Source: Culicoidibacter larvae
GTDB lineage: Bacteria > Bacillota_I > Bacilli_A > Culicoidibacterales > Culicoidibacteraceae
Reading direction: 5' to 3'
NCBI RefSeq assembly: GCF_005771635.1
Contig: NZ_VBWP01000010.1
Coordinates: 1-64,000, forward strand
DNA: 64,000 nucleotides
Made by a program: the position numbers and the translations under genes. Shown here in pieces: positions 1-64,000 of the stretch. The notes beneath the pieces were generated by a model. That model did no database searches, was not told the origin of the DNA, and was given only the letters and a program-made list of their open reading frames with translations. Within the stretch, counting starts at the first letter, position 1; the number at the start of each line of letters is the position of its first letter.

Positions 1-1
1 T

Positions 2-55
2 AAGACGGCTAGTCAATTTGATTTCTCTTTAATCAAATACCACTCCTGGCGATAG
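2..55 (+). other. Possible tail of a transposase gene at the window edge
   Basis: The first ~75 bases do not look like the repeat-protein gene that follows. Frame 2 is open from the edge to a TAG at 53-55 and reads KTASQFDFSLIKYHSWR. To my eye this resembles the C-terminal tail of an IS-type DDE transposase, but the call rests on 17 residues. If right, an insertion sequence ends near position 60-75 and has removed the 5' part of the adhesin. A contig or assembly junction would look the same. Confidence 0.22.
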
Positions 56-1574
56 AAATAGCACCTTATGGGCGCACTATATAGTAACTTTTGATAATGA
101 GGGAGCCGCTACAACAGCGTCAGTTGCTTATAATGCTTTAGTTACTGAGCCAACTGCACCAGTAAAAATTGGCTACACATTTAACGGTTGGTACACCGCG
201 GCAAGCGGCGGTACCAAATGGGATTTCACCACTGGAACAATGCCAGCAAGTGATATGACCTTACATGCTCAATATACAATTAACAGCTATTTAATTACCT
301 TTAATAACCAAGACACAATTACAACTGAATTATTGACATATGATAGTACAATTACTGAGCCGGCAACACCAACTAAAGCTGGATATACGTTTACCGGATG
401 GTTTACGCAGGCAAGTGGTGGAACACAATGGAATTTTGCTACTGACAAAGTTCCGGCAACAAATGTTACGCTCTATGCGCAATTTAGTGCCGATAATCAA
501 ACGATTACCTTCAATGTAAACGGCGGCGATGCAGCAAGCAAGCCGGCAAATATTGTGCAAGCGACTGATAGTGCAGTAAATCTGGACGCAGTTACGGTAC
601 CAACAAAACCGGGTTACAACTTCATTGGCTGGTTTGATGCCGGCGATGTACAACATAGTGGTACAATTACTATGCCAGTTGGCGGACTTGATTTAATCGC
701 TCATTGGACAGCAGCACAACAAGTAATCAGTTTTAATACAGCTGGCGGCAGTGGTGTTAATTCAATAACTGCAGTTACTGATAGTACCATTGATCTGGAT
801 ACTATAAGTACAACTCGTGCCGGTTACCAGTTTGACGGCTGGTTTATTGGTAACACAGAATACAGCGGCATTATTACGGTACCAGTAGGTGGGCTAACAT
901 TCACTGCTCACTGGACTGCACTTGACCAAACCATCACTTTTGATACTGATGGAGCAGGAACAATTGTAGCGATAACAGCGCCAACCGATAGCAATATTGA
1001 TCTTACAACAATTGCCGCACCGAGCAAGTTCGCCTATAAATTCTTAGGTTGGTTTGATGCGAATGGAGTGAAATACTCAGGAACAATCGCAATGCCAGCA
1101 GGCGGATTGCAATTGCAAGCGCATTGGCAGGATCTGATTGCTGAGGGCATTTGGAGTATCAAGGCAAATAATATTGAATTATCAATGAGTGAACTCAATC
1201 AATTTATTGATAACGGTACATTAGAACAAGAAGTATTAAATCGGGCAAATGCAATTGCCTGGGACGGCGACCAAAATGTTGAACTATCACCGTTACGTGT
1301 AGATACAACAACATTATTGGCGAATGTGGTTGTTGGTAATCAGCTCGTTACTATCAGCTACCTTAATCCGAATGCTTCAGTTGCAGCTTTTGCAACAACT
1401 AATGCTGAACAGGGACTTGTAACAACAATTACTGTAAGTGTTACTGATGACACAAAAACACCAGGATTGCCAGTTACCGGACAAAATATATTGCTGGCGA
1501 TGCTAAGCGGTGTAATTATGACGATTGTGGCAGCCTTACTATTATTAGTGAACAAACGTCGCAAAACTGATTAG
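33..1574 (+). CDS. LPXTG-anchored adhesin with InlB B repeats, 5' end missing
   Basis: This is the C-terminal part of a cell-wall-anchored surface protein. The frame is closed by a TAA at 30-32 and open from 33. No start codon with a ribosome-binding site precedes the repeats, and the ATG at 240 lies inside a repeat, so the gene is truncated or interrupted. Five Listeria-Bacteroides repeats (Flg_new, PF09479 type; GYTFxGWF cores) cover about 78-1130. A pre-anchor domain (about 1131-1450) resembles those of the adhesins at 35.8 and 43.3 kb. The sorting signal LPVTG is at 1467-1481, followed by a hydrophobic segment and the tail NKRRKTD. Such proteins are exported and linked to peptidoglycan by sortase; no sortase gene is in this window. 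Repeat identity is clear, the ligand unknown. Without its start the gene may be a remnant. Confidence 0.85.
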   Translation, partial: SNTTPGDRNSTLWAHYIVTFDNEGAATTASVAYNALVTEPTAPVKIGYTFNGWYTAASGGTKWDFTTGTMPASDMTLHAQYTINSYLITFNNQDTITTELLTYDSTITEPATPTKAGYTFTGWFTQASGGTQWNFATDKVPATNVTLYAQFSADNQTITFNVNGGDAASKPANIVQATDSAVNLDAVTVPTKPGYNFIGWFDAGDVQHSGTITMPVGGLDLIAHWTAAQQVISFNTAGGSGVNSITAVTDSTIDLDTISTTRAGYQFDGWFIGNTEYSGIITVPVGGLTFTAHWTALDQTITFDTDGAGTIVAITAPTDSNIDLTTIAAPSKFAYKFLGWFDANGVKYSGTIAMPAGGLQLQAHWQDLIAEGIWSIKANNIELSMSELNQFIDNGTLEQEVLNRANAIAWDGDQNVELSPLRVDTTTLLANVVVGNQLVTISYLNPNASVAAFATTNAEQGLVTTITVSVTDDTKTPGLPVTGQNILLAMLSGVIMTIVAALLLLVNKRRKTD

Positions 1575-1592
1575 TTAAGAGAATTTTAAAAG

Positions 1593-1619
1593 CACGGTCT
1601 CATCAAGACCGTGTTTTTT
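1593..1619 (+). terminator. Rho-independent terminator after the adhesin
   Basis: Stem CACGGTCT (1593-1600) pairs with AGACCGTG (1606-1613) around a 5-base loop, followed by six T. Confidence 0.9.
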
Positions 1620-1661
1620 AGCTTTCACAAAATAACTTTATAAAAATAATTTAAAAAGTAG

Positions 1662-1690
1662 TTGAAAACGCTTTTTCATCATGATAGAAT
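1662..1690 (+). promoter_or_regulatory. Promoter with overlapping cre-like site, sugar operon
   Basis: TTGAAA (1662-1667), 17 bp, TAGAAT (1685-1690) forms a sigma-A type promoter. TGAAAACGCTTTTTCA (1663-1678) matches 12 of the 14 consensus positions of a CcpA cre box and overlaps the -35 element, which predicts catabolite repression of the PTS/GH3 genes. CcpA control is inferred; no ccpA gene is in the window. Confidence 0.65.
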
Positions 1691-1756
1691 AAGTATAGAA
1701 ACACTTTGTTAATTATTTTAACTAAGAGAGGGTTTATTATGAAAGGAGCGATTTCA

Positions 1757-3079
1757 ATGATTGATCGCATTACAGAATTTTTGGTTCCGATTGCTTCGAA
1801 GATGACTGCACAACGTCATTTGGCGGCAATTCGGGAAGCATTTATAGGTTTGATGCCGCTGATTATTATTGGTTCATTTATGGTACTGATTAATAATGTG
1901 GTGTTAAGTAATGATCCGGGTGGGTTGTTTGGGCCGGGAAGTCCATTAGCAAACACTTTGGATTTAACCCAGTTTAAAGAGATTGGTGTTAGTGTTTGGG
2001 CAGCAACGCTGAATATTTTGGCATTGTTGGTGGCTTATGGTATTGGGTATAAGTTGGCACAAAATTCTGGTATGGATGGTTTCTTGCCTGGATTTGTGAG
2101 CTTGGCTTCAGTGGTAGCGGTGATGCCGGTTACGACTGCGTTACAGATTGCTGAAATTGGTAGTGTTGATGTGAGTGTATTTAATGGTGCATTTACTTCA
2201 GCATCAGGTATGTTTGTGTCAATTATTGTCGGACTTCTGGCTTCTGAGTTATTGATACGTTTAATGAAGAGTGGTAAACTTGAAATTAAGATGCCTGAGG
2301 AAGTTCCGCCAGCAGTGGCAAAATCATTTCTAATTCTTTTGCCGGCTGCATTTGTAATTTTATTGTTTGCAATTTTAGCATTTATTTTAAAATCATTCTT
2401 TGCAATGAATATTTATGAGATTATCAATGCTGTGATTCAGGCACCATTACAAAGTTTGTTCCAAGGATTACCGGGGATTACTTTGATTATGTTTGTACAA
2501 AACTTACTATGGGCATTCGGGATTCACGGAAGCTCAATTATGTCGCCATTTACTGAGCCGGTATTATTGGAAGCTATTACTCAAAATGCAGCAGCAGTTA
2601 CTGCTGGTTTGCAACCAACAAATATTGTTACCGGACCTTTCATCAATGCATACACAATTATTGGCGGTGGTGGCTGTACCATCAGTTTATTGATTGCTGT
2701 ATTTATCTTCTCAAAACGGGCAGATTACAAAGCAATTGCTAAGCTCTCAATTGTACCAAGTTTCTTCAATATTAATGAGCCGGTTATGTTTGGGATGCCT
2801 ATTGTCTTGAATCCGATTTTGATGATTCCGGTTGTCTTGGTACCAACAATAAATCTGATTATTGCTTATTTTGCAACTGCACTTGGTTTGGTTGGCTATA
2901 CTTACGTTATTGTACCTTGGACAACGCCACCGGTATTATCGGCATTCTTAGCGGCCGGTGGTGACTGGCGTTCAGCAGTATTGGCATTCTTGTTGATTGT
3001 TATTGGAACTGCAGTTTACTTGCCGTTCGTATTAATTGCCAACCGGACGTTGGTTGTTCAGGATGAAGTTGACGCATAA
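1757..3079 (+). CDS. PTS system IIC component, lactose/cellobiose family
   Basis: Membrane permease subunit of a phosphotransferase system that imports and phosphorylates a beta-glucoside or related disaccharide. The 440-residue product is highly hydrophobic. It carries the family start QRHLAAIREAFIGLMPL, an internal GIHGSSIMSPFTEPVL segment and NINEPVMFGMPIVLNP, the conserved sugar-binding region of CelB/LicC-type IIC proteins. ATG 1757 is chosen because AAAGGAG lies 8 bases upstream and the protein then begins about 20 residues before QRHL, as in the family; ATG 1739 is the alternative. No IIA or IIB gene is adjacent, so those subunits must be encoded elsewhere. The downstream intracellular GH3 enzyme would hydrolyse the imported sugar. 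Exact substrate unknown. Confidence 0.93.
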   Translation: MIDRITEFLVPIASKMTAQRHLAAIREAFIGLMPLIIIGSFMVLINNVVLSNDPGGLFGPGSPLANTLDLTQFKEIGVSVWAATLNILALLVAYGIGYKLAQNSGMDGFLPGFVSLASVVAVMPVTTALQIAEIGSVDVSVFNGAFTSASGMFVSIIVGLLASELLIRLMKSGKLEIKMPEEVPPAVAKSFLILLPAAFVILLFAILAFILKSFFAMNIYEIINAVIQAPLQSLFQGLPGITLIMFVQNLLWAFGIHGSSIMSPFTEPVLLEAITQNAAAVTAGLQPTNIVTGPFINAYTIIGGGGCTISLLIAVFIFSKRADYKAIAKLSIVPSFFNINEPVMFGMPIVLNPILMIPVVLVPTINLIIAYFATALGLVGYTYVIVPWTTPPVLSAFLAAGGDWRSAVLAFLLIVIGTAVYLPFVLIANRTLVVQDEVDA

Positions 3080-3085
3080 ATAATT

Positions 3086-3205
3086 GTTGAAAAGTATTTG
3101 CAATCTTGCGACACGCAGTTAGTCCCTTGTGGAAAAGTTGGGAAAAATTACTTTGATTTTCGACGCGCTCGCGCTAGTACCTTGCGTGAATCGCTTTCAA
3201 TCAAT
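3086..3205. repeat. Divergent copy of an intergenic hairpin repeat
   Basis: The IIC-GH3 gap starts with GTTGAAAAGTATTTGCAATC and ends with AATCGCTTTCAATCAAT. The element at 29.3 kb has nearly the same ends. The arms pair only partly here, so this is a decayed or distant family member. The bases are in frame with the GH3 gene but precede its ribosome-binding site. Confidence 0.5.
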
Positions 3206-3244
3206 TATTCTATTTTTAAAAAATACGCGAAGGAGCGAGGCACT

Positions 3245-5500
3245 ATGGAACTCTATAAGCAAAAAGAGGCACCGATTTCAGCACGGGTAGAAGACCTATT
3301 GTCACGAATGACACTAGATGAAAAAGTCGGTCAGATTAATCAGCGACTTTATGGGTGGAAAAGTTATCAAAAAGTTGATGATGATTATGAACTTACTGAT
3401 TACTTTAAAGATGAAGTTGCCCGTTTCGGCGGTATTGGTTGCTTATACGGTGTGTTCCGTGCTGACCCTTGGTCACGGGTGAATCATGAAACCGGGATTC
3501 CGCATGCGGACAGCCTAAAGGTTGCCCGCATGCTCCAAGCGTATGTGCGTGAGCATACTCGCTTAGGAATACCGTTATTGTTATCGGAAGAAGTTCCGCA
3601 TGGCCATCAGGCTTTGGATTCGGTGCTTTATCCGACGAATATTGGTATGGGATCAACCTGGAATCCGGAACTGCAGATGCAGGTTTCAGCAGCAGTTGCC
3701 GCAGAGTTACATTATAAAGGTGTACAGCTTGGATTGGTATCGGCGCTGGATGTTTTGCGGGAGCCGCGCTGGGGCCGCAGTGAAGAGTGCTTTAGCGAGG
3801 ATCCGTATTTAGCATCAATATTTACGACTGCAGTTGTTGCTGGTTTGCAAAGAAAAATTGATAGTACTAAAACAGTTGCGGTGTTGAAACATTTCTGTGC
3901 TCAAGGTGAGCCGATGGGCGGTCACAATACAGCGGCAGCTGTAATTGGTGAGCGTGAGTTGCGGGAAATCTTTTTGCTGCCAATGGTGGCAGGAATTGGT
4001 GCCGGAGCAAAGGCGACGATGGCGGCGTACAATGAAATTGATGGTATGCCATGTCATGCCAATAAGTGGTTGCTAACCGATGTGTTGCGTGATGAACTTG
4101 GCTTTGATGGTTTTGTTATGGCTGATGGCGTGGCGCTGGACCGTTTACGAAATGATGATGTTGATGGTAAGCAGGCGGCAGCTTTTGGGCTTGAGGCTGG
4201 TGTCGATCTCAGTTTATGGGATGATGCTTATACTCATGCTGGTGAGAGTGTTACCAGCGGTTTACTTGATGAAGCTGTACTTGATAAGGCAGTTACTAGA
4301 ATTTTAACGTTGAAGTTTGAGCTTGGATTGTTTGATGAAGAGCTTGAGGTGGTTGAGTTTGATAAGACGGGTGCCGAAGCGGTGAGCTTGCAGGCAGCCC
4401 GCGAGGCAATTGTACTCCTCCAAAATAATGAGCAGTTGCCGTTGTCAAAGGATATTAAGCATATTGCAGTGATTGGTCCTAACGCTAATCATTTGTATAA
4501 TCAACTTGGTGACTATACTTCACCGCAACGTGATGATTATGGAGTGACTATGTTCCAAGGAATTGCAGCGGCAGTTGATGGTCAGGTGAGTTATCAGCCG
4601 GGATGTGGCGTGAAGTCTTATATTGATGGTGGTATTGCAGCGGCGGCGGAGCTTGCGGCGAAGGCAGATCAGGTGGTTTTGGTATTAGGTGGCTCAAGCA
4701 CGCGTAATTTTAATATGCAGTTTGACAGTAATGGCGCAGTAATCGGAAGCAGTCGCGGTGCTGATATGAATTGCGGTGAAAATATGGATGTTGCTGACTT
4801 ATGTTTGCCGCAACCGCAGCTTGATTTGCTTGACGCCGTTGTGGCGGTGAGCAAACAGCCGGTTGTTTCAGTGATTATCCAAGGGCGGCCACATGCGTTG
4901 TCAGAAGTGAGTGAGGTTTCGGGTAGTGTTGTTTGTGCTTGGTATCCCGGTCCATTTGGTGGTCAGGCAGTTGCTGAGGTGTTGTTTGGTGATGTGAATC
5001 CAAGCGGGAAGTTGCCGGCCTCATTGCCGCGGAGCAGTGCTCAATTGCCGGTGTATTACAATTATAAGGATAATGGTGCTTTGGTTGATTATAGTGATAT
5101 GAGCGGCAGTCCTTTATTTGTATTTGGTCATGGTTTGTCTTATGCGCAGTTTGTATATAAGGATATGCGTTTTGTTGATGGTCGTGTCGAAGTGACGGTA
5201 GAGAATGTGAGTGCTATTGCTGGATTTGAAACGGTGCAGCTATATGTAAAAGCGAATAGTCGAATTGTGACACGCCGGGTGAAAGAGTTAAAGGATTTCC
5301 GGAAGCTTTGGTTTGAAGCCGGCGAGGAGCGTGTGGTGCGTTTTGAAGTAGACAGCGATGCATATTTTGGATATTGGAATGAGCGTATGCAGTTTGAGGT
5401 TGCGGATGGTCGCCTGCAAGTACTTGCTGGCGGCTCGTCAGCAACAGCGCTTGCAATGAAGTTAGAGATAAGCGATGGTAAAGTAATGCGCATTGATTAG
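3245..5500 (+). CDS. Glycoside hydrolase family 3 beta-glucosidase/xylosidase
   Basis: Hydrolyses terminal beta-linked sugars from oligosaccharides or glycosides. The 751-residue protein has the GH3 order: an N-terminal TIM barrel with EEVPHGHQALDSVLYPTNIG and EPRWGRSEECFSEDP, the nucleophile region GFDGFVMADG (Asp about residue 294), then the alpha/beta sandwich and a C-terminal fibronectin-III-like domain. There is no signal peptide, so it is probably cytoplasmic and acts on sugar brought in by the PTS encoded just upstream. ATG 3245 is chosen for its GGAG 9 bases upstream. An in-frame extension to 3098 runs through a repeat-like intergenic element and has no ribosome-binding site. Whether the enzyme accepts phosphorylated substrate cannot be read from the sequence. 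Confidence 0.93.
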   Translation: MELYKQKEAPISARVEDLLSRMTLDEKVGQINQRLYGWKSYQKVDDDYELTDYFKDEVARFGGIGCLYGVFRADPWSRVNHETGIPHADSLKVARMLQAYVREHTRLGIPLLLSEEVPHGHQALDSVLYPTNIGMGSTWNPELQMQVSAAVAAELHYKGVQLGLVSALDVLREPRWGRSEECFSEDPYLASIFTTAVVAGLQRKIDSTKTVAVLKHFCAQGEPMGGHNTAAAVIGERELREIFLLPMVAGIGAGAKATMAAYNEIDGMPCHANKWLLTDVLRDELGFDGFVMADGVALDRLRNDDVDGKQAAAFGLEAGVDLSLWDDAYTHAGESVTSGLLDEAVLDKAVTRILTLKFELGLFDEELEVVEFDKTGAEAVSLQAAREAIVLLQNNEQLPLSKDIKHIAVIGPNANHLYNQLGDYTSPQRDDYGVTMFQGIAAAVDGQVSYQPGCGVKSYIDGGIAAAAELAAKADQVVLVLGGSSTRNFNMQFDSNGAVIGSSRGADMNCGENMDVADLCLPQPQLDLLDAVVAVSKQPVVSVIIQGRPHALSEVSEVSGSVVCAWYPGPFGGQAVAEVLFGDVNPSGKLPASLPRSSAQLPVYYNYKDNGALVDYSDMSGSPLFVFGHGLSYAQFVYKDMRFVDGRVEVTVENVSAIAGFETVQLYVKANSRIVTRRVKELKDFRKLWFEAGEERVVRFEVDSDAYFGYWNERMQFEVADGRLQVLAGGSSATALAMKLEISDGKVMRID

Positions 5501-5595
5501 TGGGCCGGAATTTGAGATAATAGAAGTATATTTAAAGGTGCTATCTTGTGATTGGTTGTTGATTAACTGATGGAACGAAGAGAGGGATTTTAGAA

Positions 5596-6786
5596 ATGGC
5601 AGCGGGAAGTTTTCAGACAATGAAAAGTACGAATAAAGTGGCAGTGCTTGAGCAAATTTTTATTGGCGAGCCGGTTTCACGAGCGCAGATTGCTAAGGTA
5701 ACCAAACTTACGCCGCCGACAGTGAGTTCGATGGTGAAGGAATTGATTGACGATGGTTTGGTTATTGAAACCACGACCGGCGAGTCAATTGGTGGTCGTA
5801 AGCCGATTTTGCTTTCGCTGAATCCATATAAGTTCTTTTCTATTGGCGTGCATATTGCGCCAAATTATTTTAAGTTGACGCAGGCAAATTTGCGAGGCGT
5901 CATTTTAGCTGAGGAAACCCACGAGTTATTTGCCGGTATGAATAAGGATGCTTTTACTGAGTTGTTGCTGGAAAAAACGGAGATGTTTATGCAGCAGTTT
6001 GATTGTAAAGATTTGCTTGGTATTGGTATTGCGGCTCATGGAATTATTGATAATAAACAAGGAAATGTAATTTTTTCACCTTATTATCAGTTGCATGATG
6101 TGGCTTTGCAGCAGGAATTTGAGGCGCGTTTTGACGTGCCGTCTTATTTGGAGAATGACTCGCGCGTGATGACCTGGGCTGAATTTTGGTCTGGTGCCGG
6201 ACGTTATTGTGATTCCTTCGCGACCATTAAGGTCGACCAAGGAATCGGCGGCGGTTTAGTCATCAATCGACAGTTGATTCATGGTAATAGTTCAGTGGCT
6301 GGTGAGTTTGGTCATATGACGCTTGATATTCATGGTGAGCCGTGTCGTTGCGGGAATCGTGGTTGTTTGGAGACGCTGGCCGGCTTCCGTGCGGTGTTTA
6401 AGCGGATTAATGAGCGCTTAACAGCTAGTGGTTTGGAGCCGTTGCCAAAGTATGATTATGCGCGTTTGCAGGCTGAGTATGAGGCAGGAAATGAGATTGT
6501 GCATGATGAGTTTGATAAGTTGGCAACGTATTTGAGCATTGGCATTGTTAATATTTTGCATGCGATTGGCAGTGATTTGATTGTTATTGGCGGGCAGATT
6601 AGTCGTTTTGAGCCGATGTTGTTGCCGCTGATTCGCGAGCGCGTGGCAGCGCGAGCGATTACTTTGGAAGAGCGGGCAGTGCCGATTGTGTTTTCACAAC
6701 TTGGTGACGATGTTGTTTCGATTGGTGCGAATATTCTGGTTCTGCGTCATATTTTAGAACCTGATTATATGAATCATAGCGATTGA
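5596..6786 (+). CDS. ROK-family transcriptional regulator
   Basis: DNA-binding sugar-responsive repressor of the NagC/XylR type (396 aa). An N-terminal winged helix-turn-helix (about residues 10-65, with SRAQIAKVTKLTPPTVSSMV) is fused to a ROK sugar-kinase-like domain. The ROK zinc motif CRCGNRGC is at 250-257 and a GQIS-type glycine motif is near the C terminus. It is the third gene after the PTS IIC and GH3 genes and in the same orientation, so it probably controls them in response to the transported sugar or its phosphate. AGAGAGGG lies upstream of ATG 5596. As ROK repressors keep kinase folds without always keeping activity, catalysis is not claimed. Confidence 0.92.
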   Translation: MAAGSFQTMKSTNKVAVLEQIFIGEPVSRAQIAKVTKLTPPTVSSMVKELIDDGLVIETTTGESIGGRKPILLSLNPYKFFSIGVHIAPNYFKLTQANLRGVILAEETHELFAGMNKDAFTELLLEKTEMFMQQFDCKDLLGIGIAAHGIIDNKQGNVIFSPYYQLHDVALQQEFEARFDVPSYLENDSRVMTWAEFWSGAGRYCDSFATIKVDQGIGGGLVINRQLIHGNSSVAGEFGHMTLDIHGEPCRCGNRGCLETLAGFRAVFKRINERLTASGLEPLPKYDYARLQAEYEAGNEIVHDEFDKLATYLSIGIVNILHAIGSDLIVIGGQISRFEPMLLPLIRERVAARAITLEERAVPIVFSQLGDDVVSIGANILVLRHILEPDYMNHSD

Positions 6787-6795
6787 TTATAAAGG

Positions 6796-6838
6796 AAAAT
6801 GCTTTTTGCGTCGTCATGGCAAAAAGCATTTTGTTTTT
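6796..6838 (+). terminator. Rho-independent terminator after the ROK gene
   Basis: AAAATGCTTTTTGC (6796-6809) pairs with GCAAAAAGCATTTT (6819-6832), followed by a T-rich tract. Confidence 0.9.
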
Positions 6839-6851
6839 TCTCTAAAAAGGC

Positions 6852-6880
6852 TTGTGAAGCAATAGGAAATACTATATAAT
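6852..6880 (+). promoter_or_regulatory. Promoter of tRNA-Cys
   Basis: TTGTGA (6852-6857), 17 bp, TATAAT (6875-6880), about 28 bp before the tRNA. Confidence 0.8.
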
Positions 6881-6908
6881 AAGGAAGGTAACGCGCTTAC
6901 TGGACTAT

Positions 6909-6982
6909 GGTGCCATAGCCAAGTGGTAAGGCATGGGACTGCAACTCCCTGATCGTCGGTTCAAATCCGTCTGGCACCTCCA
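6909..6982 (+). tRNA. tRNA-Cys (GCA)
   Basis: Cloverleaf with acceptor stem GGTGCCA/TGGCACC, anticodon loop CTGCAAC (anticodon GCA), T-loop GGTTCAAATCC and encoded CCA at 6980-6982. The short D-arm AGCCAAGTGGTAAGGC is typical of tRNA-Cys. Confidence 0.96.
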
Positions 6983-6994
6983 TAGAGAATTGAT

Positions 6995-7024
6995 AAAGCA
7001 ATGATTTCGGTCATTGCTTTTTTT
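6995..7024 (+). terminator. Terminator of tRNA-Cys
   Basis: AAAGCAATGA (6995-7004) pairs with TCATTGCTTT (7011-7020) and runs into T. Confidence 0.9.
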
Positions 7025-7061
7025 GATGTTGAAAAATAATAAAGTGATAGCAGAGTAACTC

Positions 7062-7982
7062 TTAACTATCACTTTTATTAACTATAACTAATACATTACC
7101 AACTTTTTTGTTCGTAATGGTTCGTTTAAAAGCTTCCTGAATATTATCGAAATCGTAGGTTGAGTCAATGACTGGCTTATACTTTCCTACTTCAACAAGT
7201 TTTTTTATAAAATTAAGTGCTATTTTTGTTTCGCTGGATAATCCTTTCGCAACACTTACGAAGCGACCATCAGGTTGCAAAGCGTTCTTTAAAATTGTTT
7301 TATCCATTTTTCCGACTGCATCAAAGATAATGTCATATTGCCCTAATAGATTCTTGTAGTCAGTTAAAGTATAATCTATGGTTTGATCGGCACCGAGTTC
7401 TTTTAGTAAGCCTAAGTTGTTGGTACTTGCAATTGCGGTGACTTTTGCACCGTAGGCTTTTGCTAACTGCACCGCTGCGGTTCCTACCGCTCCCGACGCA
7501 CCATAAATTAATACATTTGAACAACTCTTGATGTTCGCTTTGTTTAGGAATGTATGAGCTGTACATCCCCCAAAGGCTAACGCTGCTGCTGAATTAATAT
7601 CTAGGTTATTTGGTGCGATTGCAATTGCCTTCTTTTCGTTTATGCATTTATACTCGGCATGGGCTTTAAATTTTATATCGCTTGAGCCAAATACTTTATC
7701 ACCGGGAGAAAAATCAGTGACAGCATCGCCAACTTGTACAACCGTGCCAGAAAATTCACTTCCTAAGATAGGCTGACGTAATTTTTTCAGACCAAAAATT
7801 ATTTTCATAAATGGTTGGGTTAATGAAAAGATGGATTTGTCGCCTGCACTTACTGTTGTAGCTGAGACTTTTACAAGTACTTCATTAGGTTTTGGAATAG
7901 GAATTGGTTGTTCTAAGAATTTTATTGCTGAGATATCATTATAAGCGGTACAAGCCGCTACTTTCATCATTTCTGTTTTCAT
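7062..7982 (-). CDS. NAD(P)H-dependent quinone oxidoreductase, MDR superfamily
   Basis: Medium-chain reductase of the zinc-free quinone oxidoreductase type (306 aa). It would reduce quinones or reactive enals with NADPH. An N-terminal GroES-like fold contains GSEFSGTVVQVG. The Rossmann dinucleotide motif GASGAVGTAAVQLA begins at about residue 161. The zinc-ligand cysteine cluster of alcohol dehydrogenases is absent. The ATG at 7982 has AGAAGGA about 8 bases upstream; a longer start at 8024 would overlap the preceding gene and lacks such a site. It is the last gene of a three-gene operon headed by a TetR repressor, which fits inducible detoxification. Substrate not known. Confidence 0.9.
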   Translation of the reverse strand: MKTEMMKVAACTAYNDISAIKFLEQPIPIPKPNEVLVKVSATTVSAGDKSIFSLTQPFMKIIFGLKKLRQPILGSEFSGTVVQVGDAVTDFSPGDKVFGSSDIKFKAHAEYKCINEKKAIAIAPNNLDINSAAALAFGGCTAHTFLNKANIKSCSNVLIYGASGAVGTAAVQLAKAYGAKVTAIASTNNLGLLKELGADQTIDYTLTDYKNLLGQYDIIFDAVGKMDKTILKNALQPDGRFVSVAKGLSSETKIALNFIKKLVEVGKYKPVIDSTYDFDNIQEAFKRTITNKKVGNVLVIVNKSDS

Positions 7983-7998
7983 TAGTTGTTTCCTTCTT

Positions 7999-8373
7999 TC
8001 AATAGAGTAAATCTTTGATTGCAATAATTATAATAATTATATTTGCAATCAGCCCTAAGATAATTAAAAAGATGTCATAAAGAGACTTATAACTTGGGAG
8101 TCCAATAAGGTTAAAGAGAAATAAAACTACTGAAACAACAATGTTAATCCAGAGAATATACGGTACTGGTACGAAAATATTAACAATCATCATAATAATT
8201 GGCAGACTCATCATTAAGGCAATACCAAACCACATTAATTGGGTTATCTTTTGTCCACCAATTGTTCCGCTGCTGGGATTAAAATCACCACTATATAAAC
8301 GTAAGACATCACCTAATAAATATAGCAAAATAACCACTGCCCATAATACTATGAAAGGTACTTTATTATCCAT
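7999..8373 (-). CDS. Small four-helix membrane protein
   Basis: Unrecognised 124-residue integral membrane protein with about four hydrophobic segments (roughly residues 5-22, 46-67, 72-94 and 102-121) and a short polar loop FNPSSGTIGGQK after the first. It starts directly at the end of the TetR gene (one-base overlap) and is followed by the oxidoreductase after 16 bases, so it is co-transcribed and probably induced with it. The layout resembles small DUF-type membrane proteins found beside TetR genes; no catalytic motif is visible. Confidence 0.8.
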   Translation of the reverse strand: MDNKVPFIVLWAVVILLYLLGDVLRLYSGDFNPSSGTIGGQKITQLMWFGIALMMSLPIIMMIVNIFVPVPYILWINIVVSVVLFLFNLIGLPSYKSLYDIFLIILGLIANIIIIIIAIKDLLY

Positions 8374-8957
8374 TAAACTTCATCCTTTACATTAGTTTCT
8401 AGTATTGTGATAAAGCCATTGATTGTTGCTTGGATTATGTCAGTAATTTCAGTGAAATCCATCTTAAGAGTGTTTGTTACTAGTAATGTGGCAATGCCGT
8501 GAACATACAACCACATATTCATGAATATTTGTTTTGCAGCCTTGCTATCCAGATCAAATCCAAGTTCTGGCAAATCAGTTGATAGATATTCATTTTCATT
8601 TTTATTTTCAATAAAATCCATAAAGTTGGCGCCCTTATAATTATCTTCTAAGAAGAGTAGGTGAAATAATTGCGGCTCATCTATTGCAAACTCAACATAT
8701 TTAATTCCGACATTTGCAATAAAATTTTCGTTCTTTTCTACGGCTGAAAAAAATTGAATGTAAAATGCTTCGACCAAGCTAATGAATTCATTTTTAAGTT
8801 CGTCCATATCAGTATATTCTCGGAAGATAGGATGAGTTGAGCAATTTAAGTTTTTGGCAATCTCTCGGGCATTAACTGCTTTAAATCCTTGCTGACGCGT
8901 TATATCCCAGACTGCGTCAATGATATTTTGTTTGCTTATTTTTATTTTAGGTGGCAT
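8373..8957 (-). CDS. TetR/AcrR-family transcriptional repressor
   Basis: 194-residue regulator. The N-terminal helix-turn-helix (about residues 8-55) has the TetR pattern with AVNAREIAKNLNCSTHPIFREY. The C-terminal helical part is the ligand-binding and dimer domain. It heads an operon with a membrane protein and a quinone oxidoreductase and is divergent from a GNAT gene. The palindrome GTTACGTAAC lies in its own leader, so autorepression relieved by a small, probably electrophilic, inducer is the likely mode. The inducer is inferred only from the neighbours. Confidence 0.92.
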   Translation of the reverse strand: MPPKIKISKQNIIDAVWDITRQQGFKAVNAREIAKNLNCSTHPIFREYTDMDELKNEFISLVEAFYIQFFSAVEKNENFIANVGIKYVEFAIDEPQLFHLLFLEDNYKGANFMDFIENKNENEYLSTDLPELGFDLDSKAAKQIFMNMWLYVHGIATLLVTNTLKMDFTEITDIIQATINGFITILETNVKDEV

Positions 8958-8990
8958 TTAGTAATCTCTCCCTCTATTTTTAAAAAACAA

Positions 8991-9067
8991 TTGTTACGTA
9001 ACTAATGTTATTTTATCATATTTATGGTGATTGTCAAATTTTTTTACTTTATGATAAAATAACATTA
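8991..9067. promoter_or_regulatory. Divergent promoters sharing one -35 region, with operators
   Basis: TTGTCAA (9031-9037) reads as a -35 box on both strands. On the plus strand the -10 is TAAAAT (9055-9060, 18 bp spacer); on the minus strand a TAAAAT complement lies near 9010-9015 (16 bp). An 18-bp perfect inverted repeat (9003-9020 and 9050-9067; half TAATGTTATTTTATCATA) covers both -10 regions. The palindrome GTTACGTAAC at 8993-9002, in the tetR leader, is a likely TetR operator. Confidence 0.65.
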
Positions 9068-9093
9068 TAAATGTATGAAACAGGTGGTCAATT

Positions 9094-9561
9094 ATGAATA
9101 TAACTACTCAACGTTGTAGTGTTCGTCCGTTCGAAAAAAGTGATATCAAAGCGTTTATGGCTTATCGAAATAATATGGAATGGATGCAATACCAAGGGTT
9201 TAAAGGGTTGTCTGAGCAGCAATACATAGAAGGACTACTTAATACACAGCATACACTTTACGAAGGCATACAACTGGCAATTATTCATAATGAGTTAGAT
9301 ATACTAATTGGTGATTTTTACCTTAAACAAGTAGGCAAAGTTATGTTGATCGGCTATTCTATTAGTCCGGATATGGCTCGGCAAGGTTACGCATATGAGG
9401 TAGTATCAGTAATGATTGATCAATTAGTTAGAAAGGATATTGATTATATTAAAGCTGGTGTTGACAAAGAAAATGTCGCTTCGATAGCATTACTTAAAAA
9501 GCTTGGGTTTGAATACATCGGATTTATTGAAGATGAAGATATATATATATTGCAAGTTTGA
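9094..9561 (+). CDS. GNAT-family N-acetyltransferase, RimJ/RimL-like
   Basis: 155-residue acetyl-CoA-dependent acetyltransferase. It begins with the RimJ-type TQRCSVRPFEKSD. It has the acetyl-CoA segment ISPDMARQGYAYEVVSVMIDQL (the usual RxxGxA loop appears as RQGYA) and ends with NVASIALLKKLGFEYIGF, the motif B region typical of the family. Acceptor could be a protein N terminus or a small amine such as a drug; the sequence does not say. It is transcribed divergently from the TetR operon and shares its promoter region, so it may respond to the same repressor. Confidence 0.9.
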   Translation: MNITTQRCSVRPFEKSDIKAFMAYRNNMEWMQYQGFKGLSEQQYIEGLLNTQHTLYEGIQLAIIHNELDILIGDFYLKQVGKVMLIGYSISPDMARQGYAYEVVSVMIDQLVRKDIDYIKAGVDKENVASIALLKKLGFEYIGFIEDEDIYILQV

Positions 9562-9590
9562 AGTGAAGCTGATTTTATGAAATAAGGATA

Positions 9591-9616
9591 AAGCAATGAT
9601 TGTGATTATTGCATTT
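9591..9616 (+). terminator. Weak terminator after the GNAT gene
   Basis: GCAATGAT/ATTATTGC stem (one G-T pair) followed by ATTTTTG. Confidence 0.5.
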
Positions 9617-9667
9617 TTGCTAAAGTGCATAGTAAATAGTGTGAATAATCGTTAAATTGGGAGAATA

Positions 9668-9696
9668 TTGCGAAATAACGCTCGAAATGGTATTAT
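9668..9696 (+). promoter_or_regulatory. Promoter of the first RNPP-like regulator
   Basis: TTGCGA (9668-9673), 17 bp, TATTAT (9691-9696), 50 bp upstream of the ATG. Confidence 0.65.
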
Positions 9697-9745
9697 ATAG
9701 GACAAGATAGATAGAAAATTTTGAGAGGATTAGTGAGGAATATGT

Positions 9746-10648
9746 ATGGCTATTGAGTTTCGTGTGGGGACACAAATTAAGTCAATAAGAAGCGCCAAGA
9801 AGATATCACAGACACAATTAAGTAACGGAATTTGTAATATAAATACTTTAGTACGGATAGAAGCAAACGAAACATCACCATCGTTTGAGCTATTGTTGGC
9901 ACTAGTTAATAAATTAGGGATTGATATGGAAGAGTTAATTTCCAATGTTAGGTATCAGAATAATAGAACTTATTACAATATTAAAGAAACAATTGAAGAC
10001 TATTTCAGTACATACCAATGGAAGAAAGCTAAAAAACAATTAGAATTAATTAGCGAAGATATATATAACGAACTGCCAATTCATGAACAACAGTATGTTG
10101 ATATAATAAAAATTGAAATTGCTAAACATGTTGATAGAAATTTTTCATACGCTCATCATCTTGCAAATGAAGCTTTATATAAAACTTATAAAGATAAAGC
10201 GCGATATTTTACTCACCAAGAAATGGAGTTAATTAATATTATTTTACAATTTGACCAATCAAAAAAACATTTGGAGTTAACGAATCGAGTTATTGATTGG
10301 ATAGAGCAGACTCCAGAAATGTTACGAGATTATCATGCATATATGTTATTGCTAAATGGTATTAGCACATATTGCTATGAGAATGATGATTGGCAAGCGG
10401 CATATAATTATGCAAAAGTTGGATATAAAGTTGCATTGGAGAAGCAAGGAACAAAGTTTATTCCAAGTTTTTTATTCACTGAGGGTTTAAGTTTGTATAT
10501 GTTAAATCAGGATCAGGAAAAGGGGATCCAGGATATGAAAGATGCTTTGGATTTCTGCAAGGTAACTGGAATGACTGAGTTTTATCAGGCAATTATTTTT
10601 GAGTTAGAACGATACAATATAATATTAGAAAAAGGACAACTTCGATAA
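9746..10648 (+). CDS. RNPP/Rgg-like transcriptional regulator (HTH plus TPR-like)
   Basis: 300-residue protein with an N-terminal XRE-type helix-turn-helix (about residues 8-62; IRSAKKISQTQLSNGICNIN) and a long all-helical C-terminal region built of TPR-like helix pairs. This is the architecture of peptide-responsive regulators of the Rgg/PlcR/PrgX (RNPP) group. In that group the TPR part binds a short imported peptide and changes DNA binding. GTGAGG lies 7 bases before ATG 9746; ATG 9742 is out of frame. A 12-codon gene with a near-perfect ribosome-binding site lies on the opposite strand 17 bases past the stop, and a second regulator of this type follows. Peptide sensing is inferred from fold and context. 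Confidence 0.82.
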   Translation: MAIEFRVGTQIKSIRSAKKISQTQLSNGICNINTLVRIEANETSPSFELLLALVNKLGIDMEELISNVRYQNNRTYYNIKETIEDYFSTYQWKKAKKQLELISEDIYNELPIHEQQYVDIIKIEIAKHVDRNFSYAHHLANEALYKTYKDKARYFTHQEMELINIILQFDQSKKHLELTNRVIDWIEQTPEMLRDYHAYMLLLNGISTYCYENDDWQAAYNYAKVGYKVALEKQGTKFIPSFLFTEGLSLYMLNQDQEKGIQDMKDALDFCKVTGMTEFYQAIIFELERYNIILEKGQLR

Positions 10649-10660
10649 GTTGTCCTTTTT
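10630..10660. terminator. Bidirectional terminator between regulator and peptide gene
   Basis: AAAAGGACAACTT (10630-10642) pairs with AAGTTGTCCTTTT (10647-10659) around CGAT. T runs on one strand and A runs on the other let it serve both converging genes. It overlaps the regulator's stop codon. Confidence 0.88.
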
Positions 10661-10664
10661 GCAA

Positions 10665-10703
10665 TTAATGACCAATCCAGATCAATAGTAAAAATCGTAA
10701 CAT
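10665..10703 (-). CDS. 12-residue peptide gene, candidate signalling peptide
   Basis: On the minus strand AAGGAGGTG is followed after 6 bases by ATG (10703) and an open frame that ends with TAA (10665-10667). The peptide is MLRFLLLIWIGH: one positive charge near the N terminus, then a hydrophobic core. The ribosome-binding site is among the strongest in the window, and the gene is convergent with an RNPP-like regulator, the layout seen for Rgg/SHP-type peptide pheromones. At 12 residues it is shorter than known SHP precursors, so it could also be a leader peptide or a small toxin-like peptide. Expression has not been shown. Confidence 0.55.
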   Translation of the reverse strand: MLRFLLLIWIGH

Positions 10704-10821
10704 GAAAAACACCTCCTTCTTGACTATTGTAGCTTATAGGTTTTATAAATTATACATATAGTGGTAATTTCTGAGATTGCTCTAATAAAATTGTAGACTT
10801 TTTTATACAAATTAGGGAATA

Positions 10822-10850
10822 GTGACAGAGTTTTTAATAAGTTATACTAT
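10822..10850 (+). promoter_or_regulatory. Putative promoter of a structured RNA
   Basis: GTGACA (10822-10827) and TACTAT (10845-10850, 17 bp) or TATACT (10843-10848, 15 bp) give a plausible sigma-A promoter with a start near 10857. Confidence 0.45.
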
Positions 10851-10856
10851 ATATGA

Positions 10857-11008
10857 GTTCTTAAGTTTGAAGATGAACTCAGCTATGGTTGCTTGTCGAG
10901 GCTCAATATTCATCTTATGAATCCGTAAAGAAAAGGAACTTTCTGGACAAGCAACTTATTAATTTGTGGGGACAAAAAACGAAAACTACTCGGAAGAGTA
11001 GTTTTTTT
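10857..11008 (+). ncRNA. Candidate structured RNA of about 150 nt
   Basis: This gene-free stretch between two regulator genes has a putative promoter, a perfect 10-bp long-range stem GTTGCTTGTC (10888-10897) with GACAAGCAAC (10946-10955), and a closing terminator ACTACTC/GAGTAGT (10985-11002) with GGAA loop and T run. Inside, TTCATC (10909-10914) can pair either with GATGAA (10872-10877) or within a local ATTCAT/ATGAAT hairpin, so two folds compete. No convincing reading frame is present. It may be a trans-acting RNA or an attenuator for the regulator at 11071. It lacks the hallmarks of tmRNA, SRP RNA, RNase P and T-box leaders. Confidence 0.5.
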
Positions 11009-11070
11009 ATTAGAAAAAAAACCGGAAATGTTATAGAATATAATGTAAGTAAAAAATGGGGGGCTACAAC

Positions 11071-12027
11071 ATGCAAAGTTTATTGGATAATGAGTACTTG
11101 GATTTTGATTTTGGAACTGCGCTTAAAACTATTAGAAAAGAGCGCGGTTTGAAAAGAAGAGAGGTGTTTGAGGGGATTTGTTCCGAAAATACTTATGGTA
11201 ATATTGAAAATAATATTACCAAAAATTATGATTTTCGTTTTTTAGTGTCGTTTTGCAGTCGATTAGGAGTAACCGTTGATTATTTAGTTGCTCGTGGTGC
11301 AAACCGTAAGCTGGAAAATTATAGCGAGAAGATTATTGAGTTGAATCAGTATTTACGGGTTATAGATTTAGCGAATGCACAAATAATAGTTGATGATTTT
11401 TATGCAACAAATGCGGTTTATGAATTGCCAACTCGTGATAAACAGGTTGTCATGTTCGCTAAAGCGGCACTTTATGCATTTACTGAGAATTGTGACAATA
11501 AGAAGGCGCAAGTGATGTTAGAAGAAGCACTCAGCCTAACTTTTGATGTGAATAATGCATACACTGAAAGAAATCGAAGAATGTATAATCGTTGGGAAGT
11601 AAATGCGGTAAATTTGTTGTTAAAAGTCACCGACGGCAGCAACAAGTATCTGAAAATAGCCGAGCATATGTTAGGATATTTAGAGGTGCATCCGGTTGAA
11701 CATTATGAACCGCTGGTTATGTTATTGCGTACAGCTCTGGCGAATATTTATTATGCTAAGCAAGATTATCAACAGGTATTAGTATTAGCTGAAGCTGGTA
11801 TTAAAGAATCATTTGAAATGAAATCGTTCGTTCATCTGCCTGTATTTTATATGTATAAAGCTATTTGTTTACATACTGATAATGCTGATATTAATGAAGT
11901 GAATGCATTTGCACGTAGGTCACTGGTTGTGGCAAAATTTATTGATGTTCCTAGCGTATATGAAGGTCTGCAAAGTCTTGCTGTTGAGAATGGTATTAAC
12001 CTGAATGATATTGAATTACAGTTTTAG
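11071..12027 (+). CDS. Second RNPP-like regulator (HTH plus TPR-like)
   Basis: 318-residue protein with an N-terminal XRE helix-turn-helix (about residues 10-65; FGTALKTIRKERGLKRREVF) and a helical TPR-like C-terminal region with recurring LANIYYAKQDYQQVLVLAEAG-type helices. It is only distantly similar to the regulator 0.4 kb upstream. The start is ATG 11071, 7 bases after a run of six G; the earlier ATG at 11056 overlaps that run. G-run sites occur in this window mainly before surface-protein and two-component genes. It lies directly upstream of an LPXTG protein gene in the same orientation, with a terminator between, so control of the surface-protein cluster is a reasonable inference. Confidence 0.8.
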   Translation: MQSLLDNEYLDFDFGTALKTIRKERGLKRREVFEGICSENTYGNIENNITKNYDFRFLVSFCSRLGVTVDYLVARGANRKLENYSEKIIELNQYLRVIDLANAQIIVDDFYATNAVYELPTRDKQVVMFAKAALYAFTENCDNKKAQVMLEEALSLTFDVNNAYTERNRRMYNRWEVNAVNLLLKVTDGSNKYLKIAEHMLGYLEVHPVEHYEPLVMLLRTALANIYYAKQDYQQVLVLAEAGIKESFEMKSFVHLPVFYMYKAICLHTDNADINEVNAFARRSLVVAKFIDVPSVYEGLQSLAVENGINLNDIELQF

Positions 12028-12046
12028 CTTGTGATTAAGTTGAAAA

Positions 12047-12072
12047 AAGCCCCAAACATTTGGGGTTTTTTT
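12047..12072 (+). terminator. Terminator after the second regulator
   Basis: CCCCAAA/TTTGGGG hairpin (12050-12065) followed by seven T. Confidence 0.92.
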
Positions 12073-12116
12073 CGTGATTTTTTAGATATAATTATTGTAT
12101 GAAGGGGGAATGTTTC

Positions 12117-13553
12117 GTGAAAAAAATAATGATAACAACGATTTTTGTCTTAAGTTTGGGGTTTATGACCCTTTTTAATACGACTTCTGTTTTTGCCGGC
12201 GGCAGCAGCCACGGTGCAGTTATTGAGGGTATTGAAACAAGTGCCGAGTATGGGCATGTGCTGGACTATAATAATACTAATGAGGTTTTGGAGCGAATTA
12301 ATTATATTTCATATATTCGTGACTGGAATGCTGGCTCATATAAATTTTATACTATGTCTCCTGACAATGGGACGCAGTTGATTAAAAAAGGAACTTTGCG
12401 TCTTGAAACCGGAGTAGGTAATACGGCTACTAGTTTAGCTGATATTTATAGTGCTTATGGAGTTAATATTAAACTTTATGTGACTTCTGATGGTACAACG
12501 TTTTCAGAGGTTACCGGCGAGCTGGATGCAAAAGGATATTATGCAAATGATGTTGATTTAAAAGGGTATTATGTTGAATATGAGATGACCAGAGATACGA
12601 TATTAGATTTAAGTGTTGCATTGTATGTTACTCATGAGATTCGTATTGATTATGATAAATTGACTCCGGCACAAAAAGCCGGAACCGAAGGTTTAGCTCA
12701 ATGGCTTGATTCTAAAAGTGCAAATGCAGCAGCAACACCGAATTATCAGCGAATTTTCATTGTTAATCCAGAAATTAGCGGAACAGTAAAATATCAACAA
12801 TTGGCAGATCAGGCTGATATGCCGGTTTGGGATCAGGCAACGGTGATTGCTGATGTGCCGGTTGATTTGCTGCGAGCTGATGGAAGCATTATTGCATCTA
12901 CAAAGACAGATGCAAACGGACGTTTTGTTTTTTCAAATCAGTTAGATAATGCGACCGGATTTAATCTGGCAAATAGTTCAGAACAATTATATATTTCAAT
13001 TGATGGACAGGGCATGAAAGAATGGCAGGTTGTTGCCGGAACGTCTGTTGTTCTAACAGATGATTTGGCACTTGGAACAATTATTGATGTCAGCAAGAGT
13101 CAGACTGATTTTGATTTTGCAATGTCAAAAACAGATTGGAAGAGCGGCTATACTAATCACGATTTAAAGGGTGAGAATGCGCTTGGCAGTCAATTTATAT
13201 TAACAAACTTTGAGAAGGCTCAAGATGTCTCAACAGTGACTGCCCACTACTTGGATGAATCAGGAAATATCTTAGCTGATGCTAAAAAAATGAGCGGTCC
13301 TGTCAATGCTGCTTATCAGACTGAAAAACTTGATATTGATGGCTATGAGTTTAAAATGATGGATCCATTATCTGCGGCGGTGAGCGGAACCTTTAAACAA
13401 AATCATCAGGATGTTATTTACATTTACACTAAGGTTCCCGGAACGAATGTTCTGCCGGAAACCGGAAGTGGCTATGTTGAGGGCGTTTTAGGCGGTATGC
13501 TGTTTTTGATTAGCGGTAGTGCTTATGTCATCATCAATTCAAAAAGAAAATAA
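12117..13553 (+). CDS. LPETG surface protein with SdrD B-like and MucBP-like domains
   Basis: Sortase-anchored protein of 478 residues. It has a signal peptide (MKKIMITTIFVL, hydrophobic core, cleavage near VFAGG), an unassigned N-terminal beta-rich region, then a SdrD/Cna-B-like domain (about residues 215-330, IADVPVDLLRADG). A MucBP-like domain follows (about 375-440, VTAHYLDESGNILAD), then LPETG at 446-450, a hydrophobic stretch and the tail NSKRK. MucBP domains bind mucin or other glycans in lactic acid bacteria and Listeria, so host or mucus attachment is possible. The start is GTG 12117, 8 bases after AAGGGGG; the upstream ATG at 12099 lies before that site. A TATAAT box at 12087-12092 implies a very short leader. 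Confidence 0.88.
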   Translation: MKKIMITTIFVLSLGFMTLFNTTSVFAGGSSHGAVIEGIETSAEYGHVLDYNNTNEVLERINYISYIRDWNAGSYKFYTMSPDNGTQLIKKGTLRLETGVGNTATSLADIYSAYGVNIKLYVTSDGTTFSEVTGELDAKGYYANDVDLKGYYVEYEMTRDTILDLSVALYVTHEIRIDYDKLTPAQKAGTEGLAQWLDSKSANAAATPNYQRIFIVNPEISGTVKYQQLADQADMPVWDQATVIADVPVDLLRADGSIIASTKTDANGRFVFSNQLDNATGFNLANSSEQLYISIDGQGMKEWQVVAGTSVVLTDDLALGTIIDVSKSQTDFDFAMSKTDWKSGYTNHDLKGENALGSQFILTNFEKAQDVSTVTAHYLDESGNILADAKKMSGPVNAAYQTEKLDIDGYEFKMMDPLSAAVSGTFKQNHQDVIYIYTKVPGTNVLPETGSGYVEGVLGGMLFLISGSAYVIINSKRK

Positions 13554-13558
13554 TATTA

Positions 13559-13589
13559 GAAAAACACTGCTTTTAAGTAGTGTTTTTTT
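13559..13589 (+). terminator. Terminator after the LPETG gene
   Basis: AACACTGCTT pairs with AAGTAGTGTT (one G-T pair), then seven T. Confidence 0.88.
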
Positions 13590-13659
13590 ATTTGGATTAA
13601 TAACTTAGATTCACTTTGTTGATAAATGTATGTTGATAATATGAAGGAAGTGAACATTT

Positions 13660-13743
13660 ATGAATACTATTAACAATTTTCTTATTTTATTCATATATTC
13701 CAGTCAAGTAGTTAGATATGATATAGATACAAGGATATTATAG
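13660..13743 (+). CDS. 27-residue hydrophobic peptide gene
   Basis: AAGGAAG lies 9 bases before ATG 13660, which opens a 27-codon frame ending in TAG at 13741-13743. The product has a polar start, a hydrophobic core FLILFIY and a polar tail SSQVVRYDIDTRIL, similar in plan to short hydrophobic peptide precursors of Rgg systems, in which the C-terminal residues are the signal. It lies between two LPXTG genes, 3.9 kb from the first RNPP-like regulator, and is followed by its own hairpin terminator. A poor -35 region and the lack of homology evidence keep this a candidate. Confidence 0.45.
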   Translation: MNTINNFLILFIYSSQVVRYDIDTRIL

Positions 13744-13780
13744 AAACGTTTGGCATTAATTTTAGGGCGGGTATGATTAA

Positions 13781-13811
13781 GCTCCGTTTGGTTTGCCCAA
13801 ACGGAGCTTTT
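13781..13811 (+). terminator. Strong hairpin terminator or attenuator
   Basis: GCTCCGTTTGG (13781-13791) pairs perfectly with CCAAACGGAGC (13797-13807) and is followed by TTTT. No clear promoter lies between it and the next gene (start 13855), so it may act as an attenuator for that gene as well as a terminator for the small peptide gene. Confidence 0.85.
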
Positions 13812-13854
13812 AATATTTTTGAAGTATGACTTAAAATTTTTAGGAGGAATAATG

Positions 13855-16800
13855 ATGAAGCGCTTTTTTAAAGGATCATTGAAGTTGTTACTAAGTGCTA
13901 GTATTGTATTGACTGCTTTTGTATCACAAAGTTTTTATGTGAATGCTCATCCAAGCAATGATATTACTTTACCCGGCGGAAATAATTATGATGATTACAC
14001 AATAAAAAGTGATTCTCCAATAAGCGGAGGATACGCACAATTGTCTGGGTATAAACGGCGGGTGGATGCCAATCCTACCAAAGGAAGCTATATTTCTACA
14101 TCAGTGGCTGAGCACGTTGGGGTACCGGCAACAATAACTGATGACGCTATTACGAGTTATGTACAGGTTTCTGATGGTGGCTACTTGGTATCAAGTTTTG
14201 CTGCGTCAAGTAGTGGAACTGGTGGGAATATGTCATTTGTATCAAAGTTTGATGCACAGTTTAATCTTATTAGTACGAAAGAAGTAAATAGTTATTTAAA
14301 TAATAAAATGTTCTTATCGCTGACTGCTTTACCAAATCAGACACCAGGGCAGAGTGAATATGGGTTTATCACCCAAGATGCGGAATTTGTTTATTTTGAT
14401 AAAGACGGGAATTTTCTACCAGCATTAACTAAAAAACCGAGTATTCCATTGCCGCCAGGTGTTTCTGGAGGAATGTATGGGCAAGGTGGATTGATTGCAA
14501 ATAAGTTTCGTGGTGAGACTGTTTGGGTACCGGGAGCAAAAATCTCTACGGCTTACTTACAAGAATTTGATGCTAACAAAAACTTTGTTGGGCACATCAG
14601 TATTCCCAAACCAACACCGCTTAACAGTAATATTGCAACCAATCGCATGGCTTTAAATGTTTGGTTGCTTGATAACGGTAATCACATTTTGCAGTTCGTT
14701 GAACAAGAAACCGATAATGTCAATGCATCAACAGCAGATTATACAGAATTGTGGCTGTATGATGCAAGCTTTAATCCAATTAAAGAATTAATTCCTGTAA
14801 CAAATCGACTTTCGTTCTCAGTATTATCATCTGAAGGAAACCCATTGATTTCATATAAACAAAATAATGAACTGATTTTGCAGAGAATTGATATCAATTC
14901 AGGAACAGTTTTATTAGAGAAAACGTTTAGTGCAGAAATGAATGCAAGTTTTTCGAGTATGTATTATCCATCTGTAAATTCCGGGAATTTATATATTTCA
15001 GGGCAAGGCAATCCAGTAGGAGATTTTGCTGGTTATGCTACTTCAAGAGGTAGTTTTATTGCAGAACTAAAAGAAGTTGGTAATACCTTTGAAGTTGTTA
15101 ATGCAAATTTTATTGAAACAAAAGTAAATCATTCAATTGCGAATATTAAAGAAATGCCGGGAAATCCGGAAAAGATAATCGTTTATGGAACAACTGCCTG
15201 GGGACAAAGTAATGATTTTGATTTATTCCCACATCCATCAACCGGTTTATTAGGTGGAACTGAGGCGTTTTTTGGAACTTTTGATCAAAGTCTAGATTAT
15301 GCTCCTAAGCTACCGGTGCCAGGTTATATTAATGTTCGAGTAAATTCAGATGCAAGTGCAACAGATGTTGATATGGCAATGCTGAATTTTGTTAAAAAGG
15401 ATATGGAAAATGGTACAAACGATTTAGAAAATCATCGACTTGATGATTTTACCAGCAACGAAACACTATTATCCAGAGTTAACAAAAATGTTCTGAACAG
15501 CGATTACCAAAATACTACAATCGATTGGTCTAAATTTGGCTTAACGCCAATTGCTGGAAAAAACACTTATGAGGTCGGACCTAATAGCGATGTAACTTTC
15601 AGCGTTACTGACAGTTCAATGTTACAGACTACAATTAGTACTTTAGTTAATGTGCTTGATGAAAATACAATGACAGATACGGAACCAGATCCTGAAAATG
15701 GCAACTATGCTATTTTTGCAAAGGATATTCGTGTGCATGTCAATAATGTAGCAGCGTTAGATTACTTAATTGCTGCTCAAGTGAAAGCATGGAATTTGAA
15801 AAGTGGTGTGATTGAAACTGCTACTGTTCAAGTTGACAAGAACAATGTTCAACAAAAAGTCGGTGTTTATACAGTATCATATACGTATCAAGGAATTATA
15901 AAAGAAAATAAAGTAATAGTTTATGATGATGATACTACTTTCGGACCAAAAACTGATGATCCTAACGATGAAGATAATACAGAAATGATTTACGCTGTGG
16001 GCGGAAGCTATCTTCCAACAGAAGTTGCAGGAAAATCTTTGGATCAAGTTACTGAATATGCTGCATGGGATTTGACCACAGGTCAAAAAATTACCACTAA
16101 AACAACAGAGACCAAAGATGAAAATAATGCAATAACAAGTTATGATGGCACTAAAGCCGGCAAATACTATGTAACTTATACACTTAATAGTGGTACCGCT
16201 AAAACGGTTTTAGTTCAAATTAATACAGGAAATATTCCGGTGTTAACCGTTAATCCTAAGAATATCAGTTTGGATGTAAATGCGGCAGTACCAGATGTTA
16301 TGGCTGGTGTGACTGCTACTGATATTGAAGATTTAGATTTGACTAGTGCTATTTCAAATACCGGAAGTGTGACAACGACTGCAAAGGGAATTTATACTAT
16401 TAATTATTCAGTAACGGACAGTGATTATAACACAGTTACTAACTTTAGAAAATATTTAGTAGATTATGTTAATATTCCTGTTGAAATGAATAATGAAGCT
16501 ATTGTAGCAGATGATTTTAAATTAACCGAAGCGGAAGCAGCAGCGTTGACTGTGACACAAGCAGAAAGTTTAGCCGGTGCTAAGGCATGGAGTACGGATG
16601 ACGGTACGGATGTTACAATTACAAATACCGATATTAGCCAAGTTCAAGCAACTAAAGGTGTATATGATGTCGTTTTTGCGACTGCTAAAGGAACAACAAT
16701 TACCGTAAAAGCAGTTGTTGGTTATGTAAATCCACCTGTAGTTGGAGACAATGAAAGTATTATTGCGGATGATTTTAACCTGACAAGTGCGGAGGCAGCA

Positions 16801-18186
16801 GCGTTGACTCCAGTACAAGCAGTACAGTTAGCTGGAGCAAAAGCATGGGAACATCAGACTGGAGCAGACGTTGTTATTACAACAATTGATATTTCTAAGG
16901 TACAAGCGACTAAAGGTGTATATGATGTTACTTTTGCAACTGCTAAAGGAACAACAATTGCCGTAAAAGCAGTTGTTGATTATGTAAATCCGCCGGTGGT
17001 TGGAGATAATGAAAGTATCATCGCAGATGATTTTATATTGACAATCGATGAAGCGGCAACATTGACAACTGATAAAGCAGTGACATTCGCAAGTGCTAAA
17101 GCTTGGGAACATGTGAGTGGACAAGATGTTGCAATTACAACTGTAGATATTAGTTCAGTTCAGGCAACAAAAGGTGTATATGACGTTGTTTTTGCAACTA
17201 CCAAAGGAACATCAATTACTGTAAAGGCAATTGTAGATTATACATTGCCGCCAGTAGCGGGAGATAATGAGAGTATTATCGCTGACAACTTTCATTTAAC
17301 CGAAGCAGAAGCAGCAACTTTGACGGAAGCGGAAGCGGTTACGCTTGCTGCCGCTAAAGCCTGGGAGCATCAAACTGGTGCATCAGTAACAATTACAACA
17401 GTTGATATTAGTGCTGTACAAGCAACTAAAGGCGTATATGATGTTGTTTTTGCGACTGCCAAAGGAACGGATATTACAGTGAAGGCGATTGTTGATTATA
17501 TTAATGTGCCAATTGTTAATGATAACGAAATGATTATTGCTGATAACTTTAGTTTGACATTAGAAGCAGCTGACAATTTAACCGAAAATCAAGCAATTGA
17601 CTTTGCTAAAGCGTATGCGTGGCAAATATCTGATGGAAGCCAAGTTACTATTACAACAGTAGATATTTCGCAGGTAAAACCACTTCAAGGTTATTATCCA
17701 GTTACTTTTACAACTGCCAAAGGAACAACTATTACCGTCCAAGCAGTAGTTGGAGAAAACTTGATTTATTATAATATTCAAGGAAATGATTTGACAATTA
17801 CTTTAAGTGAATTGCAAAAACAAATTGTCAATGGAACTCTAGAAGCATATGTTTTAGAACATTCTAATGCAGTGGGAGCAAAAACAGATATTAGTGGTAC
17901 ATATGCGATGCCAGTATCTGCAGATGTTACACAATTAGGATTGACTAATAATATTGCAAGTATTCCAGTTGAATTGAATATTAATCATGCGGCAGCAGGT
18001 GCTAGTGCAGTAGCAGCAGTAGAAGAAACAGAAAAAGAAATAATAGAAACGAATGCAACTGTTATTGTTCACGTCATTGATGATGCAGATTTACCTTCAA
18101 CAGGGACAAGTGAATTAGAATTTTTAGCAATTGGTGTTGTACTACTTACATTATCTGGTGTAGTAATTATAAGACGTAAAAAATAA
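13855..18186 (+). CDS. Giant LPSTG surface protein with five LapB-like repeats
   Basis: 1443-residue cell-wall-anchored protein. The start is ATG 13855 (AGGAGG 7 bases upstream; ATG 13852 is an alternative). A signal peptide ends near NAH. Residues about 40-490 form an unrecognised beta-rich region, perhaps a propeller. About 790-870 resembles Ig-like DUF5011 domains. Residues about 876-1300 contain five tandem 84-residue repeats (nt 16480-17755). Each has xxDDFxLTxxEA, AKAW and GVYDVxFATAKGT and resembles the beta-sandwich repeats of Listeria LapB. A pre-anchor domain of the same type is followed by LPSTG at 1413-1417 and the tail IRRKK. The repeats probably act as a stalk that presents the N-terminal domain. 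The ligand is unknown. DNA identity between repeats invites copy-number change by recombination. Confidence 0.88.
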   Translation: MKRFFKGSLKLLLSASIVLTAFVSQSFYVNAHPSNDITLPGGNNYDDYTIKSDSPISGGYAQLSGYKRRVDANPTKGSYISTSVAEHVGVPATITDDAITSYVQVSDGGYLVSSFAASSSGTGGNMSFVSKFDAQFNLISTKEVNSYLNNKMFLSLTALPNQTPGQSEYGFITQDAEFVYFDKDGNFLPALTKKPSIPLPPGVSGGMYGQGGLIANKFRGETVWVPGAKISTAYLQEFDANKNFVGHISIPKPTPLNSNIATNRMALNVWLLDNGNHILQFVEQETDNVNASTADYTELWLYDASFNPIKELIPVTNRLSFSVLSSEGNPLISYKQNNELILQRIDINSGTVLLEKTFSAEMNASFSSMYYPSVNSGNLYISGQGNPVGDFAGYATSRGSFIAELKEVGNTFEVVNANFIETKVNHSIANIKEMPGNPEKIIVYGTTAWGQSNDFDLFPHPSTGLLGGTEAFFGTFDQSLDYAPKLPVPGYINVRVNSDASATDVDMAMLNFVKKDMENGTNDLENHRLDDFTSNETLLSRVNKNVLNSDYQNTTIDWSKFGLTPIAGKNTYEVGPNSDVTFSVTDSSMLQTTISTLVNVLDENTMTDTEPDPENGNYAIFAKDIRVHVNNVAALDYLIAAQVKAWNLKSGVIETATVQVDKNNVQQKVGVYTVSYTYQGIIKENKVIVYDDDTTFGPKTDDPNDEDNTEMIYAVGGSYLPTEVAGKSLDQVTEYAAWDLTTGQKITTKTTETKDENNAITSYDGTKAGKYYVTYTLNSGTAKTVLVQINTGNIPVLTVNPKNISLDVNAAVPDVMAGVTATDIEDLDLTSAISNTGSVTTTAKGIYTINYSVTDSDYNTVTNFRKYLVDYVNIPVEMNNEAIVADDFKLTEAEAAALTVTQAESLAGAKAWSTDDGTDVTITNTDISQVQATKGVYDVVFATAKGTTITVKAVVGYVNPPVVGDNESIIADDFNLTSAEAAALTPVQAVQLAGAKAWEHQTGADVVITTIDISKVQATKGVYDVTFATAKGTTIAVKAVVDYVNPPVVGDNESIIADDFILTIDEAATLTTDKAVTFASAKAWEHVSGQDVAITTVDISSVQATKGVYDVVFATTKGTSITVKAIVDYTLPPVAGDNESIIADNFHLTEAEAATLTEAEAVTLAAAKAWEHQTGASVTITTVDISAVQATKGVYDVVFATAKGTDITVKAIVDYINVPIVNDNEMIIADNFSLTLEAADNLTENQAIDFAKAYAWQISDGSQVTITTVDISQVKPLQGYYPVTFTTAKGTTITVQAVVGENLIYYNIQGNDLTITLSELQKQIVNGTLEAYVLEHSNAVGAKTDISGTYAMPVSADVTQLGLTNNIASIPVELNINHAAAGASAVAAVEETEKEIIETNATVIVHVIDDADLPSTGTSELEFLAIGVVLLTLSGVVIIRRKK
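16480..17755 (+). repeat. Five tandem ~255-bp coding repeats
   Basis: Period about 252-258 bp within the surface-protein gene at 13855. The segments coding for VQATKGVYDVVFATAKGT are the most alike, and the spacer segments vary most. Confidence 0.9.
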
Positions 18187-18212
18187 GTTCAATACTTTTT
18201 ATAAGAATTGAT

Positions 18213-18238
18213 AAAAGCACCTTTCGAGGTGCTTTTTT
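18213..18238 (+). terminator. Terminator after the LPSTG gene
   Basis: AAAAGCACCT, TTCG tetraloop, AGGTGCTTTT, then T. Confidence 0.93.
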
Positions 18239-18327
18239 AATATTGAATTGGTTCGTAAATGCTTGGCAAGAGATGGGTTTTGCGGTAAAATAGCTAGGTA
18301 GAAATTTGAATAATGAGGTGGCTTTGA

Positions 18328-18915
18328 ATGGCTGGTTTGAATCCGAAAGTGGATGTGTATATGAGTAAGTTAAAGATGTGGCAGGATGAGACTGAAGCTT
18401 TGCGTTCGGTGATGCTGAGCACCGGGCTTGATGAGGAGTTGAAATGGGGGAAGCCCTGCTACGCTCATGAAGGGAAAAATATTGCCTTGATTCAGGGCTT
18501 CAAGTCTTATTTTGCCTTGCTCTTTATGAAGGGCGGATTAATGATTGATCCGGATAATGTGTTGGTGAATGTTGGTGAGAATTCTGAAGCGGCGAAACAG
18601 ATGCGGTTTACTGATGTTGATGATATTCTGGCGAAGCAGGATATTATTAAGAAGTATGTTGAGCAGGCTGTTGCTGTTGAAGTTTCCGGAGCGAAGCGGG
18701 AAGCGAAAGCGCCGCAAGAGTTGGTGGTGCCGGAGGAGTTGACGGCGAAGTTTGAGCAGGATCCGATTTTTAGGACGGCATTCGAGGCGTTGACACCAGG
18801 ACGGCAGAAGGCATATATTATGCATTTTGAGCAGGCGAAGCAGTCGGCAACGCGAACGGCACGGATTGAGAAGTATACTCATAAGATTCTTGAGGGCAAA
18901 GGGATGATGGATTAA
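18328..18915 (+). CDS. YdeI-family protein (DUF1801)
   Basis: 195-residue cytoplasmic protein of the Bacillus YdeI/OmdA type. The N-terminal DUF1801 fold contains LKWGKPCYAHEGKNIALIQGFKSYFALLF-like signature pieces (EELKWGKPCY, FALLFMKGGLM). The C-terminal part ends with the family's conserved QAKQSATRTARIEKY and ILEGKG. The molecular role of the family is not established. GAGGTGG lies upstream of ATG 18328. It stands alone between two terminators and has a higher-GC, plainly housekeeping-type codon use compared with the adjacent surface genes. Confidence 0.88.
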   Translation: MAGLNPKVDVYMSKLKMWQDETEALRSVMLSTGLDEELKWGKPCYAHEGKNIALIQGFKSYFALLFMKGGLMIDPDNVLVNVGENSEAAKQMRFTDVDDILAKQDIIKKYVEQAVAVEVSGAKREAKAPQELVVPEELTAKFEQDPIFRTAFEALTPGRQKAYIMHFEQAKQSATRTARIEKYTHKILEGKGMMD

Positions 18916-18931
18916 TTTTTTTATAAAAGAT

Positions 18932-18964
18932 AAAAGCGAGTAGTCGGTGCGACTACTCGCTTTT
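18932..18964 (+). terminator. Terminator after the YdeI-type gene
   Basis: AAAAGCGAGTAGTC pairs with GACTACTCGCTTTT around GGTGC. Confidence 0.93.
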
Positions 18965-19065
18965 CAATTTTAACCCAGGGTTGGGTGGTGTGATTGATGA
19001 TTTTCATTTTGATATAATAAATGAAAGTAAAGTGATTGGAAAAAGTTTAATAGTTTAAAAATGTA

Positions 19066-19094
19066 TTGTGAAAAATAGCGCTTAGTAGTATAAT
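19066..19094 (+). promoter_or_regulatory. Promoter of the internalin-like gene
   Basis: TTGTGA (19066-19071), 17 bp, TATAAT (19089-19094); the leader is about 100 nt. Confidence 0.8.
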
Positions 19095-19203
19095 AAAATG
19101 TAGAATATGGGAAAACAAGTAAAAATAAGGGATTGATAGTGAATAACTTGATAGGATGAAAGGTGTTGGATTCGAGTAAAGTTATAACGGAGGAAAAGGA
19201 TAA

Positions 19204-20184
19204 ATGAAGAAACTTAAAGTTTTGTTGAGTGTGCTTACAATTGCAGCATTAAGCGGCAGTGTAGCACCGACAGTTTTTGCTGAGGACACAGGTACAGAAA
19301 CAAGTGGGGAAAATGTAAATGTTTCTGATGAAAATACTTTGGATGAGAGCGCTTCTAATGAAGCGGCGGGAACTGCAAATAACGCAGTAACTGAAGAGAA
19401 AAATGAAGAAGATAATAAAGTATCAGTATTTGCATCTGGTGATGAAGTAACTATTTCGGATCCAGCATTGAAAGCGGCGTTGAACGGTTTAGTGAGTAGC
19501 AGCCGTAATGCTGATGATATATTGACTCAAGGAGATTTAGCTTCTATTAGCGGCAGCATTAGCTTAGCTAGTCTGGGAATTGAAGATATCACAGGGATTG
19601 AGTATTTAGTAAATGTGACTAAGATTGATTTACGCGATAATATTATTCAGGATATTACTCCATTAGCATCAATGACACAATTGACTAAAATCAATGTTAC
19701 CCAAAATATAATTACTGATTTTCGGCCGTTGCAAGGGTTAACAAATTTAACCGTCATGGCAATTACCGATCAGTATATGTATTATCAAATTTCGGATTTT
19801 GATGGTACGGCAATCAATGAATTTATTGCGCCGGATGGAACACCAATGACAGTTGTGGCTGTAAGTCATGATGGCAATTATGATGCTGCAAGCAATACAA
19901 TTTCATGGACCGGACTGGAAAACACTAGTTCAGTTGAGTACTTGGTTTCGCATCGGGTAACATTAAATGGTATTAATACTATCTTTAATGGTGCGCAAGA
20001 AATCAGATATACAACTTTTGTTAATCAAAATGCAGTTGAACCGACAAATTCAGCAAGCAGCACTTCAACAGGAACAACAAGCAGTACATTACCTAATACT
20101 GGTGAAAACAGTGTTGAGTTTGCTTTAGCTGGTGCAGCTGTAACAGCTATTGCAACAGTCATTTTAGTGCGTAGAAAAAAATAG
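19204..20184 (+). CDS. Internalin-like leucine-rich-repeat LPNTG protein
   Basis: 326-residue sortase-anchored protein. It has a signal peptide (cleavage near VFAED), an acidic disordered linker (about 25-80), then a short SDS22-type leucine-rich block (about 95-190). That block includes LGIEDITGIEYLVNVTKIDL, IIQDITPLASMTQLTKI and IITDFRPLQGLTNLTVM. An Ig-like inter-repeat region follows, then a Ser/Thr-rich stretch, LPNTG at 296-300, a hydrophobic segment and VRRKK. Only about three LRR units are present, far fewer than in InlA, so binding specificity may be narrow or the protein may be reduced. CGGAGG precedes the ATG. A strong promoter and flanking terminators make it monocistronic. Confidence 0.9.
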   Translation: MKKLKVLLSVLTIAALSGSVAPTVFAEDTGTETSGENVNVSDENTLDESASNEAAGTANNAVTEEKNEEDNKVSVFASGDEVTISDPALKAALNGLVSSSRNADDILTQGDLASISGSISLASLGIEDITGIEYLVNVTKIDLRDNIIQDITPLASMTQLTKINVTQNIITDFRPLQGLTNLTVMAITDQYMYYQISDFDGTAINEFIAPDGTPMTVVAVSHDGNYDAASNTISWTGLENTSSVEYLVSHRVTLNGINTIFNGAQEIRYTTFVNQNAVEPTNSASSTSTGTTSSTLPNTGENSVEFALAGAAVTAIATVILVRRKK

Positions 20185-20285
20185 ACAAATATATATAATA
20201 AAACAACTTAAGCGTCAAGGCATTTTTTATTGAATAAGCTATTTTCATTCAATCACTTAAAGCGCTTTGAACCATATTTGGCAGA

Positions 20286-20319
20286 GGGCAAGGACGAGAG
20301 CATCGTTCCTTGCCTTTTT
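20286..20319 (+). terminator. Terminator
   Basis: GGCAAGGACGA pairs with TCGTTCCTTGCC and is followed by TTTTT; it lies about 100 bp beyond the internalin-like gene. Confidence 0.85.
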
Positions 20320-20368
20320 GCTTGGTTCTGGGTATAATTGAGATAGAAATTGACTGGAGGCGGAAGCA

Positions 20369-20524
20369 ATGGCGATTACAACTGCATTATGGATTGCTTT
20401 AATTATGATTGGTGGTGCTATTGTTTTGATGGCGATTATTCTAGTCATCTTTACGATTTATATTATGCTGGCTAAGGGTACACCTGATAAGAAGTTGCCG
20501 CAAAAACCGGAGAATTCTTTGTAA
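20369..20524 (+). CDS. 51-residue single-pass membrane protein
   Basis: A small gene with GGAGG 8 bases before ATG 20369 and TAA at 20522-20524. The product has a long hydrophobic segment (about residues 6-36: WIALIMIGGAIVLMAIILVI) and a short charged tail KGTPDKKLPQKPENSL, so it is probably a one-helix membrane protein with a cytoplasmic tail. No family recognised. It has its own terminator and sits between an internalin-like gene and a MerR gene. Confidence 0.7.
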   Translation: MAITTALWIALIMIGGAIVLMAIILVIFTIYIMLAKGTPDKKLPQKPENSL

Positions 20525-20558
20525 AAACACGCGATTTCAATAATTGCGTGTTTTTTTA
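20523..20558 (+). terminator. Terminator of the small membrane protein gene
   Basis: AAAAACACGC pairs with GCGTGTTTTT; it starts at the stop codon and ends in seven T. Confidence 0.88.
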
Positions 20559-20567
20559 GTTTTTCCC

Positions 20568-20598
20568 TTGACTCTGACCTTAGGACGGGGGTTATAGT
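20568..20598 (+). promoter_or_regulatory. MerR-type promoter with 19-bp spacer
   Basis: TTGACT (20568-20573) and TATAGT (20593-20598) are 19 bp apart, the long spacer typical of promoters activated by MerR-family proteins through DNA distortion. The spacer carries CCTTAGG at its centre. It precedes a merR gene, which suggests autoregulation. Confidence 0.75.
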
Positions 20599-20623
20599 GA
20601 GGATAGAAAGGATGTGCAGGTTT

Positions 20624-21481
20624 ATGTATACGGTAAAACAGATGGCCGAACTTTCATCGGTGAGTGTTAAGACGTTGTATCATTATCAGAAGGTTGGTAT
20701 TTTGATGCCGGCGCAAATTGATGAGAATGGTTATCGTTATTATGATGACGAGCAGATTAAGACTTTGCAGAAAATTTTGTTTTATAAGGAGCTAGGATTT
20801 TCGTTGGAGAAAATTCGTGAGATGCAGCAAGAGGGTTTGAGCCCGGTTGCTGAGTTGAAGCGGCAGCGGGAGCTGTTGCAGGCGCAGCGGGTGAAGTTGA
20901 CTGAGGTGCTGAAGACGATTGATAAGACTATCAAGAGTGAGGAGCAGCACAAGGACTTGGCTCCGCGCGAGTATTTTGTGGGCTTGAAGAAGGATGAGCG
21001 TGCTAATGCAGTGATGTTGCGGGTGCTGAATACCGGTGGTATGTGGTGTGATTTCGTTTTTGGTGAACGTCCTTTGGCTTCGTCGCAATTTGGTTTACAG
21101 GCAACGGCAGCTTGTGTGTTAGGTGACGATGAGTTATCTTTTTATGGCTATCCGGTTATTGGCAAGAAACAGTTTGAGCATCCATTTTTACGGGTTGCTT
21201 ATACTGATATTCAATCAATTGAGCTGAGTGTTCGTCGCGGACTTTCCGGTTCATTGATTAAAAATTATTCGATGATGGTAAAGATTCGTTTTGATGATTA
21301 TGAAATTGTTTTGCGGGATGGCAATACTGCAGTCAGCAAGGAATTTTATAAATTAGCAGCAAAGTATGATTTTCTCTTGAGTGATCCTCAGCAATTAATT
21401 GATGCCGCGGATATTATGGATAGAGATCAGTTATATGCATTTTTTGAGCATTTGTATGCAGAAAGTGATTTGGATAGCTAG
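20624..21481 (+). CDS. MerR-family regulator with an unusual C-terminal domain
   Basis: 285-residue regulator. An N-terminal MerR winged helix (residues 1-70; YTVKQMAELSSVSVKTLYHY, then NGYRYYDDEQI) is followed by a coiled coil (about 85-115). The C-terminal part (about 120-285) does not look like the GyrI-like drug-binding domain common in long MerR proteins; its beta-rich pattern is closer to a PH-like fold, a guess from hydrophobic spacing. ATG 20624 gives the canonical MerR start; an upstream in-frame ATG at 20612 is possible. The 19-bp-spacer promoter in front suggests it activates its own gene. Target and inducer unknown. Confidence 0.87.
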   Translation: MYTVKQMAELSSVSVKTLYHYQKVGILMPAQIDENGYRYYDDEQIKTLQKILFYKELGFSLEKIREMQQEGLSPVAELKRQRELLQAQRVKLTEVLKTIDKTIKSEEQHKDLAPREYFVGLKKDERANAVMLRVLNTGGMWCDFVFGERPLASSQFGLQATAACVLGDDELSFYGYPVIGKKQFEHPFLRVAYTDIQSIELSVRRGLSGSLIKNYSMMVKIRFDDYEIVLRDGNTAVSKEFYKLAAKYDFLLSDPQQLIDAADIMDRDQLYAFFEHLYAESDLDS

Positions 21482-21493
21482 GGAGAATTTGGC

Positions 21494-21529
21494 AAACCCA
21501 GCCGGCATGAAGCCGGCTGGGTTTGTTTT
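21494..21529 (+). terminator. Terminator after the MerR gene
   Basis: AAACCCAGCCGGC pairs with GCCGGCTGGGTTT, then TGTTTTT. Confidence 0.93.
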
Positions 21530-21627
21530 TGGTCTTTTTCTTCATAATTTTCACCAAATGAACATGGATATTTGATGGAAAATTTTGTATAGTAATTGGG
21601 AACAATTTTGAAAGGATTTGATTCGTT

Positions 21628-22002
21628 ATGGATAGAGCAAAAGTTGCTAAGAATGGAGTTTTGCTGAATACAGTTCTGATTGCAGTGGCTTTAATTATTT
21701 GGGGTGCATTTTTTGTGCTTAATAATTTTGGTTCGGCACAGATAACATTTTTTGTATGGATTGTTTATATGGTTGTGGCGGCAGTGTTGCTGGTGCTTTC
21801 AATTTTAACGTTTATTCAGTTACAAAAGAATAACATTAAGGGTGGCGCATTGTTACTGGCTTCGGCAATTGTAATGATGGTGTTTTCAGTTTTTGCCTTT
21901 GTTATTGGTTTAATTACTATTATTTTATCAGGATTATCAATGCGTAAAATTAAGGAATCTCAGCAAGAGATGGAATTTAAAGAAGAGTTGGCAGCTGAAT
22001 AG
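21628..22002 (+). CDS. Four-helix membrane protein, first of a three-gene operon
   Basis: Unrecognised 124-residue membrane protein. Hydrophobic segments lie at about 12-32, 40-62, 72-92 and 90-108. It ends with the charged tail MRKIKESQQEMEFKEELAAE. AAAGGA precedes ATG 21628. The next gene starts two bases after its stop, and a third follows one base after that, so the three are co-translated and may form a complex. The layout recalls DUF4064-type small membrane proteins, but I cannot assign a family. Confidence 0.82.
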   Translation: MDRAKVAKNGVLLNTVLIAVALIIWGAFFVLNNFGSAQITFFVWIVYMVVAAVLLVLSILTFIQLQKNNIKGGALLLASAIVMMVFSVFAFVIGLITIILSGLSMRKIKESQQEMEFKEELAAE

Positions 22003-22003
22003 C

Positions 22004-22384
22004 ATGGATTTGCTAAATGTTGATCGCGGACAGATTGCCGAGCGCGGGATACGCTTGGCAATTTTTTGGCTGCTTACCAGCATAGCTGGTTTAATGAGCA
22101 GTTCAGTATTTTTGTTGTTGCTTTTTACCGGATATTTTTTAAAGAGTATCGCGGTAATGATGATCTTAATAGTGGTTTTATTGGCTGTGGTTATTGCAGT
22201 AGCTGCTTTGGTTAATAGAACAATGGTAAACCATAGTGAATTTGAGGTTGTTAATTTGCCAGGAACAAACTTTTTGATTGTGACTGCTTGCGTAGATATT
22301 GCCGGGATTTTTATTCCACTGGCATTTCTTTTCGGTATTATTTTTAGTGCTGTTGCTATTGGACAGATGAAAGCAGGGATGTAG
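22004..22384 (+). CDS. Four-helix membrane protein, second of the operon
   Basis: 126-residue integral membrane protein with about four hydrophobic stretches (roughly 17-40, 44-68, 84-100 and 100-122). A short N-terminal polar region contains NVDRGQIAERGIR. It starts one base after the stop of the previous gene without a good ribosome-binding site of its own, so translational coupling is likely. It is similar in size and topology to its upstream neighbour and may be an old duplicate. Function unknown. Confidence 0.8.
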   Translation: MDLLNVDRGQIAERGIRLAIFWLLTSIAGLMSSSVFLLLLFTGYFLKSIAVMMILIVVLLAVVIAVAALVNRTMVNHSEFEVVNLPGTNFLIVTACVDIAGIFIPLAFLFGIIFSAVAIGQMKAGM

Positions 22385-22385
22385 G

Positions 22386-22919
22386 ATGACATATATAGAG
22401 GCAAGTTCAACATTTTTTCCAAGCTGGGTTCGCTCTAGCGCAGAGTTGAGCCTGGCAGCGGATGATGTTATGCGAGCGTTAGAGGGAATGCTTAAAAATG
22501 AACAATACCAGCGTGATGGCAATACGATTCGAATATTTCCTGTGGCGCAGCTGTTTGTTGGTGGCAGTTATCACTCGTTATATCAGCAAATTGATATTAC
22601 TATCGTTGCGATTAATGATCATTATTCGCGGATTGATTATCAATTTATTCCGCGTGGCCGCACGCTAAAAATTGTAGCCGGGATATTTCTAATAATCATG
22701 TCAGCAGCATTATTTGGTATGGCAGTAATGTTTATGAGCTTTGAGTTTGAACTGGGCTTGTTGTTTATGCTATTACCGCTGCTAATAATTGCATGTGCGA
22801 TTGTTATGATTATTATTGGTAATCGTAAAGGCAGCTACCATAAGCAGTTTGAAAAAACCTTTTTACGGCAGTTGACTCGTTATGGCTTAATTGTTAAGGA
22901 GAAACGCTCGCAAGTTTAA
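22386..22919 (+). CDS. Membrane protein with cytoplasmic N-terminal domain
   Basis: 177-residue protein whose first ~90 residues are soluble alpha/beta, and whose residues about 97-146 form two membrane helices. A basic tail follows (GNRKGSYHKQFEKTF and KEKRSQV). The soluble part (FFPSWVRSSAELSLAADDVMRAL) recalls DUF-type domains in which an amphipathic helix packs on a sheet. Coupled to the two preceding membrane protein genes and closed by a terminator. Function unknown. Confidence 0.8.
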   Translation: MTYIEASSTFFPSWVRSSAELSLAADDVMRALEGMLKNEQYQRDGNTIRIFPVAQLFVGGSYHSLYQQIDITIVAINDHYSRIDYQFIPRGRTLKIVAGIFLIIMSAALFGMAVMFMSFEFELGLLFMLLPLLIIACAIVMIIIGNRKGSYHKQFEKTFLRQLTRYGLIVKEKRSQV

Positions 22920-22941
22920 TGCTTAATTGAATAAGTTTTAA

Positions 22942-22971
22942 AAAAGAACTCCCATGAGAGTTCTTTTTTTG
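22942..22971 (+). terminator. Terminator of the three-gene membrane operon
   Basis: AAGAACTC/GAGTTCTT hairpin followed by seven T. Confidence 0.9.
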
Positions 22972-23050
22972 TTAATGGCGATCATTTTAATTGAGAAAAA
23001 ATATCAGCTATATTATAATAGAAACATATTTAACTTAAGGTAGGGATTTT

Positions 23051-23371
23051 ATGGATAGCATGACAATACAGGATGTCCTGCGCCATATTGAATCAGCGTC
23101 AACAAATGATGCTGAATTAATTGATGTGCGGGAAAAAGATGAATTTGAGGCAGGACATGTGCCAGGCAGCAGAAATGTGCCGTTGATGGGTGTGCTGCTG
23201 AATCCGGATAACTTCTTTGACAAAGCAAAGACATATTATTTGATTTGTGAATCCGGCGGAAGAAGTTTATGCGGTGCCGAACATTTGCATGAATTAGGTT
23301 TTCAGGTAATAAATGTTCTCGGCGGTATGGAAGCATACTGGAATTATATCGGCAAAAGGAGTCAGGCTTAG
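23051..23371 (+). CDS. Rhodanese-like sulfurtransferase
   Basis: 106-residue single-domain rhodanese. It carries LIDVREKDEFEAGHVPGSRNVPL and the active-site loop CESGGRS with the catalytic cysteine at residue 66. Such proteins move sulfane sulfur from a donor to an acceptor thiol through a cysteine persulfide and are used in sulfide handling or cofactor and tRNA thiolation. No sulfur-metabolism partner is adjacent, and terminators flank it, so its partner is unknown. Confidence 0.93.
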   Translation: MDSMTIQDVLRHIESASTNDAELIDVREKDEFEAGHVPGSRNVPLMGVLLNPDNFFDKAKTYYLICESGGRSLCGAEHLHELGFQVINVLGGMEAYWNYIGKRSQA

Positions 23372-23387
23372 CCTGACTCCTTTTGGT
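23356..23387 (+). terminator. Terminator overlapping the rhodanese stop codon
   Basis: AAAGGAGTCAGGC pairs with GCCTGACTCCTTT around TTA; the TAG stop lies in the hairpin. Confidence 0.92.
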
Positions 23388-23448
23388 TTGGTGTTTTTCA
23401 CCATAAGCGGTATACTTAGGGTAGTTATTTTTAGGGAGTGGATGTGTG

Positions 23449-23775
23449 ATGGAACGGTTTTTGAATAATATTCCGCGGTGGCTATCGAGTAAGGTTTCGA
23501 TTTTCATTTATCTTTTTTTATTTTTGTATTTAGTGGTGTTTCCGGCAATCTGTGCTTTGGTGCCGGCTTTGGCTGGTTTTATGCCTTCGAATATGATGCA
23601 GCTTATTCTTGGTAACTATACGAATGTGCTGAGTGCGCTCGGGGCATCAATTGCCGCCGGAACCGGAGTTGCGATTCATTCGAAGGTGCGGGCTAATCAG
23701 CAGCGTCACGAGGCATTGCAGGCATCGGTTGATGAGCTGCATAAGAAGGTTGATGATTTGATGGAGCGGCAGTAG
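23449..23775 (+). CDS. Small membrane protein with C-terminal coiled coil
   Basis: 108-residue protein with a hydrophobic pair of segments (about 15-42 and 55-75, the latter with GNYTNVLSALGASIAAGTGVAI) and a charged coiled-coil tail (QASVDELHKKVDDLMERQ). ATG 23449 is preferred, with GGGAGTGG upstream; a GTG at 23446 is directly adjacent. The plan is like small low-affinity iron permease or DUF-type membrane proteins, but no signature motif is clear. Convergent with the histidine phosphatase gene. Confidence 0.78.
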   Translation: MERFLNNIPRWLSSKVSIFIYLFLFLYLVVFPAICALVPALAGFMPSNMMQLILGNYTNVLSALGASIAAGTGVAIHSKVRANQQRHEALQASVDELHKKVDDLMERQ

Positions 23776-23794
23776 TTGTTTTAGCGAGAAAGAG

Positions 23795-23834
23795 AAAACC
23801 GCCGGGTTCCCTGATGAAGAACCCGGCGGTTTTA
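23795..23834. terminator. Bidirectional terminator
   Basis: AAAACCGCCGGGTT pairs with AACCCGGCGGTTTT between two convergent genes. Confidence 0.92.
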
Positions 23835-23839
23835 AAATT

Positions 23840-24400
23840 TTATTCAATCGAAAGTAATTGGTAATTGCCGTTGCCATCGTATTCAAAAGTGACGATAGCA
23901 AGGTTTGCCAGTGGACTGCGGAAGTTATAGTGTTCCGGGTCGACACTGGTGAGCATTGCTTTGATGACATGCGAGTGGCAGAAAACTAAAATGTTTTTGC
24001 CTGGATACCATTCGATTGCTTTGTCGGCGGCGGTGCGCACCCGGGTCATAATTTCAGTTTCAGTTTCTAAGCCATCAAGTTCAAGTTTGTTGTCCATTGC
24101 TTCGCGGAAAGCGTCGTAATTGCCGCCTTCAAGTGGTCCGAAATTACGTTCAGCAAATCCGTCTTCAAGATGGATGCGTTCTTCGATATCCAGTTCATCA
24201 CAGATGATTTGTGCCGTTTGTAATGCACGAATGAGCGGGCTTGAATAAATGACATCCCACTGGGTATCTTTTAATTTTGGAGCTGCTTTAGTTGCCTGAT
24301 CTTTCCCATTATTGTTTAATGGATTATCAGTTTTTCCTTGAACACGCTCAATGCGGTTCCATTCGGTTTGTCCGTGGCGGACAAAGGTGATTTGTGCCAT
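23840..24400 (-). CDS. Histidine phosphatase (phosphoglycerate mutase-like)
   Basis: 186-residue member of the histidine phosphatase superfamily. The catalytic phospho-histidine motif VRHGQTEWN is at the N terminus (RHG about residues 8-10). The second histidine lies in FCHSHVIKAM. SSPLIRALQTAQII and AERNFGPLEGG are the usual supporting motifs. Members of this size (GpmB/CobC/PhoE types) are mostly broad phosphatases, so mutase activity should not be assumed. Substrate not evident from context. Confidence 0.92.
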   Translation of the reverse strand: MAQITFVRHGQTEWNRIERVQGKTDNPLNNNGKDQATKAAPKLKDTQWDVIYSSPLIRALQTAQIICDELDIEERIHLEDGFAERNFGPLEGGNYDAFREAMDNKLELDGLETETEIMTRVRTAADKAIEWYPGKNILVFCHSHVIKAMLTSVDPEHYNFRSPLANLAIVTFEYDGNGNYQLLSIE

Positions 24401-24570
24401 GGTTTGTGATTGCCTCCCTAAGTAAAGTTGTCCTATTTCTATATTATACTAAAAATCTATTGTAAATTCTATTTTATGGATACATTTTTAGCTGATTATT
24501 GTATAATAGAAGAATGAGTTGTGTTTTAAAAACAACAAAAATCATATAGTGAAGGATTGGTGACTAAACA

Positions 24571-25875
24571 ATGCGCATGGTGGATTTAATTGAAAAAAAA
24601 CGTGACGGTAAAGTACTCTCACAAAAAGAGATTGACTGGGTGGTTGAAAACTATACCAATGGAACAATTCCTGAATATCAAATGAGTGCTATGGCGATGG
24701 CTATTTATTTTAAAGGGATGACTGCTCAAGAGATGGCGGATTTGACCATGGCAATGGTTAATTCCGGTGACAGTTTGGATCTTTCAGCAATTGAAGGTAT
24801 TAAAGTTGATAAGCATTCTACCGGTGGCGTTGGTGATAAAACAACATTAGTATTGACGCCATTATTGGCAGCAAGCGGTGTAAAAGTTGCCAAAATGAGC
24901 GGTCGCGGTTTAGGTCATACCGGCGGAACTGTTGATAAGCTTGAGTCTATTGCAGGCTTTCACACTGAATTGGAACCAGACGAGTTTATTCGTCAGGTTC
25001 GTGAAATCGGGATTGCTGTTATCGGTCAAAGCGGGAACTTAACGCCAGCTGATAAAAAGTTGTATGGTTTACGTGATGTAACCGCAACTGTAGATTCTAT
25101 TCCATTAATTGCCAGTTCAATTATGTCAAAAAAAATTGCTGCCGGCAGTGACTTAATCTGTTTAGATGTAAAAGTCGGCAGCGGTGCTTTTATGAAAACT
25201 GTTGAAGATGGCCGTCTTTTAGCTGAAAATTTAGTAGCAATTGGTAATGCGGTTAATCGTAAAACGATTGCCTTTCTAACTAATATGCAAGAACCACTAG
25301 GTCTTGCGGTTGGTAATTCACTTGAAGTTGAAGAAGCCGTTAACACTTTAAAAGGTGAAGGTCCTAAAGATTTAACTGAACTTTGTTTAACAATGGGTGG
25401 GCACATGCTGGTTGCAGCAGGGGCCGCACCTAACTTTGAAACAGCTCGGGCAAAACTTGAACAGTCTTTAGCAGATGGTTCAGCTTTTGAAAAACTTTGC
25501 GAATTTATTGGTGCCCAAGGCGGCGATGTGGCGATGATTCGCGATACCAGTTTACTTCCGCATGCACCACATATTATTCCGGTTAAAAGTGAGCGCGATG
25601 GTTATATCCAAGAAATTACTGCGTTGCCAATTGGTCATGCAGCGATGCTTTTAGGTGCCGGACGTTCTACCAAAGAAGATCAACTTGATTATGCCGTTGG
25701 TATTGTTTTAGACAAGAAAGTCGGCACACATGTAAATGCTGGTGATGTATTGTGTTATGTGCATAGCCAGTCAACAGATATCCCAAATGTTATTGCTGAA
25801 ATTCATGAAGCATTTGTGATTGAACCGCAAGAGGCGGTTGTTGAGCCGTTGATTTATGAAGCTATCGGCGTTTAA
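24571..25875 (+). CDS. pdp: Pyrimidine-nucleoside phosphorylase
   Basis: 434-residue enzyme that splits uridine and thymidine/deoxyuridine with phosphate into base and (deoxy)ribose-1-phosphate, in pyrimidine salvage. It has the family start MRMVDLIEKKRDGKVLSQ and the phosphate/nucleoside signature VDKHSTGGVGDKTTLV. KMSGRGLGHTGGTVDKLE and the C-terminal barrel-sandwich domain RDGYIQEI follow. Length matches Bacillus Pdp. A TATAAT box at 24502-24507 marks the likely promoter. No deoxyribose-phosphate aldolase or cytidine deaminase gene lies next to it, as is common elsewhere. Confidence 0.95.
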   Translation: MRMVDLIEKKRDGKVLSQKEIDWVVENYTNGTIPEYQMSAMAMAIYFKGMTAQEMADLTMAMVNSGDSLDLSAIEGIKVDKHSTGGVGDKTTLVLTPLLAASGVKVAKMSGRGLGHTGGTVDKLESIAGFHTELEPDEFIRQVREIGIAVIGQSGNLTPADKKLYGLRDVTATVDSIPLIASSIMSKKIAAGSDLICLDVKVGSGAFMKTVEDGRLLAENLVAIGNAVNRKTIAFLTNMQEPLGLAVGNSLEVEEAVNTLKGEGPKDLTELCLTMGGHMLVAAGAAPNFETARAKLEQSLADGSAFEKLCEFIGAQGGDVAMIRDTSLLPHAPHIIPVKSERDGYIQEITALPIGHAAMLLGAGRSTKEDQLDYAVGIVLDKKVGTHVNAGDVLCYVHSQSTDIPNVIAEIHEAFVIEPQEAVVEPLIYEAIGV

Positions 25876-25883
25876 GATTATTT

Positions 25884-25987
25884 AAAACGCCCGCAATCTA
25901 TGCAAACCAATAAAAATTCCTCGGTCACGTATGTCAGAATACGCTCCCTCACAATTTTTATTGGTTTCCTACGATTTCAAGCGTTTT
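25884..25987. repeat. Intergenic hairpin repeat, copy A
   Basis: Two 35-nt arms (25884-25918 and 25953-25987) pair at about 28 of 35 positions, with a perfect inner 15 bp (AAACCAATAAAAATT). The 34-nt loop carries CGTAT (25928-25932) and ATACG (25939-25943), which form a second small hairpin. The same plan is seen at 29.3 kb with different arm sequence. It lies between pdp and scpA. There is no T run, so it is not a simple terminator. Confidence 0.82.
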
Positions 25988-26044
25988 CAATTAATCTTAA
26001 AATATCAAAGACAGAAACTATTGCTCTTAAGAAAAGGAGGTTCT

Positions 26045-26788
26045 ATGGAATCAAACCCATTATACATAGTAAAAATTGATGATTTTGAAGGACCATTGGA
26101 CCTTCTGTTACATTTAGTTAAAGAGAGCAAGGTCGATATATACGACCTTTCTTTGACGGAAATTACCAGTCAGTATGTTGCTTATATTCAGCAAATGCAA
26201 AGCTTGAATCTGGAAGTTGCCAGCGAATATTTATTTATGGCTGCACAGTTGATTGAAATGAAAAGCCGTTGGTTGTTACCAAAACCGCCGAAGGAAGAAA
26301 GCGGCGAGGAGTCGTTGGATCCACGTGAACAGTTGATTTTACGATTGATTGCTTATAAGCAGTTTAAGGATATCAGTCAGCATTTCCGTGCTTTGGAGGA
26401 AGAGCGGCAACAGTACCATACAAAGACGCCTGAAGATATCAGCGATTGGACGCAGGAGCAAATCATTCTTGATGAATCCAGCACCAGCGATGTTTATCAA
26501 TTGATGGTGGCTTTTGAAAAGTTGATGCAGCGTAAAGAACTGCACCGCAATATCAATGCTACAATTCAGGTTGCTGAAGTCAGTATTGATGAGCAAATGA
26601 CGCATATTCGGAAGAAATTGGCTAAAGGCAAACGAGTTGCCTTTAGTGACCTTTTTGAAGTCAATGACCGGGTCTATTTAGTAACGACCTTTTTAGCGAT
26701 ATTGCAGTTATCACGTGAACATTTAATTGAAATCCAGCAAGATGAGAATTTTGCTGATATATTTATTGAAGGTAAGGAGGCAGCATAA
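26045..26788 (+). CDS. scpA: Segregation and condensation protein A
   Basis: Kleisin subunit of the bacterial SMC-ScpAB condensin, needed for chromosome compaction and segregation (247 aa). It has the ScpA start IDDFEGPLDLLLHLVKESKVDIYDLSL, the helical EYLFMAAQLIEMKSRWLLP that binds SMC, a variable linker, and a C-terminal winged helix. ATG 26045 has AAAGGAGG 4-5 bases upstream; an in-frame extension to 25931 runs through the hairpin repeat and is not credible. It is followed after 3 bases by scpB. Confidence 0.96.
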   Translation: MESNPLYIVKIDDFEGPLDLLLHLVKESKVDIYDLSLTEITSQYVAYIQQMQSLNLEVASEYLFMAAQLIEMKSRWLLPKPPKEESGEESLDPREQLILRLIAYKQFKDISQHFRALEEERQQYHTKTPEDISDWTQEQIILDESSTSDVYQLMVAFEKLMQRKELHRNINATIQVAEVSIDEQMTHIRKKLAKGKRVAFSDLFEVNDRVYLVTTFLAILQLSREHLIEIQQDENFADIFIEGKEAA

Positions 26789-26791
26789 TTT

Positions 26792-27382
26792 ATGGATGAG
26801 CGATTGGCACATTTAGAAGGGTTATTATTTATTTGCGGTGATGAAGGACTAAGTTTTGAACAAATCGCCGCAGCAATGAATGCAACTAACGGTGATACCG
26901 AGTTCTTGCTTGAAGCTTTGAAGGAACAATATAACAATCCAAGCCGCGGCATTGAGTTGCAGCGACTTGGTGGCGTTTATAAGTTAACGACTAAGCGCGA
27001 TCATGCTGCCTTTTATCAAGATTTCTTTACTAATACAGCAGTGCATACATTATCGAATGCAACGCTTGAAGTGTTATCAGTGATTGCTTATAAACAGCCG
27101 GTAACCCGCGCGGACATCGAAGCTGTCCGCGGGGTCGGCAGCGATCATATTGTCCGCCGCCTGGTTGCTTACGGCTTCATTGCTGAGGTTGGTCGTCAGG
27201 AAACACCTGGACGACCGGTTCTATATGCAACGACACCGGAGTTCCTTGACTATTTTGGCTTACAGCATCTTGATGAGTTGCCTGATTTAGGTGAGGTTGG
27301 CCGTGAGGATGTGGCTGAAGATGTGGACATCTTTATGACTAAGTATCGCGAGCAAATGGATGCGAAGGAAGAAGAAGAGTAG
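26792..27382 (+). CDS. scpB: Segregation and condensation protein B
   Basis: 196-residue partner of ScpA in the SMC complex. It has tandem winged-helix domains with LEGLLFICGDEGLSFEQIA and the conserved LEVLSVIAYKQPVTRADIE and VRGVGSDHIVRRL. ScpB dimers bind the middle of ScpA and regulate SMC ATPase cycling. GGTAAGGAGG upstream overlaps the end of scpA, so translation is coupled. Confidence 0.96.
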   Translation: MDERLAHLEGLLFICGDEGLSFEQIAAAMNATNGDTEFLLEALKEQYNNPSRGIELQRLGGVYKLTTKRDHAAFYQDFFTNTAVHTLSNATLEVLSVIAYKQPVTRADIEAVRGVGSDHIVRRLVAYGFIAEVGRQETPGRPVLYATTPEFLDYFGLQHLDELPDLGEVGREDVAEDVDIFMTKYREQMDAKEEEE

Positions 27383-27520
27383 TCAGGGTTTCCCTGAGGG
27401 CTCTTCCAGATTTTTAGAATGAAGAAAAAAGACAGAAGAAGATATACTAAAAAAGAGATGCAAGGTTCGGCGACGCTGCAGCCAAGATTGAAACCGGGAT
27501 TGAAAAGAAGTGAGAGAAAT

Positions 27521-29299
27521 ATGCCCCATACCCAAGTTGTAAAAGATAAATTGAAGTTGTTACCGGATAAGCCCGGTTGTTATTTGATGAAGGATAGCAA
27601 CGGGATTATTATTTATATAGGAAAAGCGAAAGTGCTGAAAAATCGGGTGCGTTCTTATTTTACCGGCAGTCACTCAGGAAAAACGTTGCAGTTGGTTATG
27701 CAAATCAGCGATTTTGATTTGATTATTACGAAGAGTGAAGCTGAGGCGTTACTATTAGAGAGTAATTTAATCAAGGCGCATAAGCCTAAATATAATATTT
27801 TATTGAAGGATGATAAGTCATATCCGTTTATTGCTTTGACTACTGATGAGCACACGCGTTTGATTATTACGCGCCAGCCGCGTAAGAAGTACAAGGCTTT
27901 ATATGGCCCATATTCGAGTGCAAGCTCGGCGCGTGCGGTTGTTGACATGCTTAATTTTATGTATCCTTTGCGTAAGTGCAAGATTTTACCAAAGAAAGAG
28001 TGCTTGTATTACCATATCGGTCAATGCTTGGCACCCTGTATTTTGCCGATAACACAAGAAGAATACGAACCGTATGTTGAAAAGGTTCAGCAATTTCTGA
28101 AGGGTGATACAGCGCCGGTTATTAATGATTTGAAGGCGCGGATGAGTGATGCCAGTGAGCGAATGGAATATGAGCGGGCACTTGAGTTTCGTGACATGTT
28201 GAATGCGGTTGATATGCTGGTTACTAAGCAGACGGTGCATATGAAGATTGATGATGATGTCGATATTTTTGCTTATTCGTATGATGATGTACTGGTTGCT
28301 ATTCAAGTATTCCATGTGCGTGGTGGGAAGTTGGTTACTCGTGAGAGTACAATTGCAGAATACTTCGATGATCCGATTGAAGTATTCTATAGTTATATTT
28401 TGCAGTTCTATAATTTGGAACATGTTATGAAGCCAAAAATGGTTTATCTGGATAAGGCTTTGGATATTTCGACTTTAAATGAGGCGTTGGATTTGAAAAT
28501 TATCCAACCGCAAAGAGGCGAGAAGAAAAACTTGGTTGATTTGGCGACTGAAAATGCGGCGGCTTCGCTTGAGCAGAAGAAGCAGTTGTATTTGCAACAA
28601 GTTGGTCGGACGCTTGGTGCTGTGGAGCAGCTTGGCGAATTGTTGGGTATTGCAACTCCAACACGTATTGAGATTTTTGATACGGCCAATTTAGGTAATG
28701 ATGCGATTGTAAGTGCAGTTGTTGTGTTCCATAATGGTGAGCCTTCAAAACGCGATTATCGCCGGTATAAGATTCAGTCAATTAAAGAACAAGATGATTA
28801 TGGTGCATTGCGCGAAGTTCTATATCGACGGTACTATCGGATGATGATGGAAGATAAGCCGTTGCCGCAATTAATTATTGTCGATGGCGGTATTGGTCAT
28901 GTTAATGTGGCCCGTGAACAATTAGCACAATTGAATATTAATATTCCAGTTGTTGGTTTAGCGAAGAATGACCGCCATAAGACTACTGCTTTAGTTGGTT
29001 TGGATAATGAAAAGATTAATTTAAAAGAGCACAAAGAATTATTTTATATGCTCAGTAATATGCAAGAGGAAGTTCACCGTTTTGTTATTGATTATCACCG
29101 TAAATTAAGAACTAAATTGAGTCTTAATTCACGACTTGATCATATTCCTGGAATTGGTGAGCAACGCAAGAAGCTGCTCTTGACAACATTTGGTTCGTTG
29201 AATAAAATAATGGAAGCAACGGTTGACGATTTAGCCGCAGTTATTCCACTGAAACTTGCGCAGGAAGTGTATAATTACTTACAAAGCGATGAAGAATAA
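27521..29299 (+). CDS. uvrC: Excinuclease ABC subunit C
   Basis: Nuclease subunit of UvrABC nucleotide-excision repair (592 aa), which makes the 3' and 5' incisions around a lesion. It has an N-terminal GIY-YIG domain (PGCYLMKDSNGIIIYIGKAK), a UVR motif for UvrB contact (about residues 200-235, ERMEYERALEFRDMLNA), the RNase H-like endonuclease domain (EIFDTANLGN, IVDGGIGHVN) and C-terminal helix-hairpin-helix (IPGIGEQRKKLLLTTFGSL). ATG 27521 gives the usual family start. An in-frame ATG at 27419 would add 34 very basic residues but has no ribosome-binding site. Confidence 0.96.
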   Translation: MPHTQVVKDKLKLLPDKPGCYLMKDSNGIIIYIGKAKVLKNRVRSYFTGSHSGKTLQLVMQISDFDLIITKSEAEALLLESNLIKAHKPKYNILLKDDKSYPFIALTTDEHTRLIITRQPRKKYKALYGPYSSASSARAVVDMLNFMYPLRKCKILPKKECLYYHIGQCLAPCILPITQEEYEPYVEKVQQFLKGDTAPVINDLKARMSDASERMEYERALEFRDMLNAVDMLVTKQTVHMKIDDDVDIFAYSYDDVLVAIQVFHVRGGKLVTRESTIAEYFDDPIEVFYSYILQFYNLEHVMKPKMVYLDKALDISTLNEALDLKIIQPQRGEKKNLVDLATENAAASLEQKKQLYLQQVGRTLGAVEQLGELLGIATPTRIEIFDTANLGNDAIVSAVVVFHNGEPSKRDYRRYKIQSIKEQDDYGALREVLYRRYYRMMMEDKPLPQLIIVDGGIGHVNVAREQLAQLNINIPVVGLAKNDRHKTTALVGLDNEKINLKEHKELFYMLSNMQEEVHRFVIDYHRKLRTKLSLNSRLDHIPGIGEQRKKLLLTTFGSLNKIMEATVDDLAAVIPLKLAQEVYNYLQSDEE

Positions 29300-29304
29300 G
29301 ACTG

Positions 29305-29416
29305 TTGAAAAGCGTTCGCAATCTTTGAAAGTTAGAAAAAATTGCTCAATCACGTATGTTTAGATACGCTCAATCACAATTTTTTCTAACTTCCTTTGAT
29401 TACAATCGCTTTCAAT
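29305..29416. repeat. Intergenic hairpin repeat, copy B
   Basis: Two 40-nt arms (29305-29344 and 29377-29416) pair at about 30 of 40 positions, with a perfect inner 16 bp (AAGTTAGAAAAAATTG). The loop contains TCACGTATG and ATACGCTC, as in copy A. It lies between uvrC and murI. Confidence 0.82.
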
Positions 29417-29457
29417 CAATCTTATTATAGTAAAATATATAATAAGGAGACAATAGT

Positions 29458-30237
29458 ATGGAGAAACAAAACAAACCAATTGGTTTTATCGATTCCGGTA
29501 TTGGCGGCTTATCAGTTGTTGATGAGTTTTTAACCGCGATGCCGGAAGCACCAATTGTTTTTGTTGCCGATAATGCGCGATGTCCGTATGGCAATCGCGA
29601 GCCGGAAGAGATTCAGCAATTTGCCTTTGAAATGATTGACTATTTAATCAGTGAGCATGATATTCAGTTGTTGATGATTGCTTGTAATACAATTGTGTCG
29701 CGGGCGCTTGATGCGATTATTGCCCGTTATCCTGATTTACCAATTGTTGATGTAGTCAGCAATGGTGCTAAGGTAGCAGCTAATCTTACTTTTACTGAAC
29801 ATGTAAGTGTGCTGGCAACGTTTCAAACGGTGCAGTCAGAGAGTTATGTGAAGATGATAAATCGTTATCATCCTAATCTTACGATTGAGCAGTTTGCACC
29901 GGTTGAATGGGTGCCGATGATTGAGGCTTGCAGCGTTGATGAGTCGTTGATTCGTAATTATACTGATCAACTTTCACCGGAAAGTGATTGTGTGGTGCTT
30001 GGGTGTACGCATTACCCGTTTATTTTGCCGCAGTTAAAGGCGGTTGCGCCTGATAAGGCGTTTATCAATCCGGCGTATCAGACCGTGCAGGAAGCACTGC
30101 CGTTGATTAATCGGGAGCTATTTTTGGGGCATTGCCAGCTGGTCTTGACCACTGGGGATGCCGCGGAGTTTGCTGATAAGATTAAGTTTTGGTTGCCAGA
30201 ACGTGATTTTGTTGTTGAGCATGTTGAATTAACATAA
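29458..30237 (+). CDS. murI: Glutamate racemase
   Basis: 259-residue cofactor-independent racemase that supplies D-glutamate for peptidoglycan. It shows the N-terminal GFIDSGIGGLSVV, the first catalytic cysteine in MIACNTIVS, and the second in LGCTHYPFI, with VADNARCPYGNR between. AAGGAGA lies before ATG 29458. It is followed by rdgB after 20 bases, a gene pair common in Firmicutes. Confidence 0.95.
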   Translation: MEKQNKPIGFIDSGIGGLSVVDEFLTAMPEAPIVFVADNARCPYGNREPEEIQQFAFEMIDYLISEHDIQLLMIACNTIVSRALDAIIARYPDLPIVDVVSNGAKVAANLTFTEHVSVLATFQTVQSESYVKMINRYHPNLTIEQFAPVEWVPMIEACSVDESLIRNYTDQLSPESDCVVLGCTHYPFILPQLKAVAPDKAFINPAYQTVQEALPLINRELFLGHCQLVLTTGDAAEFADKIKFWLPERDFVVEHVELT

Positions 30238-30257
30238 GGATTTTTGGAGGAAAGTGT

Positions 30258-30848
30258 ATGCAGACGATTTTATTGGCTTCGAATAATAAGAATAAGATTA
30301 GAGAATTTAAGGCGATGTTTGCGCCATTGGCAATTGATATTAAGTCACTGGATGATGTTGGCATTGATGTTGATGTTGAGGAAACCGCGGACACCTTTAT
30401 TGGAAATGCGCGTTTGAAGGTTGACGAGATTTCAAAGTTAACTGATTTACCAGTGCTGGCTGATGACTCAGGGCTTTGTGTAAATGCTTTGGATGGTGCG
30501 CCGGGCGTTTTTTCAGCACGTTATGCTGGTGTTGCCCATGATGATGTTGCTAATAATGAAAAGTTATTGGCGGAGATGAAGGGTGTTGTTGATCGGTCAG
30601 CATACTTTATTGCTATTTTGATACTTAAAATGCCAGACGGGCGGGAGCTTGTTGCACAAGGACGTTGTGATGGGTTTATCACTGATGAGCCAATTGGTAC
30701 CAATGGTTTCGGCTATAATCCAGTATTTTATATGCCATATTTTAATCAAACTTTGGCGCAGGTGAGTGATGAGACTAAGAATGCAGTCAGTCATCGCAAG
30801 CATGCTTTGGAAGACTTAATTGAGCAAGTAAAACAATTAGGAATATAA
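30258..30848 (+). CDS. rdgB: XTP/dITP diphosphatase (RdgB/HAM1)
   Basis: 196-residue house-cleaning enzyme that hydrolyses XTP, ITP and dITP to monophosphates and keeps deaminated purines out of DNA and RNA. It has the substrate-binding ASNNKNKIREFK, the metal and catalytic DDSGLCVNALDGAPGVFSAR, FGYNPVF, and the C-terminal SHRKHAL. GGAGGAAAG precedes the ATG. Part of the murI-rdgB-YfcE-like gene run. Confidence 0.95.
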   Translation: MQTILLASNNKNKIREFKAMFAPLAIDIKSLDDVGIDVDVEETADTFIGNARLKVDEISKLTDLPVLADDSGLCVNALDGAPGVFSARYAGVAHDDVANNEKLLAEMKGVVDRSAYFIAILILKMPDGRELVAQGRCDGFITDEPIGTNGFGYNPVFYMPYFNQTLAQVSDETKNAVSHRKHALEDLIEQVKQLGI

Positions 30849-30878
30849 GAAGAACACTATCAATAAAGGAGTGATTTG

Positions 30879-31376
30879 ATGCGTATATTAGCTGTTTATA
30901 ATACTCGCGGACAAGTGGCAGCATTGGAGAAAATTCGTGATCGCCATTTAGAGCATTGTGATTTATTTGTCCATTGCGGAAACGCTATGGTTTCATATGA
31001 TAATGAATACATTCAGGGGTATGTTGTGGTCAGTGGTCCTAATGATTTTGACCCGCACTTTTTGCGTGATTATATTCTAGATGTTGAAGGCCGTCGGATT
31101 TTAATTGTGAACGGATACCAACAGGATATTAAAAATGGTTTGATTCATATGTATAATTTTGCTAAGCAATTTCATGCCGATGTGGTTATTTTTGGTGCCA
31201 GTCCGCAGCCGATAATCAGTGAGTATCAAGGGATGGTTTTAATATCTCCGGGAGAAGCAACCAATGAATTTGATACAGCAATGAAAAGCTATGCTATTAT
31301 TGATTTAGAGGAACAGATTCGAGTAAATATTTTTGATATTGACTCTGGTGATTTAGTGCAGACAGTAAAGATTTAG
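30879..31376 (+). CDS. YfcE/YsnB-type metallophosphoesterase lacking metal ligands
   Basis: 165-residue homologue of the YfcE/YsnB phosphodiesterase family, in its usual place after rdgB, but apparently without a metal site. The family motif DSHG reads NTRG (8-11), HCGD reads HCGN (32-35), GNCD reads GPND (53-56), THGH reads VNGY (77-80) and GHSH reads GASP (106-109). The fold, spacing and the closing ISPGE segment are preserved, and the frame is intact with AAAGGAGTG upstream. It is therefore probably a pseudoenzyme kept for binding or structure rather than a decaying gene. Family placement rests on motif spacing and synteny. Confidence 0.8.
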   Translation: MRILAVYNTRGQVAALEKIRDRHLEHCDLFVHCGNAMVSYDNEYIQGYVVVSGPNDFDPHFLRDYILDVEGRRILIVNGYQQDIKNGLIHMYNFAKQFHADVVIFGASPQPIISEYQGMVLISPGEATNEFDTAMKSYAIIDLEEQIRVNIFDIDSGDLVQTVKI

Positions 31377-31400
31377 TAATTATAAAGCAGAGGGATAAGT

Positions 31401-31847
31401 ATGTACACTACAGATGCGCATCCATATAAGGCAATTGCCGGCCTAAGCCTTGCGATTGCTATAATTTCATCAATCATGATTGTTCCGGTTTTGGGCCTTT
31501 TCCTTGATGCTTTGTTTGCGATTCCGAGTATTGCGGTATTTGTGCTTTCGATTATTAGTATTGTTATTCGGCGCAAGAATGATGTTAGTACATTACCGGT
31601 TGTTTTTTCAGTGATGACTGGCGGATTGGGTATTTTTGCGACTATGCTTATGCTTTTTGGTGTGTTTGGTGATCAGGCTGAAACAATGCTTAATATGGGC
31701 AGTCAGATTTTTGTCAATTTTATTTATGTTATTGTTGCTTTGGCGGCATGGTGTGGCTATGTAGTGAGTGCAATTTTGAACTATCGTAATTTCTATTTGC
31801 TGCGTAAAACAGTGTTATCTGAACAGGTTGTTAGCAGTCAAGTGTAA
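31401..31847 (+). CDS. Four-helix membrane protein
   Basis: Unrecognised 148-residue protein with hydrophobic segments at about 12-30, 33-55, 65-90 and 102-125, similar in plan to DUF4190-type membrane proteins. GCAGAGGGAT precedes the ATG. It follows the YfcE-like gene by 24 bases and may be co-transcribed with it; tRNA-Gly lies downstream behind its own promoter. No motif suggests a function. Confidence 0.78.
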   Translation: MYTTDAHPYKAIAGLSLAIAIISSIMIVPVLGLFLDALFAIPSIAVFVLSIISIVIRRKNDVSTLPVVFSVMTGGLGIFATMLMLFGVFGDQAETMLNMGSQIFVNFIYVIVALAAWCGYVVSAILNYRNFYLLRKTVLSEQVVSSQV

Positions 31848-31885
31848 GAAACAACGAGAAGACATGTAATTTAGTGAAATTGATA

Positions 31886-31914
31886 TTGACAGAAGCATGC
31901 TTTTCCAGTAAAAT
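31886..31914 (+). promoter_or_regulatory. Promoter of tRNA-Gly
   Basis: TTGACA (31886-31891), 17 bp, TAAAAT (31909-31914), 21 bp before the tRNA. Confidence 0.85.
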
Positions 31915-31935
31915 TATTAGTGTTGATAAATAAAT

Positions 31936-32009
31936 GCGATCGTAGTTTAATGGTAGAACGGAAGCTTGCCATGCTTCGGGCGTGGGTTCGATTCCCATCG
32001 ATCGCTCCA
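31936..32009 (+). tRNA. tRNA-Gly (GCC)
   Basis: Acceptor stem GCGATCG/CGATCGC, anticodon stem-loop GAAGCTTGCCATGCTTC (anticodon GCC), T-loop GGTTCGATTCC, and encoded CCA at 32007-32009. Confidence 0.96.
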
Positions 32010-32019
32010 ATGAAAAAAC

Positions 32020-32047
32020 AAAACACCTCTTTGAGGTGTTTTTTTGT
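32020..32047 (+). terminator. Terminator of tRNA-Gly
   Basis: AAAACACCTC/GAGGTGTTTT hairpin with T run. Confidence 0.92.
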
Positions 32048-32139
32048 TTGGGAGAAATGAAATAGGGAATCGAACGGAGTTCCGACACAGAGTTAGCGCT
32101 GCAAAGTCAGGCTCTAGAACCTGACGAAAGTAAGTACTC

Positions 32140-32203
32140 TTGGGGTGTCCCATCGATTGCTTCAAGAAGAAAAACAAAACACCTCTTTGAGGTGTTTTGT
32201 TTG
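32140..32203 (+). repeat. Degenerate copy of the tRNA-Gly 3' end and its terminator
   Basis: TCCCATCGATTGCTTCAAGA resembles the tRNA-Gly 3' end (TCCCATCGATCGCTCCAATG) and is followed by the same CAAAACACCTC/GAGGTGTTTTG hairpin (32175-32199) as downstream of the real tRNA. The ~90 bp between (32050-32140) matches neither tRNA arm nor a gene that I recognise. Probably a decayed tandem duplication. Confidence 0.6.
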
Positions 32204-32256
32204 AGAGACAAGAAAATAAGATGGGTGTATAATTGTAGTGAAAGGCGTGATTTTAT

Positions 32257-32670
32257 ATGAGCAATGAATTAGTTATATATTACAGTTTGAACAATCATGT
32301 ACGTAAAATTGTTGCAGATATGCCAGAGCCAAAAGTTGAAATTACGACAGTTAAAAAGATTAGTAAAAATAAAGTTTGGCAAATGATTTCCTTGGGATTT
32401 TTAGTAAAAAGTAATAAGAAATTAGCTATTAATGAATTGGATGATATTGGGTTAGAACAATATGATGTGATTCATTTTGTGACACCAATTTGGGCCGGTA
32501 AAGTGGCTTTGCCGTTACAAGCTTTTCTTGAAAAATATCCAATTAAAAATAAGCAGGTGAAGCTGACAATGTCATGTGGTGGCGGTGTTGGTGAGAGTAA
32601 AGAAGCGTTCTTAAAGTTGTTGGATGATTCCAATGAACTTGTTGCTTTTAAGGTAATTGCCGGGCAATAA
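32257..32670 (+). CDS. Flavodoxin-fold protein
   Basis: 137-residue protein with a flavodoxin-like beginning (LVIYYSLNNHVRKIVADM) and the second-strand motif IHFVTPIWAGKVALPLQAFLEKY, as in YwqN/WrbA-like small flavoproteins. The usual FMN phosphate loop (S/T-x-T-G-x-T) reads SLNNHV, so flavin binding is uncertain. A glycine-rich SCGGGVGESKEAF follows the third strand. Monocistronic between terminators. Probably redox-related if it binds flavin. Confidence 0.75.
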   Translation: MSNELVIYYSLNNHVRKIVADMPEPKVEITTVKKISKNKVWQMISLGFLVKSNKKLAINELDDIGLEQYDVIHFVTPIWAGKVALPLQAFLEKYPIKNKQVKLTMSCGGGVGESKEAFLKLLDDSNELVAFKVIAGQ

Positions 32671-32686
32671 AATTTTCTAGTATTTT

Positions 32687-32725
32687 GAACCAGAGTGGGC
32701 GTTGCGCTCATTCTGGTTCTTTTTT
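32687..32725 (+). terminator. Terminator after the flavodoxin-like gene
   Basis: GAACCAGAGTG pairs with CATTCTGGTTC (one mismatch) and is followed by six T. Confidence 0.88.
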
Positions 32726-32756
32726 AAATATGGGAAAACTATCGCGGAAAAACTGT

Positions 32757-32847
32757 TGTTTGTGTTTGCTTTTTGTAATATAATCAGCTATAATTTGAAC
32801 ACGTAACGAGATTTTTTAGTTTTGTTGGCATATAATGGGGTTATAAT
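32757..32847 (+). promoter_or_regulatory. Promoter region of two-component module 1
   Basis: The gap before the response regulator has several TATAAT boxes (32779-32784, 32789-32794, 32831-32836, 32842-32847). The best pair is TTGTTT (32757-32762), 16 bp, TATAAT (32779-32784). More than one start is possible. Confidence 0.5.
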
Positions 32848-32888
32848 AGTAAAAAATTTATGATTTTGTAGTGTGGGGGTATATTCCT

Positions 32889-33560
32889 ATGAAACGAATT
32901 TTACATGTTGAAGACAACGAGCAGTACCGGGAGTTTATTGCTGGTGTTTTGAAGCATGAAGGGTATGAGGTTATAAGCAGTGATAATGCTATGGATGGCA
33001 TTAAGCTTTTTGAGTTGGGTAATTATGATTTAGTAATTACTGATTTGAAGATGAAAAATGTTGATGGTTTACAGTTCTTTTCTTTTCTGCGGCGGATTGA
33101 TCCGGAAGTTAAGGTTATTGTTTTAACTGGTTCTAATCGAGATGCTGATGAGGTCGCCGGACTTGAAATGATGGTGAACGATTATATTAAAAAACCGGTA
33201 TCGGTTGAAGTATTGTTAACACGGATAGCGCGGGTTATCAGTGAGAATCGAGTTTTGCGGGTTGATACTGAGCTTTATTCCGAACCGGAAAACTTACGGA
33301 TAGATATACAGAAACGAAAAGTATATAAAGATGATGAACTAGTAGTCTTAACAAGCAAGGAATATGAATTGCTTGTTTATTTGATGCGTAACAAGGGACG
33401 GGTCATCACTCGTGAGGAGTTGCTTAAAGAGGTTTGGCGGCAGAGTGAAGATGAATTGGATATTCGCAATGTTGATACATATATAAAACGCTTGCGGACA
33501 AAACTTGTTCTATCAACTATTTATTCAGTTCGGAGTGTTGGTTATGAGTGGGTTGAATAA
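32889..33560 (+). CDS. OmpR/PhoB-family response regulator, module 1
   Basis: 223-residue regulator: a receiver domain (HVEDNEQYREFIAGVL; phospho-acceptor Asp in VITDLKMKNVDG; conserved Thr in IVLTGS; Lys-Pro in IKKPV) and a C-terminal winged helix (about 125-223, ending VRSVGYEWVE). ATG 32889 follows a GTGGGGG run; a GTG at 32871 precedes that site. The histidine kinase gene overlaps its end. A paralogue with the same gene order is at 48986. Likely targets are the adhesin genes that lie between the two modules, an inference from location and from a shared promoter motif. Confidence 0.92.
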   Translation: MKRILHVEDNEQYREFIAGVLKHEGYEVISSDNAMDGIKLFELGNYDLVITDLKMKNVDGLQFFSFLRRIDPEVKVIVLTGSNRDADEVAGLEMMVNDYIKKPVSVEVLLTRIARVISENRVLRVDTELYSEPENLRIDIQKRKVYKDDELVVLTSKEYELLVYLMRNKGRVITREELLKEVWRQSEDELDIRNVDTYIKRLRTKLVLSTIYSVRSVGYEWVE

Positions 33561-34947
33561 AAATAAACATAAGATGAATAGCAGAACCGGAAGAAATTGG
33601 TTACAGTTATTTTTGATTGGTGGATTACTTTATCTACTTATTGTTGTTGTTTTTGCGTTAGTTATTTATAATATTCCGCAAATATATGATCAAATTAATT
33701 ATGATAAAACTGAGGCGACTGCCAGTGAAGTTCAGTCAGCGCTGGATTTATCTAGTGATGATGAACGTAAGGCGGCATTGACTGATATTGATGCCAGCAA
33801 TACTTTAGATATTGTTGTTTTAGAAAATGGTCAAGTATTATATTCGACAGTATCAACAACTGACTTTTCAGTTATCACCGATTTTATCAATGAAAATGCG
33901 CTGAGTTATCATACTGCATATCAGTATGAGAGTGGTGGAAACACATATCAGGTTTGGTTGGCAATTTATAAAACTGATTCACAATTATTTTTCTCAATTA
34001 TCATCAGTATTATTGTAGGTGCCGCAATAATGTTGAGTTTGATTCTAATTGTTTTAGTTGTCATTCTGTTTTTTAAAGTGTTGCGACCGTTGCAAAAGCT
34101 ACGCAATAATATTTTAAAACTAAAAGAGTACCGTTTGAATGAAGTGCACTCAGGCAGTCAAAAGAATGATTATGATTTCTTGTCAGAAGAACTGGAAGAT
34201 TTTACTGTAGACTTACAGCGAAAAATGAAAAGTATCACGGTAAAATATACAGGTTTGGAATACGAGCTGCAAGCCCGGCAAGAAAAAAACATTTATAAAG
34301 AACAGCTAATTAGCAGTTTGGTACATGATCTTAAGACACCGCTGAATATTATTATGGTGCAGGCTAACAAGCTTGAAGAGGGTGTTTTGCAGCCAGAAGA
34401 AATACATTTATTGTCTGATAGCAGCGAACAGATGCTTAAGGACGTTAATGAGATACTCACGATTCAAAAGCTGGATGATATCAGTGAAGTTACTAAGACA
34501 GAGCATGTTGAAGTAGTAGAAATGATTCGGAAAACGATGCGTTTATTTGCACCGCTATTTCGTGAGCGGAAGATTCAGTCGTATGTTGATACGCCTGAAT
34601 CCATCTTTATCAATATAAGTCCGATTAAGCTAAAACAAATTATTCATAATGTTATCTCTAATGCCAGTCAGTACGCTGATGCTGGAGGAACGTTTGAGTT
34701 GGAGGCTTTTGAAGAGAGCCAACATTTAGTTATTGAGGCATATAATGATAAGGCGGATATTAGCAGTATTGATTTTGAGCGGGTTTTTGATTTGTTCTAT
34801 CATGTGGATACCGGGAATACTTATGGCAGTGGTGTTGGGCTTTATACGATTAGAAGTATGGTTGAAGAATACGGTGGCACCTGCAGTTTCGCACCGCGTG
34901 ATAATGGTGTGGTGCTGACAATTTCGTTGCCACTGGAGACGCAGTAA
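33544..34947 (+). CDS. Sensor histidine kinase, module 1
   Basis: 467 residues, the same length as its paralogue at 49663. One transmembrane helix (about 22-44) and a ~115-residue extracytoplasmic region with YQVWLAIYKTDSQLFF precede a second helix (about 152-180). A helical linker follows, then HisKA with SSLVHDLKTPL (phospho-His; Thr at +4 for phosphatase activity) and an HATPase with N box HNVISNASQY and G box GSGVGLYTIRSMVEEYGG. ATG 33544 lies inside the response regulator gene (17-base overlap) with GGAG upstream. It directly precedes an anchored accessory protein gene, so the sensor probably works with that protein at the membrane. Confidence 0.9.
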   Translation: MSGLNKNKHKMNSRTGRNWLQLFLIGGLLYLLIVVVFALVIYNIPQIYDQINYDKTEATASEVQSALDLSSDDERKAALTDIDASNTLDIVVLENGQVLYSTVSTTDFSVITDFINENALSYHTAYQYESGGNTYQVWLAIYKTDSQLFFSIIISIIVGAAIMLSLILIVLVVILFFKVLRPLQKLRNNILKLKEYRLNEVHSGSQKNDYDFLSEELEDFTVDLQRKMKSITVKYTGLEYELQARQEKNIYKEQLISSLVHDLKTPLNIIMVQANKLEEGVLQPEEIHLLSDSSEQMLKDVNEILTIQKLDDISEVTKTEHVEVVEMIRKTMRLFAPLFRERKIQSYVDTPESIFINISPIKLKQIIHNVISNASQYADAGGTFELEAFEESQHLVIEAYNDKADISSIDFERVFDLFYHVDTGNTYGSGVGLYTIRSMVEEYGGTCSFAPRDNGVVLTISLPLETQ

Positions 34948-35648
34948 TGATGAAATGGTTAGTTCGTATTACGTTGGCAGTGCTTTTAGTGACCGCGGGA
35001 TTTGGAATGAAGGTTACAGCATATAATGAGCCGAATCAGTATGCTTCGGAGCAAGAGGCGCGCGAGCAGGAATTAAAAAACTTGCAGGAGAAACATGTTC
35101 AACCAGGAACATATCCGATTGAGGTAAGTTATACTCAAAATGGTAAGACCATCAACAAGACGATTTATTTGACTGTACGCGGCGAGCATACGGTTATTGT
35201 TGATGATATTGCTATTGATGCTCATTCGATTGTTATCAATTTGAATCAGGTAGCCGCGATGAATAAGGCTGGCTGGATTGAGGCGGCTAATGCGCGGGCG
35301 TGGAATATTAATACCCTTGCCGAGGTGCCGGTTACGCAAGTAAATAGTTCGCAAGTGAAGGAGGCGGTGGGGAGCTATCCGCTTTATTTTGCAACTGATG
35401 CTTTTGTGAAAACCAGCGTCACGGTAACAGTTGTGGATGGTACTGATGCGAACCAATCGTTTGCGAATTGGTTCGCACAACATGATCCAGGTGAAGGTTT
35501 CTCATGGTATGGTTTTTTGCATATTCATCCATATCTCTTGAGTTTACTGCTGGTGTTGATTTTATTGATTCCATTTATCATCATTGCAGTCTACTATCTC
35601 ATCACTTCAAAATTAGTTCGTGATATCATTCGCAGCATCATTAAATAG
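34947..35648 (+). CDS. Membrane-anchored accessory protein with adhesin-like domain, module 1
   Basis: 233 residues: signal peptide (MKWLVRITLAVLLVTAG), an extracytoplasmic part, one C-terminal transmembrane helix (about 193-217) and a short basic tail. The outside part has an Ig-like strand set (PGTYPIEVSYTQNGKTI) and then a ~80-residue domain (about 87-165) with IAIDAHSIVINL, ARAWNINTL and GSYPLYFATD. That domain matches the spacing of the LapB-like repeats in the LPSTG protein at 13855 and of the pre-anchor domains of the adhesins. Its ATG overlaps the kinase stop (TAATG). It is a likely third component that senses or binds surface proteins and talks to the kinase. No known family name. 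Confidence 0.85.
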   Translation: MMKWLVRITLAVLLVTAGFGMKVTAYNEPNQYASEQEAREQELKNLQEKHVQPGTYPIEVSYTQNGKTINKTIYLTVRGEHTVIVDDIAIDAHSIVINLNQVAAMNKAGWIEAANARAWNINTLAEVPVTQVNSSQVKEAVGSYPLYFATDAFVKTSVTVTVVDGTDANQSFANWFAQHDPGEGFSWYGFLHIHPYLLSLLLVLILLIPFIIIAVYYLITSKLVRDIIRSIIK

Positions 35649-35654
35649 TGAAAT

Positions 35655-35726
35655 AATCACATATACAAAAAATCCAATAACTTTACGTGATAATCCTTTG
35701 ATGCGCCTGTATTCGTTAGATATACT
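35655..35726 (+). promoter_or_regulatory. Promoter of adhesin 1 with upstream ATATACA element
   Basis: TTGATG (35698-35703), 17 bp, TATACT (35721-35726). The 13-mer AATCACATATACA (35655-35667) ends 54 bp before the -10 start, as at the adhesin 2 promoter. Confidence 0.7.
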
Positions 35727-35799
35727 TGATGTATAGCAATCTGTTAAAAATTTATCATGTTTGAACAGATTGCAAAGGTATTCTAAAGGGGGCCATACA

Positions 35800-38700
35800 A
35801 TGGGCAAAAAAATTATAAGAACAGCATTTCTATCAGTAATTGCAGGGTTACTGATTTTTTCTCAGTTTAATCTTGCGGTTTTTGCAACTAGCGAAAATAA
35901 TGCAAGTGAAGCTAATACTGAGATAACCAGTGAAAATAATGTCACTGAAAATGAAGTTAGCTCAGACGAGCAGCCACCAGCAAGTGCTGAGGAAACTCAG
36001 GCACCGACTGCACAAAGAAATTTGCTGGGAGCAGCAAATGTTGAACGTGAGTTGACGTTAGCAGTTAGTAATGCTAATGGAACAAGTATTAATACTGCTA
36101 ACGGAACAACAACACTAATGTTTCAAGCGGCAGGTATTGTCAGCGGAACAATTAAGTTGAAAAGTCCAGCAAAAGCTAATGAATATATTGAATTAGTTGT
36201 CCCAAGTGATATGAATCTTTCGGGATTTAATAAAGGTAATCTAGAAGATATAGCAACAATTTCACTAACTGGAAAAACATATCGTTTTAATTTGATTGAG
36301 GGCGCAGCAGCCGGACAATATGTCTTTAGTTTTACTACATCATTTAATTATCGCAATACTATGCATAATGAGACGCGTGATATTACGATGACTGATTATG
36401 TGAATAGTACTAGTACTTTAGCGGAAAAATTGAATTTGACAATGTTCAATGATACAAAGTTAAATATTGTAATGACCAGTGGACAGATTTCTCCAGGTGC
36501 TAAAACACTCTATAATCTTTCTGCCTTTACAAGGAGTAATAATGCAACATCAACTAATTATCCTACTAGTAATGACTATACTTTGGCAATGGATGCGACA
36601 GTTACTATTCCATTGCCGGCAGAAGCGACTTTTGTTGAGGGATTGAATGCTGGAGTAACTTATGATGCCGGCAGCCATAGTGTTACTGTTGCATTTACCA
36701 GTATTTTAAATGGAACAACTGTCAAAGGGTTTTCAGTTACATATAACGGGGTAAATGTTGGCGACACTGTTACTGCGCCAAGTGCACCAACAGTAGATGG
36801 TCATATCACCGGTAAAACTGCACCTGAGTACACTTTTACTAATAATGACATTATTACCCCGCTTAAAACAATAAGTGGAACAGTTATGATTCCGAAAACA
36901 CTTGTTGATATACGTAGTTTTGTAAATGGTATGGGAAACTATATGTATATTGGTGAAAAAGGTGATACACGTCTCTATGGAATTCAGTTTTCAAACAATA
37001 CTTCGTATGATGGTTCAAATTTTAAAGTGACGACAAAACCAGCTGATGGGATGTTAGTTAATGGTTTCTACGTTCCTGGTTCTAATATATATGATGTGTG
37101 GAGCGGATCAATTACCGCAACAGTAACAACTAATACAGGTAGAACTATTCAAAAGGTAATTCCTAACGCGACCACAACGGTAAATGCAGCTGCTCTTGGC
37201 TTAACAGCAGGAGAATATTTAACGGAATTGGAATTTGCTTTTAGTGAATTTAAAGTTGGGCAGAAAATTTGGTACAGCTCTGGCTCTCCACAAGAATATA
37301 GCTATGCAATTACTATGTATGGAACGATAGATGAAACTTATCGTGATGGTGTAACAGTAATTAAAAGCGGTGATATACGTAATGTGGTTACTACCATTAG
37401 TGATGATCAGCTAAGCGGTACTACAACAATGGCAGTGCCGTACACAGATGTTAAAACTGTTCCATTAGCCGGAGGAACATCCATTGCGCAAGGGAATTCA
37501 TTTTTACCGGGAGCAAATGTTAATTTAAATGTTCAACTTGATGGTAGCTGGTATCCATATGGGAATGATAATCGTGTTGATGACCCGAATATTTATGTGA
37601 CACTGCCATTAGAATTTACACCAAATATGGATGCAATTATAGTGACTCCCGGAGCTAAAAATGGTTCTATTACTAATATTGAAGAAGTCGAAAATGTTGC
37701 AGCGGCGGCCGACGGTAAAAAAGTATGGAAAATTACTACTAGCAATGTATACACACCAGGATCTGGTATGAAATTATCAATTCCGGTGAAAATTGACCAA
37801 TATGCGATTCCGGGAATGGTAGATTTAAGCCAAGCAGTATTAATTGATTCACCATATAGTTACCAAAAATTTACAACTGCTTATGGCAGTGGGGTTTATC
37901 CTGATAAATATGATGTCAATGAAAATGGTAGAACTAATGATAGCTTAATTGCAATTGGAGTAAATGGACGTTTAAGTAACGTCTTGATTTTAAACACTGG
38001 TTTCAGTGCCTACCACCGAGCAAAATCAGATGATCATCCGGCATGGAGTGCTTTCTACTCAGAAAGCAAGACAGAGTCAATTGTCAATTTTTATAATAAT
38101 TCAAATGGTGAGATTGAGGTTATTGTTAATAACCCGACTGATAAAATCATTGACCAATATACTTATTATGAGTCATTACCAAAAGGTGCAAATGAAGCAG
38201 TTCGTTTGACTGGGGCAATTACAACACCAAGCGGTTTTGAAATAACCTATACAACAGCAGCAACACCAGAGCGTAATGAGCTGAGCGGCGGTAGCGATAC
38301 AACATATGTGCCAGCAGCAAGCATTACTGACTGGAGCAAAGTGAGCGGCTTTAAAGTGAAAGCAACTTCACCGATTCCGGGGTCAACGACTACAACAATT
38401 ACCGTGCCGATCCATATGATTGGTGCCAGAGAAAATACGACTGATTATGATGAATTGCTGACTGCACAATCATCATTCATATTTGCAGAACAAGGCGGAC
38501 CAGCAACTATTTACCAAGGTTCAGTGCTTGCTTATCAAGCGAACAATGTGACGGTTTCCGGAACAGTGTTCAAAGATTTAGACCAAGACTTAAGCCCGAC
38601 AAAAGGTGCCGGTGACGCAGATTTTGCCGGACTTACAGTGAATTTGTGGAATCAGGATAAGTCGCAAAAATTGGCAACAACGACAACTGATGCCAGCGGT

Positions 38701-40155
38701 GCATATAGTTTTAAAATCAATGCCCAAAATTATTTAGTGGAAGTTGTAAATCCAAATGCAGTACAGTGGGAAGCGGTAGATGCTTTGGCGAAAACAGCTG
38801 ACACATCAGCCAAGGTTGACGTATCAGATTTAGCAATCGGATTAGTAGCAAAACAATATGCAGTAAACTTTATTGTTGATGGTGCAACAGTTTCAACAGA
38901 AAATGTACGGTATAATAATGTTGTAACTAATCCGGCATCAAATCCGACCAAAGGTGGCTATACCTTCTTGAGTTGGTCACAAACACAAGGTGGGACGGCA
39001 TGGAATTTTACTAATGATAAAATGCCGGCAAGCAACTTGAACTTATATGCGCAATTTTCTGCTGACAATCAAACAATTACATTTGATGTTAATGGCGGCG
39101 ATGTGGCAACTGAGCCGGCTGATATTGTACAGCCAACAGATTCAAGTGTTACTATCAGTGCAGTGCCAAGTTATGCGGGTTATACTTTCGTTGGCTGGTT
39201 TGATAGCAGCAATGTGCAACATAGCGGAACCTTTGCAATGCCAAATGGCGGGTTGGATTTAGTAGCGCATTGGACAGCGGCTAATCAAGTGATTAGTTTT
39301 GATGCTGCCGGTGGTAGTGGCGTGGATTCAATTGTTGAACCGACCGGAGCCAGTGTTGATATTGATTCTGCGGTGACGACTCGTGCCGGGTACCAATTTG
39401 ATGGTTGGTATAATGGTGCGACTCAGGTTGATGGAATTATCACTATGCCTGTAGGCGGAATGCAGTTAACAGCACATTGGACAGCGTTAGACCAAACAAT
39501 CACCTTTGATGTCAATGGTGGTTTATCAAGTTCAAAACCAGATGATATTATTGCGCCGACAGATTCAATTGTTGATATTGATGCGGTTACTGAACCGCAA
39601 CGCCCGGGATATCGCTTCTTGGGTTGGTATAACAATGATGAATTGGTATTTGGCAGTATTAATATGCCGGCAGGCGGGATGACATTAAAAGCAGCATGGA
39701 AAGATTTAATTGCTGATGGGGTTTGGAAGATTAATGGTGATCATATTACGATGACGGTTTCGGAAGTTGATGGCTATATGGCTAATGGAACATTAGGCCA
39801 GGAAGTATTGGCGAAGAGCAATGCTAAAGCCTGGGATGATGAAACCGGTGAAATTTTAACGCCGCTTGATATTGATTGTTCAAGTGTGGTTGCAGTTGTT
39901 GGTGATTATCATGCGCCGGTAACTTATACGCCTGGAACAAGTTCTGCGGCAGCGGCTGTATCGGTGTTTGGTGCGGAAGATGCTGAGGAGAATACTGATG
40001 TCAATACGCTTTCGGGAACGGTAGCAGTTACAGTTATTGATGATCCGGTTTCAAAATTACCGGTGACTGGACAGGAACCGTTGATGATGGCCGGAGCTGG
40101 CGGGGTACTGATTGGTTTGAGTAGTGTCTTCTTAGTTAAAAAGAAAAGAAAATAG
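35800..40155 (+). CDS. Giant LPVTG adhesin 1 with SdrD B-like and InlB B repeats
   Basis: 1451-residue cell-wall protein. It has a signal peptide (cleavage near VFATS), an acidic linker ending in AQRNLLGAA, and a ~850-residue beta-rich head of no clear family. A SdrD B-like domain follows (about 920-1020; GTVFKDLDQD), then InlB B repeats (about 1022-1304; GYTFxxW cores, MPxGGM). A LapB-like pre-anchor domain (AKAWDDETGE) precedes LPVTG at 1420-1424, a hydrophobic helix and KKKRK. ATG 35800 follows AAGGGGG by 7 bases. The repeats are close to those of the truncated adhesin at the window start and of adhesin 3, suggesting one gene family. Probably a surface attachment protein controlled by the flanking two-component modules. 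Confidence 0.9.
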   Translation: MGKKIIRTAFLSVIAGLLIFSQFNLAVFATSENNASEANTEITSENNVTENEVSSDEQPPASAEETQAPTAQRNLLGAANVERELTLAVSNANGTSINTANGTTTLMFQAAGIVSGTIKLKSPAKANEYIELVVPSDMNLSGFNKGNLEDIATISLTGKTYRFNLIEGAAAGQYVFSFTTSFNYRNTMHNETRDITMTDYVNSTSTLAEKLNLTMFNDTKLNIVMTSGQISPGAKTLYNLSAFTRSNNATSTNYPTSNDYTLAMDATVTIPLPAEATFVEGLNAGVTYDAGSHSVTVAFTSILNGTTVKGFSVTYNGVNVGDTVTAPSAPTVDGHITGKTAPEYTFTNNDIITPLKTISGTVMIPKTLVDIRSFVNGMGNYMYIGEKGDTRLYGIQFSNNTSYDGSNFKVTTKPADGMLVNGFYVPGSNIYDVWSGSITATVTTNTGRTIQKVIPNATTTVNAAALGLTAGEYLTELEFAFSEFKVGQKIWYSSGSPQEYSYAITMYGTIDETYRDGVTVIKSGDIRNVVTTISDDQLSGTTTMAVPYTDVKTVPLAGGTSIAQGNSFLPGANVNLNVQLDGSWYPYGNDNRVDDPNIYVTLPLEFTPNMDAIIVTPGAKNGSITNIEEVENVAAAADGKKVWKITTSNVYTPGSGMKLSIPVKIDQYAIPGMVDLSQAVLIDSPYSYQKFTTAYGSGVYPDKYDVNENGRTNDSLIAIGVNGRLSNVLILNTGFSAYHRAKSDDHPAWSAFYSESKTESIVNFYNNSNGEIEVIVNNPTDKIIDQYTYYESLPKGANEAVRLTGAITTPSGFEITYTTAATPERNELSGGSDTTYVPAASITDWSKVSGFKVKATSPIPGSTTTTITVPIHMIGARENTTDYDELLTAQSSFIFAEQGGPATIYQGSVLAYQANNVTVSGTVFKDLDQDLSPTKGAGDADFAGLTVNLWNQDKSQKLATTTTDASGAYSFKINAQNYLVEVVNPNAVQWEAVDALAKTADTSAKVDVSDLAIGLVAKQYAVNFIVDGATVSTENVRYNNVVTNPASNPTKGGYTFLSWSQTQGGTAWNFTNDKMPASNLNLYAQFSADNQTITFDVNGGDVATEPADIVQPTDSSVTISAVPSYAGYTFVGWFDSSNVQHSGTFAMPNGGLDLVAHWTAANQVISFDAAGGSGVDSIVEPTGASVDIDSAVTTRAGYQFDGWYNGATQVDGIITMPVGGMQLTAHWTALDQTITFDVNGGLSSSKPDDIIAPTDSIVDIDAVTEPQRPGYRFLGWYNNDELVFGSINMPAGGMTLKAAWKDLIADGVWKINGDHITMTVSEVDGYMANGTLGQEVLAKSNAKAWDDETGEILTPLDIDCSSVVAVVGDYHAPVTYTPGTSSAAAAVSVFGAEDAEENTDVNTLSGTVAVTVIDDPVSKLPVTGQEPLMMAGAGGVLIGLSSVFLVKKKRK

Positions 40156-40163
40156 TGGATAAA

Positions 40164-40194
40164 AAAGAGCTGGCCACAAGCCAGCTCTTTTTCT
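40164..40194 (+). terminator. Terminator after adhesin 1
   Basis: AAAGAGCTGGC pairs with GCCAGCTCTTT around CACAA. Confidence 0.93.
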
Positions 40195-40216
40195 CTTTTC
40201 TCCCAGAATTGCACAA

Positions 40217-40288
40217 AATCACATATACATATAATTCATAAAAATGTTGTAATAATCTATTGTGTGTGATTAATTTTAGGTTTATACT
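40217..40288 (+). promoter_or_regulatory. Promoter of adhesin 2 with upstream ATATACA element
   Basis: TTGTGT (40260-40265), 17 bp, TATACT (40283-40288). AATCACATATACA (40217-40229) ends 54 bp before the -10 start; the 13-mer and its placement are identical to adhesin 1. Confidence 0.7.
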
Positions 40289-40324
40289 GTATTTATCCAT
40301 ATTATCACACAGGGGGGAATTAAT

Positions 40325-42775
40325 ATGTCAAAAAAAATAATCGCAAAAATAGGTGCGGCTAGTTTATTGGCGGCGATTGTGGCCGCTCAAGTTAGTCCGG
40401 TAGTTTCAGCTTTTAGTGAAGTTGAGAGTAGCGGCAACAATGCTAGTGAAGTAGTGACTAGTGCTGAGAATAGCACAGTTGAAAGTGAGGCAAATCAAGG
40501 GATTGATTTGCAAGAATCTGGCGCGAATAATGTTGCTAGCGAGGATAATGTTCAGTTGTTGGCTAGTCGCGTGCCATTGAAGGCGGTACTGCCTGGTGCA
40601 AGTGTAACTGTAGAAACGGTTGTAGACTTAGTTGACACGGTAAATAACGCTGAGATGAATAAAACGATTACCTTAGGTAGTAGTTTTCCGACTGCTTTAA
40701 GTGGCGTTATTACTTTGAATATCACTCATAATTACAATATTACTATTAATGGTAATAATAAGGTTTTAACTCCGGCTGCTAATCAGAAGCATTTTAATGT
40801 GACTAGCACTGGTAGCGGAACAATTACTTTTGATTCGATTCAGTTTAAAGGTTTGACCAGCAATGGCGCTGATGGTTTACCGGTTGCAGCCAATCTTGGC
40901 GGCGGCGTGATGATAAAAAATAATCAAGGTGCCTTTGTATTTAATAAAACCAAATTTTTGAATATAAACGGCGGTGGAATTAATCTGAAGGGTGCGGGAA
41001 CTTTAACGGTTACCAATTCTACTTTTGATTCTAATATTGTTACTGATGGTGGCGGCGCGATTCGTGCTGAAGAGGCACCGAAATATTTGAGTATCAGCAA
41101 TTCGACATTTAAAAATAATGTGAATAATGGTGCCGGGTATGATGGTGGTGCAATCTTTATTAAAAATGCCAGTGGTGTTATTAATATCGAACACAGTTTA
41201 TTCTTGAATAATATTAATAAGTTTAATCGCGGCGGAGCGATTTCGATAAATTTGTCAACCGCTAGTAATATCAATACAATCAATGATTGTTATTTCGACG
41301 GTAATAAGGCGTTAAGCCCTGCTGCTAATGTGAATGCTGATGGTGGTGCGATTTCATTATATGAGCTTGGAGTTGGCGGTAAGTTTACATTGACTGGTTC
41401 AACTTTTACTAACAATGTGGCCGATGATGATGGTGGTGCATTATTATTGCAAGGAAAAGAGAATACTGATATTCAGGTTATTAACTCTACTTTCTATAAT
41501 AATAGTGCGTATGGTAAAGGGAACGCGGCTGATTACAGTGGTGGTGCGATTCAAGCTTATGCCAGTGGTTCACAAGGTTCAACAACAATCGCAACCTTTA
41601 TAGATAATACTTTTGCTAATAATAACGCTTATTCTGGTTTTTCTGCATCTCAGACACAACGTGGCGGGGCAGTTGCCGGAAGCGGTTCTTTATTCCGTAC
41701 GCAAAAAGCAATCTTTCAAAATAATATTACTATAGGTAATAAAGTTTATAACAATGATGGAACTGAAAATGTTAATTCAAAGTATAAAAATGTTTCAATG
41801 ACACAGCCGACCAATAATGGTGGTAATATTGGGTTTGATAATGGAGCGGATATAACAGCAACTTTTGAAGATGTTTTCGGTGTATACCCGGTTGTTCCGA
41901 TTTTGCATAACTCAACAGTGATGGCCGGAGATATGAACGACAGTTCTTATCAAGCGATTCCAACAATGCCAATTATTCCTAATGATGGAATTACAGGGAT
42001 TGCCAATGGTACCGGAACACCATCAATTTATACATTTGATGAATGTGCGCATCAACGCAGTACAACAAAACCGGACAGTGGTGCCGTAGAAATTGGCTGG
42101 ATCCGTTACGAAGCAAATGGCGGTGAATGGACTTTGCCGCAATTGACCGGATATAGTGGAGAAGCTTATTATGTAGGAACTAATCCAACAACGTATTTTG
42201 ATGTTGGTGATTACAATGGTACAACAACTATCATTGATGATTCCAATCTGGCCAACGGCAGTAAAACATTTGTTGAGTGGAATACTAAAGCTGACGGGAC
42301 TGGAACTACTTACACAGTCGGCAATGCTGATCTTACCAGTGATGGCTTAACATTATATGCAATCTGGGCTGAACCGATTACTTATACTGTTACTTATGAT
42401 GGTAACGGGCATACTATCGGTAGTGTTCCAGTTGATGCCAATAGCTATAGTATCGGAGTAACTGCAACAGTGTTGAATATCATAGATTTAGCCCGTAATA
42501 ATCATTCGTTTGTCGGCTGGAATACTGCTGCTAATGGCAGTGGTACAGCATATGCTGCTGGTGATGCGATTACAGTAAATGGAAATATTGTATTGTATGC
42601 TCAATGGTTACAAGATGAAACACCAACTGATAATAATAGCAGTACAAACAATAGTTCAAATAATAATTCAGATTCTGGATTACCACAGACAGGAACACAT
42701 TTGGCTGAGGTAGCAGTAATTGGACTTGTGGTTGCAGGTGCAAGTATGCTAGTCTTACGTAAAGTTAAAAAATAA
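40325..42775 (+). CDS. LPQTG adhesin 2 with right-handed beta-helix and InlB B repeats
   Basis: 816-residue cell-wall protein. A signal peptide (cleavage near VSAFS) and acidic linker are followed by a right-handed beta-helix (about 145-490). The helix shows recurring GGGAI/GGAI and NSTFxxN units like those of polymorphic outer membrane proteins and pectate-lyase folds. Two InlB B-like repeats (about 593-762) follow, then a Ser/Asn linker, LPQTG at 786-790 and the tail LRKVKK. The beta-helix could be a binding face or a polysaccharide-active domain; no catalytic residues are evident. The ATG follows AGGGGGGAA. It is the shortest of the three adhesins between the two-component modules. Confidence 0.88.
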   Translation: MSKKIIAKIGAASLLAAIVAAQVSPVVSAFSEVESSGNNASEVVTSAENSTVESEANQGIDLQESGANNVASEDNVQLLASRVPLKAVLPGASVTVETVVDLVDTVNNAEMNKTITLGSSFPTALSGVITLNITHNYNITINGNNKVLTPAANQKHFNVTSTGSGTITFDSIQFKGLTSNGADGLPVAANLGGGVMIKNNQGAFVFNKTKFLNINGGGINLKGAGTLTVTNSTFDSNIVTDGGGAIRAEEAPKYLSISNSTFKNNVNNGAGYDGGAIFIKNASGVINIEHSLFLNNINKFNRGGAISINLSTASNINTINDCYFDGNKALSPAANVNADGGAISLYELGVGGKFTLTGSTFTNNVADDDGGALLLQGKENTDIQVINSTFYNNSAYGKGNAADYSGGAIQAYASGSQGSTTIATFIDNTFANNNAYSGFSASQTQRGGAVAGSGSLFRTQKAIFQNNITIGNKVYNNDGTENVNSKYKNVSMTQPTNNGGNIGFDNGADITATFEDVFGVYPVVPILHNSTVMAGDMNDSSYQAIPTMPIIPNDGITGIANGTGTPSIYTFDECAHQRSTTKPDSGAVEIGWIRYEANGGEWTLPQLTGYSGEAYYVGTNPTTYFDVGDYNGTTTIIDDSNLANGSKTFVEWNTKADGTGTTYTVGNADLTSDGLTLYAIWAEPITYTVTYDGNGHTIGSVPVDANSYSIGVTATVLNIIDLARNNHSFVGWNTAANGSGTAYAAGDAITVNGNIVLYAQWLQDETPTDNNSSTNNSSNNNSDSGLPQTGTHLAEVAVIGLVVAGASMLVLRKVKK

Positions 42776-42781
42776 ATGTTG

Positions 42782-42863
42782 ATTGTAAGAGTATCTTCGG
42801 ATATTCTTACAATTGTTTAGGGCAATAATGTGGCTACCCCCAATGCGCATTGTTGCCCTAAAC
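42782..42863 (+). terminator. Two adjacent hairpins after adhesin 2
   Basis: Hairpin 1 (42782-42813): ATTGTAAGA arms with a TATC-TTCG-GATA cap. Hairpin 2 (42815-42863): 16-bp stem GTTTAGGGCAATAATG with CATTGTTGCCCTAAAC (one G-T pair), loop with CCCCC. Neither has a T run, so they may protect the mRNA 3' end or act before the true terminator that follows. Confidence 0.6.
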
Positions 42864-42880
42864 AGTTGGTTTCACTTTAT

Positions 42881-42919
42881 AAAAAACAGCTGGGTCACTT
42901 GGAAACCCGGCCGTTTTTA
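42881..42919 (+). terminator. Rho-independent terminator
   Basis: AAAAAC...GGGT pairs with ACCC...GTTTTT (42881-42919, one mismatch) and ends in a T run. Confidence 0.82.
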
Positions 42920-42956
42920 TAGTTTCTCCCAAGAAAGAAAAAACTTATTCACAAAA

Positions 42957-43095
42957 TTGCTTTTTACGTTAAAACATGGGACAATAAGTTATGAAAAATG
43001 GGGGGACTAAATAATTAACTGGATGCTGGCATTATTTGCCAATGCTGCTTGTTATGGATTATTTGCTCTACCAAACAAATTTGTTTGGTTTTTTT
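42957..43095 (+). ncRNA. Putative short transcript with a G6 run
   Basis: TTGCTT (42957-42962), 17 bp, GACAAT (42980-42985) could start an RNA near 42992. The RNA would carry AATGGGGGGACT (G run 42999-43004 region) and end at the palindrome CCAAACAAATTTGTTTGG (43071-43088) plus T7. A 7-codon frame (MKNGGTK) and a 32-codon frame from 43023 are the only readings, and neither is convincing. It may be a small RNA or the remnant of a gene leader. Confidence 0.38.
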
Positions 43096-43145
43096 GTTTG
43101 CCAAAAATCGTTTTTTTATGAGCACAATAATAATAACTGGAGAGA

Positions 43146-43211
43146 ATATACAAAAATTACACAAAAAGAACACAGACTTTTCGTTGAACCAAATGGCACG
43201 TGTTCTATAAT
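43146..43211 (+). promoter_or_regulatory. Promoter of adhesin 3 with upstream ATATACA element
   Basis: TTGAAC (43184-43189), 16 bp, TATAAT (43206-43211). ATATACA (43146-43152) ends 54 bp before the -10 start, the same distance as at adhesins 1 and 2. The flank upstream of the heptamer differs. Confidence 0.62.
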
Positions 43212-43291
43212 TGGAATTGATATTACTGTAAAATAGGACAAGATGTCGAATAACAGGACAGTATATTAGAATTTAAGGGAGGGTTTCTAAT

Positions 43292-46200
43292 ATGAGTAAA
43301 AAAATTGGAAAACTAATTATTGTATCATTAGCAGCATTGCTCTTGGTACTTACGCAAATGGACTTAAGCGTTTTAGCACAAAGTGACGAAGTGACGCAAG
43401 AGTCATCACAAAATAATACAGGGGAAAACGAGGCGGCTGATGCAGCTGAGGCTGACCAGCTGCAAAGTGAACCAGCAGCTGAAGCCGAAGCGCCAAAAAC
43501 AAGTGTTCAGGGAGGACGGCAACTGTTAGGAGATGCACCAACAACGCAAAATGCATTTGCAGTATATGACGGACAAGATTTGGCAACCAATGCTGACTTT
43601 AGTTATGCACCTAAAGACGCGTACACACCGGCACGAACTTTAAGTATTGCTACTTCATTTCCAGACCGTGCAACAGTAACCGGAGCTAAGATAGAAATTA
43701 AACTTAATAATGTGTTACAACTGGCTGGAGCACCTGGGATGGTTGCAGACGGTACAAATGGCTGGAAGTTTGATCTCGATAAATTAGTAAATGACTATCC
43801 GCAACAGGCTGGGAAAATCAGCAATGCAATTTACACGCCAGAAAAAGTGAATGGCTGGTTAACAGGAAAAGGAACATTAACCTATGAAAAAAACCCCGGA
43901 ACTAATGAGGTTTATTTAGAACTAACCTTAAAATTGAATGTGACTTATTCGGTGCGTTTGTTTAACGGACCAACTGAGACTTTTGCTAATGTAGCGGATA
44001 TTAGTTCGAGCTATACTGAAAATGGAATGGATCATGAAATTGAGAGCAGTAAAATTAATAATGTTACTGTGACTAATGCTCAAAATATCTGGATTAGTAT
44101 GTATCAAGGTGGGACAATGTATCGTTCAATCGGAGATGATGTTACCGTGGGGACATCACTTAATCCATATGTAAATACTGATTCATATAGTGCAGGTCTA
44201 ACTAATGTAGTTGTTAATGAATTGACCTACACTGTGAAAATAAATAAGTTGCTTAACTTGACGGGAGTACGAACATCATCAGGAACACTTTCTTATACAT
44301 TAACAGATGATCCTAGTGATGCAATTTACCAGTATATAACTTATACTGTTTCAAATTTTAAAGTTGCATCTACACTATATTTTGATTTCAAACTTCCGGA
44401 TAATATTGCAACCGGAAATTATCAAGTCTTTTCAATTGGTTCTTATGCTGGGTTTACAAATTCAATCACAAGAGTTGATGGTTCAGTTGAAACTTCAGGG
44501 ATAGTGCACTCATATGGTAGTACAGCAGTCATTTCTGTAAGTGATCCAAATGTGGCATCGGAATTAGAACTGGATACATCTAATCAAACTTTAGCTTTTC
44601 AAGACTTTGATGCCAGTATGAATTTGCTTGGTAATATGCAAGTGAAAAATACTAGTGCTAACGTGATTACTAATCGTTCCGGAAAGTTAGATTTTAGTGC
44701 TTATAGCAGTAAATATGGCGTTGAACAAGTTAGTCTTACGATACCAAACGGTATGCAAGTTAAGAATGTCGTTGCCAAGACAAATTTGAATAATACGTAT
44801 TCGATTGCAACAGTTACTGGAACAGCAGGTGGAGCCGGTCAATATGTAAATATTAGTAAATCGGTATTGGGAATAACAACAGATGCTGAGTATATAACAG
44901 AATTGACTTGGGATTATGCTGGTTCCTTTCCTAGCGGATGGGTTAGCGGCGGTACAAGTTCAAGGTTAGACTACTTCCAAGTTTCCACGATTCGTTATTA
45001 TGGAAAAATTTTAGATATGCCTGCTGATCGAAAATATAATGCGACATTAACAGTCTTTGAAACTGGGAATGTCTCAAATTCTCAAACCAAAACTCAAGCT
45101 ATTACGGTTAATGATAACTCAATTTCTATGGGCTCAACTGTGGGATTAACTGGAAATTTAGTAACAACACAAAGTAGCGGCAGCATTTATTCGGCATCTT
45201 CAACGGTTGATTTTACTAACTATCGCTATAGTAATGATATGATGCGTACCTTAAAAGGGATTGCTTTTTATCTACGTGATACTGATTATACAATAGTTAA
45301 TCCAGATACATTAAAAGTCACCTGGAATGGAAATACCTATCAAACCAGTGATGGAAGTTTGACTGCAATTGAAGGTGTTGATAATTCTAATCATAAATTC
45401 TATAAATTAGAATTACCAGATGTTATTTTAGGTATGGGGAATACAGAAACGGCCAGCACTATATATCCAAATGCAACTGTGACTTATGATTTTAAAATTA
45501 AGCCGTCAGCGCCGACAACTGCGTTAATGGTTCAAGATATCATTTCAGTTACCCCGCTTGATCAATCAATCAGAGTAACTAATGGTGGTTGGTACAGTGT
45601 GTACCTTACTACTGATAAATATAATGTAACCGGACAGGCTAATTCAAATATCCCACTTGGTTCTTACCGTCAAGGCTATGCTTTCAATATTACTGCTAAA
45701 AAAGCATTTTTAGTTACAACGGCAGCTAATCTTGATGATGGCCCATGGGTGAGCTATGATTATGATACTAATCAATCAATCATTGATCTGAATCCAAGCG
45801 GTGATGCTAAGTATCAATTGGCGGTAACAAATAATTCAGGACAAACAATTAATGGTTACACTGCACTTGTGCCGATTCCAAAGTATGGTGAAAAAACAGA
45901 CTTAACACCAGCCACACCTGGAGAGTGGAATCCAAGCTATCATTTGCAAAAAGAAGCTTTTGGCTGGACAACAGCATTATTAGAAGAAATTAACACTTCT
46001 GCAACAGCTCTCGATTATCAGGTCCTTTATGCAACAACATATGAGACTAGTATCTCTTCACCAAATTTTGTCACATGGGATACTATTACAAATAAAGATA
46101 ATATTCGCATGGTAAAAATATTTACAACTGATGCAATTCCTGATGGGACATTAGATGTTATTGATTTTCCATTGGCATTAACCGATCCATTAGCTGATGC

Positions 46201-48853
46201 TCATGCTGGCAATATGAATATTTATTCAGCACGTGTATATAGCAGTATTGATGGTAGTGCCGGATATAAACCAAGTGAGCCAATTGCAATTCGCTTAAAA
46301 ACTGGTATCGTGACTGGTATCGTCTTCAATGATGATAACCGCAATGGATTGCAGGATGCTGGTGAAATTGGACGCAACGGAGTTTCCGTTATTGCCTATG
46401 AAGCGGGAACAACAAATCAATTAGCAACCGCAACAACTCAAACACACGATGGTATCGCCGGAGTCTATAAATTTATGGGCTTAGATAAAAATCAAAATGT
46501 TGATATTGTATTTGGTAATCCAAACACTGATGATTCAACTCGTTTCAGTCCAGTTACTAGTGGTGGTTCAACACCAACAGAAGCTGCCGATCATTTAAAA
46601 GCGACAACTGCAAACATTACGCCTAGTACTACTATCTCGACGACAATCAATGCCGGATTAATTACCCCAACCGAAGTTACTATGGATGCTCAGGGTGGTG
46701 AAACTGCCGATAATGTAATTAAGCGTTACCCGGGAGAAACCATTGCAAGTGAACCTGCAGTTACTAGAGAAGGCTATACGTTTAATGGTTGGTTTACAGC
46801 AAGCACCGGTGGAACATTAGTAACCTTCCCGTACACAGTGGGAGTTCAAGATACAACATTATATGCACAATACACAGTAAATCAATACACATTGAGCTAT
46901 GATGTTGCAACCAATGGTGGCGAAAGTGGTGTTCCGGCAACACAAACAATTAACTACGGTACAAAAGCAACAAAACCAGCTGATGCAACCAAAACCGGCT
47001 ATACATTTAATGGTTGGTTTACGGCAGCAAGCGGCGGCACAGCATGGGATTTCAACACGACAACAATGCCAGCTGCCAATACAACTTTGTATGCGCAGTT
47101 CAGTATCAATACATATACGACTACTTTTAATATCGATGGAGTTGTAATAACGACTGATGTTGTTTATGGCAATAAAGTAGTTGAACCGGCAACTCCAAGT
47201 AAAGAAGGTTATACTTTCTTAGGTTGGTATACTGTCGCTACTGGCGGAACTCAGTGGAATTTCTCTACTGGAACAATGCCGGCAAATAACATGACACTTT
47301 ATGCACAGTACTCAGTTAATTCATACACACTGAGCTTTGATATTGCAACCAATGGTGGCAGCGGAACCGCGCCAACTAATCAAACGGTTAACTACGGAAC
47401 CAAAGCAACTAAACCTACTGATCCAAGCAAAACCGGATATAGTTTTGCCGGTTGGTTTGATGCCTCAACCGGTGGTAATGCTTGGGACTTTAGTACCAAA
47501 ACTATGCCAGCGAATGATGTGACGTTGTATGCGCAATTCGGTGTTGATCAATACACAGTGAGCTTTAATAATGAAGGCACAATAACAACGGAAACAGTGG
47601 CGTATGGTGCGTTAGTACCGAAGCCAGTGGACCCAAGTAAATTGGGCTACACATTCAATGGCTGGTTTGATGCTGAAACTGGTGGTAACGAGTGGAACTT
47701 CAGTAGTGACACGATGCCAGCGAATTATCTGAATCTCTATGTCCAATATAGCGCCAATACATATACATTGAGTTTTGATGCGAAAGACGGAAGTACAGTA
47801 CCGGCGATTAGCGCCGCTACTGATACACCAATTGATATTGATGCCCAAGTTACAACGAAAGATGGCTACACTTTCTTAGGATGGTATGATAGCAATAACA
47901 CGCAAGTAAGTGGAACAATCAATATGTATCCATACAACGCAACCTTAACTGCGAAATGGCAAGGGATTGATCAAACAATCCACTTAGATGTGAATGATGG
48001 TGATGCAACAAGTGTACCAGCAGCGATTGTAAAACCGACCGGAGACAGTGTGAATCTTGAAACGGTTGTACCAACCAGAGCCGGATATAGTTTTATTGGT
48101 TGGTTTGATGCAAGCGATGTGCAACATAGCGGAACATTTGTGATGCCGGTAGGCGGTCTACAGCTGAAAGCGAAGTGGACAGCAGTTAATCAAGTGATTA
48201 CTTTCAATACTTATGGCGGCAGTGGTGTAGATTCAATTGTGGCACCAACTGACAGTACCGTAGACATCAGCAGTGTAACAACAGAACAATGGAGTTATGG
48301 CTTCCTTGGCTGGTTTGACGAAAATGGAACACAATACAGCGGAACATTTGCGATGCCAGCAGGCGGATTACAACTGCAAGCGAAATGGCAAGATTATATT
48401 GCTGATGGCACTTGGATAATTTCAGCTAATGATTTCAAAATGACTTTTGCTGAGCTACAAGCAAAAATTGCTGATGGTACAATAGTAGATAGTATTATCA
48501 TTAAGTCTGATGCGCGTGCAATTGATAAGTTGACAAACAGTGACTTAGGACCACTGCAAGTATTGAATATTAGCGAATTAACAAGCGCACCTAAAGCTGG
48601 TACATATCAAATGACAATTGCTTACACTAATCCGTCAGCAACTGTCAGCACTTATGACTTGTATACAACTAATGAACGAGTTTTAAGTACGACAATTAAT
48701 GTTGAAGTAACTGCTGAGAATACAAACAGCAGCTCAACAAATGGATTGCCACAGAGTGGGCAAAATATTACTTTTGCTGCTTTGATTGGAATCATCTTAG
48801 TTGTTGTTGCAGGAATATTACTTGTATTCAGCCGCTCTAAAAAGCGTTTGTAA
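43292..48853 (+). CDS. Giant adhesin 3 with eight InlB B repeats and LPQSG signal
   Basis: 1853-residue surface protein, the largest in the window. It has a signal peptide (cleavage near VLAQS), an acidic linker ending GGRQLLGDA, a ~900-residue beta-rich head related in plan to adhesin 1, and a SdrD B-like domain (about 1006-1105; GIVFNDDNRNGLQDAGE). Eight InlB B repeats follow (about 1130-1705): five of the GGxxWxF type and three of the SGTxxMPxGGL type. A LapB-like pre-anchor domain precedes LPQSG at 1819-1823, a hydrophobic helix and SRSKKRL. LPQSG departs from LPXTG at the threonine. AGGGAGGG precedes the ATG. Likely an adhesin or biofilm protein. Confidence 0.9.
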   Translation: MSKKIGKLIIVSLAALLLVLTQMDLSVLAQSDEVTQESSQNNTGENEAADAAEADQLQSEPAAEAEAPKTSVQGGRQLLGDAPTTQNAFAVYDGQDLATNADFSYAPKDAYTPARTLSIATSFPDRATVTGAKIEIKLNNVLQLAGAPGMVADGTNGWKFDLDKLVNDYPQQAGKISNAIYTPEKVNGWLTGKGTLTYEKNPGTNEVYLELTLKLNVTYSVRLFNGPTETFANVADISSSYTENGMDHEIESSKINNVTVTNAQNIWISMYQGGTMYRSIGDDVTVGTSLNPYVNTDSYSAGLTNVVVNELTYTVKINKLLNLTGVRTSSGTLSYTLTDDPSDAIYQYITYTVSNFKVASTLYFDFKLPDNIATGNYQVFSIGSYAGFTNSITRVDGSVETSGIVHSYGSTAVISVSDPNVASELELDTSNQTLAFQDFDASMNLLGNMQVKNTSANVITNRSGKLDFSAYSSKYGVEQVSLTIPNGMQVKNVVAKTNLNNTYSIATVTGTAGGAGQYVNISKSVLGITTDAEYITELTWDYAGSFPSGWVSGGTSSRLDYFQVSTIRYYGKILDMPADRKYNATLTVFETGNVSNSQTKTQAITVNDNSISMGSTVGLTGNLVTTQSSGSIYSASSTVDFTNYRYSNDMMRTLKGIAFYLRDTDYTIVNPDTLKVTWNGNTYQTSDGSLTAIEGVDNSNHKFYKLELPDVILGMGNTETASTIYPNATVTYDFKIKPSAPTTALMVQDIISVTPLDQSIRVTNGGWYSVYLTTDKYNVTGQANSNIPLGSYRQGYAFNITAKKAFLVTTAANLDDGPWVSYDYDTNQSIIDLNPSGDAKYQLAVTNNSGQTINGYTALVPIPKYGEKTDLTPATPGEWNPSYHLQKEAFGWTTALLEEINTSATALDYQVLYATTYETSISSPNFVTWDTITNKDNIRMVKIFTTDAIPDGTLDVIDFPLALTDPLADAHAGNMNIYSARVYSSIDGSAGYKPSEPIAIRLKTGIVTGIVFNDDNRNGLQDAGEIGRNGVSVIAYEAGTTNQLATATTQTHDGIAGVYKFMGLDKNQNVDIVFGNPNTDDSTRFSPVTSGGSTPTEAADHLKATTANITPSTTISTTINAGLITPTEVTMDAQGGETADNVIKRYPGETIASEPAVTREGYTFNGWFTASTGGTLVTFPYTVGVQDTTLYAQYTVNQYTLSYDVATNGGESGVPATQTINYGTKATKPADATKTGYTFNGWFTAASGGTAWDFNTTTMPAANTTLYAQFSINTYTTTFNIDGVVITTDVVYGNKVVEPATPSKEGYTFLGWYTVATGGTQWNFSTGTMPANNMTLYAQYSVNSYTLSFDIATNGGSGTAPTNQTVNYGTKATKPTDPSKTGYSFAGWFDASTGGNAWDFSTKTMPANDVTLYAQFGVDQYTVSFNNEGTITTETVAYGALVPKPVDPSKLGYTFNGWFDAETGGNEWNFSSDTMPANYLNLYVQYSANTYTLSFDAKDGSTVPAISAATDTPIDIDAQVTTKDGYTFLGWYDSNNTQVSGTINMYPYNATLTAKWQGIDQTIHLDVNDGDATSVPAAIVKPTGDSVNLETVVPTRAGYSFIGWFDASDVQHSGTFVMPVGGLQLKAKWTAVNQVITFNTYGGSGVDSIVAPTDSTVDISSVTTEQWSYGFLGWFDENGTQYSGTFAMPAGGLQLQAKWQDYIADGTWIISANDFKMTFAELQAKIADGTIVDSIIIKSDARAIDKLTNSDLGPLQVLNISELTSAPKAGTYQMTIAYTNPSATVSTYDLYTTNERVLSTTINVEVTAENTNSSSTNGLPQSGQNITFAALIGIILVVVAGILLVFSRSKKRL

Positions 48854-48861
48854 AATAGTAA

Positions 48862-48902
48862 GCGACAGATGAAGAGGGCATGTGCTCTCTTCTTTGTCGG
48901 TT
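48862..48902 (+). terminator. Imperfect hairpin after adhesin 3
   Basis: GCGACAGATGAAGAG can fold with CTCTCTTCTTTGTCG; no clean T run follows, so termination may be leaky. Confidence 0.5.
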
Positions 48903-48922
48903 CATAATAGAGACCGGTTTTA

Positions 48923-48951
48923 TTGACAATTGTTTATGGCCACTCTAAAAT
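48923..48951 (+). promoter_or_regulatory. Promoter of two-component module 2
   Basis: TTGACA (48923-48928), 17 bp, TAAAAT (48946-48951): a near-consensus promoter with a leader of about 28 nt that consists mostly of the G7 ribosome-binding site. Confidence 0.85.
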
Positions 48952-48985
48952 GAATATGAAGTATAAGGTAACGGGGGGGACACCG

Positions 48986-49663
48986 ATGAAAAAAATATTA
49001 TTTGTTGATGATGATGCTAAATATCAAATGCTGATAAAGGAATTACTTGAGCTTGATGGTTATGAGGTTCTAACAGCAAGCAATGCCATGGATGGCGTTG
49101 AAATATATAAAAACACTGATGATATCGATTTAGTTATTAGTGATTTAAAGATGCAAACAATTGATGGGTTGCAGCTACTTAGCATTATCAGAAAGTATAA
49201 TAATCAGGCGAAAGTCATTATTTTGACTGGCTCTGATAATCCTCATGATGAATTGCTAGGGCTAGATTTACGAGCAAATGAATATCTGAAAAAGTCAATT
49301 GACATCTCGGTATTACTTAAAAGAATTCAATTAGTTCTTGAACAAACTGTTGAGATCAGCGGCCAAAATATTCTGACCAGCAATTTTGAGAATATTGTTG
49401 TTGATAAACAAAATTATAAAGTTCAAAAAAATGACATTTATTATGAATTAACTAAGACTGAGTTTGCTTTGTTAGTTTATTTTTTGGAGCATAAAAATGA
49501 AGTGCTGAACCGCGAAGACATACTCAAGGAAGTCTGGCGTATTTCAAATACTTTTGGTGATGATCGTGCTGTTGATACCTATGTAAAAAAACTGCGTTCA
49601 AAATTACGGATTTCAAGTATTTATACTGTTCGCGGTGTTGGTTATGAATGGGTTGAACGATAA
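48986..49663 (+). CDS. OmpR/PhoB-family response regulator, module 2
   Basis: 225-residue paralogue of the regulator at 32889. The receiver has FVDDDAKYQMLIKELL, phospho-acceptor Asp in VISDLKMQTIDG, and Thr in IILTGS. The conserved Lys-Pro pair is Lys-Ser (LKKSID). A winged helix ends VRGVGYEWVER. ATG 48986 lies 6 bases after seven consecutive G, the longest G run in the window; the frame is open further upstream but lies across the promoter. The kinase gene starts on its stop codon (TAATG). Strong promoter upstream. Role as for module 1: probable control of the adhesin cluster. Confidence 0.92.
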   Translation: MKKILFVDDDAKYQMLIKELLELDGYEVLTASNAMDGVEIYKNTDDIDLVISDLKMQTIDGLQLLSIIRKYNNQAKVIILTGSDNPHDELLGLDLRANEYLKKSIDISVLLKRIQLVLEQTVEISGQNILTSNFENIVVDKQNYKVQKNDIYYELTKTEFALLVYFLEHKNEVLNREDILKEVWRISNTFGDDRAVDTYVKKLRSKLRISSIYTVRGVGYEWVER

Positions 49664-51066
49664 TGAATAATAAAAAAACAAGGAGACTATTTTATGTTTT
49701 GGCAATCGGTTATTTTGCAATCGTTGTTTTTTTAGTGTTCCTTATCTATCAGATGCCATTAATATATACCAATTTAAATACCCAGCATATTGAGAGCACT
49801 AAAACCGAGATTCAGACGGCAATTAATACTAAGACCGGGGAGGATTTGGCGACAAATCTTGCCCGTATTCAAGAACAAAATAATATGGAGTTAGTAGTGG
49901 TGACGCCGGAGGCGATTGTTTATTCCTCAATGCCTACTGCTGATTTTGCGATGCTAACAGAAATTTTTGATGGCCAAAACTTAAGCTACGAGGGTGCAAA
50001 ATTATTTCAGGCAGAAGATGGCACCAGTTATCAAGTGTGGGTTGCTTTCTATAAAGTTGATTCCGAAGCCTTTTTTGCTAACATGCTGATTATCATGGTT
50101 ATTAGTGTTGTTATTTTAACGATAATTATCGGTCTGCTTTTATTGGTTATCTTCCGCCAGTCAATTAAGCCATTGACACGATTACGTGATAACATCAATA
50201 AATTACGTGCTTATCGTTTGAAAGAATTACGTGGAGTAAATAATAGTGATGCTGATTATGATTTATTATCAAAGGCACTTGGCGAATTTACCGACGATTT
50301 GCAAGGGAAATTCGACACCATTGGTACAGAATATACGCTTTTGGAACAGCAGTTACAGGAAAAACAGGAGCTTTATCAAACAAAAATGCAGATGGTCCAG
50401 TCTTTAGTACATGATACTAAGGCACCAATCAGTATGGAATTGTTTTCGATTAAGCAGTTGAAAGAGGCACTTGGAGAATATCCTGAGCTTATCGCCAAAC
50501 TAGATGGTATGCAACAAAATAACGAGGAACTTATGGCTGAAATTATCGATATGATGCATATTATTAAGGATAAAGAGAGCGAGATGATTTTGGAGAAAGA
50601 AATTGTTGACCTGGCGGAAGTCGTCCGCTCAACAATCCGTCGTTTTGATGCAGCTATCCAGGAAAAGAATCTTTTTTACTCAATAGATATGCCGCAAAAA
50701 CTGCCAATACTCGTCAATAAAATTCAAATCAAGCAATTACTTTTCAATATCATTTCCAACGTTTGCCAATATACTGAAATTGATGGCGAATTTGAATTGG
50801 TGCTTTATGATGAAGATGAGCAGCTGCATATTATTGCTGCAAATGAGGTGCAGGATACTTCAAAGATTGATTTTGGTAAAGTGTTTGAACTCTTTTATCT
50901 ACCGGAAGCAAATGACAATAATACGGCGACCGGTATTGGTATGTATACCATCAAGCACATGGTTGATATTTATAACGGTACGGCACGTTTTGAACCAAGC
51001 GAGAGTGGAGTTGTGCTGACAATTACTATTCCTAACCCAAAGGAACCGGGTGATAGCCATGCGTAA
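49663..51066 (+). CDS. Sensor histidine kinase, module 2
   Basis: 467 residues, colinear with the kinase of module 1. It has two transmembrane helices (about 10-30 and 147-172) around an extracytoplasmic region with YQVWVAFYKVDSEAFF. The HisKA motif is QSLVHDTKAPI (phospho-His present), the N box FNIISNVCQY and the G box GIGMYTIKHMVDIYNG. The residue at +4 from the phospho-His, usually Thr or Asn and needed for phosphatase activity, is Ala here, so this kinase may act mainly as a phospho-donor. It overlaps the accessory gene by 8 bases. Confidence 0.9.
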   Translation: MNNKKTRRLFYVLAIGYFAIVVFLVFLIYQMPLIYTNLNTQHIESTKTEIQTAINTKTGEDLATNLARIQEQNNMELVVVTPEAIVYSSMPTADFAMLTEIFDGQNLSYEGAKLFQAEDGTSYQVWVAFYKVDSEAFFANMLIIMVISVVILTIIIGLLLLVIFRQSIKPLTRLRDNINKLRAYRLKELRGVNNSDADYDLLSKALGEFTDDLQGKFDTIGTEYTLLEQQLQEKQELYQTKMQMVQSLVHDTKAPISMELFSIKQLKEALGEYPELIAKLDGMQQNNEELMAEIIDMMHIIKDKESEMILEKEIVDLAEVVRSTIRRFDAAIQEKNLFYSIDMPQKLPILVNKIQIKQLLFNIISNVCQYTEIDGEFELVLYDEDEQLHIIAANEVQDTSKIDFGKVFELFYLPEANDNNTATGIGMYTIKHMVDIYNGTARFEPSESGVVLTITIPNPKEPGDSHA

Positions 51067-51772
51067 GAAGTTATTAGCAATACTTTGCCTTGTTCCGCTT
51101 CTTCTGTTCTTGCAGAACCTGCCGGTTCATGCAACAATCCCGACTTCGCGAGCCGAGGCCAGCGAAGCGGCGATGGCAGCGCTGGAGAAAATTGAAGACC
51201 GCGCCGGCACTTACGAAGTCAAGCTTGTTTATGAACAGAACGGCCGGACGATAACTGAGACAGTATTGATGACGATAACGGCCGCGAATACGGTTATCCA
51301 AGAACCAATTGCAATTGATGCGCAAAATGTTATTGTTGCGTTGGCGGATGTATCGCAAATGAGCGCTACTGACTGGATAACTTTAGCTCAAGCCCATGCA
51401 TGGAACACACAGACGTTGGCAGACTTGAATGTTCAGGCAGATACCAGCAGCATTCAGAACAAGGTTGGTGTCTACCCGATTACTTTTGTAACTGATAATG
51501 GTGTTGCCACTACAATTCAAGCTGAAGTGCAGGATCTGACTGCGAGTGGTGAGAACGCGGCGGTTATTTACCAAGCTAATATGAAAAATGGCTGGCATGA
51601 AACCAGCTATCAGGAAAATAAATTTATGTGGGCCAACTTCGGTAACTGGTTTGATATTACCATTAGCGGCGTGTTGTTGCTGGGATTTGCGATTCCAATT
51701 ACTATTTTAATTATTGAATATGTTGTAACAAAGCAAATTATTCAGAAGCTTATTGATGTGTTGGGGAAATAG
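51059..51772 (+). CDS. Membrane-anchored accessory protein with adhesin-like domain, module 2
   Basis: 237 residues, paralogue of the protein at 34947. It has a signal peptide (LLAILCLVPLLLFLQ, cleavage near VHA), an Ig-like strand set (AGTYEVKLVYEQNGRTI), and the LapB-like domain (IAIDAQNVIVAL, AHAWNTQTL, GVYPITFVTD). A Trp-rich linker differs from module 1. A C-terminal transmembrane helix (about 200-222) and a short cytoplasmic tail follow. ATG 51059 lies inside the kinase gene. The conserved domain and divergent linker suggest that both accessory proteins recognise a related ligand but couple to different kinases. Confidence 0.85.
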   Translation: MRKKLLAILCLVPLLLFLQNLPVHATIPTSRAEASEAAMAALEKIEDRAGTYEVKLVYEQNGRTITETVLMTITAANTVIQEPIAIDAQNVIVALADVSQMSATDWITLAQAHAWNTQTLADLNVQADTSSIQNKVGVYPITFVTDNGVATTIQAEVQDLTASGENAAVIYQANMKNGWHETSYQENKFMWANFGNWFDITISGVLLLGFAIPITILIIEYVVTKQIIQKLIDVLGK

Positions 51773-51803
51773 AAAAACGGCCGCCTTTAGGGCGGCCGTT
51801 TTT
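51773..51803 (+). terminator. Terminator of module 2
   Basis: AAAAACGGCCGCC pairs with GGCGGCCGTTTTT. Confidence 0.94.
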
Positions 51804-51824
51804 AATCTTCTTCACAAAAAAAAC

Positions 51825-51855
51825 TTGACTTGAAGTTCACTTCAGGTGATAAAAT
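51825..51855 (+). promoter_or_regulatory. MerR-type promoter of the decarboxylase-family gene
   Basis: TTGACT (51825-51830), 19 bp, TAAAAT (51850-51855). The spacer dyad TGAAGTTCACTTCA is nearly repeated in the merR promoter at 53073-53103. Confidence 0.85.
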
Positions 51856-51878
51856 ATAGTTGAATAGGAGTGATGGCG

Positions 51879-52622
51879 ATGACGCGAAAAGATAAGTATC
51901 AAGAGAAGTTTCGTGAATTATTTGGTAGTTATCCGGAGCTGACTGGAAGCAGTGATCCGGAATTGATGGAAATTTTGCAGAAGATGATTTTTGGTGATGT
52001 TTTTAGTATTGGTGAGTTGGATGATCAGTTGCGTGAATTGATTACTGTTGTTTTACTAAGTGTGCAACAAGCTTTGCCACAGTTGCGCAGTCATGTCGGT
52101 GCTGCGTTGCGGATTGGTAATTCGCCCTTAGCGATTCGGGAGGCAATTTACCAATGTGCACCGTTTATTGGCTTTCCGCGGGTATTGAATGCAGTGAATA
52201 CTATGAATGAAGTTTTTGCTGAGCAGGAGATAGCTTTGCCATTGGCGGCGAGTGCAACGGTGGATGAGGCATCGCGTCATGAACGCGGAGTGGCGATTCA
52301 GGGTGAGTTGTATGGCAGTGGCATGCGTGAGCGTTTTGCCAAGATGCCGGAAGAGTTGCGTGAACCATTGGTTGATTTGTTGACTGATGCTTGTTTTGGG
52401 GATTTCTACACCCGTGATGGGCTGGATACCCGGCAGCGTGAGCTTTTGGTGTTTTGTGGCTTGATAGCAATTGGTGCCGACTTTCAGATTGCTTCCCATG
52501 CTCGGGGTAATATGAAGGCAGGTAACAGCAGAGAGGTGCTAATGGCCGCAATTATCCACTGTATCCCATATATTGGTTTTCCATATGGGTTGAATGCATT
52601 AGCGATTGTGCAGGATTTATAA
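51879..52622 (+). CDS. Carboxymuconolactone decarboxylase-family protein, two domains
   Basis: 247-residue fusion of two CMD domains. Each half has the family helix pattern and a matching motif (YQCAPFIGFPRVLNA and IHCIPYIGFPYGLNA). Unlike AhpD there is no CxxC redox pair, so it is closer to gamma-carboxymuconolactone decarboxylases. Firmicute relatives often sit beside AdhR/NmlR-type merR genes and are thought to act in electrophile stress. ATG 51879 has AGGAG 8 bases upstream; ATG 51873 is possible. The promoter has the same MerR operator as the convergent regulator gene. Confidence 0.9.
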   Translation: MTRKDKYQEKFRELFGSYPELTGSSDPELMEILQKMIFGDVFSIGELDDQLRELITVVLLSVQQALPQLRSHVGAALRIGNSPLAIREAIYQCAPFIGFPRVLNAVNTMNEVFAEQEIALPLAASATVDEASRHERGVAIQGELYGSGMRERFAKMPEELREPLVDLLTDACFGDFYTRDGLDTRQRELLVFCGLIAIGADFQIASHARGNMKAGNSREVLMAAIIHCIPYIGFPYGLNALAIVQDL

Positions 52623-52640
52623 CATTTTGGAGAAAGAGAA

Positions 52641-52670
52641 AAAAGCCGGAGCCAGAGGCTCCGGCTTTTT
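52641..52670. terminator. Bidirectional terminator
   Basis: AAAAGCCGGAGCC pairs with GGCTCCGGCTTTT between convergent genes. Confidence 0.94.
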
Positions 52671-53049
52671 AATTTTTTACCGAGAGTTTATTTACTTTTT
52701 TGGTTATGTTGCCATAATTAGCTATTTTAGTATTAAGTCGTTCTAAAGTAGCGTTCATTTCAGCAATGTTTTCGGCAAGAATGTCACGCTGTTCAATTAA
52801 AAGTTGCTTACGGGTTGCTGCTGTATCTGGGCCTTGTTTATAGAGTGTCAGATATTCAATCAGCATTTCGATTGGCAAGCCGGCACTGCGCATGCAGACA
52901 GCAAAATCAACCCAGTAAATATCATCTTCGGTATAATCGCGGTTACCGCTGCTGTTTTTTTGAATGGCCGGTATCAACCCTATGCGTTCATAATAACGCA
53001 GCGTGTCAGCAGAAATATTATAAAGTTTTGCAACTTCGGAAATGGTCAT
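52669..53049 (-). CDS. AdhR/NmlR-type MerR regulator
   Basis: 126-residue MerR protein: winged helix (MTISEVAKLYNISADTLRYY, GNRDYTEDDIYWVDF), then a dimer coiled coil. It carries the single cysteine in FAVCMRSAGLPIE that, in AdhR and NmlR proteins, reacts with aldehydes or other electrophiles. Its own promoter and that of the convergent CMD gene share the operator core ACTTGAAGTT within 19-bp spacers, so it very likely activates both. Inducer class is from family knowledge. Confidence 0.92.
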   Translation of the reverse strand: MTISEVAKLYNISADTLRYYERIGLIPAIQKNSSGNRDYTEDDIYWVDFAVCMRSAGLPIEMLIEYLTLYKQGPDTAATRKQLLIEQRDILAENIAEMNATLERLNTKIANYGNITKKVNKLSVKN

Positions 53050-53072
53050 TGTTTATCAGCTCCTTATTAATA

Positions 53073-53103
53073 ATGATAACATCTGGAGTCAACTTCAAGT
53101 CAA
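53073..53103 (-). promoter_or_regulatory. MerR-type promoter of the regulator gene
   Basis: On the minus strand TTGACT (53103-53098), 19 bp, TATCAT (53078-53073), with spacer TGAAGTTGACTCCAGATGT, similar to the CMD promoter. Confidence 0.85.
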
Positions 53104-53214
53104 GAAGAATTTACAATTATGATTAAAATAGTTGGAAAATGGTATTTTAGAATAGTTTTATGTATATTTGTTCACATTTCGTCAAAAATCAACTAAAAAT
53201 ACACTAAATATCCT

Positions 53215-53243
53215 TTGAACCGCTAAATGAACTGCGCTATAAT
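53215..53243 (+). promoter_or_regulatory. Promoter of a candidate small RNA
   Basis: TTGAAC (53215-53220), 17 bp, TATAAT (53238-53243), in a gene-free region and pointing toward a terminator 110 bp on. Confidence 0.75.
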
Positions 53244-53249
53244 AATAAA

Positions 53250-53380
53250 CATAGATACATAAGTTGTCTATAACATACATTTGTTTATATCAACTCTAAC
53301 CCCCCCACAGATTGGTATTTAGCAACACTTGTATGTAATATTTATGTGGAAAAGACTGCGGTTTGCAGTCTTTTCTTTTT
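53250..53380 (+). ncRNA. Candidate small RNA with a C7 run
   Basis: A promoter at 53215-53243 and the terminator AAAAGACTGC (53350-53359) with GCAGTCTTTT (53365-53374) plus CT7 bound a ~130-nt transcript without a convincing reading frame. An unpaired-looking AACCCCCCCACAG (C run 53300-53306) is its main feature. Firmicute regulatory RNAs often use C-rich single-stranded seeds to mask G-rich ribosome-binding sites. In this window G runs of 5-7 precede the genes at 11071, 12117, 32889, 35800, 40325 and 48986. The terminator can also serve the convergent hxlR gene. Confidence 0.58.
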
Positions 53381-53710
53381 TTATTCTATTTCTGCCATTT
53401 GACTTTTATATTGAGTTCCCCACTGATCCATAACATCAAGGATTGGTTGCAAACTGCGGCCAACCTCGGTTAACGAGTACTCAACTCGTGGTGGCACCTC
53501 AGCATACACTTTTCGATGCACCAGACCGGCTTCTTCCATTTCGCGTAAGTTGCTGGTTAGCACCTTTTGCGAAATCGAGCCAATTGATCTTTTAAGTTCA
53601 CCAAAACGTTTGGTGTTGTCCATTAAATCGCGGAGGACAAGGAACTTCCATTTATTACCAATTAAGGTTAATGTTGTCTCAACCGGGCACGCTGGCAAAT
53701 TATTTTTCAT
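53381..53710 (-). CDS. HxlR-family transcriptional regulator
   Basis: 109-residue winged-helix regulator. The family start CPVETTLTLIGNKWKFLVLRDL carries the N-terminal cysteine that in several HxlR proteins senses quinones, aldehydes or disulfide stress. RFGELKRSIGSISQKVLTSNLREMEEAGLV is the recognition-helix region (given here as residues about 33-65). It is divergent from an NAD(P)-binding protein gene, and the inverted repeat TAGTATC/GATACTA lies between. Probably regulates that gene and itself. Confidence 0.92.
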   Translation of the reverse strand: MKNNLPACPVETTLTLIGNKWKFLVLRDLMDNTKRFGELKRSIGSISQKVLTSNLREMEEAGLVHRKVYAEVPPRVEYSLTEVGRSLQPILDVMDQWGTQYKSQMAEIE

Positions 53711-53744
53711 TTTATCACTCCATTTATCTTGATTCTAGCACAAT

Positions 53745-53764
53745 AGTATCTAAAAGGATACTAG
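53745..53764. promoter_or_regulatory. Likely HxlR operator
   Basis: Perfect inverted repeat TAGTATC-TAAAAG-GATACTA in the divergent promoter region. Confidence 0.65.
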
Positions 53765-53863
53765 GTAACAAAAAAGTGCTTACTTTACTTTAGGTACTAT
53801 TGTTGTATTATAGTATTGTAGACGAGTTATTTCAAGTCAAAAAAATTTATGGAGGTTTTAATT

Positions 53864-54499
53864 ATGAAAATCGCAATTATCGGCGCAGCCGGAAAACAAG
53901 GTAGTTTATTAGTAGAGGAGGCGGTGCGTCGTGGTAATGACGTAACTGCAGTTGTTCGAGATCGCAATGAATTGAAGAATAAAGATATTGCTGTTATTGA
54001 AAAAGATTTATTTGAGCTTACTTATGAGGATGTTAAGGATTTTCCGGTAATTATTGATGCTTTTGGGGCTTGGACACCGGAAACATTACCGTTGCATCAA
54101 ACTTCATTAAAACATTTAGCGGATATTTTAAGTGGTCATCCCAACCGTTTGTTAGTTGTTGGCGGTGCCGGCAGTTTATATGTTGATGAACAAAAGCAAT
54201 TGCGCTTAATGGATAGCGAAGGTTTTCCTGATATGTTTAAACCATTAGCAAGTAATATGGGGGCTGCTTTTGATGCCTTGCAACAACGTGATGATGTGCA
54301 GTGGACGTATTTGAGTCCGGCGGCCGATTTTGTCGCCGACGGGGCACGCACCGGAGCATATAAAAGCGGTGGCGATGTGGTGATGGTCAATAGTAATAAT
54401 GAGAGCCAAATCAGTTATGCAGATTATGCTATTGCGATGATTGACGAAGCAGAAAACGGACAACATATTCAAAAACGATTTACTGTTGTTTCTTTATAG
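53864..54499 (+). CDS. NAD(P)-binding Rossmann protein, atypical SDR
   Basis: 211-residue protein with the nucleotide-binding start MKIAIIGAAGKQGSLLVEEA (GxxGxxG). It is of the atypical short-chain dehydrogenase type (YwnB/YhfK-like, often annotated NAD(P)H-binding or NmrA-like) and has LLVVGGAGSLYVD and WTYLSPAADF. The catalytic Tyr-x3-Lys is not evident, so it may bind the cofactor for sensing or reduce small quinones. ATG 53864 has GGAGG upstream; an earlier ATG at 53849 overlaps that site. Expression probably depends on the divergent HxlR protein. Confidence 0.9.
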   Translation: MKIAIIGAAGKQGSLLVEEAVRRGNDVTAVVRDRNELKNKDIAVIEKDLFELTYEDVKDFPVIIDAFGAWTPETLPLHQTSLKHLADILSGHPNRLLVVGGAGSLYVDEQKQLRLMDSEGFPDMFKPLASNMGAAFDALQQRDDVQWTYLSPAADFVADGARTGAYKSGGDVVMVNSNNESQISYADYAIAMIDEAENGQHIQKRFTVVSL

Positions 54500-54510
54500 G
54501 TGAAATTGAA

Positions 54511-54542
54511 AAACCCGCACGGTTTGCGTGCGGGTTTTTTTT
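54511..54542. terminator. Bidirectional terminator
   Basis: CCCGCACG/CGTGCGGG hairpin with flanking A and T runs. Confidence 0.92.
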
Positions 54543-54939
54543 ATTCTTTCGAAAAAGAGATTTTGGTTTTTATAAATTTTTGCAAGCGTTCATTGTGTTG
54601 CTTTTCGATATATCTGATTGGTAATTGTGCGCTTGCCATATCATTCACCAGTTGGTCACATAGTTCGTAGATAGAGGCTTGATCAGTTTCGTGGATAGCG
54701 GTATTGGGGTTGGCAATGTGAATCAGGGCGATAAATTGTTCTTGCAGCTGTTGCAGGGCAACGAGTTGTTCATGGGCGCTGAGGCGGTTAAGTTGTTGGC
54801 GCAGTTGTTCGATTGCCTGAATTGTTGCTGAGGTGAAATTGGTTGGCTGGTTATCAAGCAGGAAGATGTTTTTAAATGCAGTTGTTTGGGTGTTATTGCG
54901 GATGCCATTTAAGACAATTTGAAAGTCGGGGTACATCAT
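54541..54939 (-). CDS. Unknown helical protein in a two-component operon
   Basis: 132-residue soluble protein, not recognised. It is rich in Gln, Asn, Ile and Leu and predicted to be helical, with the probable coiled-coil stretch AIEQLRQQLNRLSAHEQLVALQQLQEQF (about residues 42-72). ATG 54939 has GGAG 9 bases upstream; a GTG at 54948 would overlap the response regulator. It is the last gene after the histidine kinase and response regulator and may modulate them. No signal peptide or membrane segment. Confidence 0.68.
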   Translation of the reverse strand: MMYPDFQIVLNGIRNNTQTTAFKNIFLLDNQPTNFTSATIQAIEQLRQQLNRLSAHEQLVALQQLQEQFIALIHIANPNTAIHETDQASIYELCDQLVNDMASAQLPIRYIEKQHNERLQKFIKTKISFSKE

Positions 54940-54944
54940 GTATA

Positions 54945-55622
54945 TCACTCCTGTTCTTTAAGGATATAGTAGCCGCTGCCTTTTTTGTTTTCAATGAGTT
55001 CAACGCCGGCGGCAAGACGTAGCTTGCGGCGCAGGTTGCTGAGATGGACACGAACACTGTTGCTGAATGGATCAGCGAATTCGTCAAAGCAATGTTCAAT
55101 AATTGTTTCAAGTGAAACGACGCTTGGATCTGAATAAGCAATGAAATGCAAGATATCGAATTCTTTTTTGGTAAGTATTATTGGTAGTCCATTATAGGTA
55201 ACGGTGCGAGTCTTGGTATTTATTTCCAAACCGTTTATTTGAATGGTGTCAGAATTGACATTGTAGCGGCGCCGGGTCAAAGCATTGACCCGGGAAAAGA
55301 GCTCGCGGAAATCGAATGGTTTAACCAGATAATCATCGGCACCGATATCAAGGCCGGTGATTTTATCGTTGATGGTATCTTTGGCAGTTAGCATAATAAT
55401 TGGCACATTGATATTTTGTGCCCGGGCATTTTTGCAAACTTCGAGGCCATTCATTAATGGCAAGTTGATATCAAGAATAATGCTGTCATATTCATATGTA
55501 AAGATAAGGTCAAGTGCGGTCTCGCCATCGAAGGCAGCATCAACTGCAAAGCCGCGGTCACGAAAGCCGAGGCAGAGCATGTCATTAATTCCTTTTTCGT
55601 CTTCTACTACTAAGAGTCTCAT
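54945..55622 (-). CDS. OmpR-family response regulator, system 3
   Basis: 225 residues: receiver (MRLLVVEDEKGINDML; phospho-Asp in IILDINLPLMNG; MLTAKD; LVKPFDFREL) and winged helix (about 128-222, VRVHLSNLRRKLR). It is of the QseB/CopR/YkoG kind by length and motifs and is not close to the regulators of modules 1 and 2. It overlaps the kinase gene by 4 bases. It is divergent from an ABC permease operon, whose upstream region has tandem direct repeats that may be its site. Confidence 0.93.
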   Translation of the reverse strand: MRLLVVEDEKGINDMLCLGFRDRGFAVDAAFDGETALDLIFTYEYDSIILDINLPLMNGLEVCKNARAQNINVPIIMLTAKDTINDKITGLDIGADDYLVKPFDFRELFSRVNALTRRRYNVNSDTIQINGLEINTKTRTVTYNGLPIILTKKEFDILHFIAYSDPSVVSLETIIEHCFDEFADPFSNSVRVHLSNLRRKLRLAAGVELIENKKGSGYYILKEQE

Positions 55623-56851
55623 TGAATATCCTCCTTAGCCATAATAAATTCAATATGGAATGTTGTCTGTTCTATGTCACTGGTAACGCTGATTGTGCCC
55701 TGGCATTGTTCAATAGATTTTTTTACAAAGCTAAGACCAAGGCCAACACCGTCGTCTGATTTAGTGAAGAATGGCTGCCAGATTTGTTCTAGCATTTCAT
55801 CTGCAATCGGGTTACCGGTATTGATGATATCAAGACGAATTATTTTGTCTTCAAAGGTATCAAGATTAATAATAACTTGATTATTATCGGCGTGTCGTAA
55901 CCCATTGTTAACCAGATTAATAACAGCTCGTTCTATCAATGCAGACTTTCCATAAGTCATATAGTTTTCGCTTTCAACAAAGTTAAAAATGACATCTTTT
56001 TGAGCAGTACTGTATTGATCGCAAATCGAAGCAACAATCTCGGCAATGTTAACTGGCTCAAGTTCTGGCTCAGTATCGTTAAGATGGGCATAGTCAAGTA
56101 ACTCATCCAGGACAGGTTTGAAGTTATTAATGTCGCTGCGAATTTCTTCAATGGCAGCTTTGGCATCGCTTTGACCTAGAATTTCGCTTTTGGCCGATAA
56201 TAAGGTTAGGAAGTTGCGCAATTCATGAGAAGTGTATGCGGCAAATTCATTCTTTTCGGCAATCATTTGCTGCTCTTTCTCGTAAAGAGCAGCGTACTCT
56301 TCCTGCAAAGGCTGCAGCTCAGAATAGATTGGTGCATCTTCTAATTTAATAATTTGGTCAGTTTGTTGGATGAGCGGTGAGATTAATCGGTTGGACAGGA
56401 ATCGGGTAACCATGAAACTGATGATTGACAGGACGAGAACCATTGCCGTTCCCCATATAGCAATTTGAATGTAGATATCATAAGAGACGAGTGCGGTTGC
56501 ACCATTGACAATTACGCTAATACTCTCCATTTCTTCAAGACTAGGTTCAGTGTTGGTTGCGCTGTTGCTTTCTATCTGGCTGATATGGGTTTCTTCTACA
56601 GGTACCAATACGCCATTTTCATCAACAGCAAATACATTGCCTTGGGCATCGGTCACAATTTCCGGCGGACCAATGGTTGTGGCAAGTTCCTCGGCTGATA
56701 AAAAGTCAACTAACTGGGTTTGTACGTTAACAGTAAAAATTCCTGATTCGGCTAAATAGACAATCCCGAGATAGAAGGCAATTAATATAATAAAGGTCAT
56801 CGCCATAAAGACGAGACTGATCCGGTTTTTAAATGCTTTTTTCTTTTTCAT
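55619..56851 (-). CDS. Sensor histidine kinase, system 3
   Basis: 410 residues. It has transmembrane helices at about 10-32 and 128-152, a ~95-residue extracytoplasmic sensor with acidic character, HisKA with AAYTSHELRNFLTLLSAK (phospho-His; Asn at +4), and HATPase with N box VINLVNNGLRHAD and G box DGVGLGLSFVKKSIE. Its promoter is probably an extended -10 (TGTTATAAT, minus strand 56888-56880). The response regulator follows with a 4-base overlap. The divergent ABC/PASTA operon is the likely target. An antimicrobial- or wall-stress signal is plausible from context only. Confidence 0.93.
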   Translation of the reverse strand: MKKKKAFKNRISLVFMAMTFIILIAFYLGIVYLAESGIFTVNVQTQLVDFLSAEELATTIGPPEIVTDAQGNVFAVDENGVLVPVEETHISQIESNSATNTEPSLEEMESISVIVNGATALVSYDIYIQIAIWGTAMVLVLSIISFMVTRFLSNRLISPLIQQTDQIIKLEDAPIYSELQPLQEEYAALYEKEQQMIAEKNEFAAYTSHELRNFLTLLSAKSEILGQSDAKAAIEEIRSDINNFKPVLDELLDYAHLNDTEPELEPVNIAEIVASICDQYSTAQKDVIFNFVESENYMTYGKSALIERAVINLVNNGLRHADNNQVIINLDTFEDKIIRLDIINTGNPIADEMLEQIWQPFFTKSDDGVGLGLSFVKKSIEQCQGTISVTSDIEQTTFHIEFIMAKEDIQ

Positions 56852-56879
56852 TGAAGAGCACGCTCCTTATAATGCTTTT

Positions 56880-56946
56880 ATTATAACACAGCAATATAAA
56901 GTTATTGTAAAGAGGGGTGGTTGGTTCTTCATATGTTCTTAACATG
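56880..56946. promoter_or_regulatory. Kinase promoter and tandem direct repeats
   Basis: The minus-strand extended -10 TGTTATAAT covers 56880-56888. TTCTTCATATG (56925-56935) and TTCTTAACATG (56936-56946) are 11-bp tandem repeats, the spacing used by OmpR-family dimers on one face of DNA. Confidence 0.6.
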
Positions 56947-57113
56947 AACTAGGTAAAATAAAAATGCTGACGGACTTCATTGTAGATAGCTACAGGGATT
57001 AACCGTAATTGAGAAGGTTTTATTTTATATAAAGAAACTATAAAGACGAGCCGACATATAACTTAATTCTGAAAATGCTACTATGAGGGAGTCAAAACAG
57101 TATATGTGACAAA

Positions 57114-57170
57114 GGCAATCTGAAGCATTGCCAGGGAATCCGTCGAACTTGGAGAAAGTAAAGTCCGACG
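57114..57170 (+). other. Two-hairpin leader before the ABC permease gene
   Basis: GGCAAT (57114-57119)/ATTGCC (57127-57132) is followed by CGTCGaACTT (57141-57150)/AAGTcCGACG (57161-57170) with one mismatch, just before AAGGAGG. It looks like a structured 5' leader but I match it to no known riboswitch. The rest of 56950-57113 shows nothing that I can assign. Confidence 0.5.
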
Positions 57171-57199
57171 AATTCAAAATTTTAAGGAGGTTTTGATTC

Positions 57200-58651
57200 A
57201 TGAATTTTGCGAAAAGAGCTTTTACAAGTATTATTCGCCGACCGGGAAAATCAGCAATATTATTAATTTTGGTGTTTATCCTTGGGAATATTATTGCCGG
57301 TGCGGTATCAATACAACAGGCAGTTACTCAGACGGAGGCGTCAATTCGTCAAGGAATTGGTGCAGTCTCAACAATAGAGCTTGATTATAATAAGCTTATG
57401 AATATGAGTCAGGAAGAACAGCAAAATATGAATTATTTGCCGCTTTCGACAATTGAAGAACTGGGTAAGTCGCCTTATGTAAAGTATTATGATTATAATG
57501 CTGTTGGATATTTGAACAGTGATTCATTAAAGCCGTATCAGGCAGAAAATAATGAGAGCGGAAATGTGGTTGTCAGTGGTAATCAAGGGTTTAGCACCAA
57601 GGGCGTTCAGTATCATGAAATGTTGCCGTTTAAAGAAGGAAACGGAAAACTGCTTGAAGGTCGCACGTTCACTGAATCAGAAGTGAAAAATGGCAGTAAG
57701 GTGGCATTGGTTACCAAGCAAATGGCTGAGGCTAATAATTTGCGCATCGGTGATAAAATTACCATGAAAAATAATGTGTATAATTATAACAACATGCCTC
57801 AAGATGGTAGCATGCCAGCACCAATTGCCAGTGAAGAAGTTGAGTTAGAAATAATTGGTATTTATGAGCCTAAACAAAAAGTTGAAAAAGATGATAAAAC
57901 TGGAATGACTTCATTTATGAATGAAGAGTTAATCAATACTATATATGTACCAAATAAAGTGGTTCTTGAAAATGAAGCTTTTGCTAATGCTGAAATGGAA
58001 AAAATTGGTGAAAAACCAACAGAATCATTCTATCAGCCAGTGTATGTTTTAAATGATGCCAATGATTTGGATGCGTTCCGCAAAGAAGCAGAGGCGCTTA
58101 TTCCCGATACATATAAAGTTAGTGATGGTAACGATCAAGTTGCCAGCATTGCCGGGCCATTATTAACAATTAAATGGATTGCCGGAATTGTTCTCTATGT
58201 GGCAGTTGGTGCTACTTTAGTTATTTTGAGTTTGTTAATTACTTTGTTCTTACGTGATCGGAAACATGAAATTGGTATTTATTTATCACTTGGTGAAAAG
58301 CGTGTAAAAGTTGCAATGCAAATTATTATTGAAACAGTATCAATTGCTTTAATTGCCATTACCCTTGCATTATTCAGTGGGAATTTACTTGCTCAAGGAA
58401 TTTCGCAAACAATGTTAACCAATCAGCTTACTGCTGAACAACAACAAGACAATGCCGGAATGATTTTCGATATGCCGAATGGTTATGAGAGTGATATGAC
58501 TAAAGAAGATGTTGCCGATGCCTATAAAGTAAGTCTGGATGGAAATGTAATTATTGCTTTCTATGTTGTCGGACTTGGAGCGGTGTTTATTTCAACATTA
58601 GTACCAATTCTCTATATTGTTAGGTTAAACCCTAAAAAAATTATGTTATAA
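57200..58651 (+). CDS. FtsX/MacB-type ABC transporter permease
   Basis: 483-residue membrane protein: one N-terminal helix (about 17-40), a large extracytoplasmic MacB-PCD-like domain (about 42-315), then three helices (about 325-355, 372-395, 450-475). A FtsX-domain signature with DRKHEIGIYLSLGEKR follows the second helix. The family uses ATP to drive mechanical change across the membrane (lipoprotein or peptide handling, wall hydrolase control) more often than transport. AAGGAGG precedes the ATG. It is followed by its ATPase and a PASTA protein and is divergent from a two-component system. Confidence 0.92.
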   Translation: MNFAKRAFTSIIRRPGKSAILLILVFILGNIIAGAVSIQQAVTQTEASIRQGIGAVSTIELDYNKLMNMSQEEQQNMNYLPLSTIEELGKSPYVKYYDYNAVGYLNSDSLKPYQAENNESGNVVVSGNQGFSTKGVQYHEMLPFKEGNGKLLEGRTFTESEVKNGSKVALVTKQMAEANNLRIGDKITMKNNVYNYNNMPQDGSMPAPIASEEVELEIIGIYEPKQKVEKDDKTGMTSFMNEELINTIYVPNKVVLENEAFANAEMEKIGEKPTESFYQPVYVLNDANDLDAFRKEAEALIPDTYKVSDGNDQVASIAGPLLTIKWIAGIVLYVAVGATLVILSLLITLFLRDRKHEIGIYLSLGEKRVKVAMQIIIETVSIALIAITLALFSGNLLAQGISQTMLTNQLTAEQQQDNAGMIFDMPNGYESDMTKEDVADAYKVSLDGNVIIAFYVVGLGAVFISTLVPILYIVRLNPKKIML

Positions 58652-58663
58652 GGAGTGAACAAA

Positions 58664-59338
58664 ATGAGTATTATTCAAACAGAATCAATTAGCTATTATT
58701 ATCAGGATGGGGATCGACGTCGCTTCATATTGCGCGACCTCGATTCTGCCTTCGAAAAAGGTTCATTTTATAGTATTCTTGGTCACTCCGGATCAGGAAA
58801 AACAACCTTTCTTTCATTAATCAGCGCATTGGATATGCCTAAAGAAGGAAAAGTGCTCTATGATGGAACTGATATTAAAACAATCGGTTATGAAAAATAT
58901 CGTCGCAATAAAATTGGTATTATCTTTCAATCATATAATTTAATTCCATATATGACGGCAGTAGAAAACGTTATGGTTGCGATGAGTATTACCGATAATG
59001 AATTACCAAAGAATCAAAAAGAAGTTGCCTATAATCTTTTAGATTATATTGGTATCACCAAAGCAAAAGCTGATCGCCTGGTTACTAAATTATCTGGTGG
59101 TGAGCAGCAACGGGTGGCGATTGCCCGTTCGCTTTCAACAAATGTTGATGTTATTCTTGCTGATGAGCCGACCGGAAACTTGGATGAAGGTATGGAGCAG
59201 GAAATTATTGATATCTTTAAAGATTTAGCTCACGATCATAATAAATGTGTTATCGTAGTTACGCACTCGAATGAGATTGCGGCACAGTCAGATATCATTT
59301 ATAAACTTCATGAAGGACAATTTATTGATAATGAGTAG
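58664..59338 (+). CDS. ABC transporter ATPase, MacB/LolD type
   Basis: 224 residues with Walker A GHSGSGKTT (40-48), Q loop IIFQSYNLIPYMTAVENV, signature LSGGEQQRVAIARSL, Walker B VILADEPTGNLD and H loop VVTHS. It pairs with the FtsX-like permease encoded just upstream. ATG 58664 has AAGGAG 8 bases upstream. The next gene starts within its last codons. Confidence 0.96.
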   Translation: MSIIQTESISYYYQDGDRRRFILRDLDSAFEKGSFYSILGHSGSGKTTFLSLISALDMPKEGKVLYDGTDIKTIGYEKYRRNKIGIIFQSYNLIPYMTAVENVMVAMSITDNELPKNQKEVAYNLLDYIGITKAKADRLVTKLSGGEQQRVAIARSLSTNVDVILADEPTGNLDEGMEQEIIDIFKDLAHDHNKCVIVVTHSNEIAAQSDIIYKLHEGQFIDNE

Positions 59339-60698
59339 TTTTCTAAACAGTTTTGATAATGACAACTATGATGAAACCCGAACTTCCAAAAAAACATCTG
59401 ATAAGAAGAAAAGTGAGCAGAATGATGCTATTTTGGATGTAGCGGATTTAGACGACAAATCAAAAACAGATACGAAGCCAAAGTTGAGGAATAATGGTAA
59501 AAGAAGTCAACGTTCAGTTGAACAACCAGAGCATGATAAACGTGATGGTATTGAAGAGGTGGATACAGATTACCGTAAAAAGAAAATTATTAAATATAGC
59601 GCAGTTGGTGGATCGGTTGTAGCTGTACTACTTATAGGTGTACTTACTTTCTTTTTGCTCAATCAAGTGACAGTGAAGAGTTTTGTTAATACCCCGATTA
59701 ATGATGCCAAGACTTGGGCTCTGCAAAATAATATTAACCTTGAGACCGAATATGTATATGACAAACAGTATGATGAAAATGTAATCACTGAACAAGATAT
59801 TCCGGCGGACTCTAATGTCCAGAAAGGTTCAACAATTAAAGTGAAAATCAGCAAAGGTGCTGATCCGGAAGAATTAATTAAGATTCCTGATTTTTCAAAA
59901 ATGAATACCAGTCAAATTGAAGCCTGGGTTGCCGAGAACAAAGCGAGCAATGTCAAAATCGTAAAACAATATGACGACAAGATTGCTAACGGCACATTTA
60001 TGAGTATGGAATATAAGGACAAAAGTGTTACCGCAACAACATATAAACGAAAAGACATTTTAACAGTTACGGTTTCAAAAGGAAAAGAAGTCTTTGAGAA
60101 AAACATTGCCGTTCCTGACTTTGCCAATAAATCAAAAGCAGAAGTTGAAGCATGGGCTAAAACGAACTTAATCGAAATGACTTATGAAGAAGCTGGTTCA
60201 GACTCAATTATGGAAGGTATGGTTATTTCGCAAAGTGTAAAATCAGGTGATAAGATTGCCAAAAAAGACAAGATGACAGTTACTATATCCAAAGGGAAAG
60301 CATCTGTTGTTCCATGGTTTGGCGATGCCAGTAGCCAAACCGCGGCTGACTTAGGTGCCAAAAATGACCTGCAAGTATCGGTCCGTACTGAATACAGTGA
60401 TAGTGTTGCTTATGGTGAATTAATCTGGCAATCAGTTTCAAGCGGGACATACTTATATGGAACCGATAAGAAAGTAGAAGTTGTTTATTCAGAAGGCCGT
60501 CCATACATGAGTTTAATTGGTCAAAAGGAAAATAGCATTGCACCATACTTCTTCGATTTCAAAAGCAAGGGTGCTAATATCACATATTCAATTAAATACG
60601 TAAACTCCGATCAGCCTAAAGGAACCGTAGTTTGGACTTCAAAAGATAGTCAGTATTTAGGTATGAATGATCATATCGAAGTACATGTCGCAAAATAA
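59331..60698 (+). CDS. Membrane-anchored PASTA-domain protein
   Basis: 455 residues. A ~85-residue charged, disordered cytoplasmic region rich in Lys, Asp and Ser precedes one transmembrane helix (about 88-110) and four PASTA-like repeats outside (about 115-455). The repeats have VxISKG endings (VKISKGADPEE, VTVSKGKEVFE, VTISKGKASVV), and the last is more divergent. PASTA repeats bind muropeptides or lipid II in Ser/Thr kinases and PBPs; there is no kinase or transpeptidase domain here. The gene overlaps the ATPase gene by 8 bases, which ties it to the ABC unit. Probably a wall-sensing or scaffolding partner of the permease. Confidence 0.88.
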   Translation: MSSFLNSFDNDNYDETRTSKKTSDKKKSEQNDAILDVADLDDKSKTDTKPKLRNNGKRSQRSVEQPEHDKRDGIEEVDTDYRKKKIIKYSAVGGSVVAVLLIGVLTFFLLNQVTVKSFVNTPINDAKTWALQNNINLETEYVYDKQYDENVITEQDIPADSNVQKGSTIKVKISKGADPEELIKIPDFSKMNTSQIEAWVAENKASNVKIVKQYDDKIANGTFMSMEYKDKSVTATTYKRKDILTVTVSKGKEVFEKNIAVPDFANKSKAEVEAWAKTNLIEMTYEEAGSDSIMEGMVISQSVKSGDKIAKKDKMTVTISKGKASVVPWFGDASSQTAADLGAKNDLQVSVRTEYSDSVAYGELIWQSVSSGTYLYGTDKKVEVVYSEGRPYMSLIGQKENSIAPYFFDFKSKGANITYSIKYVNSDQPKGTVVWTSKDSQYLGMNDHIEVHVAK

Positions 60699-60716
60699 TT
60701 TTTTTGATAAAATAAG

Positions 60717-60750
60717 AACCCGGCCGGCGGTTGGCGCCGGTCGGGTTCAC
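60717..60750 (+). terminator. Terminator 1 after the PASTA gene
   Basis: AACCCGGCCGGCG pairs with CGCCGGTCGGGTT; no long T run. Confidence 0.75.
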
Positions 60751-60752
60751 GG

Positions 60753-60790
60753 AAAAGGCACCTCATCCCTACCTGATGAGGTGCCTTTTC
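60753..60790 (+). terminator. Terminator 2 after the PASTA gene
   Basis: AAAAGGCACCTCAT pairs with ATGAGGTGCCTTTT; T run on the plus strand. Confidence 0.92.
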
Positions 60791-60840
60791 TTTTCCTCAA
60801 AATTCAGCTATAATAAGGCAATAAGGAATGGTTGGATAGT

Positions 60841-61947
60841 ATGTATTTTATTTATATTTTGGAGTGTGCTGATAAGACTTTGTATACTGGATTTACGAAT
60901 GATTTGGCTAAGCGATTGGCGACGCATAATTCCGGCAAAGGGGCTAAGTATACCCGAGCAAGATTACCGGTGCAAATGGTGTATAGCGAGCGGTTTGTTG
61001 ATAAGGTTGCAGCACAGCAACGGGAATATCAAGTGAAACAATTATCGCGGCGAGAAAAGCTAGATTTAATTGCTCAAGGAAATCCTGAGGAGCTCGCTAT
61101 TGGTCAGGTGATTGCTGCTGGCAGCCGACACACGCTTGTTTTACAGGATGATGGCAGCGTAGTTGCTGTCGGTGATAATAAATCCGGGCAGTGTGATGTT
61201 GAGGACTGGCAGCACGTTGTTAGTCTGGCAGCCGGAAATGTGCATCGGGCAACGAATACCGGTAATGCTCATAGTGTTGGTTTGCGGTTTGATGGCACTG
61301 TCATTGCGTGTGGCTGGAATAAGCATGGGCAATGTGATGTAGGTGCTTGGCGCAATATTGTTGATGTGACTGCGGGTTGGCGGCGCACTGTTGGTTTGCA
61401 GGCAGACGGGCAAGTTGTTGCGGTTGGTCGCAATAACGATGGTGAGTGTGATGTTGCGAATTGGCAGAATATTGTAGCGATTGCAGCCGGAGATTGGCAT
61501 ACTTTGGGCGTTTGTGCGGATGGTCATGTGCTTGCAACCGGTAATAATCGCTATGGTCAGTGTGCTGTGGATGACTGGAAACATGTGCAGGCCGTCAGCG
61601 CTGGTTATTTGCATAGCGTTGGGTTGTTGGAAGATGGCAGCGTGATTGCCAGCGGGCGCAATGACGAAGGTCAGTGCGCCATTGGTGATTGGCAGGATAT
61701 TGTGGCAGTTGCAGCCGGTTCTAAGCATACTTTGGGATTGAAGGCTGATGGTACAGTTGTTGCGACTGGCGACAACCAGTTTGGGCAATGTGATGTTGGC
61801 GCTTGGCAGGGTATTGTGACGATAGCCGCCGGCTGCGGACATTCCGTCGGAATAAAAGCTGATGGCGGTGTGGTTGCTGTTGGTGACAATGAATATGGTC
61901 AGATTAACGTTGCTGAATGGCAAGCGGCTAAGATTTCGAATGTATAG
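60841..61947 (+). CDS. GIY-YIG nuclease domain fused to seven RCC1-like repeats
   Basis: 368 residues. Residues 1-80 form a GIY-YIG domain of the short UPF0213/YhbQ type (MYFIYILECADKTLYTGFTN; KGAKYTRARLPVQMVYSE). Residues about 92-365 are seven ~38-residue RCC1/alpha-tubulin-suppressor-like repeats with the cores GDNxxGQCDVxxW and AAGxxHTLGLxxDG, enough for a seven-bladed propeller. YhbQ-like proteins are normally free-standing, so the fusion is unusual. ATG 60841 begins the canonical GIY-YIG sequence; AAGGAATGG is upstream. The nuclease residues Tyr and Arg of the fold appear present. The propeller may target the nuclease to a protein or nucleic acid partner. Confidence 0.88.
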   Translation: MYFIYILECADKTLYTGFTNDLAKRLATHNSGKGAKYTRARLPVQMVYSERFVDKVAAQQREYQVKQLSRREKLDLIAQGNPEELAIGQVIAAGSRHTLVLQDDGSVVAVGDNKSGQCDVEDWQHVVSLAAGNVHRATNTGNAHSVGLRFDGTVIACGWNKHGQCDVGAWRNIVDVTAGWRRTVGLQADGQVVAVGRNNDGECDVANWQNIVAIAAGDWHTLGVCADGHVLATGNNRYGQCAVDDWKHVQAVSAGYLHSVGLLEDGSVIASGRNDEGQCAIGDWQDIVAVAAGSKHTLGLKADGTVVATGDNQFGQCDVGAWQGIVTIAAGCGHSVGIKADGGVVAVGDNEYGQINVAEWQAAKISNV

Positions 61948-62014
61948 CTTATCATTCATTTAATACCTATTTTTATAAAAATTCCGCTATAATAGATATA
62001 AGGAGTGAAACACT

Positions 62015-63016
62015 ATGAAAATAATTATGTATTCGGTGAGAAGTGAAGAACAACCATTTATTGATATATATGCGGCAGCGCATCCTGATTTGCAGATTGA
62101 AACTCATGCCGAGGTGTTGACTCAGGAAAATATTGAATGGGCAAAAGGCAGTGATGCAGTATGTATATTGCCACGAGGACCGGTAACCCGGGATATGTTT
62201 GCCCGATTGCATGCATTCGGTATTCATATTTTTGCAACCCGTTCAGTTGGCTATGAAACTTTTGATTTAGTCGCAGCGCGTGAATTTGGAATTACGATTA
62301 CCAATGTGCCAAGCTATTCTCCAAGTGCAATCGCTGAATTTGCGGTGGCACTCACTTTAGATTTATTTAGAAATACACGGTCACTTTATCGCCGGGTTGA
62401 ACAGCAAAATTTTGTTTGGCAGGGACTTATGGGCCGCGAGATTAATGGCCAAACTGTCGGTATTGTCGGCACCGGACATATTGGTGCGGTGGCCGCGAAA
62501 GCTTTTGCTGGCTTTGGCGCTCAAGTGATTGCTTATGATAAATATCCAAAGGCTGAACTGAGCGAAAGCGGATTGTTGACTTATGTTGATTCGCTGGATG
62601 AATTGTTTGCAGCTGCAGACATTATTTCTTTCCATTGTCCATTAACTCCGGAAAATACTGGATGCGTCAATGATGATTCAATTAAACTGATGAAAGATGG
62701 CGTTCATATCATCAATACTGCTCGCGGTAAGTTGATTGATTCAAAAGCGCTTTTAGCTGGGTTGCGTTCAGGTAAAGTTGCCGGCGCAGCGCTTGATGTA
62801 TATGATAATGAAGCTCCTTATTATGGTCAGGATTGGAATGGCAAGGAAATTGAAGATGAGACGCTGAATGCATTTTTGGCTATGGACAATGTGCTGATTA
62901 CGCCGCATGTTGCTTTCTATACTCATGTAGCAATTCAAAATATGGTTGATATTGCGCTTAATAGTGTGCTTGAGGTTGCTCAGACAGGTACCAGCAGAAA
63001 TATTGTGCAAGGGTAG
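62015..63016 (+). CDS. D-2-hydroxyacid dehydrogenase (D-lactate dehydrogenase/VanH-like)
   Basis: 333 residues. NAD-dependent enzyme interconverting a 2-oxoacid such as pyruvate with the D-2-hydroxyacid. It has ATRSVGYETFD of the D-LDH branch, the NAD motif GTGHIG (152-157), catalytic Arg in NTARGKLID, Glu in the LDVYDNEAP region and His in ITPHVAFYT. AAGGAG lies before the ATG. It is monocistronic with a terminator downstream. Fermentative D-lactate formation is the simplest role; a van-type resistance role lacks any ligase gene nearby. Confidence 0.92.
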   Translation: MKIIMYSVRSEEQPFIDIYAAAHPDLQIETHAEVLTQENIEWAKGSDAVCILPRGPVTRDMFARLHAFGIHIFATRSVGYETFDLVAAREFGITITNVPSYSPSAIAEFAVALTLDLFRNTRSLYRRVEQQNFVWQGLMGREINGQTVGIVGTGHIGAVAAKAFAGFGAQVIAYDKYPKAELSESGLLTYVDSLDELFAAADIISFHCPLTPENTGCVNDDSIKLMKDGVHIINTARGKLIDSKALLAGLRSGKVAGAALDVYDNEAPYYGQDWNGKEIEDETLNAFLAMDNVLITPHVAFYTHVAIQNMVDIALNSVLEVAQTGTSRNIVQG

Positions 63017-63033
63017 TTTTAGAGTGAAAGGTG

Positions 63034-63072
63034 GAAACACGGAATCCCGCGGGGATTCCGTGTTTCTTTCTT
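63034..63072 (+). terminator. Terminator
   Basis: GAAACACGGAATCCC pairs with GGGATTCCGTGTTTC, then a T-rich tract. Confidence 0.93.
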
Positions 63073-63121
63073 TTTCCCGATATGGTAAAATAGGAGAGAT
63101 GAAAGCAGAGGGATCAAGAGC

Positions 63122-63682
63122 ATGTTTGCATATATTTTGGGAATTGTAACTGACACTGAGTCAGATCATATTGTTGTTGAGAATCAGGGTGTTGGTTATC
63201 ATGTTTTTTCACCATATCCGTATGATTATGAGATGAATAGTGAGTATAAGGTTTTTACTTACCAGCATGTGCGTGAGGATATTAATGCGCTGTACGGGTT
63301 TAAAACTAAGGATGAGAAAGCTTTATTCATTCGTTTGTTGAGTGTAAAAGGGATTGGTCCGAAGGTGGCAATTGCGATTTTGGCATCAACAACTTTGCCA
63401 CAGTTGGTAGCTGCTATTGAGGCACAGGATATTAATTATTTGAAAAAGATTCCGGGAATCGGCAACAAGGCAGCCCAACAAATTATTCTTGATTTGAAAG
63501 GTAAATTGGCGCCAAGTGATGGTGTAGATAAAGCAAATCATGAGTTGTTGAATGCGTTGGAGGCATTAAGTGCGTTAGGTTATTCGACAAAAGAAGTGGA
63601 TATGGTTGCTAAACAACTTGGTAATGAATCCTTGACGACGGAAGAGTATGTGAAGAAGGCATTTCAGTTACTTTTGAAATAA
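63122..63682 (+). CDS. ruvA: Holliday junction branch migration protein RuvA
   Basis: 186 residues. The OB-fold start is MFAYILGIVTDTESDHIVVENQGVGY. Tandem helix-hairpin-helix motifs follow (LLSVKGIGPKVAIAIL and IPGIGNKAAQQIILDLKGK), then a C-terminal UBA-like domain (ALEALSALGYSTKEV) that contacts RuvB. RuvA tetramers hold the four-way junction while RuvB hexamers drive migration. ruvB follows 61 bases downstream. Confidence 0.96.
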   Translation: MFAYILGIVTDTESDHIVVENQGVGYHVFSPYPYDYEMNSEYKVFTYQHVREDINALYGFKTKDEKALFIRLLSVKGIGPKVAIAILASTTLPQLVAAIEAQDINYLKKIPGIGNKAAQQIILDLKGKLAPSDGVDKANHELLNALEALSALGYSTKEVDMVAKQLGNESLTTEEYVKKAFQLLLK

Positions 63683-63743
63683 TTGAAATTTATGATAAAA
63701 ATGCAGTGTTGCTGCGAAAGAATAAGTGGAGAGTGGTGAGCGT

Positions 63744-64000
63744 ATGGATCACGAACATGATCGGATTGTTGATCAGGATTTTTTAGAAGAAGATAGTTTT
63801 GAATTATCATTACGTCCAACGCGTTTGTCAGAATATATTGGACAAGATAAAGTAAAGGAAAATATGGCAGTATATATTGCTGCTGCCCGCGGGCGCAGTG
63901 AATCATTAGATCATATTTTGTTATATGGGCCGCCGGGACTTGGTAAGACGACCTTGGCTAATATTATTGCCAACGAGATGGAAGTTGGTATTAAGTATGC
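63744..64000 (+). CDS. ruvB: Holliday junction helicase RuvB, 3' end outside the window
   Basis: The first 85 codons are present. It begins with MDHEHDRIV, then [20 protein letters not shown] and the AAA+ Walker A motif [14 protein letters not shown], as in all RuvB proteins. GTGGTGAG lies before the ATG. The frame is open at the window edge, so the rest of the ATPase and the winged-helix domain lie beyond it. Confidence 0.95.

Follow-up and report, generated by a model that had tools for sequence, protein, structure and literature searches.

Gene content of the locus

The window, i.e., the whole stretch of 64,000 nucleotides which was analysed, contains three genes for large adhesins and two modules of three genes each, encoding a response regulator (RR), a histidine kinase (HK) and an accessory protein (Acc); a further surface protein with an LPSTG motif is encoded at some distance upstream. 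Features and coordinates are compiled in Table 1. As had been noted, the order of the three genes is the same in both modules and the lengths of the corresponding products are nearly equal.

Table 1. Genes and sequence features of the adhesin locus (positions in the window)
Feature	Position	Strand	Evidence or remarks
Five tandem Acc-type domains in LPSTG protein 13819-18186	16492..17757	+	hhalign E 5e-18
Intrinsic-terminator-like hairpin upstream of module 1	32687..32719	+	15 pairs, T-run
RR1, OmpR-family response regulator, 223 aa	32889..33560	+	Pfam PF00072 5.7e-24, PF00486 1.5e-19
HK1, histidine kinase, 467 aa, HDLKTP box	33544..34947	+	Pfam HisKA 6.9e-9, HATPase_c 3.9e-12; AF2 model
Acc1, putative accessory co-sensor, 233 aa	34947..35648	+	Homologous to adhesin repeats; AlphaFold model pLDDT 86
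Adhesin of module 1: LPVTG, B-repeats, pre-anchor Acc-like domain (~39703-40050)	35761..40155	+	Pfam Flg_new 2.1e-40; Acc profile
Terminator-like hairpin at end of unit 1	40162..40192	+	
Second adhesin: LPQTG, beta-helix region and B-repeats	40325..42775	+	Pfam; relative of adhesin L011:1692-4388
Terminator-like hairpin	43070-43089		
Adhesin of module 2: LPQSG, pAdhesive_6 head, eight B-repeats, pre-anchor domain (~48389-48736)	43292..48853	+	Pfam PF20595 1.9e-54
Promoter-like TTGACA-17-TAAAAT ahead of RR2	48923-48951		
RR2, OmpR-family response regulator, 225 aa	48986..49663	+	Pfam
HK2, histidine kinase, 467 aa	49663..51066	+	Pfam HATPase_c 1.5e-6; aligned with other kinases of the group
Acc2, putative accessory co-sensor, 237 aa from ATG 51059	51059..51772	+	34% identity to Acc1, E 1e-29
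Strong terminator-like hairpin immediately 3' of Acc2, no adhesin downstream	51773..51803	+	

Pfam searches showed the domains Response_reg and Trans_reg_C in RR1 and RR2, and HATPase in both kinases; HisKA was scored in HK1 only. In HK2, the His/Lys/Pro box is nonetheless kept in the alignment, in which His261, Lys264, Pro266 and the Asn and Gly residues of the ATPase domain are invariant across 26 kinases of the group. By their domains and key residues, both modules are two-component systems, consisting of an OmpR-type regulator and a HisKA kinase. The AF2 model of HK1 contained two transmembrane helices and a folded outside domain of about 100 residues (residues ~44-145, pLDDT ~90), and its top Foldseek match was PDB 9a5d (WalK with YycH/YycI). 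Together with the third gene, which is co-encoded, conserved and membrane-anchored, RR-HK-Acc would appear to be a three-component system, where an effect of Acc on the activity of the kinase is predicted.

The cluster had been described as three adhesins bracketed by two modules. The hairpins and reciprocal best matches favour a different division, namely a unit RR1-HK1-Acc1-adhesin 35761, the single adhesin 40325, and a unit adhesin 43292-RR2-HK2-Acc2. Acc2 and the accessory protein of another module (C6e) are reciprocal best matches, and the same is true for adhesin 43292 and the adhesin of C6e (945 bits); since both point to the same cassette, module 2 is paired with its upstream adhesin, which rules out that it is an orphan. 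No module clearly belongs to adhesin 40325 alone. The open reading frame at 35761 was listed from a TTG codon, and an ATG which is located 13 codons further in is the likelier start.

Direct CACAAA repeats, spaced by 10-11 bases, were present upstream of some adhesins. With at most two mismatches they occurred in four of 16 adhesin regions, compared to 0.43 expected from shuffled sequences, and in 3/96 control genes, two of these being LPXTG genes themselves; the motif was picked by eye after reading the sequences, and the counts are therefore post hoc. For the same reason, and because only four regions contained the repeats, they were rejected as a common DNA motif for all modules. Taken together with the terminators, the repeats suggest that the adhesins may possess separately regulated promoters.

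Accessory proteins and a domain common to adhesins

The presence of a signal peptide and a C-terminal membrane helix in the accessory proteins had been predicted and was seen in both Acc1 and Acc2, which consist of an N-terminal signal peptide, an outside domain, a single C-terminal transmembrane (TM) helix and a short tail. All 25 third genes which were checked encode an N-terminal hydrophobic stretch and a single C-terminal TM helix, and a proline residue is present in the helix of each of the 23 Ig-type Acc proteins. Invariant residues of the ectodomain and the TM helix are G, Y, A and P; otherwise the Acc sequences are highly divergent. Despite the TM helix and tail, an LPXTG motif is absent from the Acc proteins; it is present in the three neighbouring adhesins. 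No match over the cut-off to a family of Pfam or NCBIfam was obtained for Acc.

Comparison of profiles supported the claim that the accessory domain is similar to adhesin repeats and pre-anchor domains. The Acc profile matched the five repeats of the LPSTG protein (Table 1) and, with an E value of 1e-10 (hhalign), nine pre-anchor domains, while the minimum E value with 120 column-shuffled control profiles was 0.0024. Since these matches far exceed the shuffled controls, the domain common to Acc and adhesins can be regarded as confirmed at the level of sequence. A profile made from Acc proteins only also detected the repeats which giant surface proteins carry in tandem, with domain E values down to ~1e-22, and, in several adhesins linked to modules, single copies which lie 42-96 residues ahead of the C-terminus.

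The AlphaFold model of Acc1 consists of a half domain and a full domain, together with a long helix at the C-terminus, and has pLDDT values of 93-97 for residues 30-165. The best match in the PDB was to the tandem Rib domains of streptococcal adhesins, and it was weak (E 0.015, TM score 0.2-0.3); thus, the predicted fold of the ectodomain may be called at most "Ig/Rib-like". Two copies of the Acc-type domain were also found in the TOBE region of a cytosolic ATPase, PotA (L028), and PotA-like matches, each in a single open reading frame of 525-550 amino acids, in about 35 genomes of the class. Therefore, the domain is not exclusive to adhesins.

Modules in the genome and in related bacteria

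Duplicated modules near adhesins are real and more numerous than originally claimed, with at least 16 in the genome. The genome (2.5 Mb, 33 contigs) contains 15 intact Acc genes and one with a broken frame (contig C20), i.e., 16 modules. In each of these, Acc is preceded by a kinase gene belonging to the same group (truncated in one case by the end of a contig), the two genes mostly overlapping by a few nucleotides, and a gene for a large surface protein adjoins the module. The open reading frame for the surface protein is located downstream of Acc in 15 of the 16 modules, on the same strand and starting 21-196 bases after Acc; the products comprise 640-1855 amino acids, some being incomplete because of a contig end or a broken frame. 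The one exception is module 2 of the window.

Among 395 genomes of the class, a search with a kinase profile (E <= 1e-50) detected the subfamily in 10, and among 392 genomes of a sample of the phylum in 8. All of these belonged to three lineages, namely the window's own family, the genus of Erysipelothrix tonsillarum DSM 14972, and another family, here termed f9. One module was found in strain DSM 14972. Overall, at least 36 kinase loci were found, and besides the window's own genome, nine genomes contained at least 20 modules; these counts are lower bounds, since at most four kinases per genome were scored. The expectation that the three genes would occur beside LPXTG or giant surface protein genes elsewhere was borne out for 17 of 20 loci in these nine genomes, where a surface protein which is large or of the LPXTG type is encoded next to the module. 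The three loci without an adjoining adhesin are from two genomes. Two are in G021 and one is in G391, where, assuming a circular contig, about 20 kb separate the module from the nearest surface protein gene seen. In Erysipelothrix, adhesin gene and module often have opposite orientations, either divergent or convergent; the link between adhesin and module is therefore not due to mere read-through from one promoter.

Divergence of the modules and exchange of the outside domain

Distances of RR, HK and Acc were strongly correlated across the modules (Mantel r 0.92, 0.67 and 0.72; p 2e-4), and the same held for the core subfamily taken alone; RR, HK and Acc have therefore diverged together. Two more specific relationships were considered. 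In the core subfamily, the similarity of Acc proteins did not track that of the N-terminal 900 residues of the adhesins (rho -0.19, p 0.84), which gives no support to a specific co-evolution between Acc and adhesin heads. For co-evolution of Acc with the sensor half of the kinase, partial Mantel tests gave mixed results, and the sensor half was not singled out.

The third genes of family f9 have kept the N-terminal hydrophobic stretch, the one C-terminal TM helix and the short tail, and yet six of ten encode leucine-rich repeat (LRR) proteins, and one a protein of 853 residues with SpaA and B-repeat domains. A profile of the TM helix and tail was built from Ig-type Acc proteins only and searched over 408 open reading frames. 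The broken copy on contig C20 ranked first, followed by six f9 third genes, above all unrelated open reading frames; four of the six passed the inclusion threshold, the other two having E values of 0.14 and 0.21. Since this profile recovers f9 genes with other ectodomains, the anchor is the conserved part and the outside domain is exchangeable. In the f9 adhesins beside LRR-type accessories no LRR was found, nor any Pfam domain common to such pairs. Sensing between like domains can therefore not be a general rule.

Comparison with known systems

Two-component systems with auxiliary proteins are well known, for instance those with CpxP or LiaF. To our knowledge, none of the auxiliary proteins carries a domain in common with an adhesin which is regulated by the system. 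Acc is similar to SaeP and SaeQ, the auxiliary proteins of SaeRS (PMC5083920), and to YycH and YycI of WalK in being a co-encoded membrane or surface protein, for which modulation of the kinase is predicted; unlike these, it has an adhesin domain and is without a Pfam or NCBIfam family. The general kind is thus familiar, a two-component system with an auxiliary membrane protein. What appears unusual is an auxiliary protein with a domain of its putatively regulated product, and at least 16 parallel cassettes of this kind in one genome.

The kinase SGO_1180 of Streptococcus gordonii is reportedly an intramembrane-sensing kinase with little outside domain. The kinase of the window differs in having its own outside domain of about 100 residues, and in occurring in many copies, each beside an adhesin gene. 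According to the papers citing the original work, SGO_1180 senses the LPXTG C-peptide which is left by sortase A cleavage (Hall et al. 2019, cited in PMC11502775, PMC11326707). As far as these accounts go, both cases would concern a two-component system which reports the processing of LPXTG adhesins at the membrane; in S. gordonii the kinase responds within the membrane to the C-peptide of the adhesin itself, whereas in the window a separately encoded Acc with an adhesin-type ectodomain accompanies each kinase. In Streptococcus agalactiae, the genes for SaeRS adjoin the gene for the LPXTG adhesin PbsP, which is under their control, and the adhesin itself is the signal (PMC11502775); this is a single locus, the signal goes to another two-component system, CovRS, and no accessory gene with an adhesin domain is described in that paper. 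With the circuits of SGO_1180, as cited, and PbsP being known, signals from LPXTG processing or from an adhesin to a two-component system evidently exist.

Several paralogous biomass sensors of the type RsgI/SigI are present in Clostridium thermocellum, with outside modules which resemble the regulated enzymes, e.g., the GH10 module of RsgI6 and Xyn10D (PMC4711584). The likeness lies in the paralogous sensor units and in a sensor outside domain which resembles a domain of the regulated extracellular proteins. There, the sensor is an anti-sigma factor, the modules are carbohydrate-binding and the targets are cellulosome enzymes, in contrast to the kinase and regulator, the stalk domains and the adhesins of the window. 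A Pfam scan of RR, HK and Acc revealed neither the N-terminal anti-sigma domain of RsgI nor SigI. RR-HK-Acc adhesin modules are not described in the open-licence papers which were consulted, and one published list of two-component systems of Erysipelothrix mentions neither the accessory gene nor a link to adhesins.

Possible functions of the accessory protein

Repeated sets of three genes next to adhesin genes, a domain homologous between Acc and adhesins, and a conserved anchor with exchanged ectodomains are the observations to be explained. Because of the layout, the co-inheritance and the conserved anchor, a role of Acc as co-sensor of the kinase is the most economical explanation. On balance, we consider it probable that the modules are three-component cassettes dedicated to adhesins, where a single-pass Acc co-sensor with a swappable, adhesin-type ectodomain feeds the kinase which controls the neighbouring adhesin. 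The exchangeable outside domain would receive the input, and the C-terminal helix and tail would couple to the kinase within the membrane, as their conservation and the co-divergence suggest; phosphate would be passed from the kinase to the OmpR-type regulator, which, judging from gene linkage, may act on the neighbouring adhesin gene. For the window's type, the likeliest input would be the state of the adhesin at the membrane, since the domain of Acc is here the stalk or pre-anchor domain which is located just outside the membrane in many adhesins. Newly secreted stems, not yet anchored to the wall, could compete with or pair to the Acc domain, and adhesin output could in this way be matched to the capacities for export and sortase.

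A feedback of the accessory proteins on adhesin transcription, as proposed originally, is plausible if Acc senses adhesin traffic. This notion is weakened by the f9 accessories, which are mostly LRR proteins without counterpart in the linked adhesins, and by the occurrence of the same domain in PotA. With some reserve, and at somewhat less than even weight, each giant adhesin could be thought to have a private feedback loop, in which a co-sensor with the stalk domain, or with an adhesin-type domain in its place, informs its own kinase about traffic or engagement of the adhesin; this would be a previously undescribed class, which has been repeatedly duplicated.

A different role of the ectodomain would be that of a co-receptor, which binds the adhesin's own outside target or surface in a feed-forward manner, by analogy with RsgI. 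The replacement of the Ig-like domain in f9 by LRR and adhesin-type ectodomains is in keeping with this, LRR fitting the sensing of a ligand better, as are the many parallel paralogous cassettes with differing adhesin heads, comparable to the multiple RsgI proteins (PMC4711584). We regard it as rather unlikely, however, at least for the window's type, where the common domain is a stalk or pre-anchor repeat near the adhesin C-terminus and not the adhesive head, and where monitoring of the adhesin is favoured for this reason; in addition, the Acc-type domain occurs in the cytosolic PotA, and there is no indication of a binding site in the Acc ectodomain.

Acc might also be a factor for assembly, perhaps a chaperone, which docks the pre-anchor domain at the membrane before the action of sortase and is co-transcribed with the two-component system without any part in perception. 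A membrane-proximal domain common to both proteins would suit such a function, and so would the position of the Acc gene, which overlaps or abuts the kinase gene and adjoins the adhesin gene. But Acc co-diverges with HK and RR, stays with them where the adhesin gene is divergent or upstream, and retains its anchor where the ectodomain is exchanged; moreover, 74 matches to the LPXTG anchor model in the 2.5 Mb genome stand against only 16 Acc genes, and this role seems improbable to us. Least of all would we expect Acc to be a by-product, derived from truncated adhesin ends which were captured by duplicated two-component operons and having no common function. The common domain and the high divergence of Acc sequences could be explained in this way; the integrity of 15 of the 16 copies, the invariant residues G, Y, A and P in ectodomain and TM helix, and the occurrence of Acc in separate genera, as well as its constant place behind the kinase at most loci, could hardly be.

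Significance

How Gram-positive bacteria keep the output of giant surface proteins in step with secretion and anchoring, and by what means they select among dozens of adhesins, is a question for which the 16 parallel cassettes, with a sensor domain homologous to the product, constitute a natural set, amenable to simple domain swaps. Should the proposed coupling of Acc to the kinase hold, the exchange of ectodomains on a conserved anchor would show how new inputs of kinases evolve.

Surface proteins and Acc-type domains

In a genome of the related family f9, the third gene of the regulator-kinase-accessory module encodes itself an adhesin-like protein, the membrane anchor of which is of the accessory (Acc) type. 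Acc-type domains were also found interspersed in a giant LPSTG protein. The Acc/adhesin-type domain is contained, moreover, in PotA, a cytosolic ATPase that serves the spermidine/putrescine transporter and whose gene is situated upstream of the permease genes. There it occupies the TOBE region, with two copies at locus L028. A cytosolic enzyme harbours here a domain of extracellular type; PotA proteins with this domain were present in about 35 other genomes of the class (families f14 and f19).

The adhesin adjoining C2, one of the modules in the genome of C. larvae, is apparently split. Two further adhesins (A and B), carried by one contig, are related to each other (539 bits), and neither possesses a directly adjacent module which is clearly its own; a CACAAA direct repeat is located upstream of adhesin A.

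Coordinates of the features described (L, loci read besides the window)
Feature	Position	Residues	Properties
Adhesin-like third gene	L091:111-2672	853	
PotA	L028:544-2130		
LPSTG protein	L023:4134-14885	3583	RCC1 head; 25 internalin K D3-type domains
C2 adhesin	L014:4243-9452	727 + 974 (two ORFs)	LPATG in second ORF
Adhesin A	window 40325-42775		
Adhesin B	L011:1692-4388		
GIY-YIG/RCC1 fusion ORF	window 60832-61947		N-terminal GIY-YIG nuclease domain; 7 RCC1 repeats

Across the whole C. larvae genome of 2.5 Mb, the LPXTG anchor model gave 74 matches, and two genes for sortases are present; the set of surface proteins is very large.
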